From Embleya scabrispora (GTDB lineage Bacteria; Actinomycetota; Actinomycetes; Streptomycetales; Streptomycetaceae), in the NCBI RefSeq assembly GCF_002024165.1, contig NZ_MWQN01000003.1, positions 558,001 to 622,000 on the forward strand: a stretch of DNA of 64,000 bases, given 5' to 3'. The notes beneath the pieces were generated by a model. The model searched no databases. It saw nothing but the letters and a program-made list of their open reading frames with translations, and was not told where the DNA came from. Of the stretch, positions 1 to 64,000 are shown piece by piece (positions within the stretch are counted from its first letter, which is position 1; each line of letters starts with the position of its first letter). The position numbers were made by a program, and so were the translations under genes.

Positions 1-3000
1 CGCAGTCCGGTGTCGGCGGTGAGGCGGTTGCGCAGTTCCACGGCGGTGAGCGAATCGAAGCCGAGGTCGCGGAAGGCCCGGTCCGGATCCACCGCGCCCG
101 CCGACCCGTGGCCCAGCACCGCGGCGACCTGCGCGCGGACCATGTCGACGAGGACGTCCTCCCGGTCCGTCGCGGACAGTCCGGACAACCGCCGCCCGAG
201 CGAGGGCCCCGAGCCCGTCGTCTCGTCCGCCGCCACCCGCCGAGCCGGCCTCCGGGCGGGAGCGCGCGGCACATCGCCACCGATCGCCCGCTCGACCCGA
301 ACCCGGCGCATCTCCACGGACTCGGCACGCAACACCGGAGCACCCGTGCCGTCGGCCGCCAGCACGGTGACCGCGTCCACACCCCGGGGAACGAGTCGCA
401 CGCGCAGCCGTCGTGCCCCCGAGGCGTGCAGCGAGACGCCACGCCAGACACACGGCAGCGGGACCCCGTCGCCCGGAGCGCCCGACTCGATCCGGTCGTA
501 CGCCCGGAGCGCGAGGTCGAGCAACACCGGATGCAGGCCGTAGCGCCCGGCCTCGGCACGCTCCCGCTCACCGAGCACGACCTCCGCGTACACCTCCTCG
601 CCCACCCGCCAGGCCTGTTCCGGACCCTGGAAGGCGGGCCCGTACGGGCGGCCGCCTGCCCGAGCCCGATCCCGGACGGCATCGGTGTCCACCGCGACCG
701 CATCGGTCGGCGGCCAGGTGGTGAGGTCGAAGTCCGCCGCGGTGCCCCGCGGATCGAGTACGGCGGTGGCGTTGCGCTGCCAACCGCCTTCGGCCGAGCC
801 GCCGTTGCCGACCGGGCGGGAGTGCACGGTCAGTTCGCGACGGCCCGTCCCGTCCGGCGGGTCCACCACGACCTGTAGCCGCACTCCGCCGGTCGGCGGC
901 AGGATCAGCGGCGCGTCGAGGTCGAGTTCGTCGACACGGCCGCAGCCCACCTCGTCGGCCACCCGGATCGCCAGTTCCACCAGGGCCGTCGCGGGCAGCA
1001 CGGCGGCGTCGCCGATGGCGTGTTCCGCGACCCAGGGGTGCGTACGCGCCGAGATCGACCCGGTCAGCACCGACCGGCCGAGGCCGGACAGGGTGGTTCC
1101 GGCGCGCAGCAGCGGATGGTCCACGGGGGCGAGGCCGACCTCGTCCGCGCCGGCCCGGCCACCGCCGGATTCCAGCCAGTAGTGCCGGTGCCGGAACGCG
1201 TACGTCGGCAGCGGTACCCGCCGTCCGAATCCGGCGCCCAGGACCGCGTTCCACGCCACCGGCAGCCCGTGCACGTGGGCTTCCGCGAGCGAGCCGAGGA
1301 AACGGGCGACGTCCGGCCGGCCGCGGCGCAGCGTGCCGAGCGCGACCGCGGTGCGGTCCGTTTCGTCCAGCATCTGCTCGATGCCCGGTACCAGCAGGGG
1401 ATTCGGGCTGACCTCGACGAAGGCGGTGTGTCCGGCGTCGACGAGGCCGCGTACGGTCTCCTCGAAGCGCACGGTCTGCCGCAGGTTGCGATACCAGTAG
1501 TCGGCGTCGAGGCCGGTGGTGTCGTACCGGCCGGCGGTGACCGTCGAGTGGAACGGGATGCGGGCCGGGCGCGGTTCGATCCCGGTGAGGACGTCGACCA
1601 GCCGGTCACGGATCTCCTCCACCTGGGGGCTGTGCGAGGCGTACGTGGTGGGGATGCGCCAGTGGCGGATGCGCTCGGCCGCGTATTGCGCCGTGAGTTC
1701 GTCGAGGGCGGCGGTGTCGCCGGAGATCCCGGTGGAACCGGGGCCGTTGATCACGGCGATCGACAACCGGCCGGGCCACCGTCGCAACCGCGTGGCGACC
1801 CGGGCGGCGGATTCCCCGACGGAGAGCACGCCGCCGCGGCCGGCCAATACGGCGACGGTTTTGCCGCGTAGGGCGACGACCTTCGCGGAGTCGGCCAGGC
1901 TCAGGGCGCCCGCGACGTAGGCGGCGGCGATCTCCCCCTGCGAGTGGCCGACCACGGCGGCGGGTTCGACGCCGCAGGCGCGCCACAGTTCGGCCAGCGC
2001 GATCATCACCGCCCACAACACCGCCGGCAGGACGTCGACGCGGGTCATCCACGCCCGCGCGGTGTCGGCGTCGGCGCGCAGCAACTCTTCGAGGGACCAG
2101 TCCACATGCGGTGCGAGGGCCTGCTCGCACGCCGCTATCTGCGCGGCGAACACCGGCGCGCGGTCGAGTAGTTCGACCGCCATCCCGTACCACTCGGAGC
2201 CCTGGCCGGGGAAGACGAACACGACGCGTTCGCCGTATCGGGCCTGGCCCTTGGTCACCGCGGCGGTCGGGGTGCCGGCGGCGAGGCCCGCCAGCGCCTC
2301 TCTCAGTCGGTCACGGCCGCCGACCCGAACCACGGCGCGGTGGTCCAGCGCGGACCGGGTGGCGTGCAGGGAGTGGGCCAGGTCGGGCAGTGTGGCGTCC
2401 CGGCCGGCGTCGGTGTCCAAGTGGGCGTCCAGGCGCGCGGCCTGGGCCCGCAGGCCCTCGGGACTGTCCGCGGACAGGACGAACGGCAGTACGGCGGGGT
2501 CGGGCAACACCGGTGCGCCGGGCTCCCCTTCCGCGCCGGCGACCGGGGCCGCCTCGGGGGCCTGTTCGAGGATCAGGTGCGCGTTGGTACCGCTGATCCC
2601 GAAGGACGACACGCCCGCGCGGCGCGGTGTTCCCTCGCCGGGCCAACTCCTGGCCTCGGCGAGTACTTCGACGGCGCCCGCGCTCCAGTCGACGTGCGGG
2701 GTCGGCGCATCCACGTGCAGCGTCCCGGGCAGCACGCCGTGGCGCATCGCCATCACCATCTTGATGACCCCGGCCGCGCCGGCGGCGGCGGCGGTGTGGC
2801 CGATGTTGGATTTCACCGAGCCGATCCACAGCGGCCGTTCGAAGTCCCGGCCGCCGCCGTAGGTGGCGATCAGCGCCCGGGCCTCGATCGGGTCGCCGAG
2901 CCGGGTGCCGGTGCCGTGCGCCTCCACCGCGTCGATGTCGGCGGGAGCCAGGCCCGCGTTCGCCAACGCCGCCTCGATCACCCGCCGTTGTGCGGGGCCG

Positions 3001-3938
3001 TTGGGGGCGGTGAGGCCGTTGCTCGCGCCGTCCTGGTTGACCGCGCTGCCGCGTACCACGGCCAGTACGGGGTGGCCCCTGCGGCGCGCGTCGCTCAGCC
3101 GCTCGACCAGGAGCATCCCGACCCCCTCGGCCCACCCGGTGCCGTCGGCCGCGGCGGCGAACGACTTGCACCGGCCGTCGGCGGACAACACGCCCTGCCG
3201 GCTGAACTCGACGAAGACGGCCGGGTTCACGATGACGCTCGCCCCGCCCGCGAGCGCCATCGTGCACTCGCCGCCCCGCAGCGCCCGCACGGCGAGGTGC
3301 AGCGCCACCAGCGAGGACGAACACGCGGTGTCCACGGTCAGCGACGGGCCTTCCAGGCCGAGCACGTAGGACACCCGGCCCGACATCGCGCTGCCGACCC
3401 CGCCGGTGAGCGCGTATCCCTCGACCCCGTCGGGCAGGCGCTCGACCCCGAAGCCGTAGCCGCTGGGGGTGCCGCCGACGAAGACTCCGGTGGAACTGCC
3501 CTTCAGGGCGCGCCGATCGATCCCGGCCCGCTCGAACGCCTCCCACGAGGTCTCCAGGAGCAACCGCTGCTGCGGGTCCATGACCAGCGCCTCGTGCGGC
3601 GAGATCCCGAAGAATCCGGGATCGAACTCGCCCGCTTCGGCCAGGAATCCGCCCTCCCGCGTATAACTGGTGCCCCGGTGTTCGGGGTCGGGGTGGTACA
3701 GGTCGTCCACTGCCCAGCCGCGATCGTTCGGGAAGCCGCTCACCGCGTCCACGCCGTCGGCCACCAGCCGCCACAGGTCCTCGGGCGAGCGCACGCCGCC
3801 GGGGTAGCGGCAGGCCATACCGATCACGGCGATCGGCTCGGGTGGCCGCTCCAACTCGGCGATGCGGGCGCGGGCCCGCTGAAGGTCGACGATCGCGCGC
3901 TTGAGGTAGTCCCGCAGTCGGTCTTCGCCGCCGCTCAT
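1..3938 (-). CDS. Type I PKS, module 9 (KS-AT-DH0-ACP), 3' end cut off
   Basis: The reading frame is open from ATG at 3938 to the left edge, at least 1312 residues. A short N-terminal docking helix ([16 protein letters not shown]) precedes the ketosynthase, whose Cys lies near residue 205 in TACSSS. The acyltransferase shows GHSQGE near 665 and YASH near 767, which in this family marks methylmalonyl-CoA. A dehydratase-like region follows. Its first motif is [10 protein letters not shown], with the usual Gly replaced by Asp, and its second is DLALR where the family has D-x3-H/Q. No ketoreductase lies between it and the ACP (GFDS, near residue 1295). The module should therefore leave a beta-ketone and an alpha-methyl. 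The start overlaps the stop of the upstream gene as ATGA, which suggests translational coupling. Whether a thioesterase or another module follows cannot be seen. Confidence 0.93.
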
Positions 3939-6900
3939 GAGTGGTCACCTTTCGGGGCCTGCCCGGGGGTTTCGAGATGGTGGTCGAGCAGGGCGAACAG
4001 TTCGTCGTCGGAGGCGGCCTCGACGCCGGCTCCGTCGAGGCTCGTGGTGTCGTGCCGGTCGAGGGCGCCGAGCCGTTCGACGAAGCGCCGCATGCGCAGC
4101 GCGACCCGAGCCCGGACCTGCGGGTCCTCGTCGGCCACCCGGTCGAACGCGGCCTCCAGGCTGTCGAGTTCCGCCAGCACCGGGATGAGTACCGACTCGT
4201 CGCCGTCGGTCAGCGCGGCCCGCAGCCGGGCGGCCAGGGCAACGGGTGTCGGATGGTCGAACACCAGCGTGCTCGGCAGCTCGACGCCGGTCGCCCGACC
4301 GAGCCGGTCGCGCAGGTCGACGGCGGTCAGCGAGTCGAAGCCCAGGTCGCCGAACGCCTGGTCGGCCCGGATCCGCTCGGTCGAGGCGTGGCCAAGGACG
4401 GCCGCGACCTGTCGGCGTACGAGGTCGAGCAGGATCGTCTCGCGTTCCGCCGGTCCCGCCGCGGCCAACCGCCCGACAAGGCCCGGGTCCGCCGAGCCGG
4501 CGCCGGTGGCCGGTGCGGCGAGCGCGGCGTCGACCTCGGGCAGGCCGCGGAGCAGCGGGCTCGGGCGCGACGACGTGAAACTCGCGGCGAAGGCGCGCCA
4601 GTCGACGTCGGCGACGACCACATCGGCGTCGTCCCGGCCCACGGCGCGGGCCATCGCGGCTACCGCGGCCTGTGGGTCCATCGCGCGCAGGCCGAGCCGG
4701 GCGAGCCGGTCCCCGTCGGCCTGCTCGACCATGCCGCCCCCGGCCCACGGGCCCCAGGCGATCGACGTGGCGACCAGGCCGCGCGCGCGACGGTCCCGCG
4801 CGATCGCGTCGAGGTGTGCGTTGGCGGCCGCGTAGATGGCCTGGCCGCCGCTGCCCCAGATGCCGGCGATCGACGAGAAGAGCACGAAGGCCGCCAGCGG
4901 GCGCTCGCCCAGCACGGCGTCCAGGTGGGCGGCGCCGGCGGCCTTGCCCGCGATCACGCGCGCCGCCTCGACCGGATCGGTGTCCGCGATCAGGGCGGCC
5001 TGGACCACCCCGGCGGCGTGTACCACCGCACTCAGCGGCGGCCCGTCGGCGTCGATCCGCCCGATCAGACGCTCCACGGCGTGCCGGTCGGCCGTGTCGC
5101 ACCTCTCGATCAGCACGGCGACGCCGAGGGCGGACAGTTCGGCCGCGAGGTCTTGCGCGCCCGGGGCCCGCGCACCCCGACGCGCGGCCAGGACCACACG
5201 TTCCGCGCCCGCGCCCGCCGCCCAGCGCGCCACCCGGGCGCCGAGGCCGCCGGTGCCGCCGGTGATCAGTACCGTGCCGGCGGGCCGCCAGGGCCGGTCG
5301 GCGGTTCCGGCGGCGGGCGCGCGGACCAGGCGGCGCACGTGGACGCCGTCGGCACGGATCGCCACCTGGTCCTCGGCGGCGTGCGCGAGCACGGCGGCGA
5401 GCCGGGACCGGACGGCGTCGGACTCCTCCGCGACGGCGTCGACCGCGGGCCGCGTGGGGTCGGGGAGGTCCACGAGACCGCCCCAGAGGCCGGGCAGTTC
5501 GAGCGCGGCGGTACGGCCGAAGCCCCAGATCCGGGCCTGGTCGGCGGAGCCGAGCGGGTCACGCTCCGCGACGGACACCGCGCCGGAGGTCAGGCACCAC
5601 AATCTGCCTCCGGGTCGGGTGTCGGCGAATGCCCGGACGAGGGCGAGGGTGGCCGCCAAGCCGTGGGTGAGCCCCGGCAGGTCGGCGCGTTCGCCCGGCA
5701 GGTCGGACAGGAGCGAGAGCACACCGTCGAGTGGGCCGAGGCGGCGCAGGTGCTCGGCGAGGACGCCGCGATCGCACTGCGCCGCGTCGACCCGAAGCGG
5801 GATCACGGCGGCACCGCGCCCTTCGAGCGCTTGCACGCATGCGTTGGCATACGGGCTCGTCGCATGGCTCAGCACGAGCCAGGTGCCGGACGGTTCGACG
5901 CCGGATCGTTCGGTCCACGGGGCCCATTCGGCGCGATAGCGCCACCTGTCCGGGTCTCCGGTCGTGCGCGTGTCGGGCAACGGGTCGAGCCAGTAGCGCT
6001 GTCGCTGGAACGGGTAGGTGGGCAGGTCGACCGCCGCACCGCGCCCGGTGAGCAGTGCGGACCAGTCGACGGGTGTCCCGTACGCGTGCAGCGCACCCAA
6101 AGCGGCGATGAGCGTGGCCCGTTCCGGCCGATCCCGGCGAAGCAGCGCGGCGGTGGGCGTCTCGTCGGCCGGTGCCTCGTCGGCCGGCCGGACGGCCGGG
6201 CCGAGGCATTCGCGGGCCATCGCGGTCGGCGTCCCGTCGGGCCCGACGTCGACCAGTACGAGGTCGCCCAAAGCCCGCGCCGAGGCGACACAGTCCGCGA
6301 AGCGGACCGGTTCGCGTACCTGGCGCAGCCAGTAGTCCGGGCTCGCCAGCTCGCCGTCGCCGGCCACGGCGCCGGTGAGGTTGGACAACATCGGGGTCTG
6401 CGGGTCGGCGTAGGAGACGCCCTCCAGCACGGCGCGGAAGTCGGCCAGTATCGGCTCCATCCGCGCCGAGTGGAACGCGTGCCCGACCCGGAGCCGCCTG
6501 GTTCGCCGCCCCCGCTCCGCGAAGCGCGCGGCCACCGCCAGTACGGCGCCCTCGTCCCCCGAAACCACCACGGACGCCGGCCCGTTCACCGCGGCCACAC
6601 TCACCGTGCCGCGCCCGTCCAGGACGCCGCGCACCTCGTCCTCCGCGGCCCGCACCGCGACCATCGCCCCACCCGCAGGCAGCGCCTGCATCAACCGCCC
6701 CCGCGCCGCCACGACCGTCGCCGCATCCGCAAGCGACCACACACCGGCGACATGCGCGGCGGCCAACTCCCCGATCGAATGGCCCAGCAGCAACTCCGCC
6801 CGCACACCGAACGATTCGACCAGGCGGAACAGCGCGCACTCCACCGCGAACAAGCCGGCCTGGGCGAACACCGTCTCGTCCAGGAGCCCTTCGGTGCCCT

Positions 6901-8776
6901 CCGTCCCGAAGACCACGTCCCGCACCGAATACGCCACGTGCCCGGCCAACCGGTCGTCCAACGCGGACACGGCCTCGTCGAAGGCCGCCGCGAACACCGG
7001 GTACGCGGCGTGCAGTTCCCGTCCCATCCCGACGCGCTGACCGCCCTGCCCGCCGAAGAGGAACACCGGTCGGCGGTCGGCCCGTGCGCGGCCGACGGTG
7101 ACGGTGCCGATCGGGTCTCCTGTCGCGAGGGCGGCAAGGCCGGTGAGCAACTCGGCGCGGTCCACGGCCGTCACCACCGCCCGGTGCTCCAGTGCGGCGC
7201 GGCTGCCGGCCAGCGCGGCGGCGAGGTCGTCCGGGGCGATCCCGGCGCCTTCGCCGGTGAGGTGCGTGTGCAGCCGTTCGGCCTGGGCGGGAAGCGCCTG
7301 CGGTGTCGTGGCCGAGAGCAGGTACGGCAGTACGCCCGGGTCGACCCGCGCATCGGCGCTCGGCGCGTCGGCCGGCTCGGGCGGGCGGTATTCGAGCACG
7401 GTGTGTGCGTTCGTCCCGCTGATCCCGAACGACGACACGGCGGCCCGACGCGGCCGGCCCGTCTCCGGCCACGGACGCGCCTCGGTCGACAACTCCACCG
7501 TGCCGGCGGACCAGTCCACGTGTGGCGTCGGCGCATCGACGTGCAGCGTCTTCGGCAGCACGCCGTGCCGCATCGCCAACACCATCTTGATCACTCCGGC
7601 CACGCCCGCGGCGGCGGTGGTGTGGCCGATGTTGGACTTGAGCGAGCCCAATCGGACCGGCTCGTCCGCGTGGTGTTCCCGGCCGTAGGTGGCGATCAGG
7701 GCTTGGGCCTCGATCGGGTCGCCGAGCGGGGTGCCGGTGCCGTGTGCCTCGACGGCGTCCACGTCCCGCGCGTTCAGTCGGGCGTTCGCCAACGCCTTCC
7801 GGATCACCCGCTGTTGCGCGGGCCCGCTGGGCGCGGTCAGGCCGTTGCTCGCGCCGTCCTGGTTGACGGCCGAGCCGAGGATGGTCGCCAGCACGCGGTG
7901 GCCGTTGCGGCGCGCGTCGGACAGTCGTTCGACAAGCAGCATGCCGATACCCTCCGACCAGCCGGTACCGTCGGCGGCGGCCGCGAACGGCTTGCACCGG
8001 CCGTCGGCGGCGAGCACCCGCTGCCGGCTGAACTCCACGAACGCCGCCGGGTTCGCGTACACCGTGACACCTCCGGCCAGCGCCATGGAGCATTCCCCGC
8101 CACGCAGCGCCCGACCGGCCAGGTGCAGCGCGACCAGCGAGGACGAGCAGGCGGTGTCGACCGTGATCGCCGGGCCCTCCAGGCCGAAGGTGTAGGCGAG
8201 GCGGCCGGAGGCGACGCTCGCGGTATTCCCGGTGCCGAGGTAGCCGCCGAGTTCGTCGGGCACCCGCATTCCCGTCGGGTAGCCGATGTCGACGGCGCCC
8301 ACGAACACGCCGGTGTCGGAGCCGCGCAGTGTGGCGGGATCGATCCCGGCCCGTTCGAACACCTCCCAGGAGGTCTCCAGGAGGAGGCGCTGTTGCGGGT
8401 CCATCGCCAACGCCTCGCGCGGCGAGATGCCGAAGAAGCCCGCGTCGAAGTCGGTCGCGTGCTCGACGAAACCGCCCGAGCGCACGTAGCTGGTGCCGGA
8501 ATGGTCGGGGTCGGGGTGGTAGAGCCCGTCCAGCGGCCATCCCCGGTCGGTGGGGAAGTCGGTCAGTCCGTCGCGGCCGTCGGCCAGCATGCGCCACAGG
8601 TCCTCGGGTGAGCCGACGCCGCCCGGGAAGCGGCAGGCCATACCGACGATCGCGATCGGCTCCCTCTCCCGCTCCTCCACGCGACGCAACTCCGCGCGCG
8701 CGTCATGCAGTTCCGCGGCCACGCGCTTGAGGTAGCCGACCAGCTTCCGATTGTCCGGCGGGTCGCGGTCCGGCAT
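3935..8776 (-). CDS. Type I PKS, module 8 (KS-AT-KR-ACP)
   Basis: This is a single-module polyketide synthase of 1613 aa. An N-terminal docking helix ([16 protein letters not shown]) is followed by a ketosynthase with TACSSS near residue 211 and EAHGTGT and NIGHT further on. The acyltransferase has GHSIGE near 666 and HAFH near 768, the malonyl-CoA signature. The ketoreductase has an intact GGTGGLG site near 1176 and YAAAN near 1318. Its Trp in IWGSGGQ, with no LDD motif, marks an A-type enzyme, so an L-configured hydroxyl is inferred. The ACP serine is in GFDS near 1481, and an acidic C-terminal docking segment ends the protein. A strong ribosome binding site, AGGAAGGA, lies at 8788-8795, 11 bases before the ATG. 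The AT-coding DNA is nearly identical to that of module 3. Confidence 0.96.
6421..7022. repeat. Homogenised AT-coding tract, modules 8 and 3
   Basis: By eye this stretch matches 33320-33921 almost base for base at a constant offset of 26899. The differences cluster in a few short patches. Both copies encode the middle of a malonyl-type acyltransferase. The flanking DNA diverges much more. Confidence 0.8.
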
Positions 8777-8795
8777 GGTCGTGTCGATCCTTCCT

Positions 8796-8873
8796 GGGCT
8801 GTACGGGCTGTACGGGCTGTACGGCTGTACGGCTGTACGGCTGTACGGGCCATACGGGCTCTACGGGCTGAAC
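8796..8873. repeat. Short tandem repeat in the spacer between two PKS genes
   Basis: Nine tandem units fill 78 bp: three of GGGCTGTAC, three of GGCTGTAC (one base shorter), then three diverged nonamers (GGGCCATAC, GGGCTCTAC, GGGCTGAAC). The block occupies most of the 116-bp gap between the module 7 stop and the module 8 start, the only gap over 50 bp within the PKS series. Because units of 8 and 9 alternate, it keeps no reading frame and is not coding. It may vary in copy number by slippage. A regulatory role is not shown. Confidence 0.9.
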
Positions 8874-8892
8874 AGAGCCGGGCGAACCGGGT

Positions 8893-11800
8893 TCAGGGCG
8901 AACCGAGTTCACGGTCGATGAAGTCCAGCACCTCGTCCGCGCTCGCCTCCTCGAGCCGCGCGGCGACGGATGTCGAGGCGGCTCCGGCGGCGTACTCCTC
9001 TCGGCCGCGCCACTCGGTGCGCAGCCGGTCGAGCCGGCCGGCGATCTCGGCGCGGTCGTCCTCGTCGGCCCGCACCTCGGCGAGCCGGACGGCCAGGCGG
9101 TCGAGTTCGGCGAGCAGTGCGGGTACTACGGCGGGGGTGTCGGTGTCGGGGACGAGTTCGGCGTACAGGTGGTCCGCGAGGTCGGCCGGAGTCGGGTGGT
9201 CGAAGACCAGGGTGGCGGGCAGCCGCAGGTCGGTGGCGGCGTCCAGGCGGTTGCGCAGTTCCACGGCGGTCAGCGAGTCGAAGCCGATGTCGGTGAAGCC
9301 TCGGTAAGGGTCCACCGCGTCCGCGCCGCCGAGGCCCAGCACGGTAGCCGCGTGGCCGCGGACCAGGTCGATCAGCAGCCTGCGCCGGTCCGCCTCGGTC
9401 GACGCGGCCAGGCGCCGCCCCAGATCGGCGGCCGGCTCCGCTCGGGCGGTGGTGCGGGCACTTCGCCGCCCCGGGCCGCGCACCAGGCCGCGCAGCACGG
9501 CGGGCACCGGGCCGGCGCCGCGTTCCAGGGCCGCGCCGTCGAAACGCAGCGGCAGCAGCAGCGGATCAGGCAGGTTCGTGGCGGCATCGAACAGGGCCAA
9601 CCCCTGCGCGGCGGACAACGGCACCATCCCGGAGCGCGCCGCCCTGGCCCGGTCGGCCGGACCGAGGCCGGCGGTGATCCCGCTCGCCTGGTCCCACAAC
9701 CCCCAGGCCAGCGACGCGCCGGGCAGCCCGGCCGCCCGGCGGTGGTGGGCCAGTGCGTCCAGGAAGGTATTGGCCGCCGCGTAGGCGCCCTGTCCCGCGC
9801 CGCCGAGCACCCCGGCCACCGACGAGTACAGCACGAACATCGCGAGGTCCGCGTCGGCGGTCAGCCGGTGCAGGTTCATCGCGCCGTCGATCTTCGGGCG
9901 CAACACCCGGCGCAGCCCGTCGCCGGTCATGGACGTGACGACACCGTCCTCGACCACGCCGGCGGCGTGCACGACGGCCGTCAGGGGATGCGCGGCGGGC
10001 ACCCGGCCCAGTACGTCGGCCAGTTGCTCCCGGTCGGCGACGTCGCAGGCGACGATCTCGACGTGCCGGGCGCCCAGCCGGCACAGTTCCTCGCGCAGTG
10101 CCCGCGCGCCCGGGGCCCGCTCGCCGGCCCGACCGGTGAGCAGCAGGTGTTCGGCGCCGTGCTCGGTCACCAGGTGCCGGGCCAGCAGGCCGCCGAGGGC
10201 GCCGGTGCCCCCGGTGATCAGTACGGTGCCGTCGGGGTCGGGTGCGGCGGGCACGGTCAGCACGATCTTGCCGATGTGCCTGGCCTGGCTCATGTACCGG
10301 TACGCGTGCGCAGCCTCCCGGATGTCCCAGGTGCGCACCGGGAGCAGGTGCAGGGCGCCGCCCTCGACGAGGTCGACGATCTCGGTGAGGATGCGGCCGA
10401 TGCGCTCGGGGCCGGGGTCGACGAAGGGGTGGTAGGTCACCCCCGGGTACCGCGCGGCGACGGCTTCGGGGTCGCGCCGGTCCGTCTTGCCGAGTTCCAC
10501 CAGCCGGCCGCCGGGTGCCAGCAGGCGCAGCGAGGCGTCCACGTACTCCCGGGCCAGCGCGTTGAGGACGACGTCGACGCCGCGGCCGTCCCCCGCGCCG
10601 GCGAAGGCGTGCTCGAAGTCGAGCGAGCGGGAGGAGGCGATGTGCCGGTCGTCCAGGCCGAGTTCGCGTAGAATGTCCCACTTGCCGGGGCTCGCCGTGG
10701 CGTAGACCTCGGCGCCGAGGTGTCGGGCCAGTTGTACGGCGGCCATGCCCACGCCGCCGGCGGCCGCGTGGATCAGGACGGATTCGCCCGGCTTGAGGTC
10801 GGCGACCTCGAACAGGGCGTGGTGGGCGGTTTGGAAGGCGACCGGCATGCCGGCGGCCTCGGCGAACGTCCATCCCGCCGGAATGCGCACGACGGCCCGG
10901 TGGTCGACGACGGCGACCGGGCCTAGCGCGGCGGGCACCCGGCCCGTCACGCGGTCGCCGGGTCGCCGGTCGCCAACGGCCGAGCCGACTTCGGTGACGA
11001 TCCCGGCGGCCTCGGTGCCCATGCCGACGTGCGCGGGTACCACGCCCAGACCGACCAGCACGTCGCGGAAGTTGAGGCCGGCGGCGCGGACCGCGAGCCG
11101 GATCTCGTGCGGGGCGAGCGGGCGGGCGGCGTCCGGGAAGGGCAGCGGCGCGAGGCGGTCCAGGTCGCCCGCGCCGGTGGTGTCGAGCACCCAGGGGCCG
11201 TCGGGGGCGAGGGGCAGCAGTCCGGAATCGTCGCCCCGGACGATCCTCGGGACCAGCGCCGCGCCCGCGCGCAGTGCGATCTGCGACTCGCCGGCGGCGA
11301 ACGCCGTCCGGACGGCGTCGGGCAGCGTGGTCGGTGTGTCGGCGTCCGGGTCGATGTCGACGAGCAGGAAGCGCCCCGGGTGTTCGGCCTGTACCGAACA
11401 CAGTAGGCCCCGGACGGACGCGTTGGCCGGGTCGGCGACGCCCTCACCGGGGCGGGCCGCGACGGCGCCGCGCGTGAGGACGACCAGGCGGGTCGCCGCC
11501 CACGCGGGGTGCGCCAACCACTGTCGGACGGTGTGCAGCATGCGCTCCACGGCCCGGCCGGCCGAGTCGGGCAGTGCCGCCGGGGGCTCGGGGGCGAGCG
11601 GGAGCAGGACCACCGCCGGGGCCACGGACTCGTCGGCGAGCGCCGCGAGTTCGGGATGCTCACGCGCCGCGATCCCGGCCCGCTCCAGTGCGCCGCCCAC
11701 GCCGAAGGGATCGGGGGCGAGCACGGCCCACGGGCCGCCGGCCGGGTCCTGCGGCCGCTCGGGTGCGGCGAGCGGGATCCAGTCGAGCCGGTACAGCTCG

Positions 11801-14800
11801 CCGCCGGCCGTCTCGGCGGGGCCGGTGGGGTGGGTGGGGCGGGTCACCAGTTCGCGGACCGAGACGACGGGGTTGCCGGCGCCGTCGGCGGCGACCAGTT
11901 CGACCGCGTCGGCGCCGGTGACCGACATGCGTACGCGCAGTGCCCCGGCGCCGACGGCGTGCACGCTCACCCCGCGCCAGGAGAACACCAGTCGCGGCTG
12001 CCCGGGATCGTGCCCGTGCTCGATCAGGCCGCCGGCGTGCAGGGCGGCGTCGAACAGCGCCGGGTGCAGGAGGAAGCCGGCTGCCTCGTCACGGCGTTCG
12101 GCGGGGAGGGACACCTCGGCGTACACGTGGTCGTCGAGCCGCCAGGCGGCGCGCAGACCGCGGAAGGACGGGCCATAGCCGAAGCCGCCGGCCGCGAGGT
12201 CGGCGTAGAAGCCGCCGAGGTCGACCGGTTCGGCCCCGGGTGGCGGCCACGGCCCCGAGGTGACGGGATCCGCGTCGGGCGCGGTCTCGACGGCGGCTTC
12301 GGACGTGAGTACGCCGACCGCGTGCCGGGTCCACGCGTCGTTCGTACCCGACCCGTGACCACCGCCGTCCTCGCACCGGGAGTGCACCTCCACCCGACGG
12401 CGGCCGGCCTCTTCGACCGGTCCGACCGTGACCTGGATCCACACCGCGTCGTCCTCGGGAACGACGAGCGGTGCCTCCACCATGAGTTCGGCCACGTGCG
12501 GGCAGCCCACCCGGTCACCGGCCCGGATCGCGACCTCCACGAACGCGGTGCCGGGGAAGAGCACGCTGCCGCCGACGGCGTGGTCCGCCAACCACGGGTG
12601 GGTACGTCGGGACAGGCGTCCGGTGAGGACCGGTCCGTCGCCGGCCGCCAGGCTCAGTTCGGCGCCGAGCAGCGGGTGACCGGTGGCGGTCGCCCCCGGG
12701 CCGGCCCCCATCGGCGCGCCCGCGTCGACGTCGAGCCAGTATCGCCTGCGGCGGAACGCGTAGGTCGGCAGGTCGATCCGACGGGCGCCGGTGCCGGCGA
12801 AGAACCGCTCGCCGTCGATCCGGCTGCCGCAGGCGTGCAGGGCGCCGAGGGCGTGCACCGCGGTGACCGCCTCCGGTCGGCCCCGGCGCAGGGCCGGGAC
12901 GCAGACCGGGATCGCGGCGGATCCGGACGACCGGGTGGCCAGGAAGTCCCGGGCGAGCGCGGTCAGCACCCCGTCCGGGCCCAGTTCGATCAGCGCGGTC
13001 GCGCCCGCGTCGGCAAGTGCGGCGACGCCGTCGGCGAACCGGACCGTCCCGCGCACGTGCCGGACCCAATAGTCCGCGCTGCCCGCCTCCTCCGCCGTGA
13101 GGGGGCGGCCGCTCAGGTCGGAGATCACCGGGATGCGCGGGGCCGACGCCGAGACGCTCGCCGCCACCTTGCGGAACCGATCGGACAGGCCGTCCATGTG
13201 CGCACTGTGGAACGCGTGGCTCGTGGCCAACCGTCGGGTTCGCCGGCCCTGTTCGGCGAATCGCCGGGCCAGCGCGAGCACCGGCTCGGTGTCGCCGGAG
13301 ACCACGACGGCGGCCGGGCCGTTGACCGCCGCCACGTCCGCCGCGACGCCGTGCTCGGCGATCGCGGCGCGGATCTCCGCCTCGCTCGCGGCGACCGCGA
13401 CCATCGCGCCGCGGGAGGGCAATTCCTGCATCGCGAGCGCACGGGCCGCGATCAGCGCCGCGGCGTCGGGCAGCGGCCATACCCCGGCCAGGTGGGCGGC
13501 CGACAACTCGCCGATCGAGTGCCCGAGCAGCAACTCCGGTCGCACGCCCCACGATTCGTAGAGTCGGAAGAGGGCGACCTGGAGCGCGAACAGGCCGGTC
13601 TGCGCGTAGACGGTCCGTCCGAGCAGTTCCCCCGCGCCCGGATCGTCGACGCTCAGCACGACCTCGGCCAGCGGCCGTTCGACGTGTCCGGCCAGCCGGG
13701 CGTCCAGTTCCCGGGCCACCGCGTCGAAGGCGCTCGCGAACACCGGCCAGGCCGCGTACAGTTCCCGGCCCATGCCCGGACGCGGGCTGCCCTGGCCCGT
13801 GAACAGGAAGGCCACACGGGAGTCTTGGCCGACCCGACCGCGCACGACGCGGGTCGAGTCCTCGCCCCGAGCCAGCGTGTCGAGCCCGGCGAGCAGGTCG
13901 TCGGAACCGGTGCCCACGACGACGGCACGGGAGTCGAGGGCGGCCCGCGACACGGCCAGCGAATAGCCCACGTCGGCCGGACGAAACCCCGGCCGCGCCC
14001 GCAGATGCGCGGCGAGCCGAGCGGCCTGATCCCGCAACGCCTCGTCGCCCCGGGCACCGAGAACCCACGGCAGGGCCGGCATATCCGCGCCGGTCGGCAT
14101 GTCGGGTTCGCCCGGTGCCGGCTCCGCCGGTGACCGCGGCGCCTCCTCCACGATCACGTGTGCGTTGGTGCCGCTCACGCCGAAGGAGGAGACCCCGGCC
14201 CGGCGCGGACGGCCGTCGCTCGGCCAGGGGTGGGCCCGGGTGAGGAGTTCGACGCCGCCGGACGACCAGTCGACGTGCGGGGTCGGCTCGTCCACGTGCA
14301 GTGTTCGCGGCAGCAGTTCGTGCCGCATGGCCTCGATCATCTTGATCACGCCGGCCACGCCCGCCGCCGCGCCGGTGTGGCCGATGTTGGACTTGACCGC
14401 GCCGAGGCGCAGCGGTCGTCCGGCGGGCCGGTCGCGGCCGTAGGTGGCCAGCAGGGCCCGTGCCTCGATCGGGTCGCCCAGGACCGTACCGGTGCCGTGT
14501 GCCTCGACCGCGTCGACGTCGTGGGCATTCAGCCGTGCGGAGTCGAGGGCTTGGCGGATGACCCGTTCCTGGGCGAGGTCGTTGGGGGCGGTCAGGCCGT
14601 TGCTGGCGCCGTCCTGGTTCACCGCGCTGCCCCGGATGACGGCCAGTACGGGGTGTCCGGCCCGGACCGCGTCGCCGAGCCGTTCGAGCAGCAGCACACC
14701 CGCGCCCTCGGCCCAGCCGGTGCCGTCGGCCGCCGCGGCGAACGCCTTGCAGCGCCCGTCGGGGGCGAGGCCGCGCTGCCGGCTGAACTCGACGAAGATG

Positions 14801-15681
14801 CCGGGCGTGGACAGCACGGTCACCCCGCCGGCCAGTGCCATCGTGCACTCGCCGCGACGCAGCGCGTGCACGGCGAGGTGGACGGCCACGAGCGAGGACG
14901 AGCACGCGGTGTCGACCGTGACGGCCGGCCCCTCGAGGCCGAGGGTGTAGGCGACGCGCCCGGAGACGACGCTGACCATGCCGCCGGTGCCGAGGTATCC
15001 CTCGACCTCTTCCGGCACGTCGGCGATCCGCTCGGCGTAGCCGGAGGAGACGGCGCCGGCGAACACCCCGACCCGACTGCCGCCGAGCGAGGTCGGATCG
15101 ATGCCGGCGCGCTCGATCACCTCCCAGGAGGTCTCCAGGAACAACCGCTGTTGCGGGTCCATGGCCAGTGCCTCGCGCGGGTTGACGCCGAACAGTTCGG
15201 CGTCGAAGTCGGCCGCGCCGGCGAGGAATCCGCCGCGCCGGGTGTACGTGTGCCCGGCTCGGGCGGGGTCCGGGTCGTAGATGCCGTCGACGTCCCAGCC
15301 GCGGTCGCGCGGGAAGTCGCCTACCGCGTCGGCCTCTTCGGCGACGAGCCGCCACAACTCCTCGGGCGTGTCCACCCCGCCGGGGTAGCGGCAGGCGGTG
15401 GCGACCACGGCGATCGGCTCGTGTGCCGCCGCCTCGACCTCGCGCAGTCTGCGGCGGGTCCGGCCGAGATCGGCGGTGGCCCGCTTGAGGTAGTCGAGGA
15501 GTTTTCCCTCGGTGGTCGACGCGTTCGTCGATGCGTCGCTCGAAGCGTTCGTGGATACGTCGCTCGAAGCGTTGGTCGAAGCGTTGGTCGATGCGTCCAT
15601 CGGTGCGTCGCTCGATGCGTTGGTCGACACGCGAGCCCACTTTCGCCAGGTGGCCGGAGGGAAGCCGGAGGGAGTCCTCAT
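8893..15681 (-). CDS. Type I PKS, module 7 (KS-AT-DH-ER-KR-ACP)
   Basis: This is a fully reducing single-module synthase of about 2262 aa. The ketosynthase has TACSSS near residue 260. The acyltransferase has GHSIGE and HAFH (malonyl-CoA). The dehydratase has both motifs intact ([10 protein letters not shown] and DAALH). The enoylreductase has an intact NADPH loop (GGVGMAAVQ) near 1643. The ketoreductase has GGTGALGG near 1828 and YAAAN near 1969; VED in place of LDD and no diagnostic Trp make it B-like. The ACP serine is near 2136. A methylene is expected at the beta carbon. The start is uncertain: ATG at 15681 is 8 bases after the upstream stop without a clear ribosome binding site, while GTG at 15630 sits exactly at the first repeat unit of an unusual Ala-Ser-Thr-Asn-rich leader that precedes the docking helix. 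Confidence 0.93.
15513..15630 (-). repeat. In-frame 12-nt repeats encoding an Ala/Ser/Thr/Asn-rich N-terminal leader
   Basis: About ten 12-base units encode four-residue blocks, mostly ASTN and ASSD, with single variants APMD, VSTN and ASTT. They lie between the possible starts of the module 7 protein and its docking helix. The unit keeps the frame, so copy-number change would lengthen or shorten a flexible tail without disrupting the gene. Such a leader is not part of the usual N-terminal docking domain. Confidence 0.88.
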
Positions 15682-15689
15682 ACGTCGGG

Positions 15690-18600
15690 TCAGGCGCTGT
15701 CGGGCCCCAGTTCCCGGTCGAGCAGGTCGAACATGTCTTCGGCGGAGGAGGCGGCCAGCGCCTCCCCGTCCAGGGCGACGGCGTCCGACGCCTCGGCGTC
15801 CGACGGGTCGCGCCAGGTCCACAGCAGGGTCTCCAGGCGCCGGGCGACCGCCGCCCGTGTCGCCGGGTCGGCGGGCAATCGGGACAGCGCCTGCTCCAGC
15901 CGGCCGAACGCCATCGGCGCCGGACCGGCCTCGGTCGCGGTCTCGGGATCGAGGGTGGTGTCCAGGTGGGCGGCCAGCGCGGCCGCGGTGGGGTGAGTGA
16001 ACACGAGGGTCACCGGCAGGTGCAGGCCGAGGGCGGTGCTCAGCCGACCGCGCAGTTCGACCGCGGCCATCGAGTCGAGGCCGAGGTCGCGCAGCGGCTT
16101 GTCCGCGGGCACGCCCGCTTCGGGCCGCCCCAGGACGGCCGCGACATGGGCCACCACCAGGTCGCGCAACGCCCGCCGCCGATCCGCCCCGCCCAGTGCG
16201 GCCGGCCGGCGCGGCAGGGCGCCGGCCTCGTCCCGCACCGCGGCGTCGTCCACCGTCCGAACCGCCACGGGCCGCGGCGGCAGGACCGAATCGCTCGCCG
16301 CCGAGGATCGCGCCTCGGCGAGCGCGGCCCGGAGCCGCTCCGGCGAGACCGCGCGCAGTACGAGCGAGCGCACCGTGAAGGCCGCCGCGCCGGTCGCGGT
16401 CGCCGCGACCAGCGACAGGGTGTCCGAGTCGTCGCCCGCCGCCTCCAACCGGATCCGCCACGAGGTCGCGCCGGGCGCGTGCAGCGTGACGCCGGACCAT
16501 ACGAACGGCATGCGCGTCGTCGCGTCGCTCTCCCCCGCCGCCGCCCCCGTGCCGAGGGCTCGCAGCGCGGCCGTCACGAGCACCGGATGCAGCCCGTAGC
16601 CGGTGGCGTCCTGCCGTCGGTCGGCGGGGAGCGCGACCTCCGCGTACCGGATCGCCCCGGACTGCCACACGCCGCGCAGCACGTGGTCGGCCGGGTCCGC
16701 CCCCTCGTCACCGGTCGGTACGAACACCGGGATCGGAACCGGCAGCGCACCGATCGGAGGCCAGACGAGCAGGTCGTCCTCGGGCCCGGACGCGTCCTCC
16801 CCCGCGCTCTCATCGGGGGCGAGCAGGCCCTCGGCATGCCGGGTCCAGGTACCGGCCTCCGCCGGGGCGTCCGGCCGGGAGTGCACGGCCACCGTCCGGC
16901 GGCCGTCGGGGCGGGCCGCACCGACCACCACCCGCAGATGTACCCCGTCGCGCTCCGGCAGCGGCAGCGGCGCCGTCAGGGTCAGCTCCTCCAGCGTGCC
17001 GAGCCCGGTCGATCGACTCGCGTGCAGGGCGAGTTCGACGAAGGCCCCGCCGGGCAGCAGCGCCGCGCCCGGGAACGGCGACTCCGCCGACCACGGATGG
17101 GTGTGCCGGCCGACGCGTCCGGTGAAGACGATCCCGGCCGCGTCGGGCAGGTCGATCGCCGCGCCGAGAACGGGGTGTCCGGTCGCGGTCAGGCCCAGTC
17201 CCCGCGCGTCGGTCGCGGTGCCCGAGTCGCCCCGGAGCCAGTACCGCTCCCGCTGGAACGCGTAGGTGGGCAGGTCCGTCACCCTCGGCTCGGTGTCGGC
17301 GAAGGCGACCCGCCAGTCGACGTGCACGCCGTGCGCGTACGCCCGGGCGAGGGCGCCGGTGAACCGGTCGGGACCGCCCTCGCCGCGCCGCAGGGTGTCC
17401 AGGACCGCGGCCCGCGAACCGGCCGCCTCGACCGTCTCCACAACGCCGGTGGTCAGCACCGGATGGGCGCTGACCTCCACGAACGTGTCGTGACCCTGGT
17501 CCAGCAGGGCCCGGACGGTCTCGTCGAAGCGTACGGTCCGGCGCAGGTTGGTGTACCAGTATTCGGCGTCCAGGGTGGTGCCCTCGACCACTGTGCCGGT
17601 GACGGCGGAGTGGAACGGCACGTCCGCGGCGCGGGGTTCGAGATCGGCGAGGGCGGTGAGCAGTGTCTCGCGGATCGACTCGACCTGCGGGGAGTGCGAG
17701 GCGTAGTCGACCGGGACGCGCCGTGCCCAGACGTTGCGCTCCGCACACCGCGCCAGTATCTCGGCCAGCGCGGTCGGGTCGCCGGAAAGGGTCACCGAAT
17801 GCGGGGCGTTGACCGCCGCGAGCGCCACGCGGTCGCCGAAGGGAGCGGCCAACTCGGCCGCTTGTTCGGCGGACAGCGCCACCGAGGCCATCCCGCCCCC
17901 GCCGGACAGGTCGAGGAGCGCACGGCTGCGCAGTGCCACGATCCGGGCGCCGTCCTCCAGGGAGAGGGCGCCCGCGACGCAGGCGGCGGCGATCTCGCCC
18001 TGGGAGTGGCCCACCACGGCGGCGGGGTGCACGCCGTACGCCCGCCACAACCGGGCCAGCGAGACCATCACCGCCCACAACACCGGCTGCACCACGTCGA
18101 CCCGCTCCAGCCACCCGTCCGAATCGGAGCCCAGGATCGTGGTCAACGACCAGTCGACGAACGGCGCGAGCGCCTCCTCGCACGCCCGGATCCGCGCGGC
18201 GAACTCGGGTGACGCGTCGAGCAGCCCACCGGCCATCCCGACCCACTGGGAACCCTGTCCGGGAAAGACGAACACCGGACGCCGCCCAGCCTGGGCGACA
18301 CCGAGCACCGCGTCGACCCCGGAGTTCCCGGCCGCCAACCCCGCAAGGGCGGCCGCCAACCCCTTCCGGTCGCCCGCGGTGACCACGGCCCGGTATTCGA
18401 GCCCGGCCCGCGAAACCACGGACGAGTACGCGAGATCGACCAACTCGCGGTACTCGTTCCCGGGTTCGCGCGAGGGCCGGCCGTGCGCGGACCGCTCCGG
18501 TGTCGCCGACTCGAGGTGTTCGGCCAGCCGTGCGGCCTGCGCGCGGAGCGCCTGGGCGGAATGGGCGGACAGGACAACGGGCAGGCGACGCGGGGGTCTT

Positions 18601-21600
18601 CCGGCGTTGACGGCCGGTCGGGGCGTCCGCTCGCGCGCCGGCGCGGCGGGGGGTTGTTCGAGGATCACGTGCGCGTTCGTACCGCTGACCCCGAACGCCG
18701 AGACCGCGGCCCGGCGCGGCCGGCCCAGGTCGGGCCAGGCGCGCGGCGCCGTCGCCAACTCCACCGTGCCGGCCGACCAGTCGACGTGCGGGGTCGGCTC
18801 GTCGACGTGCAGCGTCGCGGGCAATACCCCCGCGCGCATCGCCAACACCATCTTGATCACGCCCGCGACGCCCGCCGCGGCCTGGGTATGCCCGATGTTG
18901 GATTTCACCGAGCCGACGAGCACCGGCCGACGCGCCGGCCTGTCCCGACCGTAGGTCGCGATGAGCGCCTGCGCCTCGATGGGGTCGCCGAGCGTGGTGC
19001 CCGTCCCGTGCGCCTCGACCGCGTCGACGTCCCGCGTCGCCAGCCCCGCGTTGGCCAGTGCCTGCCGGATCACTCGCTGCTGCGACGGCCCGTTGGGCGC
19101 GGTGAGCCCGTTGCTCGCGCCGTCCTGGTTCACCGCGGATCCGCGGATCACGGCGAGTACGCGGTGCCCGTTGCGGACGGCGTCCGAGAGGCGCTCGACC
19201 ACCAGGACGCCGACGCCCTCGGCCGGCCCGAACCCGTCGCCGGCCGCCGCGAACGCCTTGCAGCGGCCGTCCGCCGCGAGACCGCGTTGCCGGCTGAACT
19301 CGACGAACAGCCCCGGCTCCGACATCACGGTCACCCCACCCGCCAAGGCCATCGTGCACTCCCCGCCGCGCAGTGCCTGGACCGCCAGGTGCAGCGCGAC
19401 GAGGGAGGACGAACAGGCCGTGTCGACGGTGACCGCGGGCCCCTCGAACCCGAACGTGTACGCGACCCGCCCGGAGCCGACGCTCGGCGTGTTCCCGGTG
19501 CCCAGGTAACCCTCCAGTTCGTGCGGGGCCCGGTCGAGCCTGCCCGCATACCCCTGCGCGGCGAGTCCGGTATACACGCCGATCCGGCTGCCGCCGAGGG
19601 TGTCCGGCGCGATGCCGGCGTGTTCGAGGGCCTCCCAGGACGTCTCCAGGAGCAGCCGCTGCTGGGGGTCCATCGCCAGCGCCTCGCGGTGGCTGATGCC
19701 GAAGAGGTCGGCGTCGAACCGGTCGGCGTCGTACAGGAATCCACCGGATCGGGTGTAACTGGTGCCCGGATGGTCGGGGTCCGGGTGGAACAGTCCGGCC
19801 AGGTCCCAGCCGCGATTCGTCGGGAACTCGGAAATCGCGTCCCCACCGCCCACGATCAGCCGCCACAGGTCGTCGGCGGAGCGCACGTCCCCGGGGAATC
19901 GGCAGGCCATGCCGACGATCGCGATCGGCTCGTGGCCGGCGGCGACCGGTGGCTCCTCGGTGACCGGCTCCGGCTCGGATCCGGACAGTTCGGCACCGAG
20001 CCGGCCGGCCAACGCGGTCGGGGTCGGGTGGTCGAAGATCAGCGTGGCGGGCAACCGCAGTCCGGTGCCCGCGGCGAGCCGATTGCGCAGTTCGACCGCG
20101 GTCAGCGAATCGAAGCCGAGCGCCTTGAAGGCGCGGTCGGCGGGAACGGCCGTCTCGTCGCCGTGGCCGAGCACGGCGGCGGCGTGCGTACGGACCAGTT
20201 CCAGCAACACCCGCGCGCGTTCGGCGGGCACGAGTGCGGCGGTGCGCCGCTGCCAGGTCGACCCGCCCACGTCCCCGTCGGTCGCCGCGACCCGCCGGGC
20301 CGGACCGCGTACCAGGCCGGCGAACACCACCGGCAGCGTGCCGGTCCCGGCCAGGATGCGCAGCGCCGCCGGGTCCACCCGCATCGGGACGACGAGCGTC
20401 CGCGGCCCGGATCGGGCGGCGTCGAAGAGCCGGAGCCCGAGTGCGTTGGACATGGGCAGGACGCCGCTGCGCGCCATCCGGTTCAGGTCGTCCCGGCCGA
20501 GCCGCCCGGTCATGCCGCTGGTCTCCGCCCACAGCCCCCAGGCCAGCGACGTACCCGGCGCGCCGGCGGCCTGCCGGTGTGCGGCCAGTGCGTCCACGAA
20601 GGCGTTGGCTGCGGCGTAGTTGGCCTGCGCCGCGCCGCCCAGGACGCCGGCGATCGAGGAGAAGAGCACGAAGGCGGCGAGGTCGTGGCCGGCGGTCGAC
20701 TCGTGCAGGTTGATCGCGCCGTCGACCTTGGCCCGCAGTACCGATTCGAGATCTTCCGGCGTCATGGACTCGACCAGGCCGTCGGCCAGGACTCCGGTGG
20801 CGTGTACGACTCCGGTGAGCGGGGCGGATTCGGGGATGCGCGCGAGCACTTCGGCGAGGGCTTCGCGGTCGGCCGCGTCGCACGCCTCGACGACCACCCG
20901 CGCCCCGAGAGCGCCCAGTTCGCACACCAGCTCCGCCGCGCCCGGCGCGGCCATGCCGCTGCGGCTGAGCAACACCAGGCCGCGCACCCCGTGTTCGGCG
21001 ACGAGATGCCGGGCCACCAGGGCGCCCAACGTGCCCGTACCACCGGTGATCAACACCGTCCCGTCCGGATCCCACGGCACCGGCATCCGAAGCACCAACT
21101 TGCCCGTATGCCGCGCCTGCGCCATGAACCGAAACGCCTCCGGCGCCCGCCGCACGTCGAAACACCGCACCGGAACCGGCGACAACACTCCCGACCGGAA
21201 CAGGGGCATCAGCACCGCGAACAATTCCGCGATCCCGTCCGCACCCGCCGCCTCGACCAGGTCGAAGGCTCGATACGATGCGATATCGGGGTGAACCGCC
21301 CGAACCACGGTCTCGTCTCGGACATCCGTCTTGCCCATTTCCACGAACCTGCCGCCATCGGCCAGCAGTTCCAGCGAAGCGTCGACGAACTCGCCCGCCA
21401 GCGAGTTCAACACCACGTCCACACCACGACCGTCCGTCGCGGCCCGGAACTCCTCCGCGAAGTCGAGCGTCCGCGAATCCCCGATGTGCGCGTCGTCCAA
21501 CCCCAACGACCGCAGCACATCCCACTTGCCACGACTCGCGGTGGCAAACACCTCGGCACCCAGGTACCGGGCGACCTGCACCGCCGCCATCCCCACCCCA

Positions 21601-24600
21601 CCGGACCCGGCATGGATCAGCACCGTGTCGCCCGCACCCAGCCGACCCAGCGCGGCCAGCCCGTGATAGGCCGTCAGGAAAGCCACCGGCACCGACGCCG
21701 CCTGCTCCCACGACCACCCCACGGGCACCTGCACGAGGGTCCGCACGTCGGCCACCGCGGTGTCCCCGAAAGCCGGGAACAGCCCCAGCACCCGATCCCC
21801 GACCGCGAATTCGGAGCCGCCGGGACCCACCTCGGTCACCACGCCGGCGCCTTCGCCGCCCATCATCGCGGCTTCCGGATACATGCCCAACACGATCAGC
21901 ACATCGCGGAAGTTGAGCCCCGCCGCGCGTACCGCGATGCGCACCTGCCCGGACCGCAGGGGCTCCAGGGCCTCCGGCGCGGGCACCAGCGCCAGATCCG
22001 CCGGCGTGCCGGTCCCGGGCGTGTGCAACCGCCAGGCACCCGACGGCGGGATCAGCGCGTCGCCGCCGCCGGCGCGGGCCAGCCGCGGCACGAGCATGTC
22101 GCCGTGGCGCAGGGCGAGTTGCGGCTCGCCGCTGTGCACGGCGGCGTCCAGAAGCGCCGCCGACGCCGGGCTGTCGTCCGTGTCCACCAGCACGAACCGG
22201 CCAGGGTGTTCGGTCTGCGCGGACCTGACCAGGCCCCACACCGCCGCGCGTACGAGGTCCGTGACCACATCGGCCGGTCCCGCCGCCACCGCGCCATGGG
22301 TCACCAGGACCAACCGCGACCGCGCCTGCCCCTCGGCCGCGAGCCATCCCTGAACGCGCGCCAATACCTCGGCCGTCGCCGCCGCGACGGCGTTCGCGAG
22401 CCCGTCGCCGAAAGCCGACGGGGCACAGTCGAGCCGGGTCACCTCGCCCACGCCCGGCCGTTCGACCACCTCGATCGGGATCCAGTCCAGGTGAAAGAGA
22501 CTGTCGGTCGTCTCGCCGGCGGCGTGGACGAGTCGGTCGGGGGTGATCGGTCTCAGGGTGAGGCTTTGCGCGGAAAAGACCGGTTCGCCGGTGCCGTCGG
22601 TGGCCTCGATGCGCACGAAGTCGCCGTCACCCACGGACAGTCGGACCCGCAGCGACGACGCGCCGGAGGCCGTCAAGCGTACGCGGCTCCACACGAACGG
22701 CAGGCGGATCGTGGTGCGGGCGTCGCCGATGCCGGTCAATGCCGCCACCTGTACCGCGGCGTCCAGGAGCGCCGGATGGAGGCCGAAGCGGTGGGCCTGC
22801 TCGCGTTGTTCGGCGGGCAGGGCCACTTCGGCGAACACGTCCTCACCGACGTGCCACGCCGCGCGCAGCCCCCGGAACGACGGGCCGTAGGCGTAGCCGG
22901 CCTCGGCCAGGTCCGCATGGAAACGATCCAGCTCGATCGGCCGCGCACCGACGGGCGGCCACACGGTCGGCGCGGTGCCGCTGTCGGCCGGCGCGGCGGC
23001 GTCGGGCAGGAGGAGGCCGCCGGCGTGCCTGGTCCACTCCCGGTCGGCGTCGTCGTCGACCCGCGAGAACACGGAGACCGCCCGGCCGCCGTCGGCCGCC
23101 GGCGCCGCGACCATGACCTGGATCCGCACGCCGCCCTGCTCGGGCAGCACCAGCGGCGCTTCCAGGGTCAGTTCGTCGAGCAGGCCGCATCCCACGGAAT
23201 CCCCGGCTCGGAGGGCGAGTTCGACGAAGGCCGTACCGGGCAGCAGCACCGTCCCGGCGACCGCGTGGTCCCCGAGCCAGGCGTGCGAGGACAGCGAGAG
23301 CCGCCCGGTGAGCAGGAATCCCTGCCCATCCGCCAGGAACACCGAGGCGCCGAGGAGGGGATGACCCTCGCCGGTCAGCCCGAGCCCGGCCGCATCGTCG
23401 GCGCCGCCGGTCGTGACGTCGCGCAGCCAGTATCGGCGACGCCGGAAGGCGTAGGTCGGCAACTCGACCTCACCCGGCTTGCCTTCGCCCACCAGCGGCG
23501 ACCAGTCCACGGCGAGCCCGTTGACGTACGCCTCGGCGAGCGCCGCAGTGAAGCGCTCCGGGCCGCCCTCACCGCGCCGCAGCGTCCCCAGCACCACCGC
23601 TTCGGCGTCGGCGGCTTCCACCGTGCTCTCGATCGCCGTGGTCAACACCGGATGGGCACTCGCCTCGACGAACGCGTCGAACCCCTGAGCCGACAACAAC
23701 CGCACGGTCTCCTCGAACCGCACCGTCCCCCGCAGATTCGCGTACCAGTACCCGGCATCGAGGGTCGAGGTCTCCAACCGTCCGGCCGTCACCGTCGAAT
23801 AGAACGGCACCGTGGACGCCATGGGCTCGATGCCCGCCAGCTCCGCGAGCAACCGGTCCCGGATCGACTCCACCCCCGCCGAATGCGACGCATAATCCAC
23901 CGGCACCCGCCGCGCCCACACACCCCGCGCCTCACACACCCCGACGAACTCGTCCACCGCACCCGGATCACCCGACACCGTCACCGACACCGGCCCGTTC
24001 ACCGCCGCCACCGACAACCGACTTCCGAACGGAACCAGCAACCGCGCAACCTCGGCACACGGCAACGACACCGACACCATCGCCCCCGAACCCGCCAACC
24101 CCGCAAGCGCGCGCCCCCGCAACGCCACGACCCGCGCACCATCCGCCAACGACAACGCCCCCGCCACACACGCAGCCGCGATCTCCCCCTGCGAATGACC
24201 CACCACCGCACCCGGCACCACACCGTACGAACGCCACAACTCCGCAAGCGAGACCATCACCGCCCACAACACCGGCTGCACCACCTCCACCCGGTGCAAC
24301 CACTCCCCCGACCCCGACCGCAGAACCGACGCCAACGACCAATCCACAAAAGGCGAAAGCGCCACCCCACACTCCGCCACCCGAGCAGCGAACACCGGAA
24401 ACGCGTCAAGCAACTCCGCACCCATCCCCACCCACTGCGACCCCTGCCCCGGAAACACCAACACCGCCCGCCCCGAGGACCGCACCACCCCGGGCACCAC
24501 ACCCGCCGCCGGCTCCCCCACCGCCAGCGCCGCCAGGCCGGCGGTCAACGCCGCGTGGTCCGAGGCCGATACGACGGCCCGGTGCTCGAATGCCGACCGC

Positions 24601-26156
24601 GTGGCGACCAGCGCCGACGCGACCGCCGTCGGGTCGGACTCGGGGTGCTCGGCCACGAATTCGGCGAGTCGGCCCGCCTGCGCTCGCAGTGCTGCCTCCG
24701 ACCTGCCCGACACCACGAACGGCAGCGCCCCCGACACGGCAAGGCGCGGCTGCGCCGGCTCCGGGTCGGCCACCTGCTCGACGATCACGTGGGCGTTCGT
24801 CCCGCTGATCCCGAACGACGAGACCGCGGCCCGGCGTGGACGGTCGACCTCGGGCCACGCCCGCGCGTCGGTCAACAGTTCCACCGCGCCCGCCGACCAG
24901 TCGATCCGGGTCGAACGCTTCTCGGCGTGCAGGGTCTTGGGCAGGACCCCGGCCCGGATCGCCAACACGGTCTTGATCAGGCCCACCACACCCGCCGCCG
25001 CGCCGGTGTGGCCGATGTTGGACTTCACCGAGCCCAGCCACAGCGGGCGATCGGCCGGGCGGCCCTTGCCGTAGGTGGCCAGGAGCGCCTGCGCCTCGAT
25101 GGGATCGCCGAGCGTGGTGCCGGTACCGTGCGCCTCGACCGCGTCGACGTCGCCGGCCGACAGACCGGCGTTCGCCAGCGCGAGCCGGATGACCCGCTGC
25201 TGCGAGGGGCCGTTGGGGGCGGTCAGGCCGTTGCCCGCGCCGTCCTGGTTGACCGCGCTACCCCGGAGCACCGCGAGCACCCGGTGGCCGGCGCGCCGTG
25301 CGTCGGCCAGTCGCTCGACCAGGAGTACGCCCGCGCCGTCGGCGAGGCCCATACCGTCGGCGGTCTCCGCGAACGCCTTGCAGCGGCCGTCCGCCGCCAG
25401 CCCGCGCTGGGCGCTGAAGCCGAGGAACTGGACCGGGGACGACAACACCGTCACGCCGCCGACCAGCGCCAGTGAGCATTCGTCGTTGCGCAGCGCCTGC
25501 ATGGCGAGGTGCAGGGCCACCAACGACGAGGAGCACGCGGTGTCCACGGTCACGGCGGGGCCTTCAAGCCCGTACAGGTAGGACAGTCGGCCGGCGAGCA
25601 CGGCGGCGGCCGTACCGGTGGTCAGGTGTCCGAGGTGTTCGTCGGGCACCCGACCGCTCGTCCAGGCGTAGTCCACACTGTTCGCGCCGACGAATACACC
25701 CGCCCTGCCGCCGCGCAGACCGGCCGGGGGGATGCCGGCATGCTCGAAGGCCTCCCAGGAGGTCTCCAGGAGCAGCCGCTGTTGCGGGTCCATCGCCAAC
25801 GCCTCGCGGGGCGAGATGCCGAAGAAGTCGGCGTCGAAACCCGCGATGTCGCGGATGAAGCCGCCGGCTGCCGTGTAGGTGGTGCCGGGGTGCTCCGGGT
25901 CGGGGTGGTACAGCCGGTCCACGTCCCAGCCGCGATCCCGGGGCAGTGGGCCGATCGTGTCCTCGCCGCGTTCGAGCAGGTCCCACAGGTCCTGCGGCGA
26001 GGCGACGCCGCCGGGAAGGCGGCAGGCCATGCCGACGATCGCCACGGGTTCGGTGGTGGTGGCGGCCGCCTCGAAGGCGGCGATCCGCTGCTGTGCGTCG
26101 TGCAGTTCGGTCGTGGCCCACTTCAGGTATTCGCGAAGGGTTTCCTCAGTGGCCAC
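15690..26156 (-). CDS. Type I PKS, modules 5 and 6 (KS-AT-DH-ER-KR-ACP, KS-AT-DH0-ACP)
   Basis: This is a bimodular synthase of 3488 aa. It starts at GTG with a strong GGAGG six bases upstream (26163-26167). Module 5 has a KS (Cys near 208), an AT with YASH near 756 (methylmalonyl), a DH with [10 protein letters not shown] and DAAVQ, an ER with GGVGMAAVQ near 1523, a KR with GGTGTLGA near 1704 and YAAAN near 1849 (LAD, B-like), and an ACP near 2013. Module 6 has a KS (Cys near 2249), an AT with YASH near 2819, then a DH remnant. There the catalytic His is replaced ([10 protein letters not shown] near 3028) and the Asp motif reads TAALR near 3194. There is no KR, and the ACP reads GLDS near 3363. 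Module 5 should be fully reducing and module 6 should leave a ketone. DNA encoding the module 5 AT and ER-KR closely matches regions of the loading/M1/M2 gene. Confidence 0.96.
20649..21626. repeat. Homogenised ER-KR tract, modules 5 and 2
   Basis: This matches 36737-37708. The alignment offset is 16088 for the KR end and 16082 for the ER end. About 390 bp (20806-21195 against 36894-37283) shows only a handful of differences. A less similar stretch lies between the two conserved blocks. Both copies encode the ER-KR junction. Confidence 0.82.
23428..24480. repeat. Homogenised AT-coding tract, modules 5 and 1
   Basis: This matches 44796-45848 at a constant offset of 21368, with no indel at the points checked. 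It covers most of a methylmalonyl-type acyltransferase and the linker after it. The two copies share runs of unusual synonymous codons (C-rich on the plus strand) that neighbouring modules lack. Confidence 0.8.
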
Positions 26157-26204
26157 GGCAGTCCTCCGGTGCTGGGGTCGCGGTGTGCGTGGGGCCGGGG
26201 CGGG

Positions 26205-29200
26205 TCATGGCGTGCCTCCGGCCGGGGTGCCTCGGCCGAGGCGGCGGTCGATGAACGTCAACATCTCGTCGTCCGAGGCCGCTTCGAGTTCGGCGGCGAC
26301 GCTCGGCGGGCCGGTGGCGGGTTCGGTGTTCGGGCCTGCCGTGCCGTTCCAGTCGGCGAGCAGCGTCCGCAATCGCCGGGCGATGCCTGCTCGGTCCGTG
26401 TCGCCGACCGAGGCCGAGGCCAGATCGGCGGTGAGGCGGTCGAGTTCGGCGTGGACGTGGGCGGCGTTCACGGGTGTGTCCGGCAGGAGTTCGGCGGTCA
26501 GCAGGTCGACCAGGGCGAGCGGGGTCGGGTGGTCGAACACGAGGGTGGCCGGCAGGTCCAGGCCGGTCCGCCGGTTCAGCCGGTTGCGCAGGTCGACGGC
26601 GGTGACGGACTCGAAGCCGAGGTCGGCGAAGGCGCGTTCGGGCCGGATGTCCTCGACCGAGTCGTGGCCGAGGGCGGCGGCGGTGTGTGTACGGACCAGT
26701 TCCAGGAGGCGGTGCGAGCGGTCGATGGCCGGCAACTCGGCAAGTTCGCGGCGGAGTTCGTCGGCCGCGTGGACCTGCTCCTCGGTCGCGGTCGGGGTGG
26801 TGCGGACCTCGGGCAGGATGTCGAACAAGCGGCTGGGTCGGCGGGCGGTGAAGGCGCGGATGAAGACCGGCCAGTCGACGTCGGCGACGGTTACGCAGGT
26901 GTCGTCGTGGTCGAGGGCCCGCTGCAGTGCCGTCAGGGCCGCTTCGGGGTCGAGCGCACGCAGGCCGCCGAGGCTGACGCGGCGTAGTGCGCGGCCGATC
27001 TCGGGGTCGGCGGCGCCCTGCTTCGTTCCGGGTTCACCCGCCGGGCCCGGGCCCGGGTCCGTCGTCGGGTCCCAGACAGACCAGGCCACGGACAGGGCGT
27101 GCCGGCCGCGCGCGCGGTGTCGTCGGGCGAGGGCGTCCAGGTGTGCGCAGGCGGCGGCGTAGGCGCCGTGTGCGCCGCTGCCCCAGAAGGCGGCCACCGA
27201 CGAGAAGTACACGATGGTGCGCAGTTCGTCCGGGTCGAGGAGCTCGTCGAGGATGCGGGCGCTGTCCACCTTGGCGGCCAGGACGTCGGCGACGGCGGCG
27301 GGGTCGGTGTCGAGCAGGGCGGTCAGGCCCGGGTCGCCGGCGGTGTGCATCAGGTGGGTGATCGTGCGACCCGCCGCGGTGAGGCGCTCGATCAGGCCGG
27401 CCACCTCGCGCCGGTCGCGCAGGTCGCACGCGGCGGTGGTGAGCCCGGTACCCGTCGCGGCGAGGTCGGCTTCGAGACGGACGGCGGTGTCCGGGTCGAT
27501 CCGCCCCGCCACCACGACGTGTTCCGCGCCGCGCTGGGCCAGTCGGCGGGCGAGGCGGGCCGCCGGCGCGTCGGTGCCTCCGGTGATCAGCACGGTGCCG
27601 GAGGGCCGCCAGTGGCGTACCGCTTCCGCGCCGGCCACCGGCGCGTGTGTCATGCGGCGGGCGAACGTCCCGGTCGGTCGGACGGCGAGCTGGTCCTCGG
27701 AGGCGGCGTTGCCCAGCGCCCGCCACACCCGGTCGACGGCGTCCGGGTCCGGGTGCTCGGGCAGGTCGATCAGGCCGCCCCAGCGGTCGGGCAGTTCGAG
27801 GGCGGCGACCCGGCCCAGGCCCCAGATCCGGGCCTGTTCCGGGTCCGGAGGCGCCGGGTCGCCGTCGACCTCGACGCCGCCGCGTGTCAGGCACCACAGC
27901 CGGGTGTCCGCGCCGCGGGCGGCGGCGGCCTGGGCGAGGAGCAGCGTACCGGCGAGACCGGCCGGGTCGCGGCCGAGGAGGGACAGGATCCCGAGCGGTT
28001 CCGCGCCGTCGGGCAGCATCGTTTCGAGGCCGCGCGCCGGTTCGGCCACGGTGGTGGGCCCGCTGGGGTCGACGACGAGGGTGGCGACGGTCGTGCCCCG
28101 TTCGGCGAGGGCCGCCGCCCATGCGCCGCCTCCCGCGTCGCCGGCCGACACCACCGCCAGCCACGTGGTGGGCGTGGCGGGGTCGGCGGGCAGGTCGTCG
28201 GCCGGCAGCCAGACGGCGCGGTAGCGCCACGCGTCGGCGGTGCGCTGCTCGCGGGCCCGGCGGCGCCAGGTCCGCAACGCGGGCAACGCCGCGTGCCACG
28301 GCCGCGCGTCGGGGGTGTCGAGCAGATCGGCGAGGGCCCGCGAATCCCGGGCCTCGACCAGCTCCCAGAAACGCGCCTCGCCCGGGTCGCGGTTCGCCTC
28401 GGCCGCGACGTGCGCCCGGTCGAGCCAGTAGCGCCGCCGGTGGAAGGGATACGTCGGCAGGTCGACGGCCTCGGCCCGGCGGCCGGCGAACACCGCGCCC
28501 CAGTCGGGTGTGACGCCGAGGACGGTCGCCTCACCGACCGAGAGCAGGAAACGTTCGAGGTCGCCCTGCTCGCGACGCAGGGTCCCGACGGTCGCGGCCT
28601 CGGTGCCGACGGCCGTCGCCGTCTCCTGGATCGGGGTGAGCAGGGTGGGGTGCGGACCTACGTCGACGAACGTGTCGTATCCCTGTGCCAGCAGCCCGCG
28701 TACGGTCTGTTCGAACCGCACGGTGTGCCGCAGGTTGTCGTACCAGTACTCGGCGACCAACCGCGTGGTGTCCAGCGGCCCGCCCGTCACCGTGGAGTGG
28801 AACGGCACCGCCGCGGCCACCGGTTCGATCCCGGCGAGGTCGCCGCGCAGCCGATCGCGGATCTCCTCGACCCGGGCCGAGTGCGAGGCGTAGTTCACCG
28901 GCAGGATCCGCCCGCGCTCCGCCGCCTCGACCAGTTCCCGCACCGCCGCCGGCTCGCCCGAAACGACCACCTGTCCGGGGCTGTTCACCGCCGCGAGGGA
29001 CAACCGGCCGCCGAATTCCGCGATGCGCGCGATCGCTTCGGCCTCCGACGTGGCGACCGAGGCCATCAGGCCGCGCTCGGCCAGGTCGAGCAGTGCCCTG
29101 CCACGCAGCGCGACGATCCGAGCGCCGTCCGCCAGAGTCAGCGCGCCGGCGACGCAGGCCGCCGCGATCTCGCCCTGGGAGTGCCCGACCACGGCGGCGG

Positions 29201-32200
29201 GTCGTACCCCGTAGGCGCGCCAGAGTTCGGCGAGCGAGACCATCACCGCCCACAACGCGGGCTGCACCACGTCCACCCGTTCCAGGCCGGCGCCCTCCGG
29301 GTCGCGCAGCACCTCGGTGAGCGACCAGTCGACATGCGGGGCCAGTGCCGCCGCGCACCGCTCGATGTGTTCGGCGAACACCGGTGACTGGTGCAACAGT
29401 TCGGCGGCCATGCCGGACCATTGCGAGCCCTGGCCGGGGAAGACGAACACGACCCGGTCGCGGGCCGGACCGCTGCCCTCGACGACACCCGCCGCCGCCT
29501 CGCCCGCCGCGAGGCCGTCCAGCGCGCGCCGCAGGGCGTCCCGGTCCCGGGCCACCACGACCGCGCGATGGGCGAGCCGGGTGCGGGTGCGGGCCAACGA
29601 GAACGCGACGTCGACCGCCGCGAGTTCGGGGTGTCGCGCGAGGTGGGCACGCAGGCGGTCGGCGACCGCGCGGAGTCCGCGTTCGCCGGCGGCGGAGAGC
29701 AGATACGGCAGCGGCGCGGCGGGCTCGTCGGCCTCGGTCTCGACAACGGCGGGCATGACAGCGGCGGGCTCTTCGGCGCGGGCGGGCGCGGGCGGCGCCT
29801 GTTCCACGATCACGTGCGCGTTGGTGCCGCTGATCCCGAACGAGGAGACACCGGCCCGGCGCGGCCGGTCGTACTCCGGCCACGGCGCCTGGTCGGTCAG
29901 CAGCGCGAGCGCGCCGGCCGACCAGTCGACGTGCGGCGTCGGCGCGTCCACGTGCAGCGTCCTGGGCAGCACGCCGTGCCGCAGTGCCATCACCGTCTTG
30001 AGCAGGCCCGCCATCCCGGCGGCCGCCGCCGCGTGGCCGAGGTTGGACTTCACCGAGCCGAGCCACAACGGTCGGTCGGCGGGCCGGTCCCGGCCGTAGG
30101 TGGCCAGCAGTGCCTGCGCCTCGATCGGATCGCCCAGCGTGGTACCGGTACCGTGCGCCTCCACCGCGTCCACCTGATCGCCCGTCAACTCGGCGTCGGC
30201 CAGGGCGAGTCGGATCACCCGCTGCTGCGCCGGACCGTTCGGCGCGCTGAGCCCGTTGCTGGCGCCGTCCTGGTTGACCGCGCTGCCGCGCACGAGCGCC
30301 CATATCCGCCGGCCGTGCCGCCGGGCGTCGCTGAGCCGTTCGAGCAGGACCACGCCGACCCCCTCGGACCAGCCGGTGCCGTCGGCCGCCGCCGCGAACG
30401 ACTTGCAGCGGCCGTCCCGGGCCAGTCCGCGTTGCCGGCTGAACTCGACGAAGCCCGTGGGATCGGCCAGCACGGTGACACCCCCGGCCAGGGCCGTCGC
30501 GCATTCGCCGCGTCGCAGCGCCTGCACGGCCAGGTGCAGCGCCACCAGCGAGGACGAACACGCGGTGTCCACGGTCACCGCCGGGCCTTCGAGGCCGAAG
30601 GTGTAGGCCAGTCGGCCGGACAGGACACTGCCCGCGCCGCCGGTGAGCGCGTAGCCCTCCGTGTCGCGCGCGCCGATTCCGTACCCGGACGGGGTGCCGC
30701 CGACGAACACACCGGTGGGCGTGCCCCGAAGCGCCGACGCATCGAGCCCGGCCCGCTCGAACGCCTCCCACGACGTCTCCAGGAGCAGCCGCTGTTGCGG
30801 GTCCATCGCCAGCGCCTCGCGGGGTGAGATCCCGAAGAAGCCGGGGTCGAACTCGGCGACGCCGGCCAGGAATCCGCCGTGCCGGGCATAGGAGGTCCCG
30901 GCGTGGTCGGGGTCCGGGTGGTACAGGCCCTCCAGGTCCCAGCCGCGATCGTCCGGGAAGGGCCCGATGGCGTCGCCGCCGTCGACGACCAGCCGCCACA
31001 GGTCCTCGGGCGAGCCGATTCCGCCGGGGAACCGGCAGGCCATGCCGACGATCGCGATCGGTTCGTCCGCCGAGGCCCGTGCGACGGACGGTACCGACAG
31101 GCTCGCCTGCCGCTGCCCGCCGTCGACTTCGGCGCACAGATACCCGGCCAGGGCGGTCGTCGACGGGTAGTCGAAGACGGCGGAGACGGGCAGGGGCAGG
31201 CCGATCAGGGTGGCGAGCCGGTCGCGCAGTTCGACGGCGGTGAGCGAGTCGAAGCCGAGGTCGCGGAAGGCCCGGTCGGGGTCGATCGCCTGCGGTGACG
31301 CGTGTCCGAGTACCCGCGCGACCTCGGCGCGGACCGCGTCGAGGGCAAGCGCCGGTCGGCCGGCGGGTGGGGACGCGCTGAGCCGGCGGCCCGTTTCGGT
31401 GGTCTCGTCGCCTTCCGGCTGCGCCGATTCCTCGGCGCAGGGCTCGAGTTCGCTCCACAGCGGGCTGGGTCGCAGTGCGGTGAAGGTGGCGGTGAATCGT
31501 CGTCGGTCGACGTCCGCGACGGTCACCGTGGGCTCGGGGCCGCCGACCGCGCGGGCCAGTGCGGCCAGTGCGGTGTCCGGGTCGAGCGGGCGCAGGCCGC
31601 GCCTGGCCACCCACTCCACGTCGCGTGCCGTGGCAACCATGCCGTCGCCGCTCCACGGTCCCCACGCGATCGAGGTCGCGGCGAGTCCGCGCGCGCGGCG
31701 CTGCTCGGCCAGTGCGTCGAGGGCGGCGTTCGCCGCGGCGTACACGCCCTGCGTACCGCTGCCCCACACACCCGCGATCGAGGCGAACAACACGAAGGCT
31801 CTCAGGGGGCGTTCGCCGAACACCGCGTCGAGATTCGCGGCTCCGACCGCCTTGCCGGCGAGGACATCCGCACCACTTCGGGGATCGGTGTCGAGCAGGG
31901 CGCGGTCCCGGGCGACGCCGGCGGCGTGTACGACGGCCTCGATCGGGACGCCGTCGGCTTCCACTTCGGCGACGAGCCGGGCCACGGCGGCCCGATCGGC
32001 GAGGTCGCAGGAGACGACGGTTGCGGGCACACCCGACTCGGCGAGGTCGGCCAGGAGTTCGTCCACGCCCGGGGCATCCGGGCCGCTCCGGCTCACCAAC
32101 ACGACATCGCTCGCGCCGTGTTCCGCCGCCCAGCGGGCCACTCGGGCGCCCAGGCCCCCGGTACCGCCGGTGATCAGGAAGCGGCCGGTCGGCCGCCAAT

Positions 32201-35200
32201 CGGCGGAGTGCTGCGACGGCGCCCCGGCGGTCAGCCGCCGTACCCACACCCCGGTCGTGCGCACGGCGACCTGATCCTCGGCGCCGTCGGCGATGATCGC
32301 GGCGACCCGCGACCAGATCGTTGCGTCGGGTGCGGCGGGCAGGTCGATCAGGCCGCCCCACAGTGTGGGATGCTCCAGCGCGACCGTGCGGCCCAGGCCC
32401 CAGACCTGGGCCTGTTCGGCGTGGCGAAGCACATCCGAGGGGCTCGTGCCCACCGCGCCCTGGGTCAGACTCCACACCCGCACCCGGCCGTCGAGGCCGA
32501 GATCGCACAGCGCCTGAACGAGAGCAAGCGTGCCTGAGAGGCCGGCGGTGAGCCCGGGCACGCCGGGGTCGGGTGCCGTCGCCCGTCCCAGGAGCGAGAC
32601 GACACCGGTGATGTCGGGGTACGCCCGAAGCCGTTCGGTCAACGCCCCGCGGTTCGCCGCACCCGGCTCGACCACGAGGTGTACGACGTGCGCGCCGCGT
32701 GCTTCGAGCGCCGGCCCCGCCGCCGCGCCGAGAGTGGTGTCGGCCGGTTCGGACGAGATGAGCAGCCAGATGCCGGACAACCGGGCACCGGGCGGTGCGG
32801 CGACCGGGCGCCAGCGAATCGTGTAGCGCAGACTCGCTCCCGGATCGACGCCGTCCGTGTCCCGGCCGGCGGCAACCGGAACGGCATCGGCGTCGCGGCG
32901 TCGCGTGGCGAGCCAGTAGCGCCGCCGCTGGAAGGCGTACGTCGGCAACTCCACGCGCCTGCCACCACGCGCGGCCAGGATGCCCGGCCAGTCCACGGGG
33001 ACTCCGGCGCTGTGCAGGCCGGCCAGTGCGGTGTTCGTGGTCCGGGTCTCGGGGTGGTCCCGGCGCAGGAACGGCACGACGGTGGGTCCGGTCCGCGAGC
33101 CGACGTTCTCCCGTGCCATCGCGGCGGCCACCGCATCCGGGCCGATCTCCGCGAAGGCCGTGGTGCCCTCCGCGACCAGCGTGCCGATGCCGTCGGCGAA
33201 GCGGACCGGTTCGCGCACCTGGCGCACCCAGTAGGCCGGATCGGCCAGTTCGGCCGCCTCGGCGATCCGGCCCGTGACGTTCGAGACGACCGGAACCCGC
33301 GCGGTCCCGTACGACACGCCCTCCAGCACGGCGCGGAAGTCGGCCTGCATCGGCTCCATCCGCGCCGAGTGGAACGCGTGCCCGACCCGGAGCCGCCTGG
33401 TTCGCCGCCCCCGCTCCGCGAAGCGCGCGGCCACCGCCAGTACGGCGCCCTCGTCCCCCGAAACCACCACCGATGTCGGCCCGTTCACCGCGGCCACACT
33501 CACCGTGCCGCGCCCGTCCAGGACGCCGCGCACCTCTTCCTCCGCGGCCCGCACCGCGACCATCGCCCCACCCGCCGGCAGCGCCTGCATCAACCGCCCC
33601 CGCGCCGCCACGACCATCGCCGCGTCCGCAAGCGACCACACACCGGCGACATGCGCGGCGGCCAACTCCCCGATCGAATGACCCAGCAGGAAATCGGGTC
33701 GCACACCGAACGATTCGACCAGGCGGAACAGCGCCACCTCGACGGCGAACAACCCCGTCTGGGTGAACACCGTCTCGCCGAGGAGCCCGTCGGTGCCCTC
33801 CGTCCCGAAGACCACGTCCCGCACCGAATGCGCCACATGCCCGGCCAACCGGCCATCCAACGCGGACACGGCCTCGTCAAAGGCCGCCGCGAACACCGGG
33901 TGGGCGGCGTACAGTTCACGCCCCATCCCGACCCGCTGACTGCCCTGTCCACTGAAGAGAAACGCCACTCGACCGTCCGTGCGGACCGTCCCCGTCACCA
34001 CGCCGGGCGCCCGCGCGCCGTCCGCCAAATCGCCGAGCCCCGCGAGGAGTTCCGCACGATCGGACCCGAAGACCGCACCGCGCACCTCCAGCGCCGACCG
34101 GGTCGCGGCCAGCGAGTAGGCGAGGTCGAGCGGGGTGAGGTCGGGGTGCGCCCCGATGTGGTCCGACAACCGCCGCGCCTGGGCGCGCAGTCCGGCCTCG
34201 GAGCGGGCGGAGACGAGCCAGGGGATGTGGTCGTGGGCGGACCATGCCGCCGTCGCCGACCGGCCGCCGCCGTCTTCGGAGTCGGCGTCGGGCGCCGCCC
34301 CCTCGCCCTCCTCGATGATCACGTGCGCGTTCGTCCCGCTGATCCCGAACGACGACACGGCGGCCCGACGCGGCCGACCCGTCTCCGGCCACGGTCGCGC
34401 CTGGGTCAACAGTTCCACGGCGCCCACCGACCAATCCACGTGCGGGGTCGGCGCATCCACGTGCAGCGTCTTGGGCAATACGCCCCGTCGCATCGCCTGC
34501 ACCATCTTGATCACCCCCGCGACCCCCGAAGCCGCGACCGAGTGACCGAGATTGGACTTGAGCGCGCCCAGCCACAGCGGCCGCTCCGGGTCGCGGTCGT
34601 GTCCGTAGGTGGCCAGGAGCGCCCTCGCCTCGATCGGGTCGCCGAGTGCGGTGCCGGTGCCGTGCGCCTCCACCGCGTCGACCTGATCCGCCGTCAGTCG
34701 GGCGTTCTCCAGCGCCTGTCGGATCACCCGCTGCTGCGCGGGCCCGCTGGGTGCGGTCAGCCCACTGCTGCTGCCGTCCTGGTTGACCGCACTGCCGCGC
34801 AGTACGGCGAGCACCTGGTGGCCGTTGCGGCGCGCGTCGGTCAACCGCTCCAGCAACAGCAGGCCCGCACCCTCCGACCAGCCGGTGCCGTCGGCTCCGG
34901 CGGCGAACGCCTTGCAGCGGCCGTCCGGCGCGAGGCCGCGTTGCCGGCTGAACTCGACGAACAGGGACGGATCCGAGAGCACCGTCACCCCGCCGGCCAG
35001 GGCCATCGAACACTCGTCCTGCCGAAGGGCCTGCGCCGCCAGGTGCAGCGCGACCAGCGACGAGGAGCAGGCCGTGTCCACGGTCACCGCCGGGCCTTCG
35101 AACCCGTACGTGTAGGACACCCGGCCGGACAGCACACTGGCGACGTTTCCGGTCAGGAGGTAGCCCTCGACGGTCTGCGGCACGTCGTCCGGATGCTCGA

Positions 35201-35693
35201 TGTAGCGGAGCGCGCCGGCCCCGACGAAGACACCGGTGCGGCTGCCCTTCAGCCCGGCCGGGTCGATCCCGCCCCACTCGAACGCCTCCCACGACGTCTC
35301 CAGCAACAACCGCTGCTGAGGATCCATCGCCAGCGCCTCGCGCGGAGAGATGCCGAAGAACTCCGCGTCGAAGTCGGCCACGTCGGACACGAAGCCGCCC
35401 CGGCGCACATAGGTCTTGCCGGGGGCGGCCGGGTCCGGGTCGTGGATCGCGTCGACGTCCCAGCCCCGGTCGGTCGGGAAATCGGAGAGCACGTCGGCGC
35501 CGGACGCGACCAGCCGCCACAGGTCCTCGGGCGAGCGGATCCCGCCGGCGAAGCGGCACGACATGGCGACGATGGCGATCGGTTCCCGGCCGCGGGCCTC
35601 GACGGCGGCCAATCGCCGCTTGGTCTGCCGCAGTTCCTCGGCCACCCGTTTGAGGTAGTCGCGCAGCTTGTGCTCGGTGTCGCCGGCGCTCAT
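26205..35693 (-). CDS. Type I PKS, modules 3 and 4 (KS-AT-KR-ACP, KS-AT-KR0-ACP)
   Basis: This is a bimodular synthase of 3162 aa. Its ATG overlaps the upstream stop as ATGA, so translational coupling is likely. A docking helix ([16 protein letters not shown]) leads module 3: KS (Cys near 210), AT with GHSIGE and HAFH near 775 (malonyl), an A-type KR (GGTGGLG near 1178, VWGSGTQ, YAAAN near 1318) and ACP near 1483. Module 4 has a KS (Cys near 1713), an AT with GHSQGE and NYASH near 2270 (methylmalonyl), a KR-like region and an ACP reading GFES near 3028. In that KR the NADPH loop is GGTDAPAA, without the glycine pattern, and YAAAN has become YAAAC. It keeps WGSGAH, the Trp/His pair of epimerising A2 and C2 ketoreductases. 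Module 4 should leave a ketone. The C-terminus has an acidic docking segment. A 48-bp gap separates this gene from the next. Confidence 0.96.
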
Positions 35694-38600
35694 CGTCCAC
35701 GCTCTCCAGGGGTCGGGGGTCCGGATCGATCGGCGGCCGACGGGTCCGGCGGATCGGGCGCGAACCGGTCCGGCCGGTCGGCGGCCCACGGGTCCGGCTG
35801 TTCGCCGGGTCGGTCCAGGCCCAACTCCTCGTCGAGCAGGGTGAACATCTCGTCGTCGGTCACGTCGTCGAAGCCGCCCGGTCGCTCGTCGCCGGCGCCG
35901 TCGGCGGCCGGTGCCGTCCCGTTCGGCGTCGCCTCCAACCGCCACACCAGTTCGCGCAGTCGGCGCAGCACCGACTCCCGTTCGTCGTCCGCATCCGGGG
36001 GCGTTTCGGCGAACGCCGCCTCGAACCGCGCGAGTTCTCCGAGCAGCGGCGCCGGTGCGGACTCCGGTACCGGATCCAGTGCCTCGTCCAGGAACCGGGC
36101 GAGTGCCCGGGGGGTCGGACAGTCGAAGGTCACCGTCGTCGGCAGGCGCAGTCCGGTGGCGACGCCGAGCCGGTTGCGCAGTTCGACCATGGTCAGCGAG
36201 TCGAAGCCGGACTCCAGGAAGCCGCGTTCGGAGGAGATCGCGTCCATCGAGGCGTGCCCCAGGACCAGGGCGCTGTGCCGACGCACGAGGTCGACCAGGA
36301 TGCGCTCGCGCTCCGCCCGGGAGCGTCCCGCCAACTGCCCGGCGAGCGCCGGTTCCGCGTGGGCTTCGGCCGTGACGGCCCGCCGCAGTGGAGCACGCGC
36401 CAGGGCGCGCAGGGGCACCGGCAAGGTGCCCTGCTCGGCCGCCGTACGCAGGGCGCCGAGGTCGAACCGCACGGCGGCCGAGCTCGCCTGCGCCGTCCTC
36501 AGAGCGGCGTCCAGCAGCCCGAGGCCCTGTTCGGCCGTCATGGCGACGATGCCGGAGCGGCGCATCCGGGCGAGGTCCCGACGGCCCAGGTGTCCGGTCA
36601 TGCCGCTCGCCGCACCCCACAGGCCCCAGGCCACGGAGACGGCGGGAAGGCCGCCGGCCTGCCTGCGCGCGGCGAGCGCGTCCAGGAAGGTGTTCGCCGC
36701 CGCGTAGTTGGCCTGCCCCGGACCACCGAGCACTCCGGCGATCGAGGAGAAGAGCACGAAGGCGGCGAGGTCGTGGCCGGCGGTCGACTCGTGCAGGTTG
36801 ATCGCGCCGTCGACCTTCGCCCGCAACACCCGCTCCACGTGTTCGGAGGTCATCGACTCGACCGGCGCGTCGGCCAGGACGCCGGCGGTGTGTACGACTC
36901 CGGTGAGCGGGGCGGATTCGGGGATGCGCGCGAGCACTTCGGCGAGGGCTTCGCGGTCGGCCGCGTCGCACGCCTCGACGACCACCCGCGCCCCGAGAGC
37001 GCCCAGTTCGCACACCAGCTCCGCCGCACCCGGCGCGGCCATGCCGCTGCGGCTGAGCAACACCAGGCCGCGCACCCCGTGTTCGGCGACGAGATGCCGG
37101 GCCACCAGGGCGCCCAACGTGCCCGTACCACCGGTGATCAACACCGTCCCGTCCGGATCCCACGGCACCGGCATCCGAAGCACCAACTTGCCCGTATGCC
37201 GCGCCTGCGCCATGAACCGAAAGACCTCCGGCGCCCGCCGCACGTCGAAACACCGCACCGGAACCGGCGACAACACTCCCGACGCGAACAGCGCCGAGAG
37301 TTCGCCGAGCATCACCGCGATCCGCTCCGGCCCCGCCTCCAACAGGTCGAACGGCCGATACACAACGCCCGGAAACGCGGACTCCACGGCGTCCCCGTCC
37401 CGGATGTCGGTCTTCCCCATCTCGATGAACCGGCCGCCGGCACACGTCAGTCGCAACGACGCGTCCACGAATTCGCCCGCCAGCGAGTTCAACACCACGT
37501 CCACACCACGACCGTCCGTCGCGGCCCGGAACTCCTCCGCGAAGTCGAGCGTCCGCGAATCCCCGATGTGCGCGTCGTCCAACCCCAACGACCGCAGCAC
37601 ATCCCACTTGCCACGACTCGCGGTGGCAAACACCTCGGCACCCAGGTACCGGGCGATCCGCACCGCCGCCATCCCCACCCCACCGGACCCGGCATGGATC
37701 AGCACCGACTCACCGGCCCGCAGACCGGCCAACTCCACCAACCCGTGATACGCCGTCAGGAACACCACCGGTACCGACGCCGCCTGCTCCCAGGACCATC
37801 CCGTCGGAATCCTGGCGACCGTCCGGTGATCGGCGACGGCGTGCGACCCGAACGCCTCGGGGAACATCCCGAAGACCCGGTCGCCGACCGCGAAGTCGGT
37901 CACCCCCGGACCCACCTCGGTCACCAGGCCCGAGCCCTCGCCGCCCATCGACGCGCCGGCCTCCGGGTACATGCCCAGTGCGATGAGCACATCGCGGAAG
38001 TTCAGCCCCGCCGCCCGTACCGCGATCCGCAACTGCCCGGATCCCAAAGGCTCCAGGGCCTCCGGCGCCGGCACCAGCGCCAGGTCTCCCAGCGTCCTGC
38101 GCGAGATCGCATCCAGTCGCCACGGATCCGCCGGCGGTGTCAGCGTCCCGTCCCGATCCGCCCGAACCAGCCTCGGCGCGAGCACGACGCCCGACCGCAC
38201 GGCGACCTGGGTCTCCCGCGCCGCCAGTGCCGTGCCTGCCACCTCGAAGGGGTCGGCCGCATCGGCGTCGACATCCGGGTCGAGATCGATCAGCAGGAAT
38301 CGGCCCGGGTGTTCGTGCTGCGCCGACCGCACCAGCCCCCACGCGGGAGCGTGTACGAGATCCGACACCGCGTCACCGGATGCCGTCGCCACCGCCCCGC
38401 GCGTGACCACCACGAAGCACGACGTGGCCGACGCGGCGGTCAGCCAACCCCGCATCTCCGTGAGCACGCGGACGGCCGCCGCCTCGACGGCCGAGGCGAG
38501 ATCCGCGCCCGCCGCCGGGATCGGGGGGCAGGTGTGGATGGTCAGGTCCGGGTGCGGATCGGGCCGGTCGCTGTCCGGAGCGGGCGGAGCGACGGGACTC

Positions 38601-41600
38601 CAGACCACCGAGTACAGGGAATCCGCCGCCGAGCCGGCGCTCGACCGGGCCCGGTCGACGGCGCGCAGTTCGAGCGCCTCGGCCGAGAGCACCGGCCGCC
38701 CGGTGCCGTCGGCGGCCTGCACGACGATCCGATCGGGATCGCCGTCGACCGGCGCCAGCCGCACCCGCAGCACCGACGCCCCGACCGCATGCACCGTAAG
38801 CCCCTGCCACCCGAACGGCAGCCGCATCGTGCCCGTCGGAGCCGCATCGACGTCGGCACCGACAAGGCCGTGCAACGCGGCGTCCAGCAGCGCGGGGTGC
38901 ACCGCGAAACGGCCCGCCTCGCCGCGGAGTTCGTCCGGCAACCGCACGTCGGCGAACAACTCGCCGTGCCGGCCCCGGTACAGCGCCCGCAGCCCCCGGA
39001 ACGCGGGCCCATAACCGTATCCGCCGTCGGCGGCACGAGCGTAGAAGCCGTCGAGGTCGACCGGTCGCGCACCGGGCGGGGGCCACGCCACCAGGTCGAA
39101 CGCCGCGTCGGTGACCGTCTCGGCCAGGAATCCGGCGGCGTGCCGGGTCCATTCGCCGTCCTCGCCCGACGCCTCGTCCCGGGAGTACACCGCGATCGCC
39201 CGGCGACCGTCGGCGGCCGGCGACTCCACCCGCACCTGAAGGGCGCACGCGCCGTGCTCGGGCACCACGAGCGGCGTGTGCAGCGTCAGTTCGTCGACGC
39301 GTCCGCAGTCCACCCGATCGCCCGCCTGAACGGCCAGGTCCGCAAACGCGGTCCCGGGCAACAACACCGTCCCCGCGACGGCGTGATCGCGCAACCACGG
39401 CTGGGCCCGGAGGCAGATCCGGCCGGTCAGCACGACCTCGTCGGCCCCGGCCAGGCGTACCGTCGCCGCGAGCAACGGGTGACCGGCCGCGACCAGTCCG
39501 AGCCCGGCGGCATCGACCGGTGTGCCCGCCACGTCGTCGAGCCAGTAGTGCCGACGCCGGAAGGCATGGGTGGGCAGATCGAGGTGCCCGTGCACGGTCG
39601 GCGCGAGCACCGCCGACCAGTCGATCGAGCAACCGCGTACATGGGCCAGCGCGAGTGCCGTCGACAACGCCTCGTGCTCCGGGCGGTCCCGGCGCAGCAC
39701 GGAGCCGGCGGCAACGTCGGGCGTGCCGGTCTCGATCCCGGTCCACGCGGCAAGACAGTCCTGCACCAGGGCGGTCAGCACCCCGTCCGGCCCCAGTTCG
39801 AGGAAGGTTCCCACGCCCGCCGCGCGCAGTTCCCGCACACCGTCCGCGAAACGCACGGCTCCGCGCACCTGCCGTACCCAGTAGTCCGGTTCGGTCAACT
39901 CCTCGGCGCTCGCGAGCCGTCCGGTCAGGGTGGAGACGATCGGCAGTGTGGGTGGGCCGAAGGTCACCCCCTCCAGCACGCCCCGGAATTCGGCCGCCAT
40001 CGCGTCCATCCGCGGCGAGTGGGACGCGCGGCTGATCGTCAATCGTTTGGTCTTGCGTCCGCGCGCCGCGAACTCGGCCGCCACCCGGAGCACCGGCTCC
40101 TCGTCACCGGAGATCACCACCGACGTCGGACCGTTCAGTGCTGCGATCCCCGCCGTGTCGCCGACACCCGCCGTCTCCAGCGCCGCCGTCACCTCGTCCT
40201 CGCCGGCCTGTACCGCGACCATCGCGCCACCGGGTGGAAGCGCCTGCATCAACCGCCCACGCGCCGCGACGACCTCGGCGGCGTCCGCGAGCGACCAGAC
40301 ACCCGCGACATGCGCGGCGGCCACCTCTCCGATCGAATGCCCCAGCAGGAACTGTGGCCGCAGGCCGAAGAATTCGAGCAACCGGAACAGCGCCACCTCG
40401 ATCGCGAAGAGCGCCGCCTGGGTGAACACCGTCTCGTCCAGCAGTCCCGCGGTGCCCTCCGCCCCGAACACCACATCCCGCACCGAATGCGCGACATGCC
40501 CGGCCAGTCGGCGATCCAACTCCGCTGCCGCGGCGTCGAAGCTCGTCGCGAACGCCGGAAAGACGGCGTGCAGTTCGCGCCCCATCCCGACCCGTTGACT
40601 CCCCTGCCCGGCGAACAGGAACGCAAGCTCCCCCGCCCCGAGCACCGATCCCCGGACGACGCCCGTCCCGAACTCGCCCGCCGCCAGCGCATCCAACCCG
40701 CCCGACAGCGCGGCACGCGTGGAACCGACCACCACGGCGCGCTCCTCGAGCGCCGCACGCGAGCCGGCCAGCGCCGAGGCGACCGCGGCAAGGTCGAGTT
40801 CGGGATTCTCGTCCAGATAGGCGGCCAGAGTCGCCGCCTGGGCACGCAGGCCTTCGTCGGACCTCGCCGAAACGTGCCAGGCGAGGATCCGTTCGCCGGC
40901 CGTGACTTCGGTCGCCTCCGCGACGAACGCCGGTTCGGGTTCCTGCTCCAGGAGAACATGGGCGTTGGTGCCGCTCGCGCCGAACGACGAGACACCGGCC
41001 CGGCGGGGGCGCCCGCTGTCGGGCCACTCGCGCGCCTCGGTGAGCAGTTCGACCGTGCCCGCCGACCAGTCGACGTGCGGGGACGGCTCGTCGCAGTGCA
41101 GCGTCCGGGGCAACACGCCCGCGCGCATCGCCATCACCATCTTGATCACCCCGGCCACCCCGGCGGCGGCCTGGGCGTGGCCGATGTTCGACTTCAAAGA
41201 CCCCAGGTACAGCGGCCGTTCGGCGCTGCGCCCCCGACCGTAGGTGGCGATCAGCGCCTGGGCCTCGATCGGATCGCCGAGCGTGGTACCGGTACCGTGT
41301 GCCTCGACCGCGTCGACGTCGCCGGCCGACAGCCCCGCGTTCGCCAGCGCCTGCCGGATGACCCGCTGCTGCGCCGAACCGTTCGGCGCCGTCAGCCCGT
41401 TGCTCGCCCCGTCCTGATTGATCGCCGTACCCCGCACCGTCGCCAACACCCGATGCCCGCGCCGCCGCGCGTCGGACAACCGCTCCACCAGCAGCACACC
41501 GACACCCTCCGACCAGCCCGCGCCGTCCGCCGCGGCCGAGAACGCCTTGCACCGGCCGTCCGGCGCCAACCCCCGCTGCCGACTGAACTCGACGAAGACC

Positions 41601-44600
41601 TGCGGCGTGGCCATCACCGTCACGCCACCGGCCAGCGCCATCGAACACTCCCCGTTGCGCACGGCCTGAGCGGCCAGATGCAGCGCGACCAACGACGAGG
41701 AGCACGCGGTATCCACGGTCACCGCCGGGCCCTCGAACCCGAACGTGTAGGCGATCCGTCCCGAGGCGACGCTGCCGGAGTTGCCGAGCAGCAGGTAGCC
41801 GTCCACACCCTCGGGTACCTTCCGCATGCCCGACGCGTAGTCGTGGTACATCACCCCGACGAATACGCCGGTTCGACTGCCGCGCAGCGTGCCGGGATCG
41901 ATCCCGGCGCGCTCCAGCACCTGCCACGAGGTCTCCAGCAACAGCCGCTGCTGCGGATCCATCGCCAACGCCTCGCGCGGCGATACGTCGAAGAACCCGG
42001 CGTCGAACTGCCCGGCTTCGTGCAGGAATCCGCCCTCGCGGGCGTAGCTCTTTCCGGAGGCCGCCGGGTCGGGGTCGTACAGGCCGGCCAGGTCCCAGCC
42101 GCGGTTGGACGGGAATGGCGAGACGACGTCCCGGCCGTCGGCGACCAGGCGCCAAAGGTCCTCGGGCGATTCCACTCCGCCGGGGTAGCGGCAGGCCATC
42201 CCGACGATGGCGATCGGGTCGTCGTCCACCGGCGCGGCGGGCGCCATGGTGGGCGGCGCGTCCCGGGTGCCCACGAGTTCCCGGCGGACCTCGCGCAGCA
42301 GTGCCGCCGGTGTGGGGTGGTCGAAGACGAGGGTGGCGGGCAGGCGCAGGCCGGTGGCCGTGTTGAGCCGGTTGCGCAGGTCGAGGGCGGTCAGCGAGTC
42401 GAAGCCGAGCGACTTGAAGGTCGCGGTGAAGACGATGTCGGCATCCGTGGGGAGGCCGAGTACGGCCGCCACGTGTTCGCGGATCACCGCCGCCAGGGCC
42501 CGATCCCGCTCGGCCTCCGGCAGCGCGCCGAGCCGCTGGTCGGGCGCGGGCCCCGACCGGAGGGCGCCCGCGGCGGCCGCGGCGGGGCGGGCCGGAGCGC
42601 GCACGAGATCGCGCAACATGCCCGCCGGCACGCCGCTCCCGGCGCGGGCACGGAGCGCGGGCGGGTCCAACGCGGCCGGGACCAACAGGGCCTCCGTCGA
42701 ACCGAGCGCGGCGTCGAAGAGGCGCAGGGCCTGCTCCGTGGCGAGCGGTCCGATGCCGAGCCGGCGCATACGCTGCCGGTCGGCGTCGCTCATCGCACCC
42801 GTCATCCCGCCGGCCTCGCCCCACAACCCCCAGGCGAGCGAGGTGGCCGGGAGGCCGGCGGCGCGACGGGCGTGGGCGAGTGCGTCCAGGTAGGTGTTCG
42901 CCGCCGCGTAGTTCGCCTGACCCGGACCGCCCAGGATGCCGGCGATCGAGGAGAAGAGCACGAAGGCGGCGAGGTCGTGGCCGACGGTCAGCTCGTGCAG
43001 GTTGACCGCGCCGTCGACCTTGGCGCGCAGCACGGCGTGCAACCTGTCGTCGGTCATGGCCGCGACCAGACCGTCGTCCAGCAGTCCGGCGGCGTGTACC
43101 ACACCCGTCAGCGGGACCCGCAGGCGATCCAATACCCCGCGCAATACGTCCCGATCGGCCACATCACCCGCCTCGACCACCACCGACGCACCCAGCGCCG
43201 CCAACTCCTCGATCAACTCGGGGACCCCGGGGGCCCGTTCACCCCGCCGGCCGAGCAGCACCAGATTGCGCACCCCGTGCCGCGAGACGATCCGCCGGGC
43301 CACCAACCCGCCCAGCAGGCCGGTGCCGCCGGTGATCAGGACCGTCCCGTCACCGAAGCGACCCACTGCCTCGACGGGGGAAGCGGCGTGCCGGACCAAT
43401 CGCGGCACCGAAACCGCGCCCCCGCGTACCGCCGACTCCCTTTCCCCGGACGCCAGTACGCTCGGCAGGGCGGCCGTCCACTCCGCGTCGTCGACGTCCG
43501 TCACGACGAAACGATCGGGGTGCTCGGTCGCCGCCGACCGCATCAACCCCCACACAGCCGACGCCGCGAGGCCCGGCAGCGCCGAGGCTTCCGACCCCGT
43601 CGAGACACCCACCGCACCCCGCGTCACCACGACCAGTCGCGCCCCGGCGAACCGTTCGTCGGCAAGCCACTCCCGCACCACGGACGACACCCGAACCGCC
43701 ATCCGATGGGCCGCCATAGCCCTGTCGTCGTCCGCCGTCGAGTCGGCGAAACAGGGCAGGACAACCACCTCGGGTACGCCGTCCGCAGCCACCGCCCCGA
43801 GATCGGGGGCATCCGCGCCGAGTACCCGGATCGCACCGGCGAAGGCGGCATCGACCCCACCGGCCGGAACCCACTCGACGCGGTACAGATCGTGTTCCGC
43901 GGCGGGCCGCGCGGCGGCAAGCACGTCGTGGGCGATCGGGCGCAACGTCAGCGCCTCGATCACGGCGACCGGACTCCCGCTCGCATCGGCCAGCGACACC
44001 CGGACGCCGTCCGGCCCGGAGGGGGACAGCCGTACCCGCAGGTGGGAGGCGCCGCTCGCGTGCAGCGTCAGCCCCTTGAAGACGAACGGCAACAGCACCC
44101 GCTCGCCGCCCGGGGACAGTGCGGCGTGCAACGCGGCGTCGAGCAGCGCCGGGTGCAGTCCGAAACGGCCCGCATTCGCCGCTTCCTCATCGGGCAGCGC
44201 CACCTCGGCGTACGTGTCGTCGCCCACCCGCCATGCGGCCCGCAGGCCCTGGAACGCGGGCCCGTACGCATAGCCGCCGCGCTCCAGGTCGGCGTGGAAG
44301 GCTTCGAGATCCACCGGTTCCGCACCGGTCGGCGGCCAGGTCTCCGACCCGAAGGACGCGGTTTGCGCCGATCCGCCTGCCGAGAGCGTCCCGACGGCGT
44401 GCCGGGTCCAGTCCGACGCCGCCTCGTCCGCGCTGCGGGCGTACACGGCGACCGAACGCAACCCGTCGGCTTCGGCCGCGCCGACCACGACCTGGATCTC
44501 CAGCGCGCCGTGCTCGGGGATCACCAGCGGCGCCTCCAGCGCGAGTTCGGCGAGCCGACCGCAGCCGACCTCGTCCCCCGCCCGGATCGCCAGTTCCACG

Positions 44601-47600
44601 AACGCCGTACCCGGCAACAGCACCGTCCCGGCAACCACGTGATCCCCGAGCCAGGCGTGCGTGGACAACGACAGTCGTCCCGTCGACAGGACTCCCCGCC
44701 CGTCGCCGAGCCGCACCACCGCTCCGAGCAGCGCATGGCGCGCCGAGGCCTGACCGAGGCCGCGCGCGTCACCGTGGGACGCCGAACGGGCCGCCCAGTA
44801 TCGGCGACGCCGGAAGGCGTAGGTCGGCAACTCGAGGTCCAAGGAGGCGGGTTCGCCCACCAGCGGCGACCAGTCCACGGCGAGCCCGTTGACGTGCGCC
44901 TCGGCGAGTGCCGCGGTGAAGCGCTCCGGGCCGCCCTCACCGCGCCGCAACGTCCCCAGCACCACCGCCTCGGCCCCGGCGGCTTCCACCGTGCTCTCGA
45001 TCGGCGTGGTCAACACCGGATGAGCGCTCGCCTCGACAAACGCATCGAACCCCTGAGCCAACAGCAACCGCACGGTCTCCTCGAAACGCACCGTGCGCCG
45101 CAGATTGGCATACCAGTAGTCGGCGTCGAGGGCCGTGGACTCCAGCCGTTCGGCGGTCACCGTCGAATAGAACGGCACTGACGGCGCCACCGGATCGATG
45201 TCCGCCAACTCGGCGAGCAGCCGGTCCCGGATCGACTCCACCCGCTCCGAATGCGACGCGTAGTCCACCGGCACCCGACGCGCCCACACCCCCCGCGCCT
45301 CACACACCGCGACCAACTCGTCCACCGCACCCGCATCACCGGACACCGTCACCGACACCGGCCCGTTCACCGCCGCGACCGACAACCGCTCCCCGAACGG
45401 ACCCAACAACGCGACCACGTCCGCATACGCCAACGACACCGACACCATCGCCCCGGAACCCGCCAACACCCCCAGCGCCCGGCTCCGCAACGCCACCACC
45501 TTCGCGCCATCCGCCAACGACAACGCCCCCGCCACACACGCAGCCGCGATCTCCCCCTGCGAATGACCCACCACCGCACCCGGCACCACACCGAACGAAC
45601 ACCACAACTCCGCAAGCGAGACCATCACCGCCCACAACACCGGCTGCACCACCTCCACCCGGCCCTGCCACACCCCCGACCCCGACCGCAGAACCGACAC
45701 CAACGACCAATCCACAAACGGCCCCAATGCCACCTCGCACTCCGCGATCCGCGCGGCAAACACCGGGAACTCGTCAAGCAACCCCGCGCCCATCCCCACC
45801 CACTGCGACCCCTGCCCCGGAAACACCAACACCGTCCGCCCCGAAGAGCGAGCCATGCCCGAGACAACGCCCGGAAGGGGCTTCTCCGCACTCAACGCCG
45901 CCAATCCGGCGACGAGTTCGGCCCGGTCCGAGGCCATTACGACGCCCCGGCGCGCCAGCAGCGATCGCGACGTGATCAGGGCCGACGCCAAGTCGGCCGG
46001 CCCGAGATCGGGTTCGTCTCCGACGAACCGCGCCAGTCGGGCCGCCTGCGCCCGCAGACCGTCGCGGCCGTGCCCGGACACCACGAAGGGGAGCAGCGCG
46101 CCCGTACGCGAATCGGGCGGTGGCACCGCCCGCACGCTCTCGGCCGCCACCTGTTCGACGATCACGTGCGCGTTGGTCCCGCTGATCCCGAACGACGAGA
46201 TCCCGGCCCTGCGCGGACGGCCCGCCTCGGGCCACTCCCGGGCCCGGGTCAACAACTCCACCGCACCCGCCGACCAGTCGACGTGCGCGGACGGCTCGTC
46301 GGCGTGCAGGGTCCGCGGCAGTACGCCCGCGCGCATCGCCATCACCATCTTGATCACCCCGGCCACCCCGGCGGCGGCCTGGGCGTGGCCGATGTTCGAC
46401 TTCAAAGACCCCAGGTACAGCGGCCGTTCGGCGCTCCGTCCCCGACCGTAGGTGGCGATCAGCGCCTGGGCCTCGATCGGGTCGCCGAGCGTGGTACCGG
46501 TGCCGTGTGCCTCGACCGCGTCGACGTCGCCGGCCGACAGCCCCGCGTTCGCCAGCGCCTGCCGGATGACCCGCTGCTGCGACGAACCGTTCGGCGCCGT
46601 CAGCCCGTTGCTCGCCCCGTCCTGATTGATCGCCGTACCGCGCACCGTGGCCAACACCCGGTGCCCGTGCCGCCGCGCGTCGGACAACCGCTCCACCAGC
46701 AGCACACCGACGCCCTCCGACCAGCCGGTGCCGTCCGCCGCGGCCGAGAACGCCTTGCACCGGCCGTCCGGCGCCAACCCCCGCTGCCGACCGAACTCGA
46801 CGAACATGCCCGGGGTCGACATCACCGTTGCTCCGGCCGCCAACGCCATCGAGCACTCGCCGGCGCGCAGGGCCTGCGCCGCGAGGTGCAGGCCGACCAG
46901 CGACGACGAGCACGCCGTATCGACCGTGACGGCCGGCCCCTCGAAGCCGAACGTGTAGGCGAGCCGTCCGGACAGGACGCCGGCGGCGCTGCCGGTGAGC
47001 CGGTAGCCCTCGGAGCCGTCGACGGCCGCGTCGAGCCGGGCGCCGTAGTCCTGGCCCATCGCGCCGACGAACACACCGGTCCGACTGCCCTTCAGGGCGG
47101 CCGGGTCGATCCCGGCCCGTTCGAAGACCTCCCACGAGGTCTCCAGCAACAGCCGCTGCTGCGGATCCATCGCCGACGCCTCGCGCGGCGAGATCCCGAA
47201 GAAGTCCGCGTCGAAGTCGGCGGCGCCGGCCAGGAAGCCGCCGTACCGGACGTAGCCGGTACTCACGAAGCCCGGATCGGGGTCGGCATCCGGGTCGTGG
47301 AGCGCCGCCGGGTCCCACCCCCGGTCGTCGGGGAAGGGCGTGATGGCGTCGCCGCCCGCGGCCACGAGTCGCCACAGGTCCTCGGGGGAGGTGATGCCGC
47401 CGGGCAGCCGGCAGGCCATGCCGACGATGGCGATCGGGTCGCTGTCGGTCGGCTGTTCCGCCGCCGTTTCCAGCTCCGGCCGCTCGGGATCGGGTGCCGT
47501 GTCGAGGAGCAGGCCGGCCAGATGCCGTGCGACCGCGACCGGTGTGGGGTGGTCGTATGCGAGCGTCGTGGGCAGCCGCAGTCCGGTGTCGGTGTTGATC

Positions 47601-50539
47601 CGGTTGCGCAGTTCGACGGCACTCGGGGAATCCAGACCCAGGGCCTCGAACGTCTGCTCGCCGTCGGCCGCGCCCAACGCGGGCCGGTCCACGACCGTCG
47701 CGGTGTGCGCGAACACCAGTTCGTATACCGCCTGTTCCCGCTCATCACGGGCGAGCCCGGCCACCCGATCGGCCCACACCGACCGCGCCTGCCCGCGGGT
47801 CGCGGCGGATGTGTCGGCCGTACCGCCGACCCTGAAGCGCTCACGCTGGAACGCGTACGTGGGCAGGTCGACCCGACGCGCTCCCGGCCCCGGGAGCGGG
47901 TTCCAGTCGACCGTGACGCCGCAGGTGTACGCCTCGGCGAGCGCGGTGTGGAAGCGCTCGGGACCGCCCTGACCGCGGCGGAGCGTGCCGAGCGCCGAAG
48001 CGTCCGCGCCGGCGTCCTCGATCGTCTCCAGGATGCTGGTGACGAGCACGGGGTGTGCGCCGACTTCGATGAAGACGTCGTGCCCCCCGGCGAGGAGGGT
48101 CCGAACGGCCTGCTCGAAGCGCACGGTCCGGCGCAGGTTGGCGTACCAGTACTCGGCGTCGAGGGTGGTGGTGTCCACCGGCGCGCCGGTCACCGACGAG
48201 CAGAACGGGATGCGGGACGGGCGCGGCCGGATGTCCGTCAGGTCGCGGAGCAGGGCCGTGCGGGTTCCGGTGACCTGGGGAGAGTGCGAGGCGTAGTCGA
48301 TCGGGACCCTGCGGGCCCGGGTGCCCTGGGCCGCGCAGGCGACGAGGAACGCGTCGAGTGCGTCCGGCTCGCCCGAGACGACGACGGACGCCGGGCCGTT
48401 GACGGCCGCGACCGACAGGCGCCCGTCGAAGGGGGCGATCAGCGCGTCGATCCGCTCGGCCGAGACGCCCACCGAGACCATGCCGCCGCGGCCGGACAGG
48501 TCCAGGAGGATACGGCCGCGCAGGGCCACGACCTTCGCACCGTCCGCGAGGGTGAGCGCGCCGGCGACGCACGCGGCGGCTATCTCGCCCTGGGAGTGGC
48601 CCAGCACGGCGGCGGGTCGTACGCCGAAGGAGCCCCACAACTCGGCGAGCGAGACCATGACCGCCCAGAGCGCGGGTTGTACGACGTCGGCCCGCTCCAG
48701 CCAGTCCGCGGACGCCGAGCGCAGGGTCGACACCACCGAGCGGTCCACGTAGGGCGCGAGCGCCGCGTCGCAGTCCGCGATCCGTTGGGCGAACACCGGT
48801 GCGCGGTCGAGGAGTGCGGCGGCCATGCCGAGCCATTGCGATCCCTGGCCGGGGAAGACCAGCACCGCGCGTCCGGCGGCTCGGGCCCGCCCGGCCACCA
48901 CCCGCGGCACCGGTTCCCCGGCGGCGAGCGCGCGCAGACCCGCGACCGCGTCGGCCCGATTGCCGGCGAACACCACACCCCGGTGCTCGAACGCCGACCG
49001 CGTCGCCAGGAGCGAGTGCGCGATGTCGGGCAGATCCGGTTCCGGCCGGTCGCCGACGAAGCGAGCGAGTCGCGCCGCCTGGGCGCGCAAGGCCTGGTCG
49101 GTGCGGCCGGAGACGAGCAGGGGCAGCCCGCCGGGGGCGGCCGAAGCCGGGACTGCGGCGCGGTGGGGCCCGGTCTCGACCTGTGACCTGCTCTCGGGCG
49201 CGAACCCCGCCTCGGAGAGCACTACATGGCAGTTCGTCCCACCCATGCCGAACGAACTCACCCCGGCGATCCGCAGCCCCGCCGACTCCGCCGCATTCGC
49301 CGGCCCCGGTGCCGGCCACGCCGTCGACTCCGTGGCCACCGCCAACCGCAGTTCCGCGAACGGGATCTCCGGATTCGGCTTCGCGTGGTTCAGACTCGCC
49401 GGAATCTCCCCATGGGAAAGCACCAGCGCCGCCTTCACGAACCCGACCACTCCGGCCGCGGCCTCCAGGTGACCGACATTGGTCTTCACCGAACCCACCG
49501 GCAGCACCCGGTCCGCACCGCGCCCGGCCCCGAGCACGGCGCCCAGTGCGGCGGCCTCGATCGGGTCGCCGACCCTGGTTCCCGTTCCGTGCAACTCGAC
49601 GTAGCCCACCCGGGCCGGGTCCACGTCCGCGTGCTCGTACGCCCGGCGCAACACGTCCCGTTGCCCGCTCGTGTCGGGAGCGGTCAGCGTCTCGCCACCC
49701 CCGTCGTTGTTGACGGCGCTGCCACGCACGAGGCAGTGGATCCGGTCGCCGTCCGCGAGGGCGCGCGGCAGTGGCTTGAGCACCACGACGGCGCCGCCCT
49801 CGCCGCGAACGTAGCCGTTGGCGCCGGCGGCGAAGGTGTGGCAGCGACCGTCCGGGGACAGCGCGCCGAAACGCTCCAGGCGGTCGGTGGACCGCGCGGT
49901 CAGGATCAGGTTGACCCCGCCGGCGAGGGCCGTTTCGGATTCGCCGGAGCGCAGGCTTGCGCAGGCCGTGTGCACGGCGACCAGGGAGGAGGACTGGCCG
50001 GTGTCCACGGTGAGGCTCGGGCCGCCGGCTCGAAGGAAGTAGGAGACCCGGTTGGCGACCATGCTGCGGTGCTGACCCGTGACGGCGTGAGCCGTGGCCG
50101 GGTTCGGGTCTTCGCCCCCGAGCAGCAGCGCGTAGTCGTCGGAACCGGCGGCGGCGAACACCCCGGTGCGGGTGCCGGCCAGGGTGGCCGCGACGATGCC
50201 CGCGTCCTCCAGTGCCTCCCAGGCCAGTTCGAGCATCAGCCGCTGATGGGGGTCCATCGTGGCGGCCTCGCGCCGGGAGATGCCGAAGAAGGCCGGGTCG
50301 AAGCCGTCGATCGAGGCGAGGAAGGACCCGCGACCCGACATGCCGCCGATGCCCGGACGGTCCGCGGGCGCCGGCCCGATGGTGTCCGCGCCCGTGCGCA
50401 GCAACCGCCACAGATCCGCCGGACCGTCCACGCCGGGCAGTCGGCACGCCATGCCGACGACGGCGATCGGCTCGTGCCGGTGCGGACCGGAATCCCGGTT
50501 CGCGAACGGGTCGTCGCCCGGGCGGTCCGCACCTACCAT
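35690..50539 (-). CDS. Type I PKS, loading module (KSQ-AT-ACP) plus modules 1 and 2
   Basis: This 4949-aa protein starts the assembly line. There is no N-terminal docking helix, as expected for a first subunit. The loading ketosynthase has Gln at residue 182 where the active-site Cys should be (DTGQSSS). Its AT carries YASH (methylmalonyl), so decarboxylation to a propionyl starter is inferred. The loading ACP reads GLDS. Module 1 has KS (Cys near 1212), AT with YASH near 1763, DH ([15 protein letters not shown]), a B-type KR with LDD (GGTGLLGG near 2403) and ACP near 2715. Module 2 has KS (Cys near 2946), AT with GHSIGE but an unusual RASH motif near 3505, DH ([15 protein letters not shown]), ER (GGVGMAAVR near 4288), KR (GGTGTLGA near 4468) and ACP near 4778. 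The tail is Pro/Asp-rich after an acidic docking segment. GAAAGG lies upstream of the ATG. Confidence 0.97.
40945..41610. repeat. Homogenised KS-coding tract, modules 2 and 1
   Basis: This matches 46153-46818 in the same gene at an offset of 5208. It covers the C-terminal half of the ketosynthase, from near the Asp-Gly-Ala-Ser-Asn segment to the end. Synonymous sites are shared as well as amino acids. Confidence 0.8.
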
Positions 50540-51035
50540 GTCAAGCCTTTCGGTTCTCGGCCGAGGTCGTCCGCTGTCGGGGCCCGGCGACCGACCCGGT
50601 CGGGCACGCCGGCATCCGCCGGACGGGCGGTCTCACGGTCGACCAAGTCTTCGACCGCTCCCACGGCCCGCGACACCCCTGTTTCCAACCCCTGTGCACC
50701 CCGGCGCCCGCCCCGCCGGGCAGCGGACGCCCACGGGAACGTGCCACCGCCCGGGCCCGCGACGAGGTCGCCGCACTGGACGAACGCGACTGGAAAGGGG
50801 CCGAGTTCGCGGACTCCGGAGGCCGTTTTCGGGCCACCGTCAGGCTTGCGTCGAGGATTCTCCAACGGTCCCGGATTCCCTGTTACCGTGACCGATGCCA
50901 ACCGTTTTGCGAGCCCGGCGGATCCCGATGCGGGAGTCCCCGGCCGGTCGCGCGGTCGGCGACCGGGACGTCGGTGCCACCGCGTGGCACCCGTCGACGT
51001 TTTCGTGTCCCCATCACCGCTGTGAAGGAAGGTAC
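50540..51035. promoter_or_regulatory. 496-bp divergent spacer between the PKS series and its regulator
   Basis: The spacer separates the start of the first PKS gene (minus) from the leader ORF of the LAL regulator (plus). It must hold promoters for both directions, if each has its own. I see no convincing coding frame: the ORFs crossing it are Arg/Pro-rich and lack a ribosome binding site. I could not fix -35/-10 pairs or a clear operator. GAAAGG upstream of 50539 and GAAGGAAGG at 51024-51032 are the ribosome binding sites at its two ends. Confidence 0.6.
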
Positions 51036-51176
51036 ATGGAGACCATCGAGCGCCATCGCCGTCAGCCGCACACGCCCACCGAGTCCACACCGCCCCTGTT
51101 CGCGGAGGTCCTGCCCCCGCGACTCCCCCATCGCCCGGCGCCGGCCGACGCTCGGCACGGCGCGAGCCGCACATGA
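51036..51176 (+). CDS. Small leader ORF coupled to the LAL regulator
   Basis: This ORF encodes 46 residues from an ATG preceded by a very good ribosome binding site (GAAGGAAGG, 51024-51032). The peptide starts METIERHRRQ and is rich in Pro, His and Arg. It shows no signal peptide, membrane segment or family I know. Its TGA overlaps the ATG of the regulator as ATGA (51173-51176). The regulator itself has no obvious ribosome binding site, so its translation probably depends on ribosomes finishing this ORF. The peptide may matter less than its translation. Confidence 0.6.
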   Translation: METIERHRRQPHTPTESTPPLFAEVLPPRLPHRPAPADARHGASRT

Positions 51177-53965
51177 ACGCGCGGGATCGTTCGCACGCGA
51201 CCGCCGCGCTGGTCGAACTCCTCGACGACGCGCTCGCGGGCGAGAGCGGAATCGCCGTCGTCGGCGGCTCCGTGGCCATGGGCAAGACCACACTGCTGGC
51301 CACGTTCACCCATCGGGTACGGGCGGCCGGCGGCCTGGTCCGGTCGGCTGTGGGGTCCGAGGCGGAGGCCGGCGTCGTGCTGGGTGTGGTCGCCCAACTG
51401 CTGTACGAGGCAGCGCCGTCCGGCCCGGACGGCACGAGCGTCGACCGGCTGCTCGCGATCGCCCGGGCGCATCTGGCGGCCTCGCCGCACGGGGCGTCGG
51501 GCAGGTTGTCCGCGGTGGACGCCGAGATCGTGGAGTCGTTGTGTGCGGCTCTGCTCGGCCCGGCCGGGCACCGCCCCCTGGCCATCGTGGTGGACGACGT
51601 CCACCATGCCGACCCGGCCTCGCTCGCGTGTCTGGCCTATCTGTCCCGCCGCATGCACACCGCCCCGCTGTTGGCGGTGTTCGGCCACGGCGACGGCGCG
51701 AACGAGCAAAGCATCGACTTCGTCGAGCAGTTGCTCCGGCTGCCGCACGTACGCAGTGTGCGCTTGGCGCCGCTCGACCCGGATCAGGTACGGGTCGCGG
51801 CGACGGCGGCCGGACTCGGCGCGGACCGGGCGGGGCAGGTGGCGGTTCGAGCGCAGCGGTTGAGCGGAGGCAACCCGCTGCTGCTCGACGGGATCCTCGA
51901 CGACTTCCGGCGCGGCGAACACGCGTCGTCACCGGGCTACACGCGGGCGATGCTCTCGTGCCTGCATCGGAGCCCGCCGCCCGCGGCGGTGGTGGCGCAG
52001 GCGCTGGCCGTCCTGGGCGGTCCGGAGCCGATCGCCCGACTCCTGGGTCTGGAAGCGGGTGCGGTGGCACGGTGTCTGAGCGTGCTCGACGCCTCGGGTG
52101 TGCTGGAGCGGGGCCGGTTCCGGCATCCGGTGGCGGCAGCGGCGGTCCTGGCGGATCTGGGCCCCGAAGGCACGGCGGCGCTGCATCGGAAGGCGGCGGA
52201 ACTGGCGTACGCGGACGGTGCGGACGCGACCGTGGTCGCCGAGCATCTGCTGGCGGGCCGGGGGGTGCGGGCACCGTGGGCGGTGCCCGTACTCGACGCC
52301 GCCGCGTCGTCCGCGCTGGCCGAGGGCCGCAGTACCCACGCGGTCGACTGTCTGCGTCTGGCCTGTGCGTTGAGCGAGGGCGAGGGCGAACTGGCGCGGG
52401 CCACGGTGGCGTTGCTTCGGGTGGAGTGGCGGCTGGAACCCGGGATTTTGGATCGACGGATTCCCGAGCTGCTTCGGGCGGTGCGTGTCGGTGGCCCGAC
52501 GGGCACCCCGGGCGGGGGCCCGGACTGCGGCGAGATCCTGGCCGTGGTCCGGGCGTTGGTGTGGACCGGGCGCTTCGACGCCGCCGGCGAGGTGGTGCGG
52601 CTTCTGGTCGAATCGGGTCGGGCCGCAACCCCCGAGGCGGGACCGGAACTGCGCGCCGCCCGGATGTGGATCCGTTGCTCGTACCCCCTACTGCTCGAAC
52701 TGCTGCTCCACGTGCGGGAGTTCGACACGGCGACGCCGGGCATGCCCGGTTCGACCGAAAGTCGGCGTCACCACGACGCCGCGACGCTGCTCGACTCGGT
52801 GTTGACCAGCGGTTTCGGCGACCACGTGGTGCATACCGCCGAAAGGATTTTGCACGGCGTCCGGCTGCACGGCACCGATCTGGACACCGTCGAGTGCGCG
52901 TTGCTCGCGCTGATCTACGCGGAGCGTCCCGCGTCGGCGCTGCCGTACTGCGACGAACTGATCGCCGCCGCGCTGCAGCGGGGCGAAACGGGCAGCCAGG
53001 CCAGGCTGCACGCGCTGCGTGCGGAGATCTGCGTCCGTCTCGGCGATCTGCCCGGGGCGGTGCTGCACGCGACGACGGCGTTCGACCTGGTCCCGATCGG
53101 CGCGTGGGGCGCGGCGGTCGGCGCGCCGCTGTCCTGTCTGTTGAACGCGCTCACCTCGATGGGCCGTCTGGAGGAGGCGGCCGAACTGCTGTACCTGCCG
53201 ATCCCGGAGCACATGCTCCACAGCCGACCCGGCCTGCACTATCTGCACGCGCGGGGCCGGTACGGCATGGCCGTCGGGGACTGGGAGGGAGCGCTGGCGG
53301 ATTTCCGGGGGTGTGGCGAGCTGATGCTCCGCTGGGGCATGGACGTGCCGGGGCTGATCGCGTGGCGCAACGACGCCGGCGAGGCGTGGTTGCGGATGGG
53401 CGAGCGGGACCGGGCCCGGGCCGTACTGGAGGAGCAGGCGAGCCGCGGCGAGCACGGGAGTTCGCCGCGTACTCGCGGGGCGACGTTGCGCCTGTTGGCG
53501 GCGACCCACGAACCGCACCGGCGGCCGGCCCTGTTGCGTCAGGCCGTCGACGCGTTGCAGGAGAGCGGGGATCGCTACGAGTTGGCCCGCGCGCTGGCCG
53601 ACCTGACCGACATGTACAACGCGGTCGGCGAGACCCGGCGGGCCCGGGTGATCGGCTCCCAGGCCAGGATCATCGCGGACACGTGCGGGGCGGAGCCGCT
53701 GAGCAGGCTGCTCCCGGCGGACCGGGACCGTCCCGACGCCGAGTCCAAGGCACCGTCGGCGCTGCTCACCGACGCGGAGCAGCGCGTCGCCGACCTGGTG
53801 GCCCTGGGCCACACGAACAGCGAGATCGCGAAACTCCTCTACATCACGGTCAGTACGGTCGAGCAACATCTGACGCGCATGTATCGCAAGGTCGGCGTCA
53901 ACGACCGGGCGCAACTGGCCTCGACCCTGTTCACCGGGCCGCACTCGCAGACGGTCGGCATCTGA
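51173..53965 (+). CDS. LAL-family LuxR transcriptional regulator
   Basis: This 930-aa protein has the layout of large ATP-binding LuxR regulators that activate macrolide PKS clusters (PikD and RapH are known members). A Walker A site, GGSVAMGKT, lies at residues 31-39. A Walker B-like site, LAIVVDD, lies at 136-142. The middle is Leu/Ala-rich helical sequence resembling repeat regions of the family. The C-terminal LuxR helix-turn-helix is at about 863-920 (LTDAEQRVADLVALGHTNSEIA, then STVEQHLTRMYRKVGV). Its place beside, and divergent from, the first PKS gene makes it the likely pathway activator; that is inference. No TTA codon is visible, so direct bldA control of this gene is not expected. 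The start is set by the ATGA overlap with the leader ORF. Confidence 0.94.
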   Translation: MNARDRSHATAALVELLDDALAGESGIAVVGGSVAMGKTTLLATFTHRVRAAGGLVRSAVGSEAEAGVVLGVVAQLLYEAAPSGPDGTSVDRLLAIARAHLAASPHGASGRLSAVDAEIVESLCAALLGPAGHRPLAIVVDDVHHADPASLACLAYLSRRMHTAPLLAVFGHGDGANEQSIDFVEQLLRLPHVRSVRLAPLDPDQVRVAATAAGLGADRAGQVAVRAQRLSGGNPLLLDGILDDFRRGEHASSPGYTRAMLSCLHRSPPPAAVVAQALAVLGGPEPIARLLGLEAGAVARCLSVLDASGVLERGRFRHPVAAAAVLADLGPEGTAALHRKAAELAYADGADATVVAEHLLAGRGVRAPWAVPVLDAAASSALAEGRSTHAVDCLRLACALSEGEGELARATVALLRVEWRLEPGILDRRIPELLRAVRVGGPTGTPGGGPDCGEILAVVRALVWTGRFDAAGEVVRLLVESGRAATPEAGPELRAARMWIRCSYPLLLELLLHVREFDTATPGMPGSTESRRHHDAATLLDSVLTSGFGDHVVHTAERILHGVRLHGTDLDTVECALLALIYAERPASALPYCDELIAAALQRGETGSQARLHALRAEICVRLGDLPGAVLHATTAFDLVPIGAWGAAVGAPLSCLLNALTSMGRLEEAAELLYLPIPEHMLHSRPGLHYLHARGRYGMAVGDWEGALADFRGCGELMLRWGMDVPGLIAWRNDAGEAWLRMGERDRARAVLEEQASRGEHGSSPRTRGATLRLLAATHEPHRRPALLRQAVDALQESGDRYELARALADLTDMYNAVGETRRARVIGSQARIIADTCGAEPLSRLLPADRDRPDAESKAPSALLTDAEQRVADLVALGHTNSEIAKLLYITVSTVEQHLTRMYRKVGVNDRAQLASTLFTGPHSQTVGI

Positions 53966-53971
53966 TCCGGA

Positions 53972-54000
53972 GGAACAGGCCGCCGACTCGGGCCTGTTCC
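53972..54000 (+). terminator. Hairpin terminator after the LAL regulator
   Basis: GGAACAGGCC and GGCCTGTTCC form a perfect 10-bp stem with a 9-base loop, six bases after the regulator stop codon. No T-run follows, as is common in actinomycetes. Confidence 0.75.
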
Positions 54001-54137
54001 GAGGCGACTGCGTGGACAACCGCCCCGCATACGTCGGGCGCCCGACCGGCTCCGTACGGTGACCGCGCCGGGCGCTCGCCGGGCGCCCATCGGGTCCGTT
54101 TCCCGTCGACTTCACGGGGCAGCCATGGATCGTAGGG

Positions 54138-54150
54138 TAAACATCGTTTA
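54138..54150. promoter_or_regulatory. AT-rich inverted repeat upstream of the LPFR peptide
   Basis: TAAAC-ATC-GTTTA is a short dyad in an AT-rich island (about 54130-54180) inside GC-rich DNA, about 60 bases before the ATG at 54209. It could be an operator or part of the promoter. The rest of 54001-54208 shows nothing I can name. Confidence 0.35.
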
Positions 54151-54208
54151 TGCGGCATCCGCACGATATGACTGTTGTATCGCGCGCGTGTGTCGACGGG
54201 AGGCAGGC

Positions 54209-54337
54209 ATGTTCAGAGCCATAGGTGACGTCTTGGGCAAGATCGGGAGCGCCATCGCGACCGTTGTCACGTTGCCGTTCCGCGCCTTGGCCCGCCTGTT
54301 CGGCGGCGCCTCGGACTCCGCCCACGGGCGGCACTGA
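54209..54337 (+). CDS. LPFR-motif small protein
   Basis: This is a 42-residue peptide. It has an amphipathic or hydrophobic helix (AIGDVLGKIGSAIATVVT) followed by LPFRALARLFGGAS, a motif I recognise from very small conserved proteins of Streptomyces whose function is unknown. A GGGAGG ribosome binding site lies at 54198-54203, five bases before the ATG. The frame stays open further upstream, but this site and the family length favour this start. Membrane association is plausible. There is no clear link to the PKS. Confidence 0.72.
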   Translation: MFRAIGDVLGKIGSAIATVVTLPFRALARLFGGASDSAHGRH

Positions 54338-54400
54338 GCCGCCGACGGCGGGTGCGATCCGACGACACATGCGATCTGCCGCGGTTCGCGCGGGCGGTGA

Positions 54401-55630
54401 TCAGGCGACCGCCCGAGCGCTCCGCGCCTGCCACGCCCATCCGGCGCCGAGCACCGCGCATGCCCCGACCGTTCCCAGCCCGCCGGCGAGGAACGTGCCG
54501 CGCGCGCCGACGAACGGCAGGGTCAGGCCCCCGAGCGCGGCGCCGGCCGCGATACCGGCGTTGTAGGCACCGGAGTTCGCCGCGAGGGCGAGGTCGGTGC
54601 GTCCCGGGGCGCACAGCAGCATCGCGTTCTGCGCCGCCATGAACACCGGCCCGAGCGCACCGCCCATCAGCACCAGGAACACCACCGCCGCCACCGGATG
54701 GGCCCCGAAGGCGTACAACCCGAGCAGGCCGACCGCCTGCGTGCCCACCGCAGCGGCCAGTGCGGCATACGGGAAGCGGTCGAGCAGTGCGCCGGTGATG
54801 CCCACCCCGACCAGACAGGCGACCCCGAACACGACCAGGAGCACGCCGACCGTGCTCGGGGCGAATCCGCTCACGTCGCCCAGGAACTTCACGATGTAGG
54901 TGAATCCGGCGAACGCCCCGCAGGCGGACAGGGTCCCGGCCGCGAGCACGATCGCGAACCGGCGGGCGTCGGGGGCGGTGGCGTAGGCGGCCTGCTCCTC
55001 CTCCGGCCGCGCAGTCGGCAACAGTACGGCGATCGTTGCCAGGGAGACGAGCCCCAGACCGGCCGGCACGGCCATCGGCACCTGCCAACCGCTGTGCCGG
55101 CCCAGCCAGGTCCCGGCGGGGACGCCGAGGACGAGGGCCAGCGACCCGGCGACGGACAACGCCCCGAGCACCCGCCCGCGGACCTCGGCCGCGAACAGAC
55201 CGACCGCGACCGGCGCCATCACCGCCCAGAACAGCGCCTGGGCGAGCGCCGTCGACAATCGCGCCCCGAGCAGCAGTCCGTACGCGCTCGCCGACGCCGC
55301 GACCAGGCTGGACACGACGAGCGCGGCCAGTACGCCCGAGAGCACATGCCGTCGGGGCACCGCCCGCACGAGGTGCGCAAGCGGCACGGAGGCGACGGCC
55401 ACGGTCACGCCGTAGCCGGTGACCAGCAGGCCGACCGCCGGCACCGACACATGCAGGCCGGCGGAGATCAGCTCCAGGAGGCCCACCGGCAGGTTCTCCG
55501 CCGTGTTGAAGGTGAAGGCGGCGAGCATCAGCGCCGCGAGTATCGCCGCCCTGTGCCACGGAGCCGGTCGTACCGGGCCGCCGAGGGGTGCTCCCGATCT
55601 TGCTCGCATCCGCGCCGTGACACCGTCCAT
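54401..55630 (-). CDS. MFS transporter, probable drug/metabolite exporter
   Basis: This 409-aa protein has about twelve hydrophobic segments, starting with AAILAALMLAAFTFNTAENLP and ending near the C-terminus. It resembles DHA1-type exporters of the AraJ group: an early acidic residue in helix 1 (NTAENLPVG), the loop-2/3 region VRAVPRRHV and GVPAGTWLGRHSGW in the helix 5 region. It should export a small molecule by proton antiport; the substrate is unknown. An alternative ATG at 55756 would add 42 Arg-rich residues and overlap the HxlR gene. The start at 55630, with GGGTGGGG just upstream, fits the family better. It may be co-transcribed with the HxlR gene, 73 bases upstream on the same strand. 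Export of the polyketide cannot be excluded. Confidence 0.85.
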   Translation of the reverse strand: MDGVTARMRARSGAPLGGPVRPAPWHRAAILAALMLAAFTFNTAENLPVGLLELISAGLHVSVPAVGLLVTGYGVTVAVASVPLAHLVRAVPRRHVLSGVLAALVVSSLVAASASAYGLLLGARLSTALAQALFWAVMAPVAVGLFAAEVRGRVLGALSVAGSLALVLGVPAGTWLGRHSGWQVPMAVPAGLGLVSLATIAVLLPTARPEEEQAAYATAPDARRFAIVLAAGTLSACGAFAGFTYIVKFLGDVSGFAPSTVGVLLVVFGVACLVGVGITGALLDRFPYAALAAAVGTQAVGLLGLYAFGAHPVAAVVFLVLMGGALGPVFMAAQNAMLLCAPGRTDLALAANSGAYNAGIAAGAALGGLTLPFVGARGTFLAGGLGTVGACAVLGAGWAWQARSARAVA

Positions 55631-55703
55631 GGCACCACCCCACCCGGCGCGCCGACCCCGCCGCAACCGGAATTCGTCGGGCAGCAGGGCCGAGCCGCGC
55701 CCG

Positions 55704-56255
55704 TCAGGGCCGCGTACCCGCTTCGTGTACGTCGGATTCGCCCGCGTCGTCGGCACGATCCTGCGCCCCGAAGAGCCTTTGCGCGATGACCGCGGTGCCC
55801 GGTGCGTCGCGCCCGCCCGGGCCGGGGAGCACCTCTACCGCCTCGTCGACGAGCTCTTCGCCGCAGTGACCGCACGTCACCGTGGGTGTGCACGGCCGTC
55901 CGCAGCTCTTGTGCACCAGCCGCATCGGGACTCCGTCCACGGCCAGGTGCCGGTCCCCCCAGGCCAGGAGGCTCAGGACGACGCCGTAGAGGTCGCGGCC
56001 CGCGTCCGTGAGGTGGTACTCGTGGCGCACGGGGCGCTGTTGGTAGGGCTCCCGAACCACGAGTCCGGCGGCCCGGAGGCGGTCCAGGCGATCGGCCAGG
56101 ACGTTCGTGGCGATGTCGAGATCGCGACGCAGTTCGTCGAAACGCACCAATCCCAGGAACAGGTCACGCAGCACGAGCAGCGCCCACGGGTCCGCGATCA
56201 GGGCGGCGGTACGGGCCACCGAGCAGGACATGTCCGCGAATCGGTCTTTGTTCAC
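55704..56255 (-). CDS. HxlR-family winged-helix transcriptional regulator
   Basis: This protein is about 183 aa from GTG at 56255, or 175 aa from ATG at 56231. The HxlR signature is clear: CSVARTAALIADPWALLVLRDL, RFDELRRDL, LADRLDRLRAAGLVVREPYQ, then DAGRDLYGVVLSLLAWGDRHL. A C-terminal extension has Cys pairs (CGRPC and CGHC) that could bind zinc or sense redox state. Neither start has a good ribosome binding site, so a leaderless mRNA is possible. The gene is divergent from an NTF2-like gene, with paired dyads between them. It may control that gene, itself and the MFS transporter downstream. Confidence 0.88.
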   Translation of the reverse strand: MNKDRFADMSCSVARTAALIADPWALLVLRDLFLGLVRFDELRRDLDIATNVLADRLDRLRAAGLVVREPYQQRPVRHEYHLTDAGRDLYGVVLSLLAWGDRHLAVDGVPMRLVHKSCGRPCTPTVTCGHCGEELVDEAVEVLPGPGGRDAPGTAVIAQRLFGAQDRADDAGESDVHEAGTRP

Positions 56256-56272
56256 CCGGATCAGGCTAGTGC

Positions 56273-56320
56273 CTTGTATTCGGCAAGTCACTGCGCCTAC
56301 GGTGACTTGCAGAAGACAAG
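56273..56320. promoter_or_regulatory. Paired operator-like dyads in the HxlR/NTF2 divergent region
   Basis: Two dyads share the same geometry, CTTG-N7-CAAG, at 56273-56287 and 56306-56320. They lie 33 bp apart, about three helical turns. The second extends to ACTTG-N7-CAAGT. Between and across them CAAGTCAC (56284-56291) also pairs with GTGACTTG (56302-56309), and CAAGTCAC recurs at 56317-56324. The first dyad begins 18 bp from the HxlR GTG. Operators of this dyad type are known for HxlR-family regulators. Binding by this HxlR protein is inferred. Confidence 0.65.
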
Positions 56321-56346
56321 TCACTGGTTCGAGGCCGGAGGCCGGC

Positions 56347-56787
56347 ATGTACCACACGATCGTGCGCGCGAAGACGCGGAGGATCTGGGCTCGCATGGCT
56401 CGGGGCGACTACCGGGCGGCGGTGGACATGGCCGCGCCGACGGTGCGCTTTCGCTTCGTCGGGGACGCCGCGCCCGCCGCGGAACTGGTCGGCCGGGATG
56501 CGTTCGAACAGTGGTTCGCCGATCTGTACAGGCTGCTGCCCGACCTGCGGCTGCGGCTGACCGACGTGGTGGCCAAGGGGTGGCCGTGGAAGACGACGGT
56601 CGTGGTCCGGCTGGCCGTCACCGCGACCCTGGCCGACGGCAGCCGCTACGAGAACGAGGGCGTCCAGTGGGTCACCCTGCGCTGGGGCCGCATGGTCGAC
56701 GACTACGTCCTGGAGGACACGGCCCGCCTCGCCGCCGCGATCGAGCGCCAACACCACGCCGTCGCCCAGGCGGCGGGCGGCCGCTGA
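56347..56787 (+). CDS. NTF2/SnoaL-like small protein
   Basis: This 146-aa protein looks like the cystatin-like alpha+beta barrel of the NTF2/SnoaL group. An N-terminal helix pair (RIWARMARGDYRAAVDMAAP) leads into a strand (VRFRFVGD), then GRDAFEQWFADLYRLLPDL and two strand pairs ending in WVTLRWGRMVDDYVLED. Members of the fold include polyketide cyclases, isomerases, hydrolases and many proteins of unknown role, and no catalytic set is certain here. GGAG lies six bases before the ATG. It is divergent from the HxlR gene and probably under its control. Confidence 0.72.
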   Translation: MYHTIVRAKTRRIWARMARGDYRAAVDMAAPTVRFRFVGDAAPAAELVGRDAFEQWFADLYRLLPDLRLRLTDVVAKGWPWKTTVVVRLAVTATLADGSRYENEGVQWVTLRWGRMVDDYVLEDTARLAAAIERQHHAVAQAAGGR

Positions 56788-56902
56788 CCGGAGCGGGCGC
56801 GGGGCGGTCACCCGGGAACACGGCGGCGGCCGCGCATCGCCGACACGCCGGCCGCGCCCGGACTACCGGGACGCGGCGGTGCCGAGACGCCACCATGGGG
56901 CC

Positions 56903-57928
56903 ATGGCCACACGTGGGAAGCCGACTTCCGAGGACGCGGGCGTCGACGAGGACACGATCGTCGACGAGTTGTACGGCCTCGCCCCCGACGAGTTCGTCGC
57001 CGCCCGCGACGCGCACGCCCACACCGCCCGCGCCGGCGGTGACCGGGCCCTGGCAGGCCGGATCGGCGATCTGCGGCGCCCCGTCCTGGCGGCCTGGCTC
57101 GCGAACCTCCTGGTCCGCGAACACCGCGACGAAATCGACGCCTTCCTCCGACTCGGCGCCGCCATGCGCGACGCACAGGAGCAGTTGCAGGGCCCCGAAC
57201 TGCGCGAACTCTCCCGCCAACGCCACCGCGTGATCGACGCGCTCCAACACCGGGCCCTCGCCCTCGCCGCCTCCCACGACCACCCCTCCCTCGGCGACAC
57301 CACCCTCCGTGATCTCCAGGACACCCTGAACACGGCCCTGGCCGACCCCGAAGCCGCGCAACGACTCGCCGCCGGCAGACTCACCGCCCCACTGCACCCC
57401 GAGGACGCCTTCGCCGCCGCCCCGACGGGCCCGACGACCGAGCGAGACGAGGCCGCTCCACCCGCCGAGGCCGGGAAGACGGGGAAGACGGGGAAGGCCA
57501 CCAAGGGAACCAAGGGAACCAAGGGAACCAAGGGAGCCCGGGACGCCAAAGCCACGCAGGGCGACCACGCGGCCGAAGAGCGCGCCGCCCGCGAACGCGC
57601 CCGAAAGCAGTACGAATCCGAACTCGCCCACGCCCGCACCACCGTCGACGCCGCGGAGAAGTCCGCCCGGCAGGCAACCCGCACGGCCCGGGAACGCCGC
57701 ACCGCCGCCGAAAAAGCCCGAGCCGGCCACACAAAAGCCCTCGCCGAGGCCGAAGCCCTGGCCACCCGCCTCGAAAAGGCCCGCACCCGGGCCGCCCGTC
57801 TCGGCACCGCGGCCGACAAGGCGGAAGCCGAACGGACGCGCGCGGACCAGGCGGCCCAAGACGCCTCGGCCGCTGCCCGATCCGCCCGCGACGACCTCGA
57901 CCGGGTCACCGCCACGCGCCCCGACTGA
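56903..57928 (+). CDS. Lys/Ala-rich coiled-coil protein, function unknown
   Basis: This protein is 341 aa from ATG at 56903; the preceding in-frame ATG at 56879 lacks support. The N-terminal half (about 1-150) is helical and acidic, with ELYGLAPDEFVAARDAHAH and VLAAWLANLLVREHRDEI. The centre has a short Thr-Lys-Gly tandem run near residue 200. The rest is a long charged coiled coil of Ala, Glu, Arg and Lys. There is no signal peptide or membrane segment. Similar proteins are known to me only as actinomycete hypotheticals. The Lys-rich run could bind nucleic acid, but that is a guess. It converges on the next gene with 7 bp between the stops. Confidence 0.72.
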   Translation: MATRGKPTSEDAGVDEDTIVDELYGLAPDEFVAARDAHAHTARAGGDRALAGRIGDLRRPVLAAWLANLLVREHRDEIDAFLRLGAAMRDAQEQLQGPELRELSRQRHRVIDALQHRALALAASHDHPSLGDTTLRDLQDTLNTALADPEAAQRLAAGRLTAPLHPEDAFAAAPTGPTTERDEAAPPAEAGKTGKTGKATKGTKGTKGTKGARDAKATQGDHAAEERAARERARKQYESELAHARTTVDAAEKSARQATRTARERRTAAEKARAGHTKALAEAEALATRLEKARTRAARLGTAADKAEAERTRADQAAQDASAAARSARDDLDRVTATRPD

Positions 57929-57935
57929 GCGGGGA

Positions 57936-58964
57936 TCACCCGTCAAGGAACCGCGACAACTCCCCCGCCACGAAACGTGGGTTCTCCTCGACCAGCCAGT
58001 GCCCCGCGTTCGGCACATCCACCGCCCGCACGATGTCGGTCACGCGCGGCGCCACCGTGCCCCGGATCGCGTCGAGTTGCCCCTGCGCGGTCATCAGCAG
58101 TGTCGGCACACGTACCGGTGCCACCGCCACGGTGTCGCTGACGTCCTTGTCCAAGGCACGATAAAGCTCGAAGCCCCCCGACAGAACACCGGGCCGGCTG
58201 TAGGTGCGGGCATACTCCTCGACCTCCGCGTCGTCGAACGGGGATCGGTCCGAATTGCCGCCGAACGCCGAACCACCGAAGGCGACTTGGGGATAGAACA
58301 GCGCCAGGTACTTCCGGACGTCATTGCCCACGACCGCCTCGGGGACCCGCCGCTGGGAGTGAAAAGCGATGTGCCAACTCAGCGTTCGATACGTGCGCGC
58401 ATCGATCGCGGGTCCGGGCAACGGCAGATCCAGGTAGCCGAGCCGAGCCGTGTCGCCGGGGAACTGCCCGGCGTACTGGAATGCCACCGCGGCCCCGAAG
58501 TCGTGCCCGACGACGCGGGCGTCACGCACCCCGAGCCGATCGGCGATCAGCGTGTGGACGTACCGCGCCAGGGTTGCCTTGTCGTACCCGGTCGGCGATC
58601 CGGTGCTGTCGCCCAGTCCGGGCAGGTCCACGGCGTACACGGTGTGGCGCTTGGCGAGTTCCGGCATGATCGGCCACCAGCCGTACCAGGTCTGCGGCCA
58701 CCCGTGCAGCAACACCACCGGCGTGCCGCTGCCACCCGTCACATAGTGCATGCGGACGCCGTCGACATCGGCGAACTCATGCCGAAACGAACCCTCGAAG
58801 TCGCGATCACCCCGAGTCGCGGCGGCGTAGGAGGGCACATCGTCGCCACTCGACGCCGAACAGCCGGCAACGCCGACCGTGAGCAGAAGCGCAAGTACGA
58901 AGGCCACCACCACCCGCCCGGATCGAAGAAGGCGACGCGGCAACAACCCTGGTCCGAAATTCAT
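57936..58964 (-). CDS. Alpha/beta-hydrolase lipoprotein, epoxide-hydrolase-like
   Basis: This 342-aa protein starts with a lipoprotein signal: basic residues, a hydrophobic run, then VAGC with the lipidated Cys at about residue 35. It should sit on the outer face of the membrane. The hydrolase domain has HGWP at 87-90 (oxyanion hole), a nucleophile elbow GHDFGA with Asp155 as nucleophile, and a late His in NAGHW near 322. An Asp nucleophile is typical of epoxide hydrolases and haloalkane dehalogenases rather than esterases. The substrate is unknown. Regions 58965-59160 hold its likely promoter, with no clear boxes. Confidence 0.87.
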   Translation of the reverse strand: MNFGPGLLPRRLLRSGRVVVAFVLALLLTVGVAGCSASSGDDVPSYAAATRGDRDFEGSFRHEFADVDGVRMHYVTGGSGTPVVLLHGWPQTWYGWWPIMPELAKRHTVYAVDLPGLGDSTGSPTGYDKATLARYVHTLIADRLGVRDARVVGHDFGAAVAFQYAGQFPGDTARLGYLDLPLPGPAIDARTYRTLSWHIAFHSQRRVPEAVVGNDVRKYLALFYPQVAFGGSAFGGNSDRSPFDDAEVEEYARTYSRPGVLSGGFELYRALDKDVSDTVAVAPVRVPTLLMTAQGQLDAIRGTVAPRVTDIVRAVDVPNAGHWLVEENPRFVAGELSRFLDG

Positions 58965-59160
58965 GTATTCCTGCCCTCGGGACGGGGGATCACCGGCCGT
59001 CCGCGAAACCCGCCCGACGGCACCCGGTGACTACGGGAACCGAACGACCCCGGCAACCAGCGGCTCGTTCGACGCACCCCAGCCTCGCCGGCCCACACCA
59101 CGGCGGCACGAAATCTTGCGGTTATGGCAAGTCCGGCCGATAGGGCGGTAGCCCGGTGCG

Positions 59161-59210
59161 CGATCGTGGTGCCTCCGACCTCCGACCTCCGAGGCGGGGC
59201 ACCACGATCG
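59161..59210 (-). terminator. Strong hairpin terminator after the cyclophilin gene
   Basis: CGATCGTGGTGCC and GGCACCACGATCG form a perfect 13-bp stem, seven bases beyond the cyclophilin stop on the minus strand. The 24-base loop contains TCCGACC repeated. No T-run is present. Confidence 0.78.
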
Positions 59211-59217
59211 GCATGGG

Positions 59218-59741
59218 TCAGGACTGCCGGCGCTCGATGGTGACGGACTGTATGACGATGTCCGTGAGCGGGCGGTCGTTCCTGCCCGTCGGGGCCTTCG
59301 CGATGGCGTCGACGACCTCCCGGCCCTGGACCACCTCGCCGAAGATCGTGTGCCGGTTGGTGAGGTGCGACGTCGGGGCGACGGTGATGAAGAACTGGGA
59401 GCCGTTGGTTCCCGGTCCGGCATTGGCCATCGCCAGCAGGTAGGGCCGGTCGAACTTCAGGGCGGGGTGGAACTCGTCCTCGAACTCGTATCCCGGCCCG
59501 CCCATGCCCGTTCCCTCGGGGTCGCCGCCCTGGACATGAAGGCGTCGATCACCCTATGGAAGATCGTTCCGTTGTACAGCGCTCCCTTCCCGGGCGCGCC
59601 GGTCGACGGATCACGCCACTGGCGACTGCCGTCGGCCAGTCCGACGAAGTTGGCGACGGTTTCCGGCGCGTGCTCGGGAAACAGTCGCACGACGACCTGT
59701 CCGAGCGTCGTGTTCAGCGTGGCAATCAGTTCTTCCGCCAT
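59218..59741 (-). pseudogene. Cyclophilin-type peptidyl-prolyl isomerase, frameshifted
   Basis: The family is unmistakable but split over two frames. The first frame (from ATG at 59741, with GAGAGGACGGG upstream) gives TLGQVVVRLFPEHAPETVANF and continues to [12 protein letters not shown]. The second frame resumes with [20 protein letters not shown] and includes NGSQFFIT and [11 protein letters not shown], ending in TIERRQS. The break lies at about 59534, where one base seems to be missing right after the codon for that Met; restoring it would read FMIQGGDP. All catalytic-core motifs are otherwise present. The strong terminator and clean codon use suggest either a very recent mutation or a base error in this sequence. 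If intact, it would be a cytoplasmic protein-folding helper of about 174 aa. Confidence 0.85.
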
Positions 59742-59888
59742 CGATATCCCGTCCTCTCATGCGCGACCCGTGCGGGCCGCCCGCCACATGCAAGCACGCA
59801 ATCGCCCACCGCAGACCCACCCGCACCGCAACAACAACGGATTCCCGCCGAAAACCCCGCCCCCCGCCCGCACTCCCACACGTAGGCT

Positions 59889-60449
59889 GTGGAGGTGACC
59901 GGCCCACTGTCCGACCCATCCGATCCGGACTTCTACGCCCTCGTCGCCACGGCCCGCACCGTCCTCGGAGCAGGCATCGGCGACGATCCCGACACGTGGG
60001 AAGCCGCTGTGGGGCCGGACCACCTCGACGTTCCGGGTGACGGACTCCTGCGGCGGGATCACGGGCTCGTGGAAATCTCCTTCGCGCCCGCGCCGGGAGG
60101 ACGGATGGCCTGCTTCGGCTTCGGCGTGAAGATCCACCGGCTGATCCACGATCGCACTCGGCGCACGGTGCCGTCGCCCCTGTCCCGGAGGTACGGGCCG
60201 TTCGCGCCCCGCATCCGCTTCGACGAGCTCCGGGCCCGTGTCACGGGTCTGGGCCACACGGTCGAAACGGACGACGGGACGGGCGACATCCATCGCTACC
60301 GCGTGGCCGAATCCGGCGCCCGCATCTTCGTCATCGCGGATCCCGACCCCTACGCCCGCGGCGACCACGAGCCACCCGGCCCGCAGGATCATCAGGCGGG
60401 CGACGTATGGTCCATCGACGTGTCACCGGCCTGGTGGGACCCGCGGTAG
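59889..60449 (+). CDS. Hypothetical protein
   Basis: This is a 186-aa protein with start GTG at 59889; GTG at 59895 is also possible, and neither has a strong ribosome binding site. It is acidic, without signal peptide or membrane segments. It starts with a helix (FYALVATARTVLG) and later has RYGPFAPRIRFDELRARVTGLGHTVE. Alternating strands such as LVEISFAP and RIFVIADPD suggest an alpha/beta fold. It resembles small conserved actinomycete proteins of unknown role; some of these are immunity proteins, but nothing here proves that. It converges on the beta-lactamase gene. Confidence 0.62.
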   Translation: MEVTGPLSDPSDPDFYALVATARTVLGAGIGDDPDTWEAAVGPDHLDVPGDGLLRRDHGLVEISFAPAPGGRMACFGFGVKIHRLIHDRTRRTVPSPLSRRYGPFAPRIRFDELRARVTGLGHTVETDDGTGDIHRYRVAESGARIFVIADPDPYARGDHEPPGPQDHQAGDVWSIDVSPAWWDPR

Positions 60450-60497
60450 CGAACCCGGCCGGGGACGATGGCCGCCCCCGCCCCGCCCCCGCACACG

Positions 60498-61442
60498 TCA
60501 GCCCAATGCCTCCGCGAGCACCGTCGCGGTCTCGGCGAGCAGCGCCTCATCGGCCGGCGCCGCGGCGTCGTCCTTCGTGGACAGGACCGCCATCACGATC
60601 GGCCCCCGGTCCGGCGGCCGGACGATGGCCACGTCGTTGGTGGTGCCGCAGCTTCCGGTGCCGGTCTTGTCCGCGACGACCCAGCCCGCGGGAAGCCCCG
60701 CCCGCAGCCGCTTGCCGCCGGTCGTGTTGGCCAGCAGCCACCCGGTCAACCGCTCGCGGTCCCGCGCGTCGAGCGCGCCACCCAGCGCGAGCCGGGCGTA
60801 GGTCCGGCCGAGTGCACGCGGACTCGACGTGTCCGTCACCCGCCCCGGCTCCGCCGAATTCAGCGCGGGCTCCCACCGGTCTAGTCGAGTCACTTCGTCC
60901 CCGACGGACCGACAGAAACCGGTCACCGCGCCGGGACCGCCGAGCCGACGCAGCAGCAGATTCGCCGCCCCGTTGTCGCTGTAGGCGATGGCGGCGGCGC
61001 ACAGGTCCGCGACGATCATGCCGTCGGCCAGATTCTCGGGCCGCCCCGTGATCGGCGCGTACCCGGACTCGGTGACGTCCTTCTCCGTGTACCGGATGCG
61101 ACTGCCCAGGAACTGCCCGTCCCGATCGAGGTCCCGCAGCACCGCGGCCACCGCGATGGTCTTGAACGACGAACACATCGGGAACAGTTCATCCGCACGA
61201 TGGACCACGGCCCGCCCGGAAACCGCATCACACGCGAACACCCCGAGCCGCGCCGAATGCGCCCGCTCCAGCGCCCGCAACCGCCCGACGACCCCCCGGT
61301 CGTCCAGACCCCGCGCGACGGCGCTTCCGGCACCCGGAACAACAACGGCGAGGACCCCCGCGGCCACCCCACCGAGAACCCCGCGCCGACTCGGACCGAA
61401 CTCCACAACCGTCTCCCTCGCCTCGGACACCGACCGGCGCAC
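60498..61442 (-). CDS. Class A beta-lactamase, Tat-exported
   Basis: This 314-aa protein starts at GTG, with GGGAAGA about ten bases upstream. The N-terminus has a twin-arginine signal (SRRGVL at 18-23, then a hydrophobic run), so it should be exported folded. All class A motifs are present: SSFK at 91-94 with the catalytic Ser91, SDN at 155-157, EPALN with the general-base Glu191, and KTG at 259-261. Cys90 directly precedes the catalytic Ser, and Cys265 lies just after KTG. In some carbapenemases (KPC and relatives) Cys at the equivalent first position pairs with one near the second, so a disulfide is plausible. It should hydrolyse penicillins outside the cell. It lies 39 bp downstream of a DD-peptidase-like gene on the same strand and may be co-transcribed. 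Confidence 0.92.
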   Translation of the reverse strand: MRRSVSEARETVVEFGPSRRGVLGGVAAGVLAVVVPGAGSAVARGLDDRGVVGRLRALERAHSARLGVFACDAVSGRAVVHRADELFPMCSSFKTIAVAAVLRDLDRDGQFLGSRIRYTEKDVTESGYAPITGRPENLADGMIVADLCAAAIAYSDNGAANLLLRRLGGPGAVTGFCRSVGDEVTRLDRWEPALNSAEPGRVTDTSSPRALGRTYARLALGGALDARDRERLTGWLLANTTGGKRLRAGLPAGWVVADKTGTGSCGTTNDVAIVRPPDRGPIVMAVLSTKDDAAAPADEALLAETATVLAEALG

Positions 61443-61481
61443 AGGCCGGCGATCTTCCCGCCTGCCCTCCCCCGAGATCCC

Positions 61482-62702
61482 TTACACCCGAAACACACTC
61501 GCCCCGCCGTCAGGGGCCGAGGGCTCCCGGCTCTCCTTCAGGGCAGCCAGGCTGATGCGCTGAACCACGGGGTTCATCGATTCGCCCTTCGCGTCCGTGG
61601 AGCCCACCGACACGACCAGCGTGCGACTCAGGTCCTCGGGTGCGGCGATGACCGTGCTGTAGCCGTAGCGGGCGCCCGACTTGATCCAGTAGACCTTGCC
61701 GCCGTACTCGAAGCGCTCGAATCCGGCACTCATCTTCGCGCCCGGGATGTCGGCGGGGACCGTGAACATCTCCCGCAGTTGCGGCAGGGGGACGATGCGG
61801 CCCCGGAAGAGCGTGGTGATCAGCCGCTCCAGATCGGCCGTCGTCGAGATCATGTCGCCCGCCGCCCAGCGGTCCGCCTGGTTCCAGTCGGTGACGTCGA
61901 CGAACTCGGTCGTGCCGTCGGCCCACGCGACCGCCTGGTAGCCCCGGTTGTGCGGGCCGCGGATCCGCGGATCAGTGCCGGGGAAGTATGTGCTCGTCAT
62001 GCCGGCGGGGCGCAACACGCGCCGGGTGGCCTGCGACGTGTACGAGTCTCCCGTCACCTTCTCGATCAGCATGCCGAGGATTGTGTAGTTGATGTTGAGG
62101 TAGTGCTGCCGCGTGCCCGGGTCGAACTCCGGGCCCTTCGCCACCGCCGATGCCACCACGTCGCGGGGCTTCAGGGTGTCGAAGCGGTGCGCGTAGGCCT
62201 CCTCGAAGGTGTCCCCGAAGCCGTCACCGGCCTGGATGCCACTGGTGTGGTTGAGCAACTGGCGTACGGTGACGGGCTTGAAGGGCACATGCGACCGCCC
62301 CGACTCCAACAGCCCCGGAAGATAGTGCTGTACGGATTCCCCCAGGTCGATCGTGTTGTGGGCGGCGAGTTGCAGCACCACGGCGGCGGTCACCACCTTG
62401 GTCGTCGACCCCGCCCGGAAGCGTGCACAGGCGTCCGCGTCCCGACGACTGATCAGATCGTGCACACCCGAACTGCCGCGCCACACCCCCTCGGTACCGC
62501 CGACCCGAACGAGCGCCGCGGTCGCGGTCGCATCCGGTAATCCGGCCAACGCGGCGGCCAGCGCCTCGGCGTCCGGGCCTTTCGGCTCGGTGTGTACGGC
62601 CGCCGGCGCCGGCGCGTCCGCGGCGAACGCGGGTGCGGCCAAGGGGCCGGCGGCCAGGGTCAGGACGAGAGCTGAGGCAAGGATCGAGGTACGGGTACGC
62701 AT
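61482..62702 (-). CDS. Serine hydrolase, beta-lactamase/DD-peptidase family, secreted
   Basis: This protein is 406 aa from ATG at 62702, which has GGGAAGAG upstream. A longer frame from 62786 would bury the signal peptide and is not preferred. A Sec signal peptide (RTSILASALVLTLAAGPLAA, likely cut after AFA) is followed by SxxK at 99-102 (STTK), YxN at 201-203 (YLN) and KSG at 341-343 in the place of the third motif. This pattern fits class C-like penicillin-recognising enzymes such as the Streptomyces R61 D-alanyl-D-alanine carboxypeptidase. A role in trimming cell-wall peptides is likely. Esterase activity is the main alternative. Confidence 0.87.
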   Translation of the reverse strand: MRTRTSILASALVLTLAAGPLAAPAFAADAPAPAAVHTEPKGPDAEALAAALAGLPDATATAALVRVGGTEGVWRGSSGVHDLISRRDADACARFRAGSTTKVVTAAVVLQLAAHNTIDLGESVQHYLPGLLESGRSHVPFKPVTVRQLLNHTSGIQAGDGFGDTFEEAYAHRFDTLKPRDVVASAVAKGPEFDPGTRQHYLNINYTILGMLIEKVTGDSYTSQATRRVLRPAGMTSTYFPGTDPRIRGPHNRGYQAVAWADGTTEFVDVTDWNQADRWAAGDMISTTADLERLITTLFRGRIVPLPQLREMFTVPADIPGAKMSAGFERFEYGGKVYWIKSGARYGYSTVIAAPEDLSRTLVVSVGSTDAKGESMNPVVQRISLAALKESREPSAPDGGASVFRV

Positions 62703-62877
62703 GGGCTCTTCCCAAGGATCGAAGGGACATCGCCACTTCAGTCTGCGAGGCCCGCCGTCCGCGCGAATCGTCGGCGCGGAGGACACCGACCCTGGTCCAT
62801 CGGGGCAGCAACTCCCTCAAGCACTGCCGCCGTTGCCGGGGATCCCCCCTACGGGTCCGTGCCCCGCACGCGCACCG

Positions 62878-64000
62878 TCAGCCGTCGATGCGGTACCGCG
62901 CCCAAAACGGCGTCAGGTCCCGCGAAGCGGCCGCCCGAGCCGCCTTCTTGAACTCCGCCGTGGTGGAGATCCCGTACCGGTGGGCGGCGGCGTAGTCGCG
63001 CAGCAGCGTCTCCATCGCGGGTTCGCCGATCAGACGCCGCAGTTCGTGCAGCGCGCACTTGCCGTGGTCGTACACCACCGTCTCGTAGCGTGCCGGGTGC
63101 GCGTCCCAGTACCGCATCGAGTTCGTGATCCGCTCCGTCGGCGCGGCCCAGGACAGTTCGCTCCCGCACCCCTCCCCCGTCTTCCCGAGCGCGAGGTCCG
63201 TCGCGTATTCGGCGAACGATTCGTCGAGCCACGGGTCGTCGTACTCGTCGTTGCCCACGATCCCGTACCACCACTGGTGGGCGAGTTCGTGCACGAGCGC
63301 CGTGGGGCGCACGCGGTCCAGGACGAAGCCCGGATACTCCATGCCGCTGAACCACAGGTCGTCGTCCAGGACGATGTCCAGTTCGGTGTACGGGTACGCG
63401 CCGAAGCGCCCGGCGTGGGCGTCGACGGCCGCCCGCGCGACCTCCAACATGGCGCGGGCGTCGGCCGCTTCGACGCCGCCGTCCGCATACACGTTGATCT
63501 CGACGCCGGTCGCGGAGGTCCCGGATACCGCGGTGAACGGCCCCGCCGCCCAGGCGAAGTCCCGTACGTCGCGCGCCGTTGCGGTGGTGACGGTGCGTCC
63601 GGGTGCGCCCGGACGGTGGACCGAGGTGCCGGTGGCCGGTACCCGCAGGTTCGACGGGTGGTCGAGCGTGACGTCGAAGTCGGCGGCGAGCGAGTAGAAG
63701 GACTCACCCGTGTTCGTGTACGGGTCCAGGTGCCGGCCCGTCCCGTCCCGAACCGCCAGCACCGGCAGCGCGTTGCCGAGGAAGGCGTGGTCGCCGTCGT
63801 GGCCGAACCGGTCGATACCGGCCGGGACCCGGATCCGCAGCCGGAAGCCGATCGTGGCGCTCTCCCCTCGGCGCAGCGGCTCGCCCAACACGACCCGCAG
63901 GGCCGTGCAGCCGACGGACAGGCCCGCCGGAACACCGCCGGTGACCTCGGAGACCTCGATCGGCGGCGCCGAACACGTACCGTGCGCGTTGCCCCACAAC
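62878..64000 (-). CDS. M1-family metallo-aminopeptidase, N-terminus cut off
   Basis: The frame runs out of the right edge; 373 residues plus stop are visible. The zinc site is complete: HELAH with the third ligand Glu 19 residues after the second His (HQWW, then DESFAEYA). Upstream lies GMEYP, the position of the GAMEN substrate loop of M1 peptidases. An N-terminal beta-domain with DFDVTLDHPSNLRVPATG matches the family. The chain ends soon after the catalytic domain, so it is one of the short members. A peptidase acting on peptide N-termini, probably secreted, is expected, but the signal sequence is outside the window. The gap 62703-62877 holds the promoter of the serine hydrolase and no clear site. 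Confidence 0.9.
   Translation of the reverse strand, partial: LWGNAHGTCSAPPIEVSEVTGGVPAGLSVGCTALRVVLGEPLRRGESATIGFRLRIRVPAGIDRFGHDGDHAFLGNALPVLAVRDGTGRHLDPYTNTGESFYSLAADFDVTLDHPSNLRVPATGTSVHRPGAPGRTVTTATARDVRDFAWAAGPFTAVSGTSATGVEINVYADGGVEAADARAMLEVARAAVDAHAGRFGAYPYTELDIVLDDDLWFSGMEYPGFVLDRVRPTALVHELAHQWWYGIVGNDEYDDPWLDESFAEYATDLALGKTGEGCGSELSWAAPTERITNSMRYWDAHPARYETVVYDHGKCALHELRRLIGEPAMETLLRDYAAAHRYGISTTAEFKKAARAAASRDLTPFWARYRIDG

Follow-up and report, generated by a model that had tools for sequence, protein, structure and literature searches.

The genome of Embleya scabrispora holds an intact, uncharacterised gene cluster that, by its sequence, is a cis-AT modular type I polyketide synthase (PKS) with ten extension modules spread over seven proteins, PKS1 to PKS7. 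From its domain content, and by analogy with the releasing KS of calcimycin biosynthesis, we consider it probable that this line works without a thioesterase (TE), that PKS7 acts last, and that the finished chain is released by a KS at the end of PKS7. The modules follow the ordered KS-AT-(DH/ER/KR)-ACP layout of cis-AT lines, with matching docking domains. The cluster is of interest mainly for this release unit and for a module found in only one of two sister species.

The stretch of DNA analysed here, referred to as the window, is 64,000 nucleotides long (C3:558001-622000 of E. scabrispora GCF_002024165.1, contig NZ_MWQN01000003.1; genome 10.96 Mb). Positions to its left are numbered such that 0 is the base before window position 1. 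By Pfam domains and motif scripts, the six proteins encoded on the minus strand of window positions 1-50539 comprise a KSQ loading module followed by nine extension modules (Table 1). A first-pass annotation had already read a loading module and nine modules in order, which the Pfam domains and catalytic motifs confirmed, and had noted that the left part was missing. Inspection of the sequence left of position 1 located that part in the genome: the window edge cuts the ACP of M9, the PKS6 gene ends at -237, and PKS7 lies beyond it. An uncharacterised syntenic cluster in Embleya hyalina NBRC 13850 has seven PKS genes in identical order, with about 90-92% DNA identity and the same terminal unit.

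Table 1. Positions of the PKS genes, the individually delimited modules and the adjacent regulator (window numbering; mal, malonyl; mmal, methylmalonyl)
Feature	Position	Strand	Description
PKS1	35690..50539	-	4949 aa: loading module + M1 + M2; H1-class C-terminal docking region
Loading module (PKS1)	about 47441-50473	-	KSQ-AT-ACP (Pfam and motifs)
M1 (PKS1)	42221-47440	-	KS-AT(mmal)-DH-KR-ACP (Pfam and motifs)
M2 (PKS1)	down to 35690	-	KS-AT(malonyl-type, atypical RASH)-DH-ER-KR-ACP (Pfam and motifs)
PKS2	26205..35693	-	3162 aa: M3 KS-AT(mal)-KR-ACP; M4 KS-AT(mmal)-KR(broken)-ACP
PKS3	15690..26156	-	3488 aa: M5 KS-AT(mmal)-DH-ER-KR-ACP; M6 KS-AT(mmal)-DH(broken)-ACP
PKS4	8893..15681	-	2262 aa: M7 KS-AT(mal)-DH-ER-KR-ACP; start codon uncertain within 15600-15681
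PKS5	3935..8776	-	1613 aa: M8 KS-AT(mal)-KR-ACP; KS start hybrid relative to E. hyalina
PKS6	1..3938, continuing to -237	-	1391 aa: M9 KS-AT(mmal)-DH-ACP without KR or TE; H2-class C-terminal docking region
PKS7	-8497..-293 (C3:549503-557707), likely start near -8090	+	M10 KS-AT(mmal)-DH(broken)-KR-ACP, then KS-AT(dead), stop
LAL-type LuxR regulator	51173..53965	+	AAA_16 + GerE; divergent from PKS1; probable cluster regulator

To the right of the PKS genes lie, in order, the LAL regulator, an MFS exporter, an HxlR regulator, a SnoaL-like gene and an alpha/beta hydrolase. The called open frames of the HxlR regulator (55704-56396, minus strand) and the SnoaL-like gene (56107-56787, plus strand) overlap; their true starts are probably inside these frames, which would make them divergent neighbours. 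Left of PKS7, Pfam identified a DUF1707 gene, a SLAC1 transporter and a formate dehydrogenase-like molybdopterin oxidoreductase with its Fe-S subunit. Three alpha/beta-hydrolase genes are distributed over both sides of the cluster (window 57936-58964, L001:13380-14243 and L001:14288-15160), and Pfam gave no glycosyltransferase, P450 or thioesterase-family match among 30 flanking frames. Further right, an Exo-like class A beta-lactamase (60498-61442, minus strand), scoring below the cut-off of the Exo model and above the general class A cut-off, lies near a beta-lactamase-fold hydrolase at 61482-62786.

Building blocks and reductive steps were assigned by the general motif rules for AT extender specificity and for A- and B-type KRs. 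The loading module carries the KSQ motif DTGQSSS and the AT motifs GHSQGE and YASH, and a KSQ-AT with methylmalonyl motifs implies a propionate starter. Methylmalonyl-type ATs (YASH) are found in M1, M4, M5, M6 and M9, the M10 AT of PKS7 is of the same type, and malonyl-type ATs (HAFH) are found in M3, M7 and M8. The M2 AT has the malonyl-type GHSIGE yet reads RASH in place of the standard motif, in E. scabrispora and E. hyalina alike, so its extender is uncertain. The KR motifs are of the tryptophan (A) type in M3 and M8 and of the xDD (B) type in M1 and M10. The M4 KR is broken, having lost the nucleotide motif and the catalytic Asn. M6 combines a broken DH, and M9 a DH, with the absence of any KR, so neither DH can act.

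These motifs fit the M9-stage chain derived earlier (propionate start, one methyl-branched alkene, hydroxyls at C5 and C15, ketones at C3, C9 and C13), and the spacing of the C5 hydroxyl and C9 ketone does permit the six-membered hemiketal that had been suggested. The module string underlying that structure is correct, but the structure itself most likely represents only an intermediate, since M10 was found to the left. The M10 DH is without its catalytic stretch (its first half scores 26.2 bits against a Pfam cut-off of 27) and the M10 KR motifs are intact, a combination that should leave a hydroxyl at C3. M10 moves every position by two, to hydroxyls at C3, C7 and C17 and ketones at C5, C11 and C15. 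The M10-stage chain is thus predicted to contain a trisubstituted alkene, C20=C21, with three hydroxyls and three ketones; the predicted free acid is C29H50O8 (526.351 Da) if M2 uses malonate and C30H52O8 if it takes methylmalonate, with one propionate starter, six or seven methylmalonate units according to M2, and malonate for the remainder. Renumbered, the possible hemiketal would join the C7 hydroxyl and the C11 ketone.

PKS7 stops straight after a truncated AT, with no ACP, TE or C-terminal docking region. The E. hyalina copy of this terminal unit was aligned with ten window modules and with eight outside modules, whose rows end within the AT. The GQGS stretch, the serine of GHSxGE and most of the small subdomain are gone from the terminal AT, and the window and E. 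hyalina copies agree in these losses; the serine motif reads GHG in the former and GRG in the latter. The terminal KS retains Cys, His, Lys and His. It reads DTGCSSS and GTKVH, in place of the DTACSSS and, where aligned, GTNAH of the extension KSs. This KS is 97% identical between the two species, and its dN/dS of 0.092 is the lowest among twelve KSs (range 0.092-0.216; the next values are 0.107 and 0.110). The terminal linker and AT gave dN/dS values of 0.671 and 0.458, comparable to those of the broken DHs of M6 (0.452) and M10 (0.488). With 0.092 for the KS against 0.458 for the AT, the terminal KS is kept by selection and the adjoining AT far less so. The E. hyalina copy was modelled with AlphaFold at a mean pLDDT of 61.7, too uncertain for use.

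The terminal unit is present in two of the four Embleya genomes examined. A homologue occurs in a genome from another genus of the same family (G076), where the KS is 61% identical, carries both DTGCSSS and GTKVH, and is followed by a degenerate AT. The G076 protein also has a MonB/LasB/SalBIII-family domain at its C terminus (LasB 1e-38, SalBIII 5e-32); a MonB/SalBIII-type cyclase domain is absent from PKS7 of both the window species and E. hyalina. On a separate contig of G076, a locus of 4800 bases (L046, C100) has two MonB-type genes on opposite strands beside PKS fragments and a gene that, by eye, resembles a type II thioesterase; this locus possibly belongs to the same pathway as the terminal protein encoded on contig C246.

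The terminal KS clade looks rare among the genomes examined, as judged from sequence surveys with overlapping samples. An HMM was built from the three clade KSs, and the window genome and G076, being in the model, score high by construction: the window genome gave 907 bits, and no other scored locus among 216 class-wide genomes exceeded 616 (best 8 candidates per genome); G076 gave 838 bits, and no other scored locus among 70 genomes from its genus exceeded 626 (best 25 candidates per genome). Among 101 genomes of the family (best 17 candidates each), four passed 1e-162, of which three had the motif (G000, G001 and G076) and one was ordinary (G069). When G076 supplied the query against 220 family genomes (best 8 candidates each), three passed 1e-168 and only G076 had the motif; G000 and G001 themselves fell below this threshold, so distant members can escape such a survey. 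Other KSs at 45-62% identity were rejected as clade members, with none of 26 KSs in 18 loci qualifying (two loci yielded no KS, and 23 of the 26 had a readable loop). The KSs of G069, G164 and G224 were likewise ordinary (DTACS, and GTNAH where readable).

Because PKS7 is encoded on the opposite strand, it could be argued that PKS7 is inactive or belongs to another pathway and that the line stops at M9, with the M9-stage chain as product. We consider this very improbable. The PKS6 and PKS7 genes are convergent, tail to tail, and their ends are only 55 bp apart (120 bp in E. hyalina). M9 ends in a docking head instead of a TE, and its class is the only one that fits the PKS7 tail; heads and tails pair almost exclusively within a class, according to the accessible text of Thattai et al. 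(PMC1994986). Docking classes were assigned here by eye, and automatic labelling recognised just half of each test pair. By this reading, the five junctions from PKS1 to PKS6 share one class, and the PKS6 head was assigned to a different class (H2) from the heads of PKS1-PKS5, with no structure match. E-values for the tails are weak: the PKS5 tail gave 0.11 with the DEBS2/3 docking structure 1pzr and 0.21 with the tail of CalA3, and the PKS7 tail gave 0.06 with the PikAIII-PikAIV docking fusion 3f5h, with a chance coiled coil, 9e5c, slightly better (0.049). Four adjacent PKS gene pairs from other loci paired by class, again by eye (two H2-T2, two H1-T1 or H1-T1-like). The pairing recurs in G076, where the homologous terminal protein starts with a T2 tail and follows, on the same strand, a gene ending in an H2 head. 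With an H2 head and a T2 tail set against the class of the other junctions, PKS6 to PKS7 is the only class-consistent order, and we strongly infer that PKS7 takes over the chain from PKS6 by way of an H2-T2 docking pair. PKS6 would thus deliver the M9-stage chain, to which M10 would add methylmalonate before reducing C3 to the hydroxyl.

From M10, the chain is proposed to move to the Cys of the terminal KS. A dead AT and the lack of an ACP mean that this KS has no means of elongation within its own protein. Most likely it would free the chain by passing it on to water or to some other nucleophile; hydrolysis or such a transfer is our best guess for the release mode. Pfam found no TE domain in the seven PKS proteins, the scan covering all but the last 79 aa of PKS6 (the ACP end and docking region). 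The full condensation set Cys-His-His-Lys kept by the terminal KS would also suit the formation of one more C-C bond with a unit supplied in trans, on a free ACP or as a second chain. Free-standing KSs in alpha-pyrone pathways make bonds of this kind. This course is improbable here: the terminal KS has no following ACP, PKS7 has no C-terminal docking region, and no separate ACP or AT was found among the 30 flanking frames scanned. A somewhat stronger contender, still unlikely in our view, is that the KS-AT is the decaying remnant of an eleventh module and that the M10 thioester either cyclises spontaneously to a lactone or pyranone or is cleaved by a discrete thioesterase or hydrolase. The relaxed linker and truncated, relaxed AT are what such decay would produce, the hydroxyls and ketones near C1 of the M10-stage chain could cyclise, and alpha/beta-hydrolase genes flank the cluster on both sides. 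Decay is harder to square with a KS whose catalytic residues are complete and whose dN/dS is the lowest of the twelve, and with a homologue in another genus that shares the altered motifs. Release by the terminal KS is therefore preferred, although the flanking alpha/beta hydrolases, or a free thioesterase elsewhere in the genome, could hydrolyse the chain instead.

The closest functional parallel is CalA3 of calcimycin biosynthesis, which the available text of its report (PMC10006239) describes as a demonstrated chain-releasing KS without an ACP and as the sole release enzyme of the pathway. Its AT is inactive through a change of the catalytic Ser to Gly (PMC10006239), and CalA3 uses 3-hydroxyanthranilate. 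PKS7 likewise has a terminal KS with Cys-His-His, an inactive AT and no ACP, in a line with no TE in its PKS proteins. In contrast to CalA3, which is a separate KS-AT-DH-KR protein with an H1-T1-like tail, the PKS7 unit is fused behind M10 and is without DH and KR. CalA3 is also no nearer to it by sequence than ordinary modules are: the CalA3 structures 8i4y/7wvz match at E 9e-139 against 2e-174 for Lsd14, with several DEBS chains also better. The starters differ too: calcimycin is primed with pyrrole 2-carboxylic acid (available text of PMC10006239), whereas the window cluster is predicted to use propionate via its KSQ-AT. Embleyamycins and goondoxazoles are calcimycin-type products of Embleya and Streptomyces, as cited in the accessible part of PMC13024270; one set comes from the same genus.

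A second parallel is indanomycin, for which the available text of PMC6830212 and PMC4648038 describes ten predicted elongating modules followed by an eleventh with Cyc11, proposed to form a tetrahydropyran before hydrolytic release. Cyc11 is likened there to the SalBIII/LasB family (PMC4648038), the family of the domain carried by the G076 homologue of the terminal unit; the indanomycin protein in this comparison is IdmP. The spacing of the C3 and C7 hydroxyls in the M10-stage chain would suit an indanomycin-type pyran. Unlike indanomycin, with its pyrrole starter and Cyc11, the window line is propionate-started and lacks a cyclase domain in its terminal unit. The possibility that the SnoaL-like gene at 56107-56787 encodes a detached cyclase was weighed; the gene is probably unrelated, having no PDB match at E 0.01, whereas the G076 domain strongly matches LasB, MonB and SalBIII. 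The best MonB relative in the window genome lies on a different contig (E 4.1e-5, 28% identity), and the flanking frames scanned contain no MonC-type epoxidase.

No characterised PKS with this module string was met in literature and genome searches, whose scope excluded MIBiG and most subscription papers. The earlier statement to that effect holds for the published matches and genomes covered; the left sequence adds M10 and the terminal KS-dead-AT unit. Neither predicted formula was met among the literature matches listed. Actinoallolide was considered as the product, and its features are insufficient to decide. The genome paper of E. australiensis, in its accessible part, reports L-156602, nybomycin and leptomycin/kazusamycin clusters in its strain. 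The last of these, a type I PKS, was set aside solely by product structure, since leptomycin/kazusamycin has conjugated dienes.

The two Embleya clusters differ in one module. PKS5 of E. hyalina begins with an extra 3111-bp KS-AT-ACP module (G001 C18:245279-248504) that is absent from the window species. In this module the KS His is replaced by Ser (EASATGT) and the AT Ser by Gly (GHGHGE), the ACP Ser is intact, and no reductive domains were seen. PKS5 of the window species shares with the extra module the docking tail and the first residues of the KS and then continues as the M8 KS, with the switch between aa 41 and 60 (about 8597-8656). A KS-to-KS junction stands where E. hyalina has the extra module. 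Frame and docking are kept, so that both species should make the same chain. At 66-72% identity to ordinary extension KSs, the extra KS is no recent internal copy, which favours loss in the window species; on the two genomes compared, such a loss appears more likely than a gain in E. hyalina. Elsewhere, the M2 and M5 ER-KR segments of the window's cluster are near-identical over long stretches, as are stretches of the M1 and M5 ATs within the E. hyalina cluster, and it is the M1 and M5 ATs that differ most between the two species (82% and 78% identity). These patterns suggest internal gene conversion. A block at C3 about 537900-545460 (window -20100 to -12540), holding Hsp20, Rieske and formate dehydrogenase-like genes, is unmatched in the E. 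hyalina stretch; a run of N sits at that place in the assembly, and the difference may be no more than an assembly gap.

A broader and more tentative reading, which we hold to be possible but rather less than probable, is that the terminal unit represents a rare lineage of releasing KSs. In this lineage condensation would have given way to acyl transfer, first in company with a MonB-type cyclase, as in G076, and later without it, as in Embleya, where the unit would offload a propionate-started chain bearing three hydroxyls and three ketones to some nucleophile. The Embleya pair would also illustrate the natural removal of a dead module by KS-to-KS crossover.

How thioesterase-less cis-AT lines release their chains is a question that keeps recurring, and CalA3 is the sole case met with a solved mechanism. 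The cluster described here is a second, differently built candidate for KS-mediated release. Two further natural versions, from E. hyalina without and from G076 with a cyclase, make the release step directly testable, and the predicted acid supplies a mass to look for. The sister species pair, in which a broken module is present in one member only while frame and docking are kept, bears on the evolution and engineering of modular PKSs.
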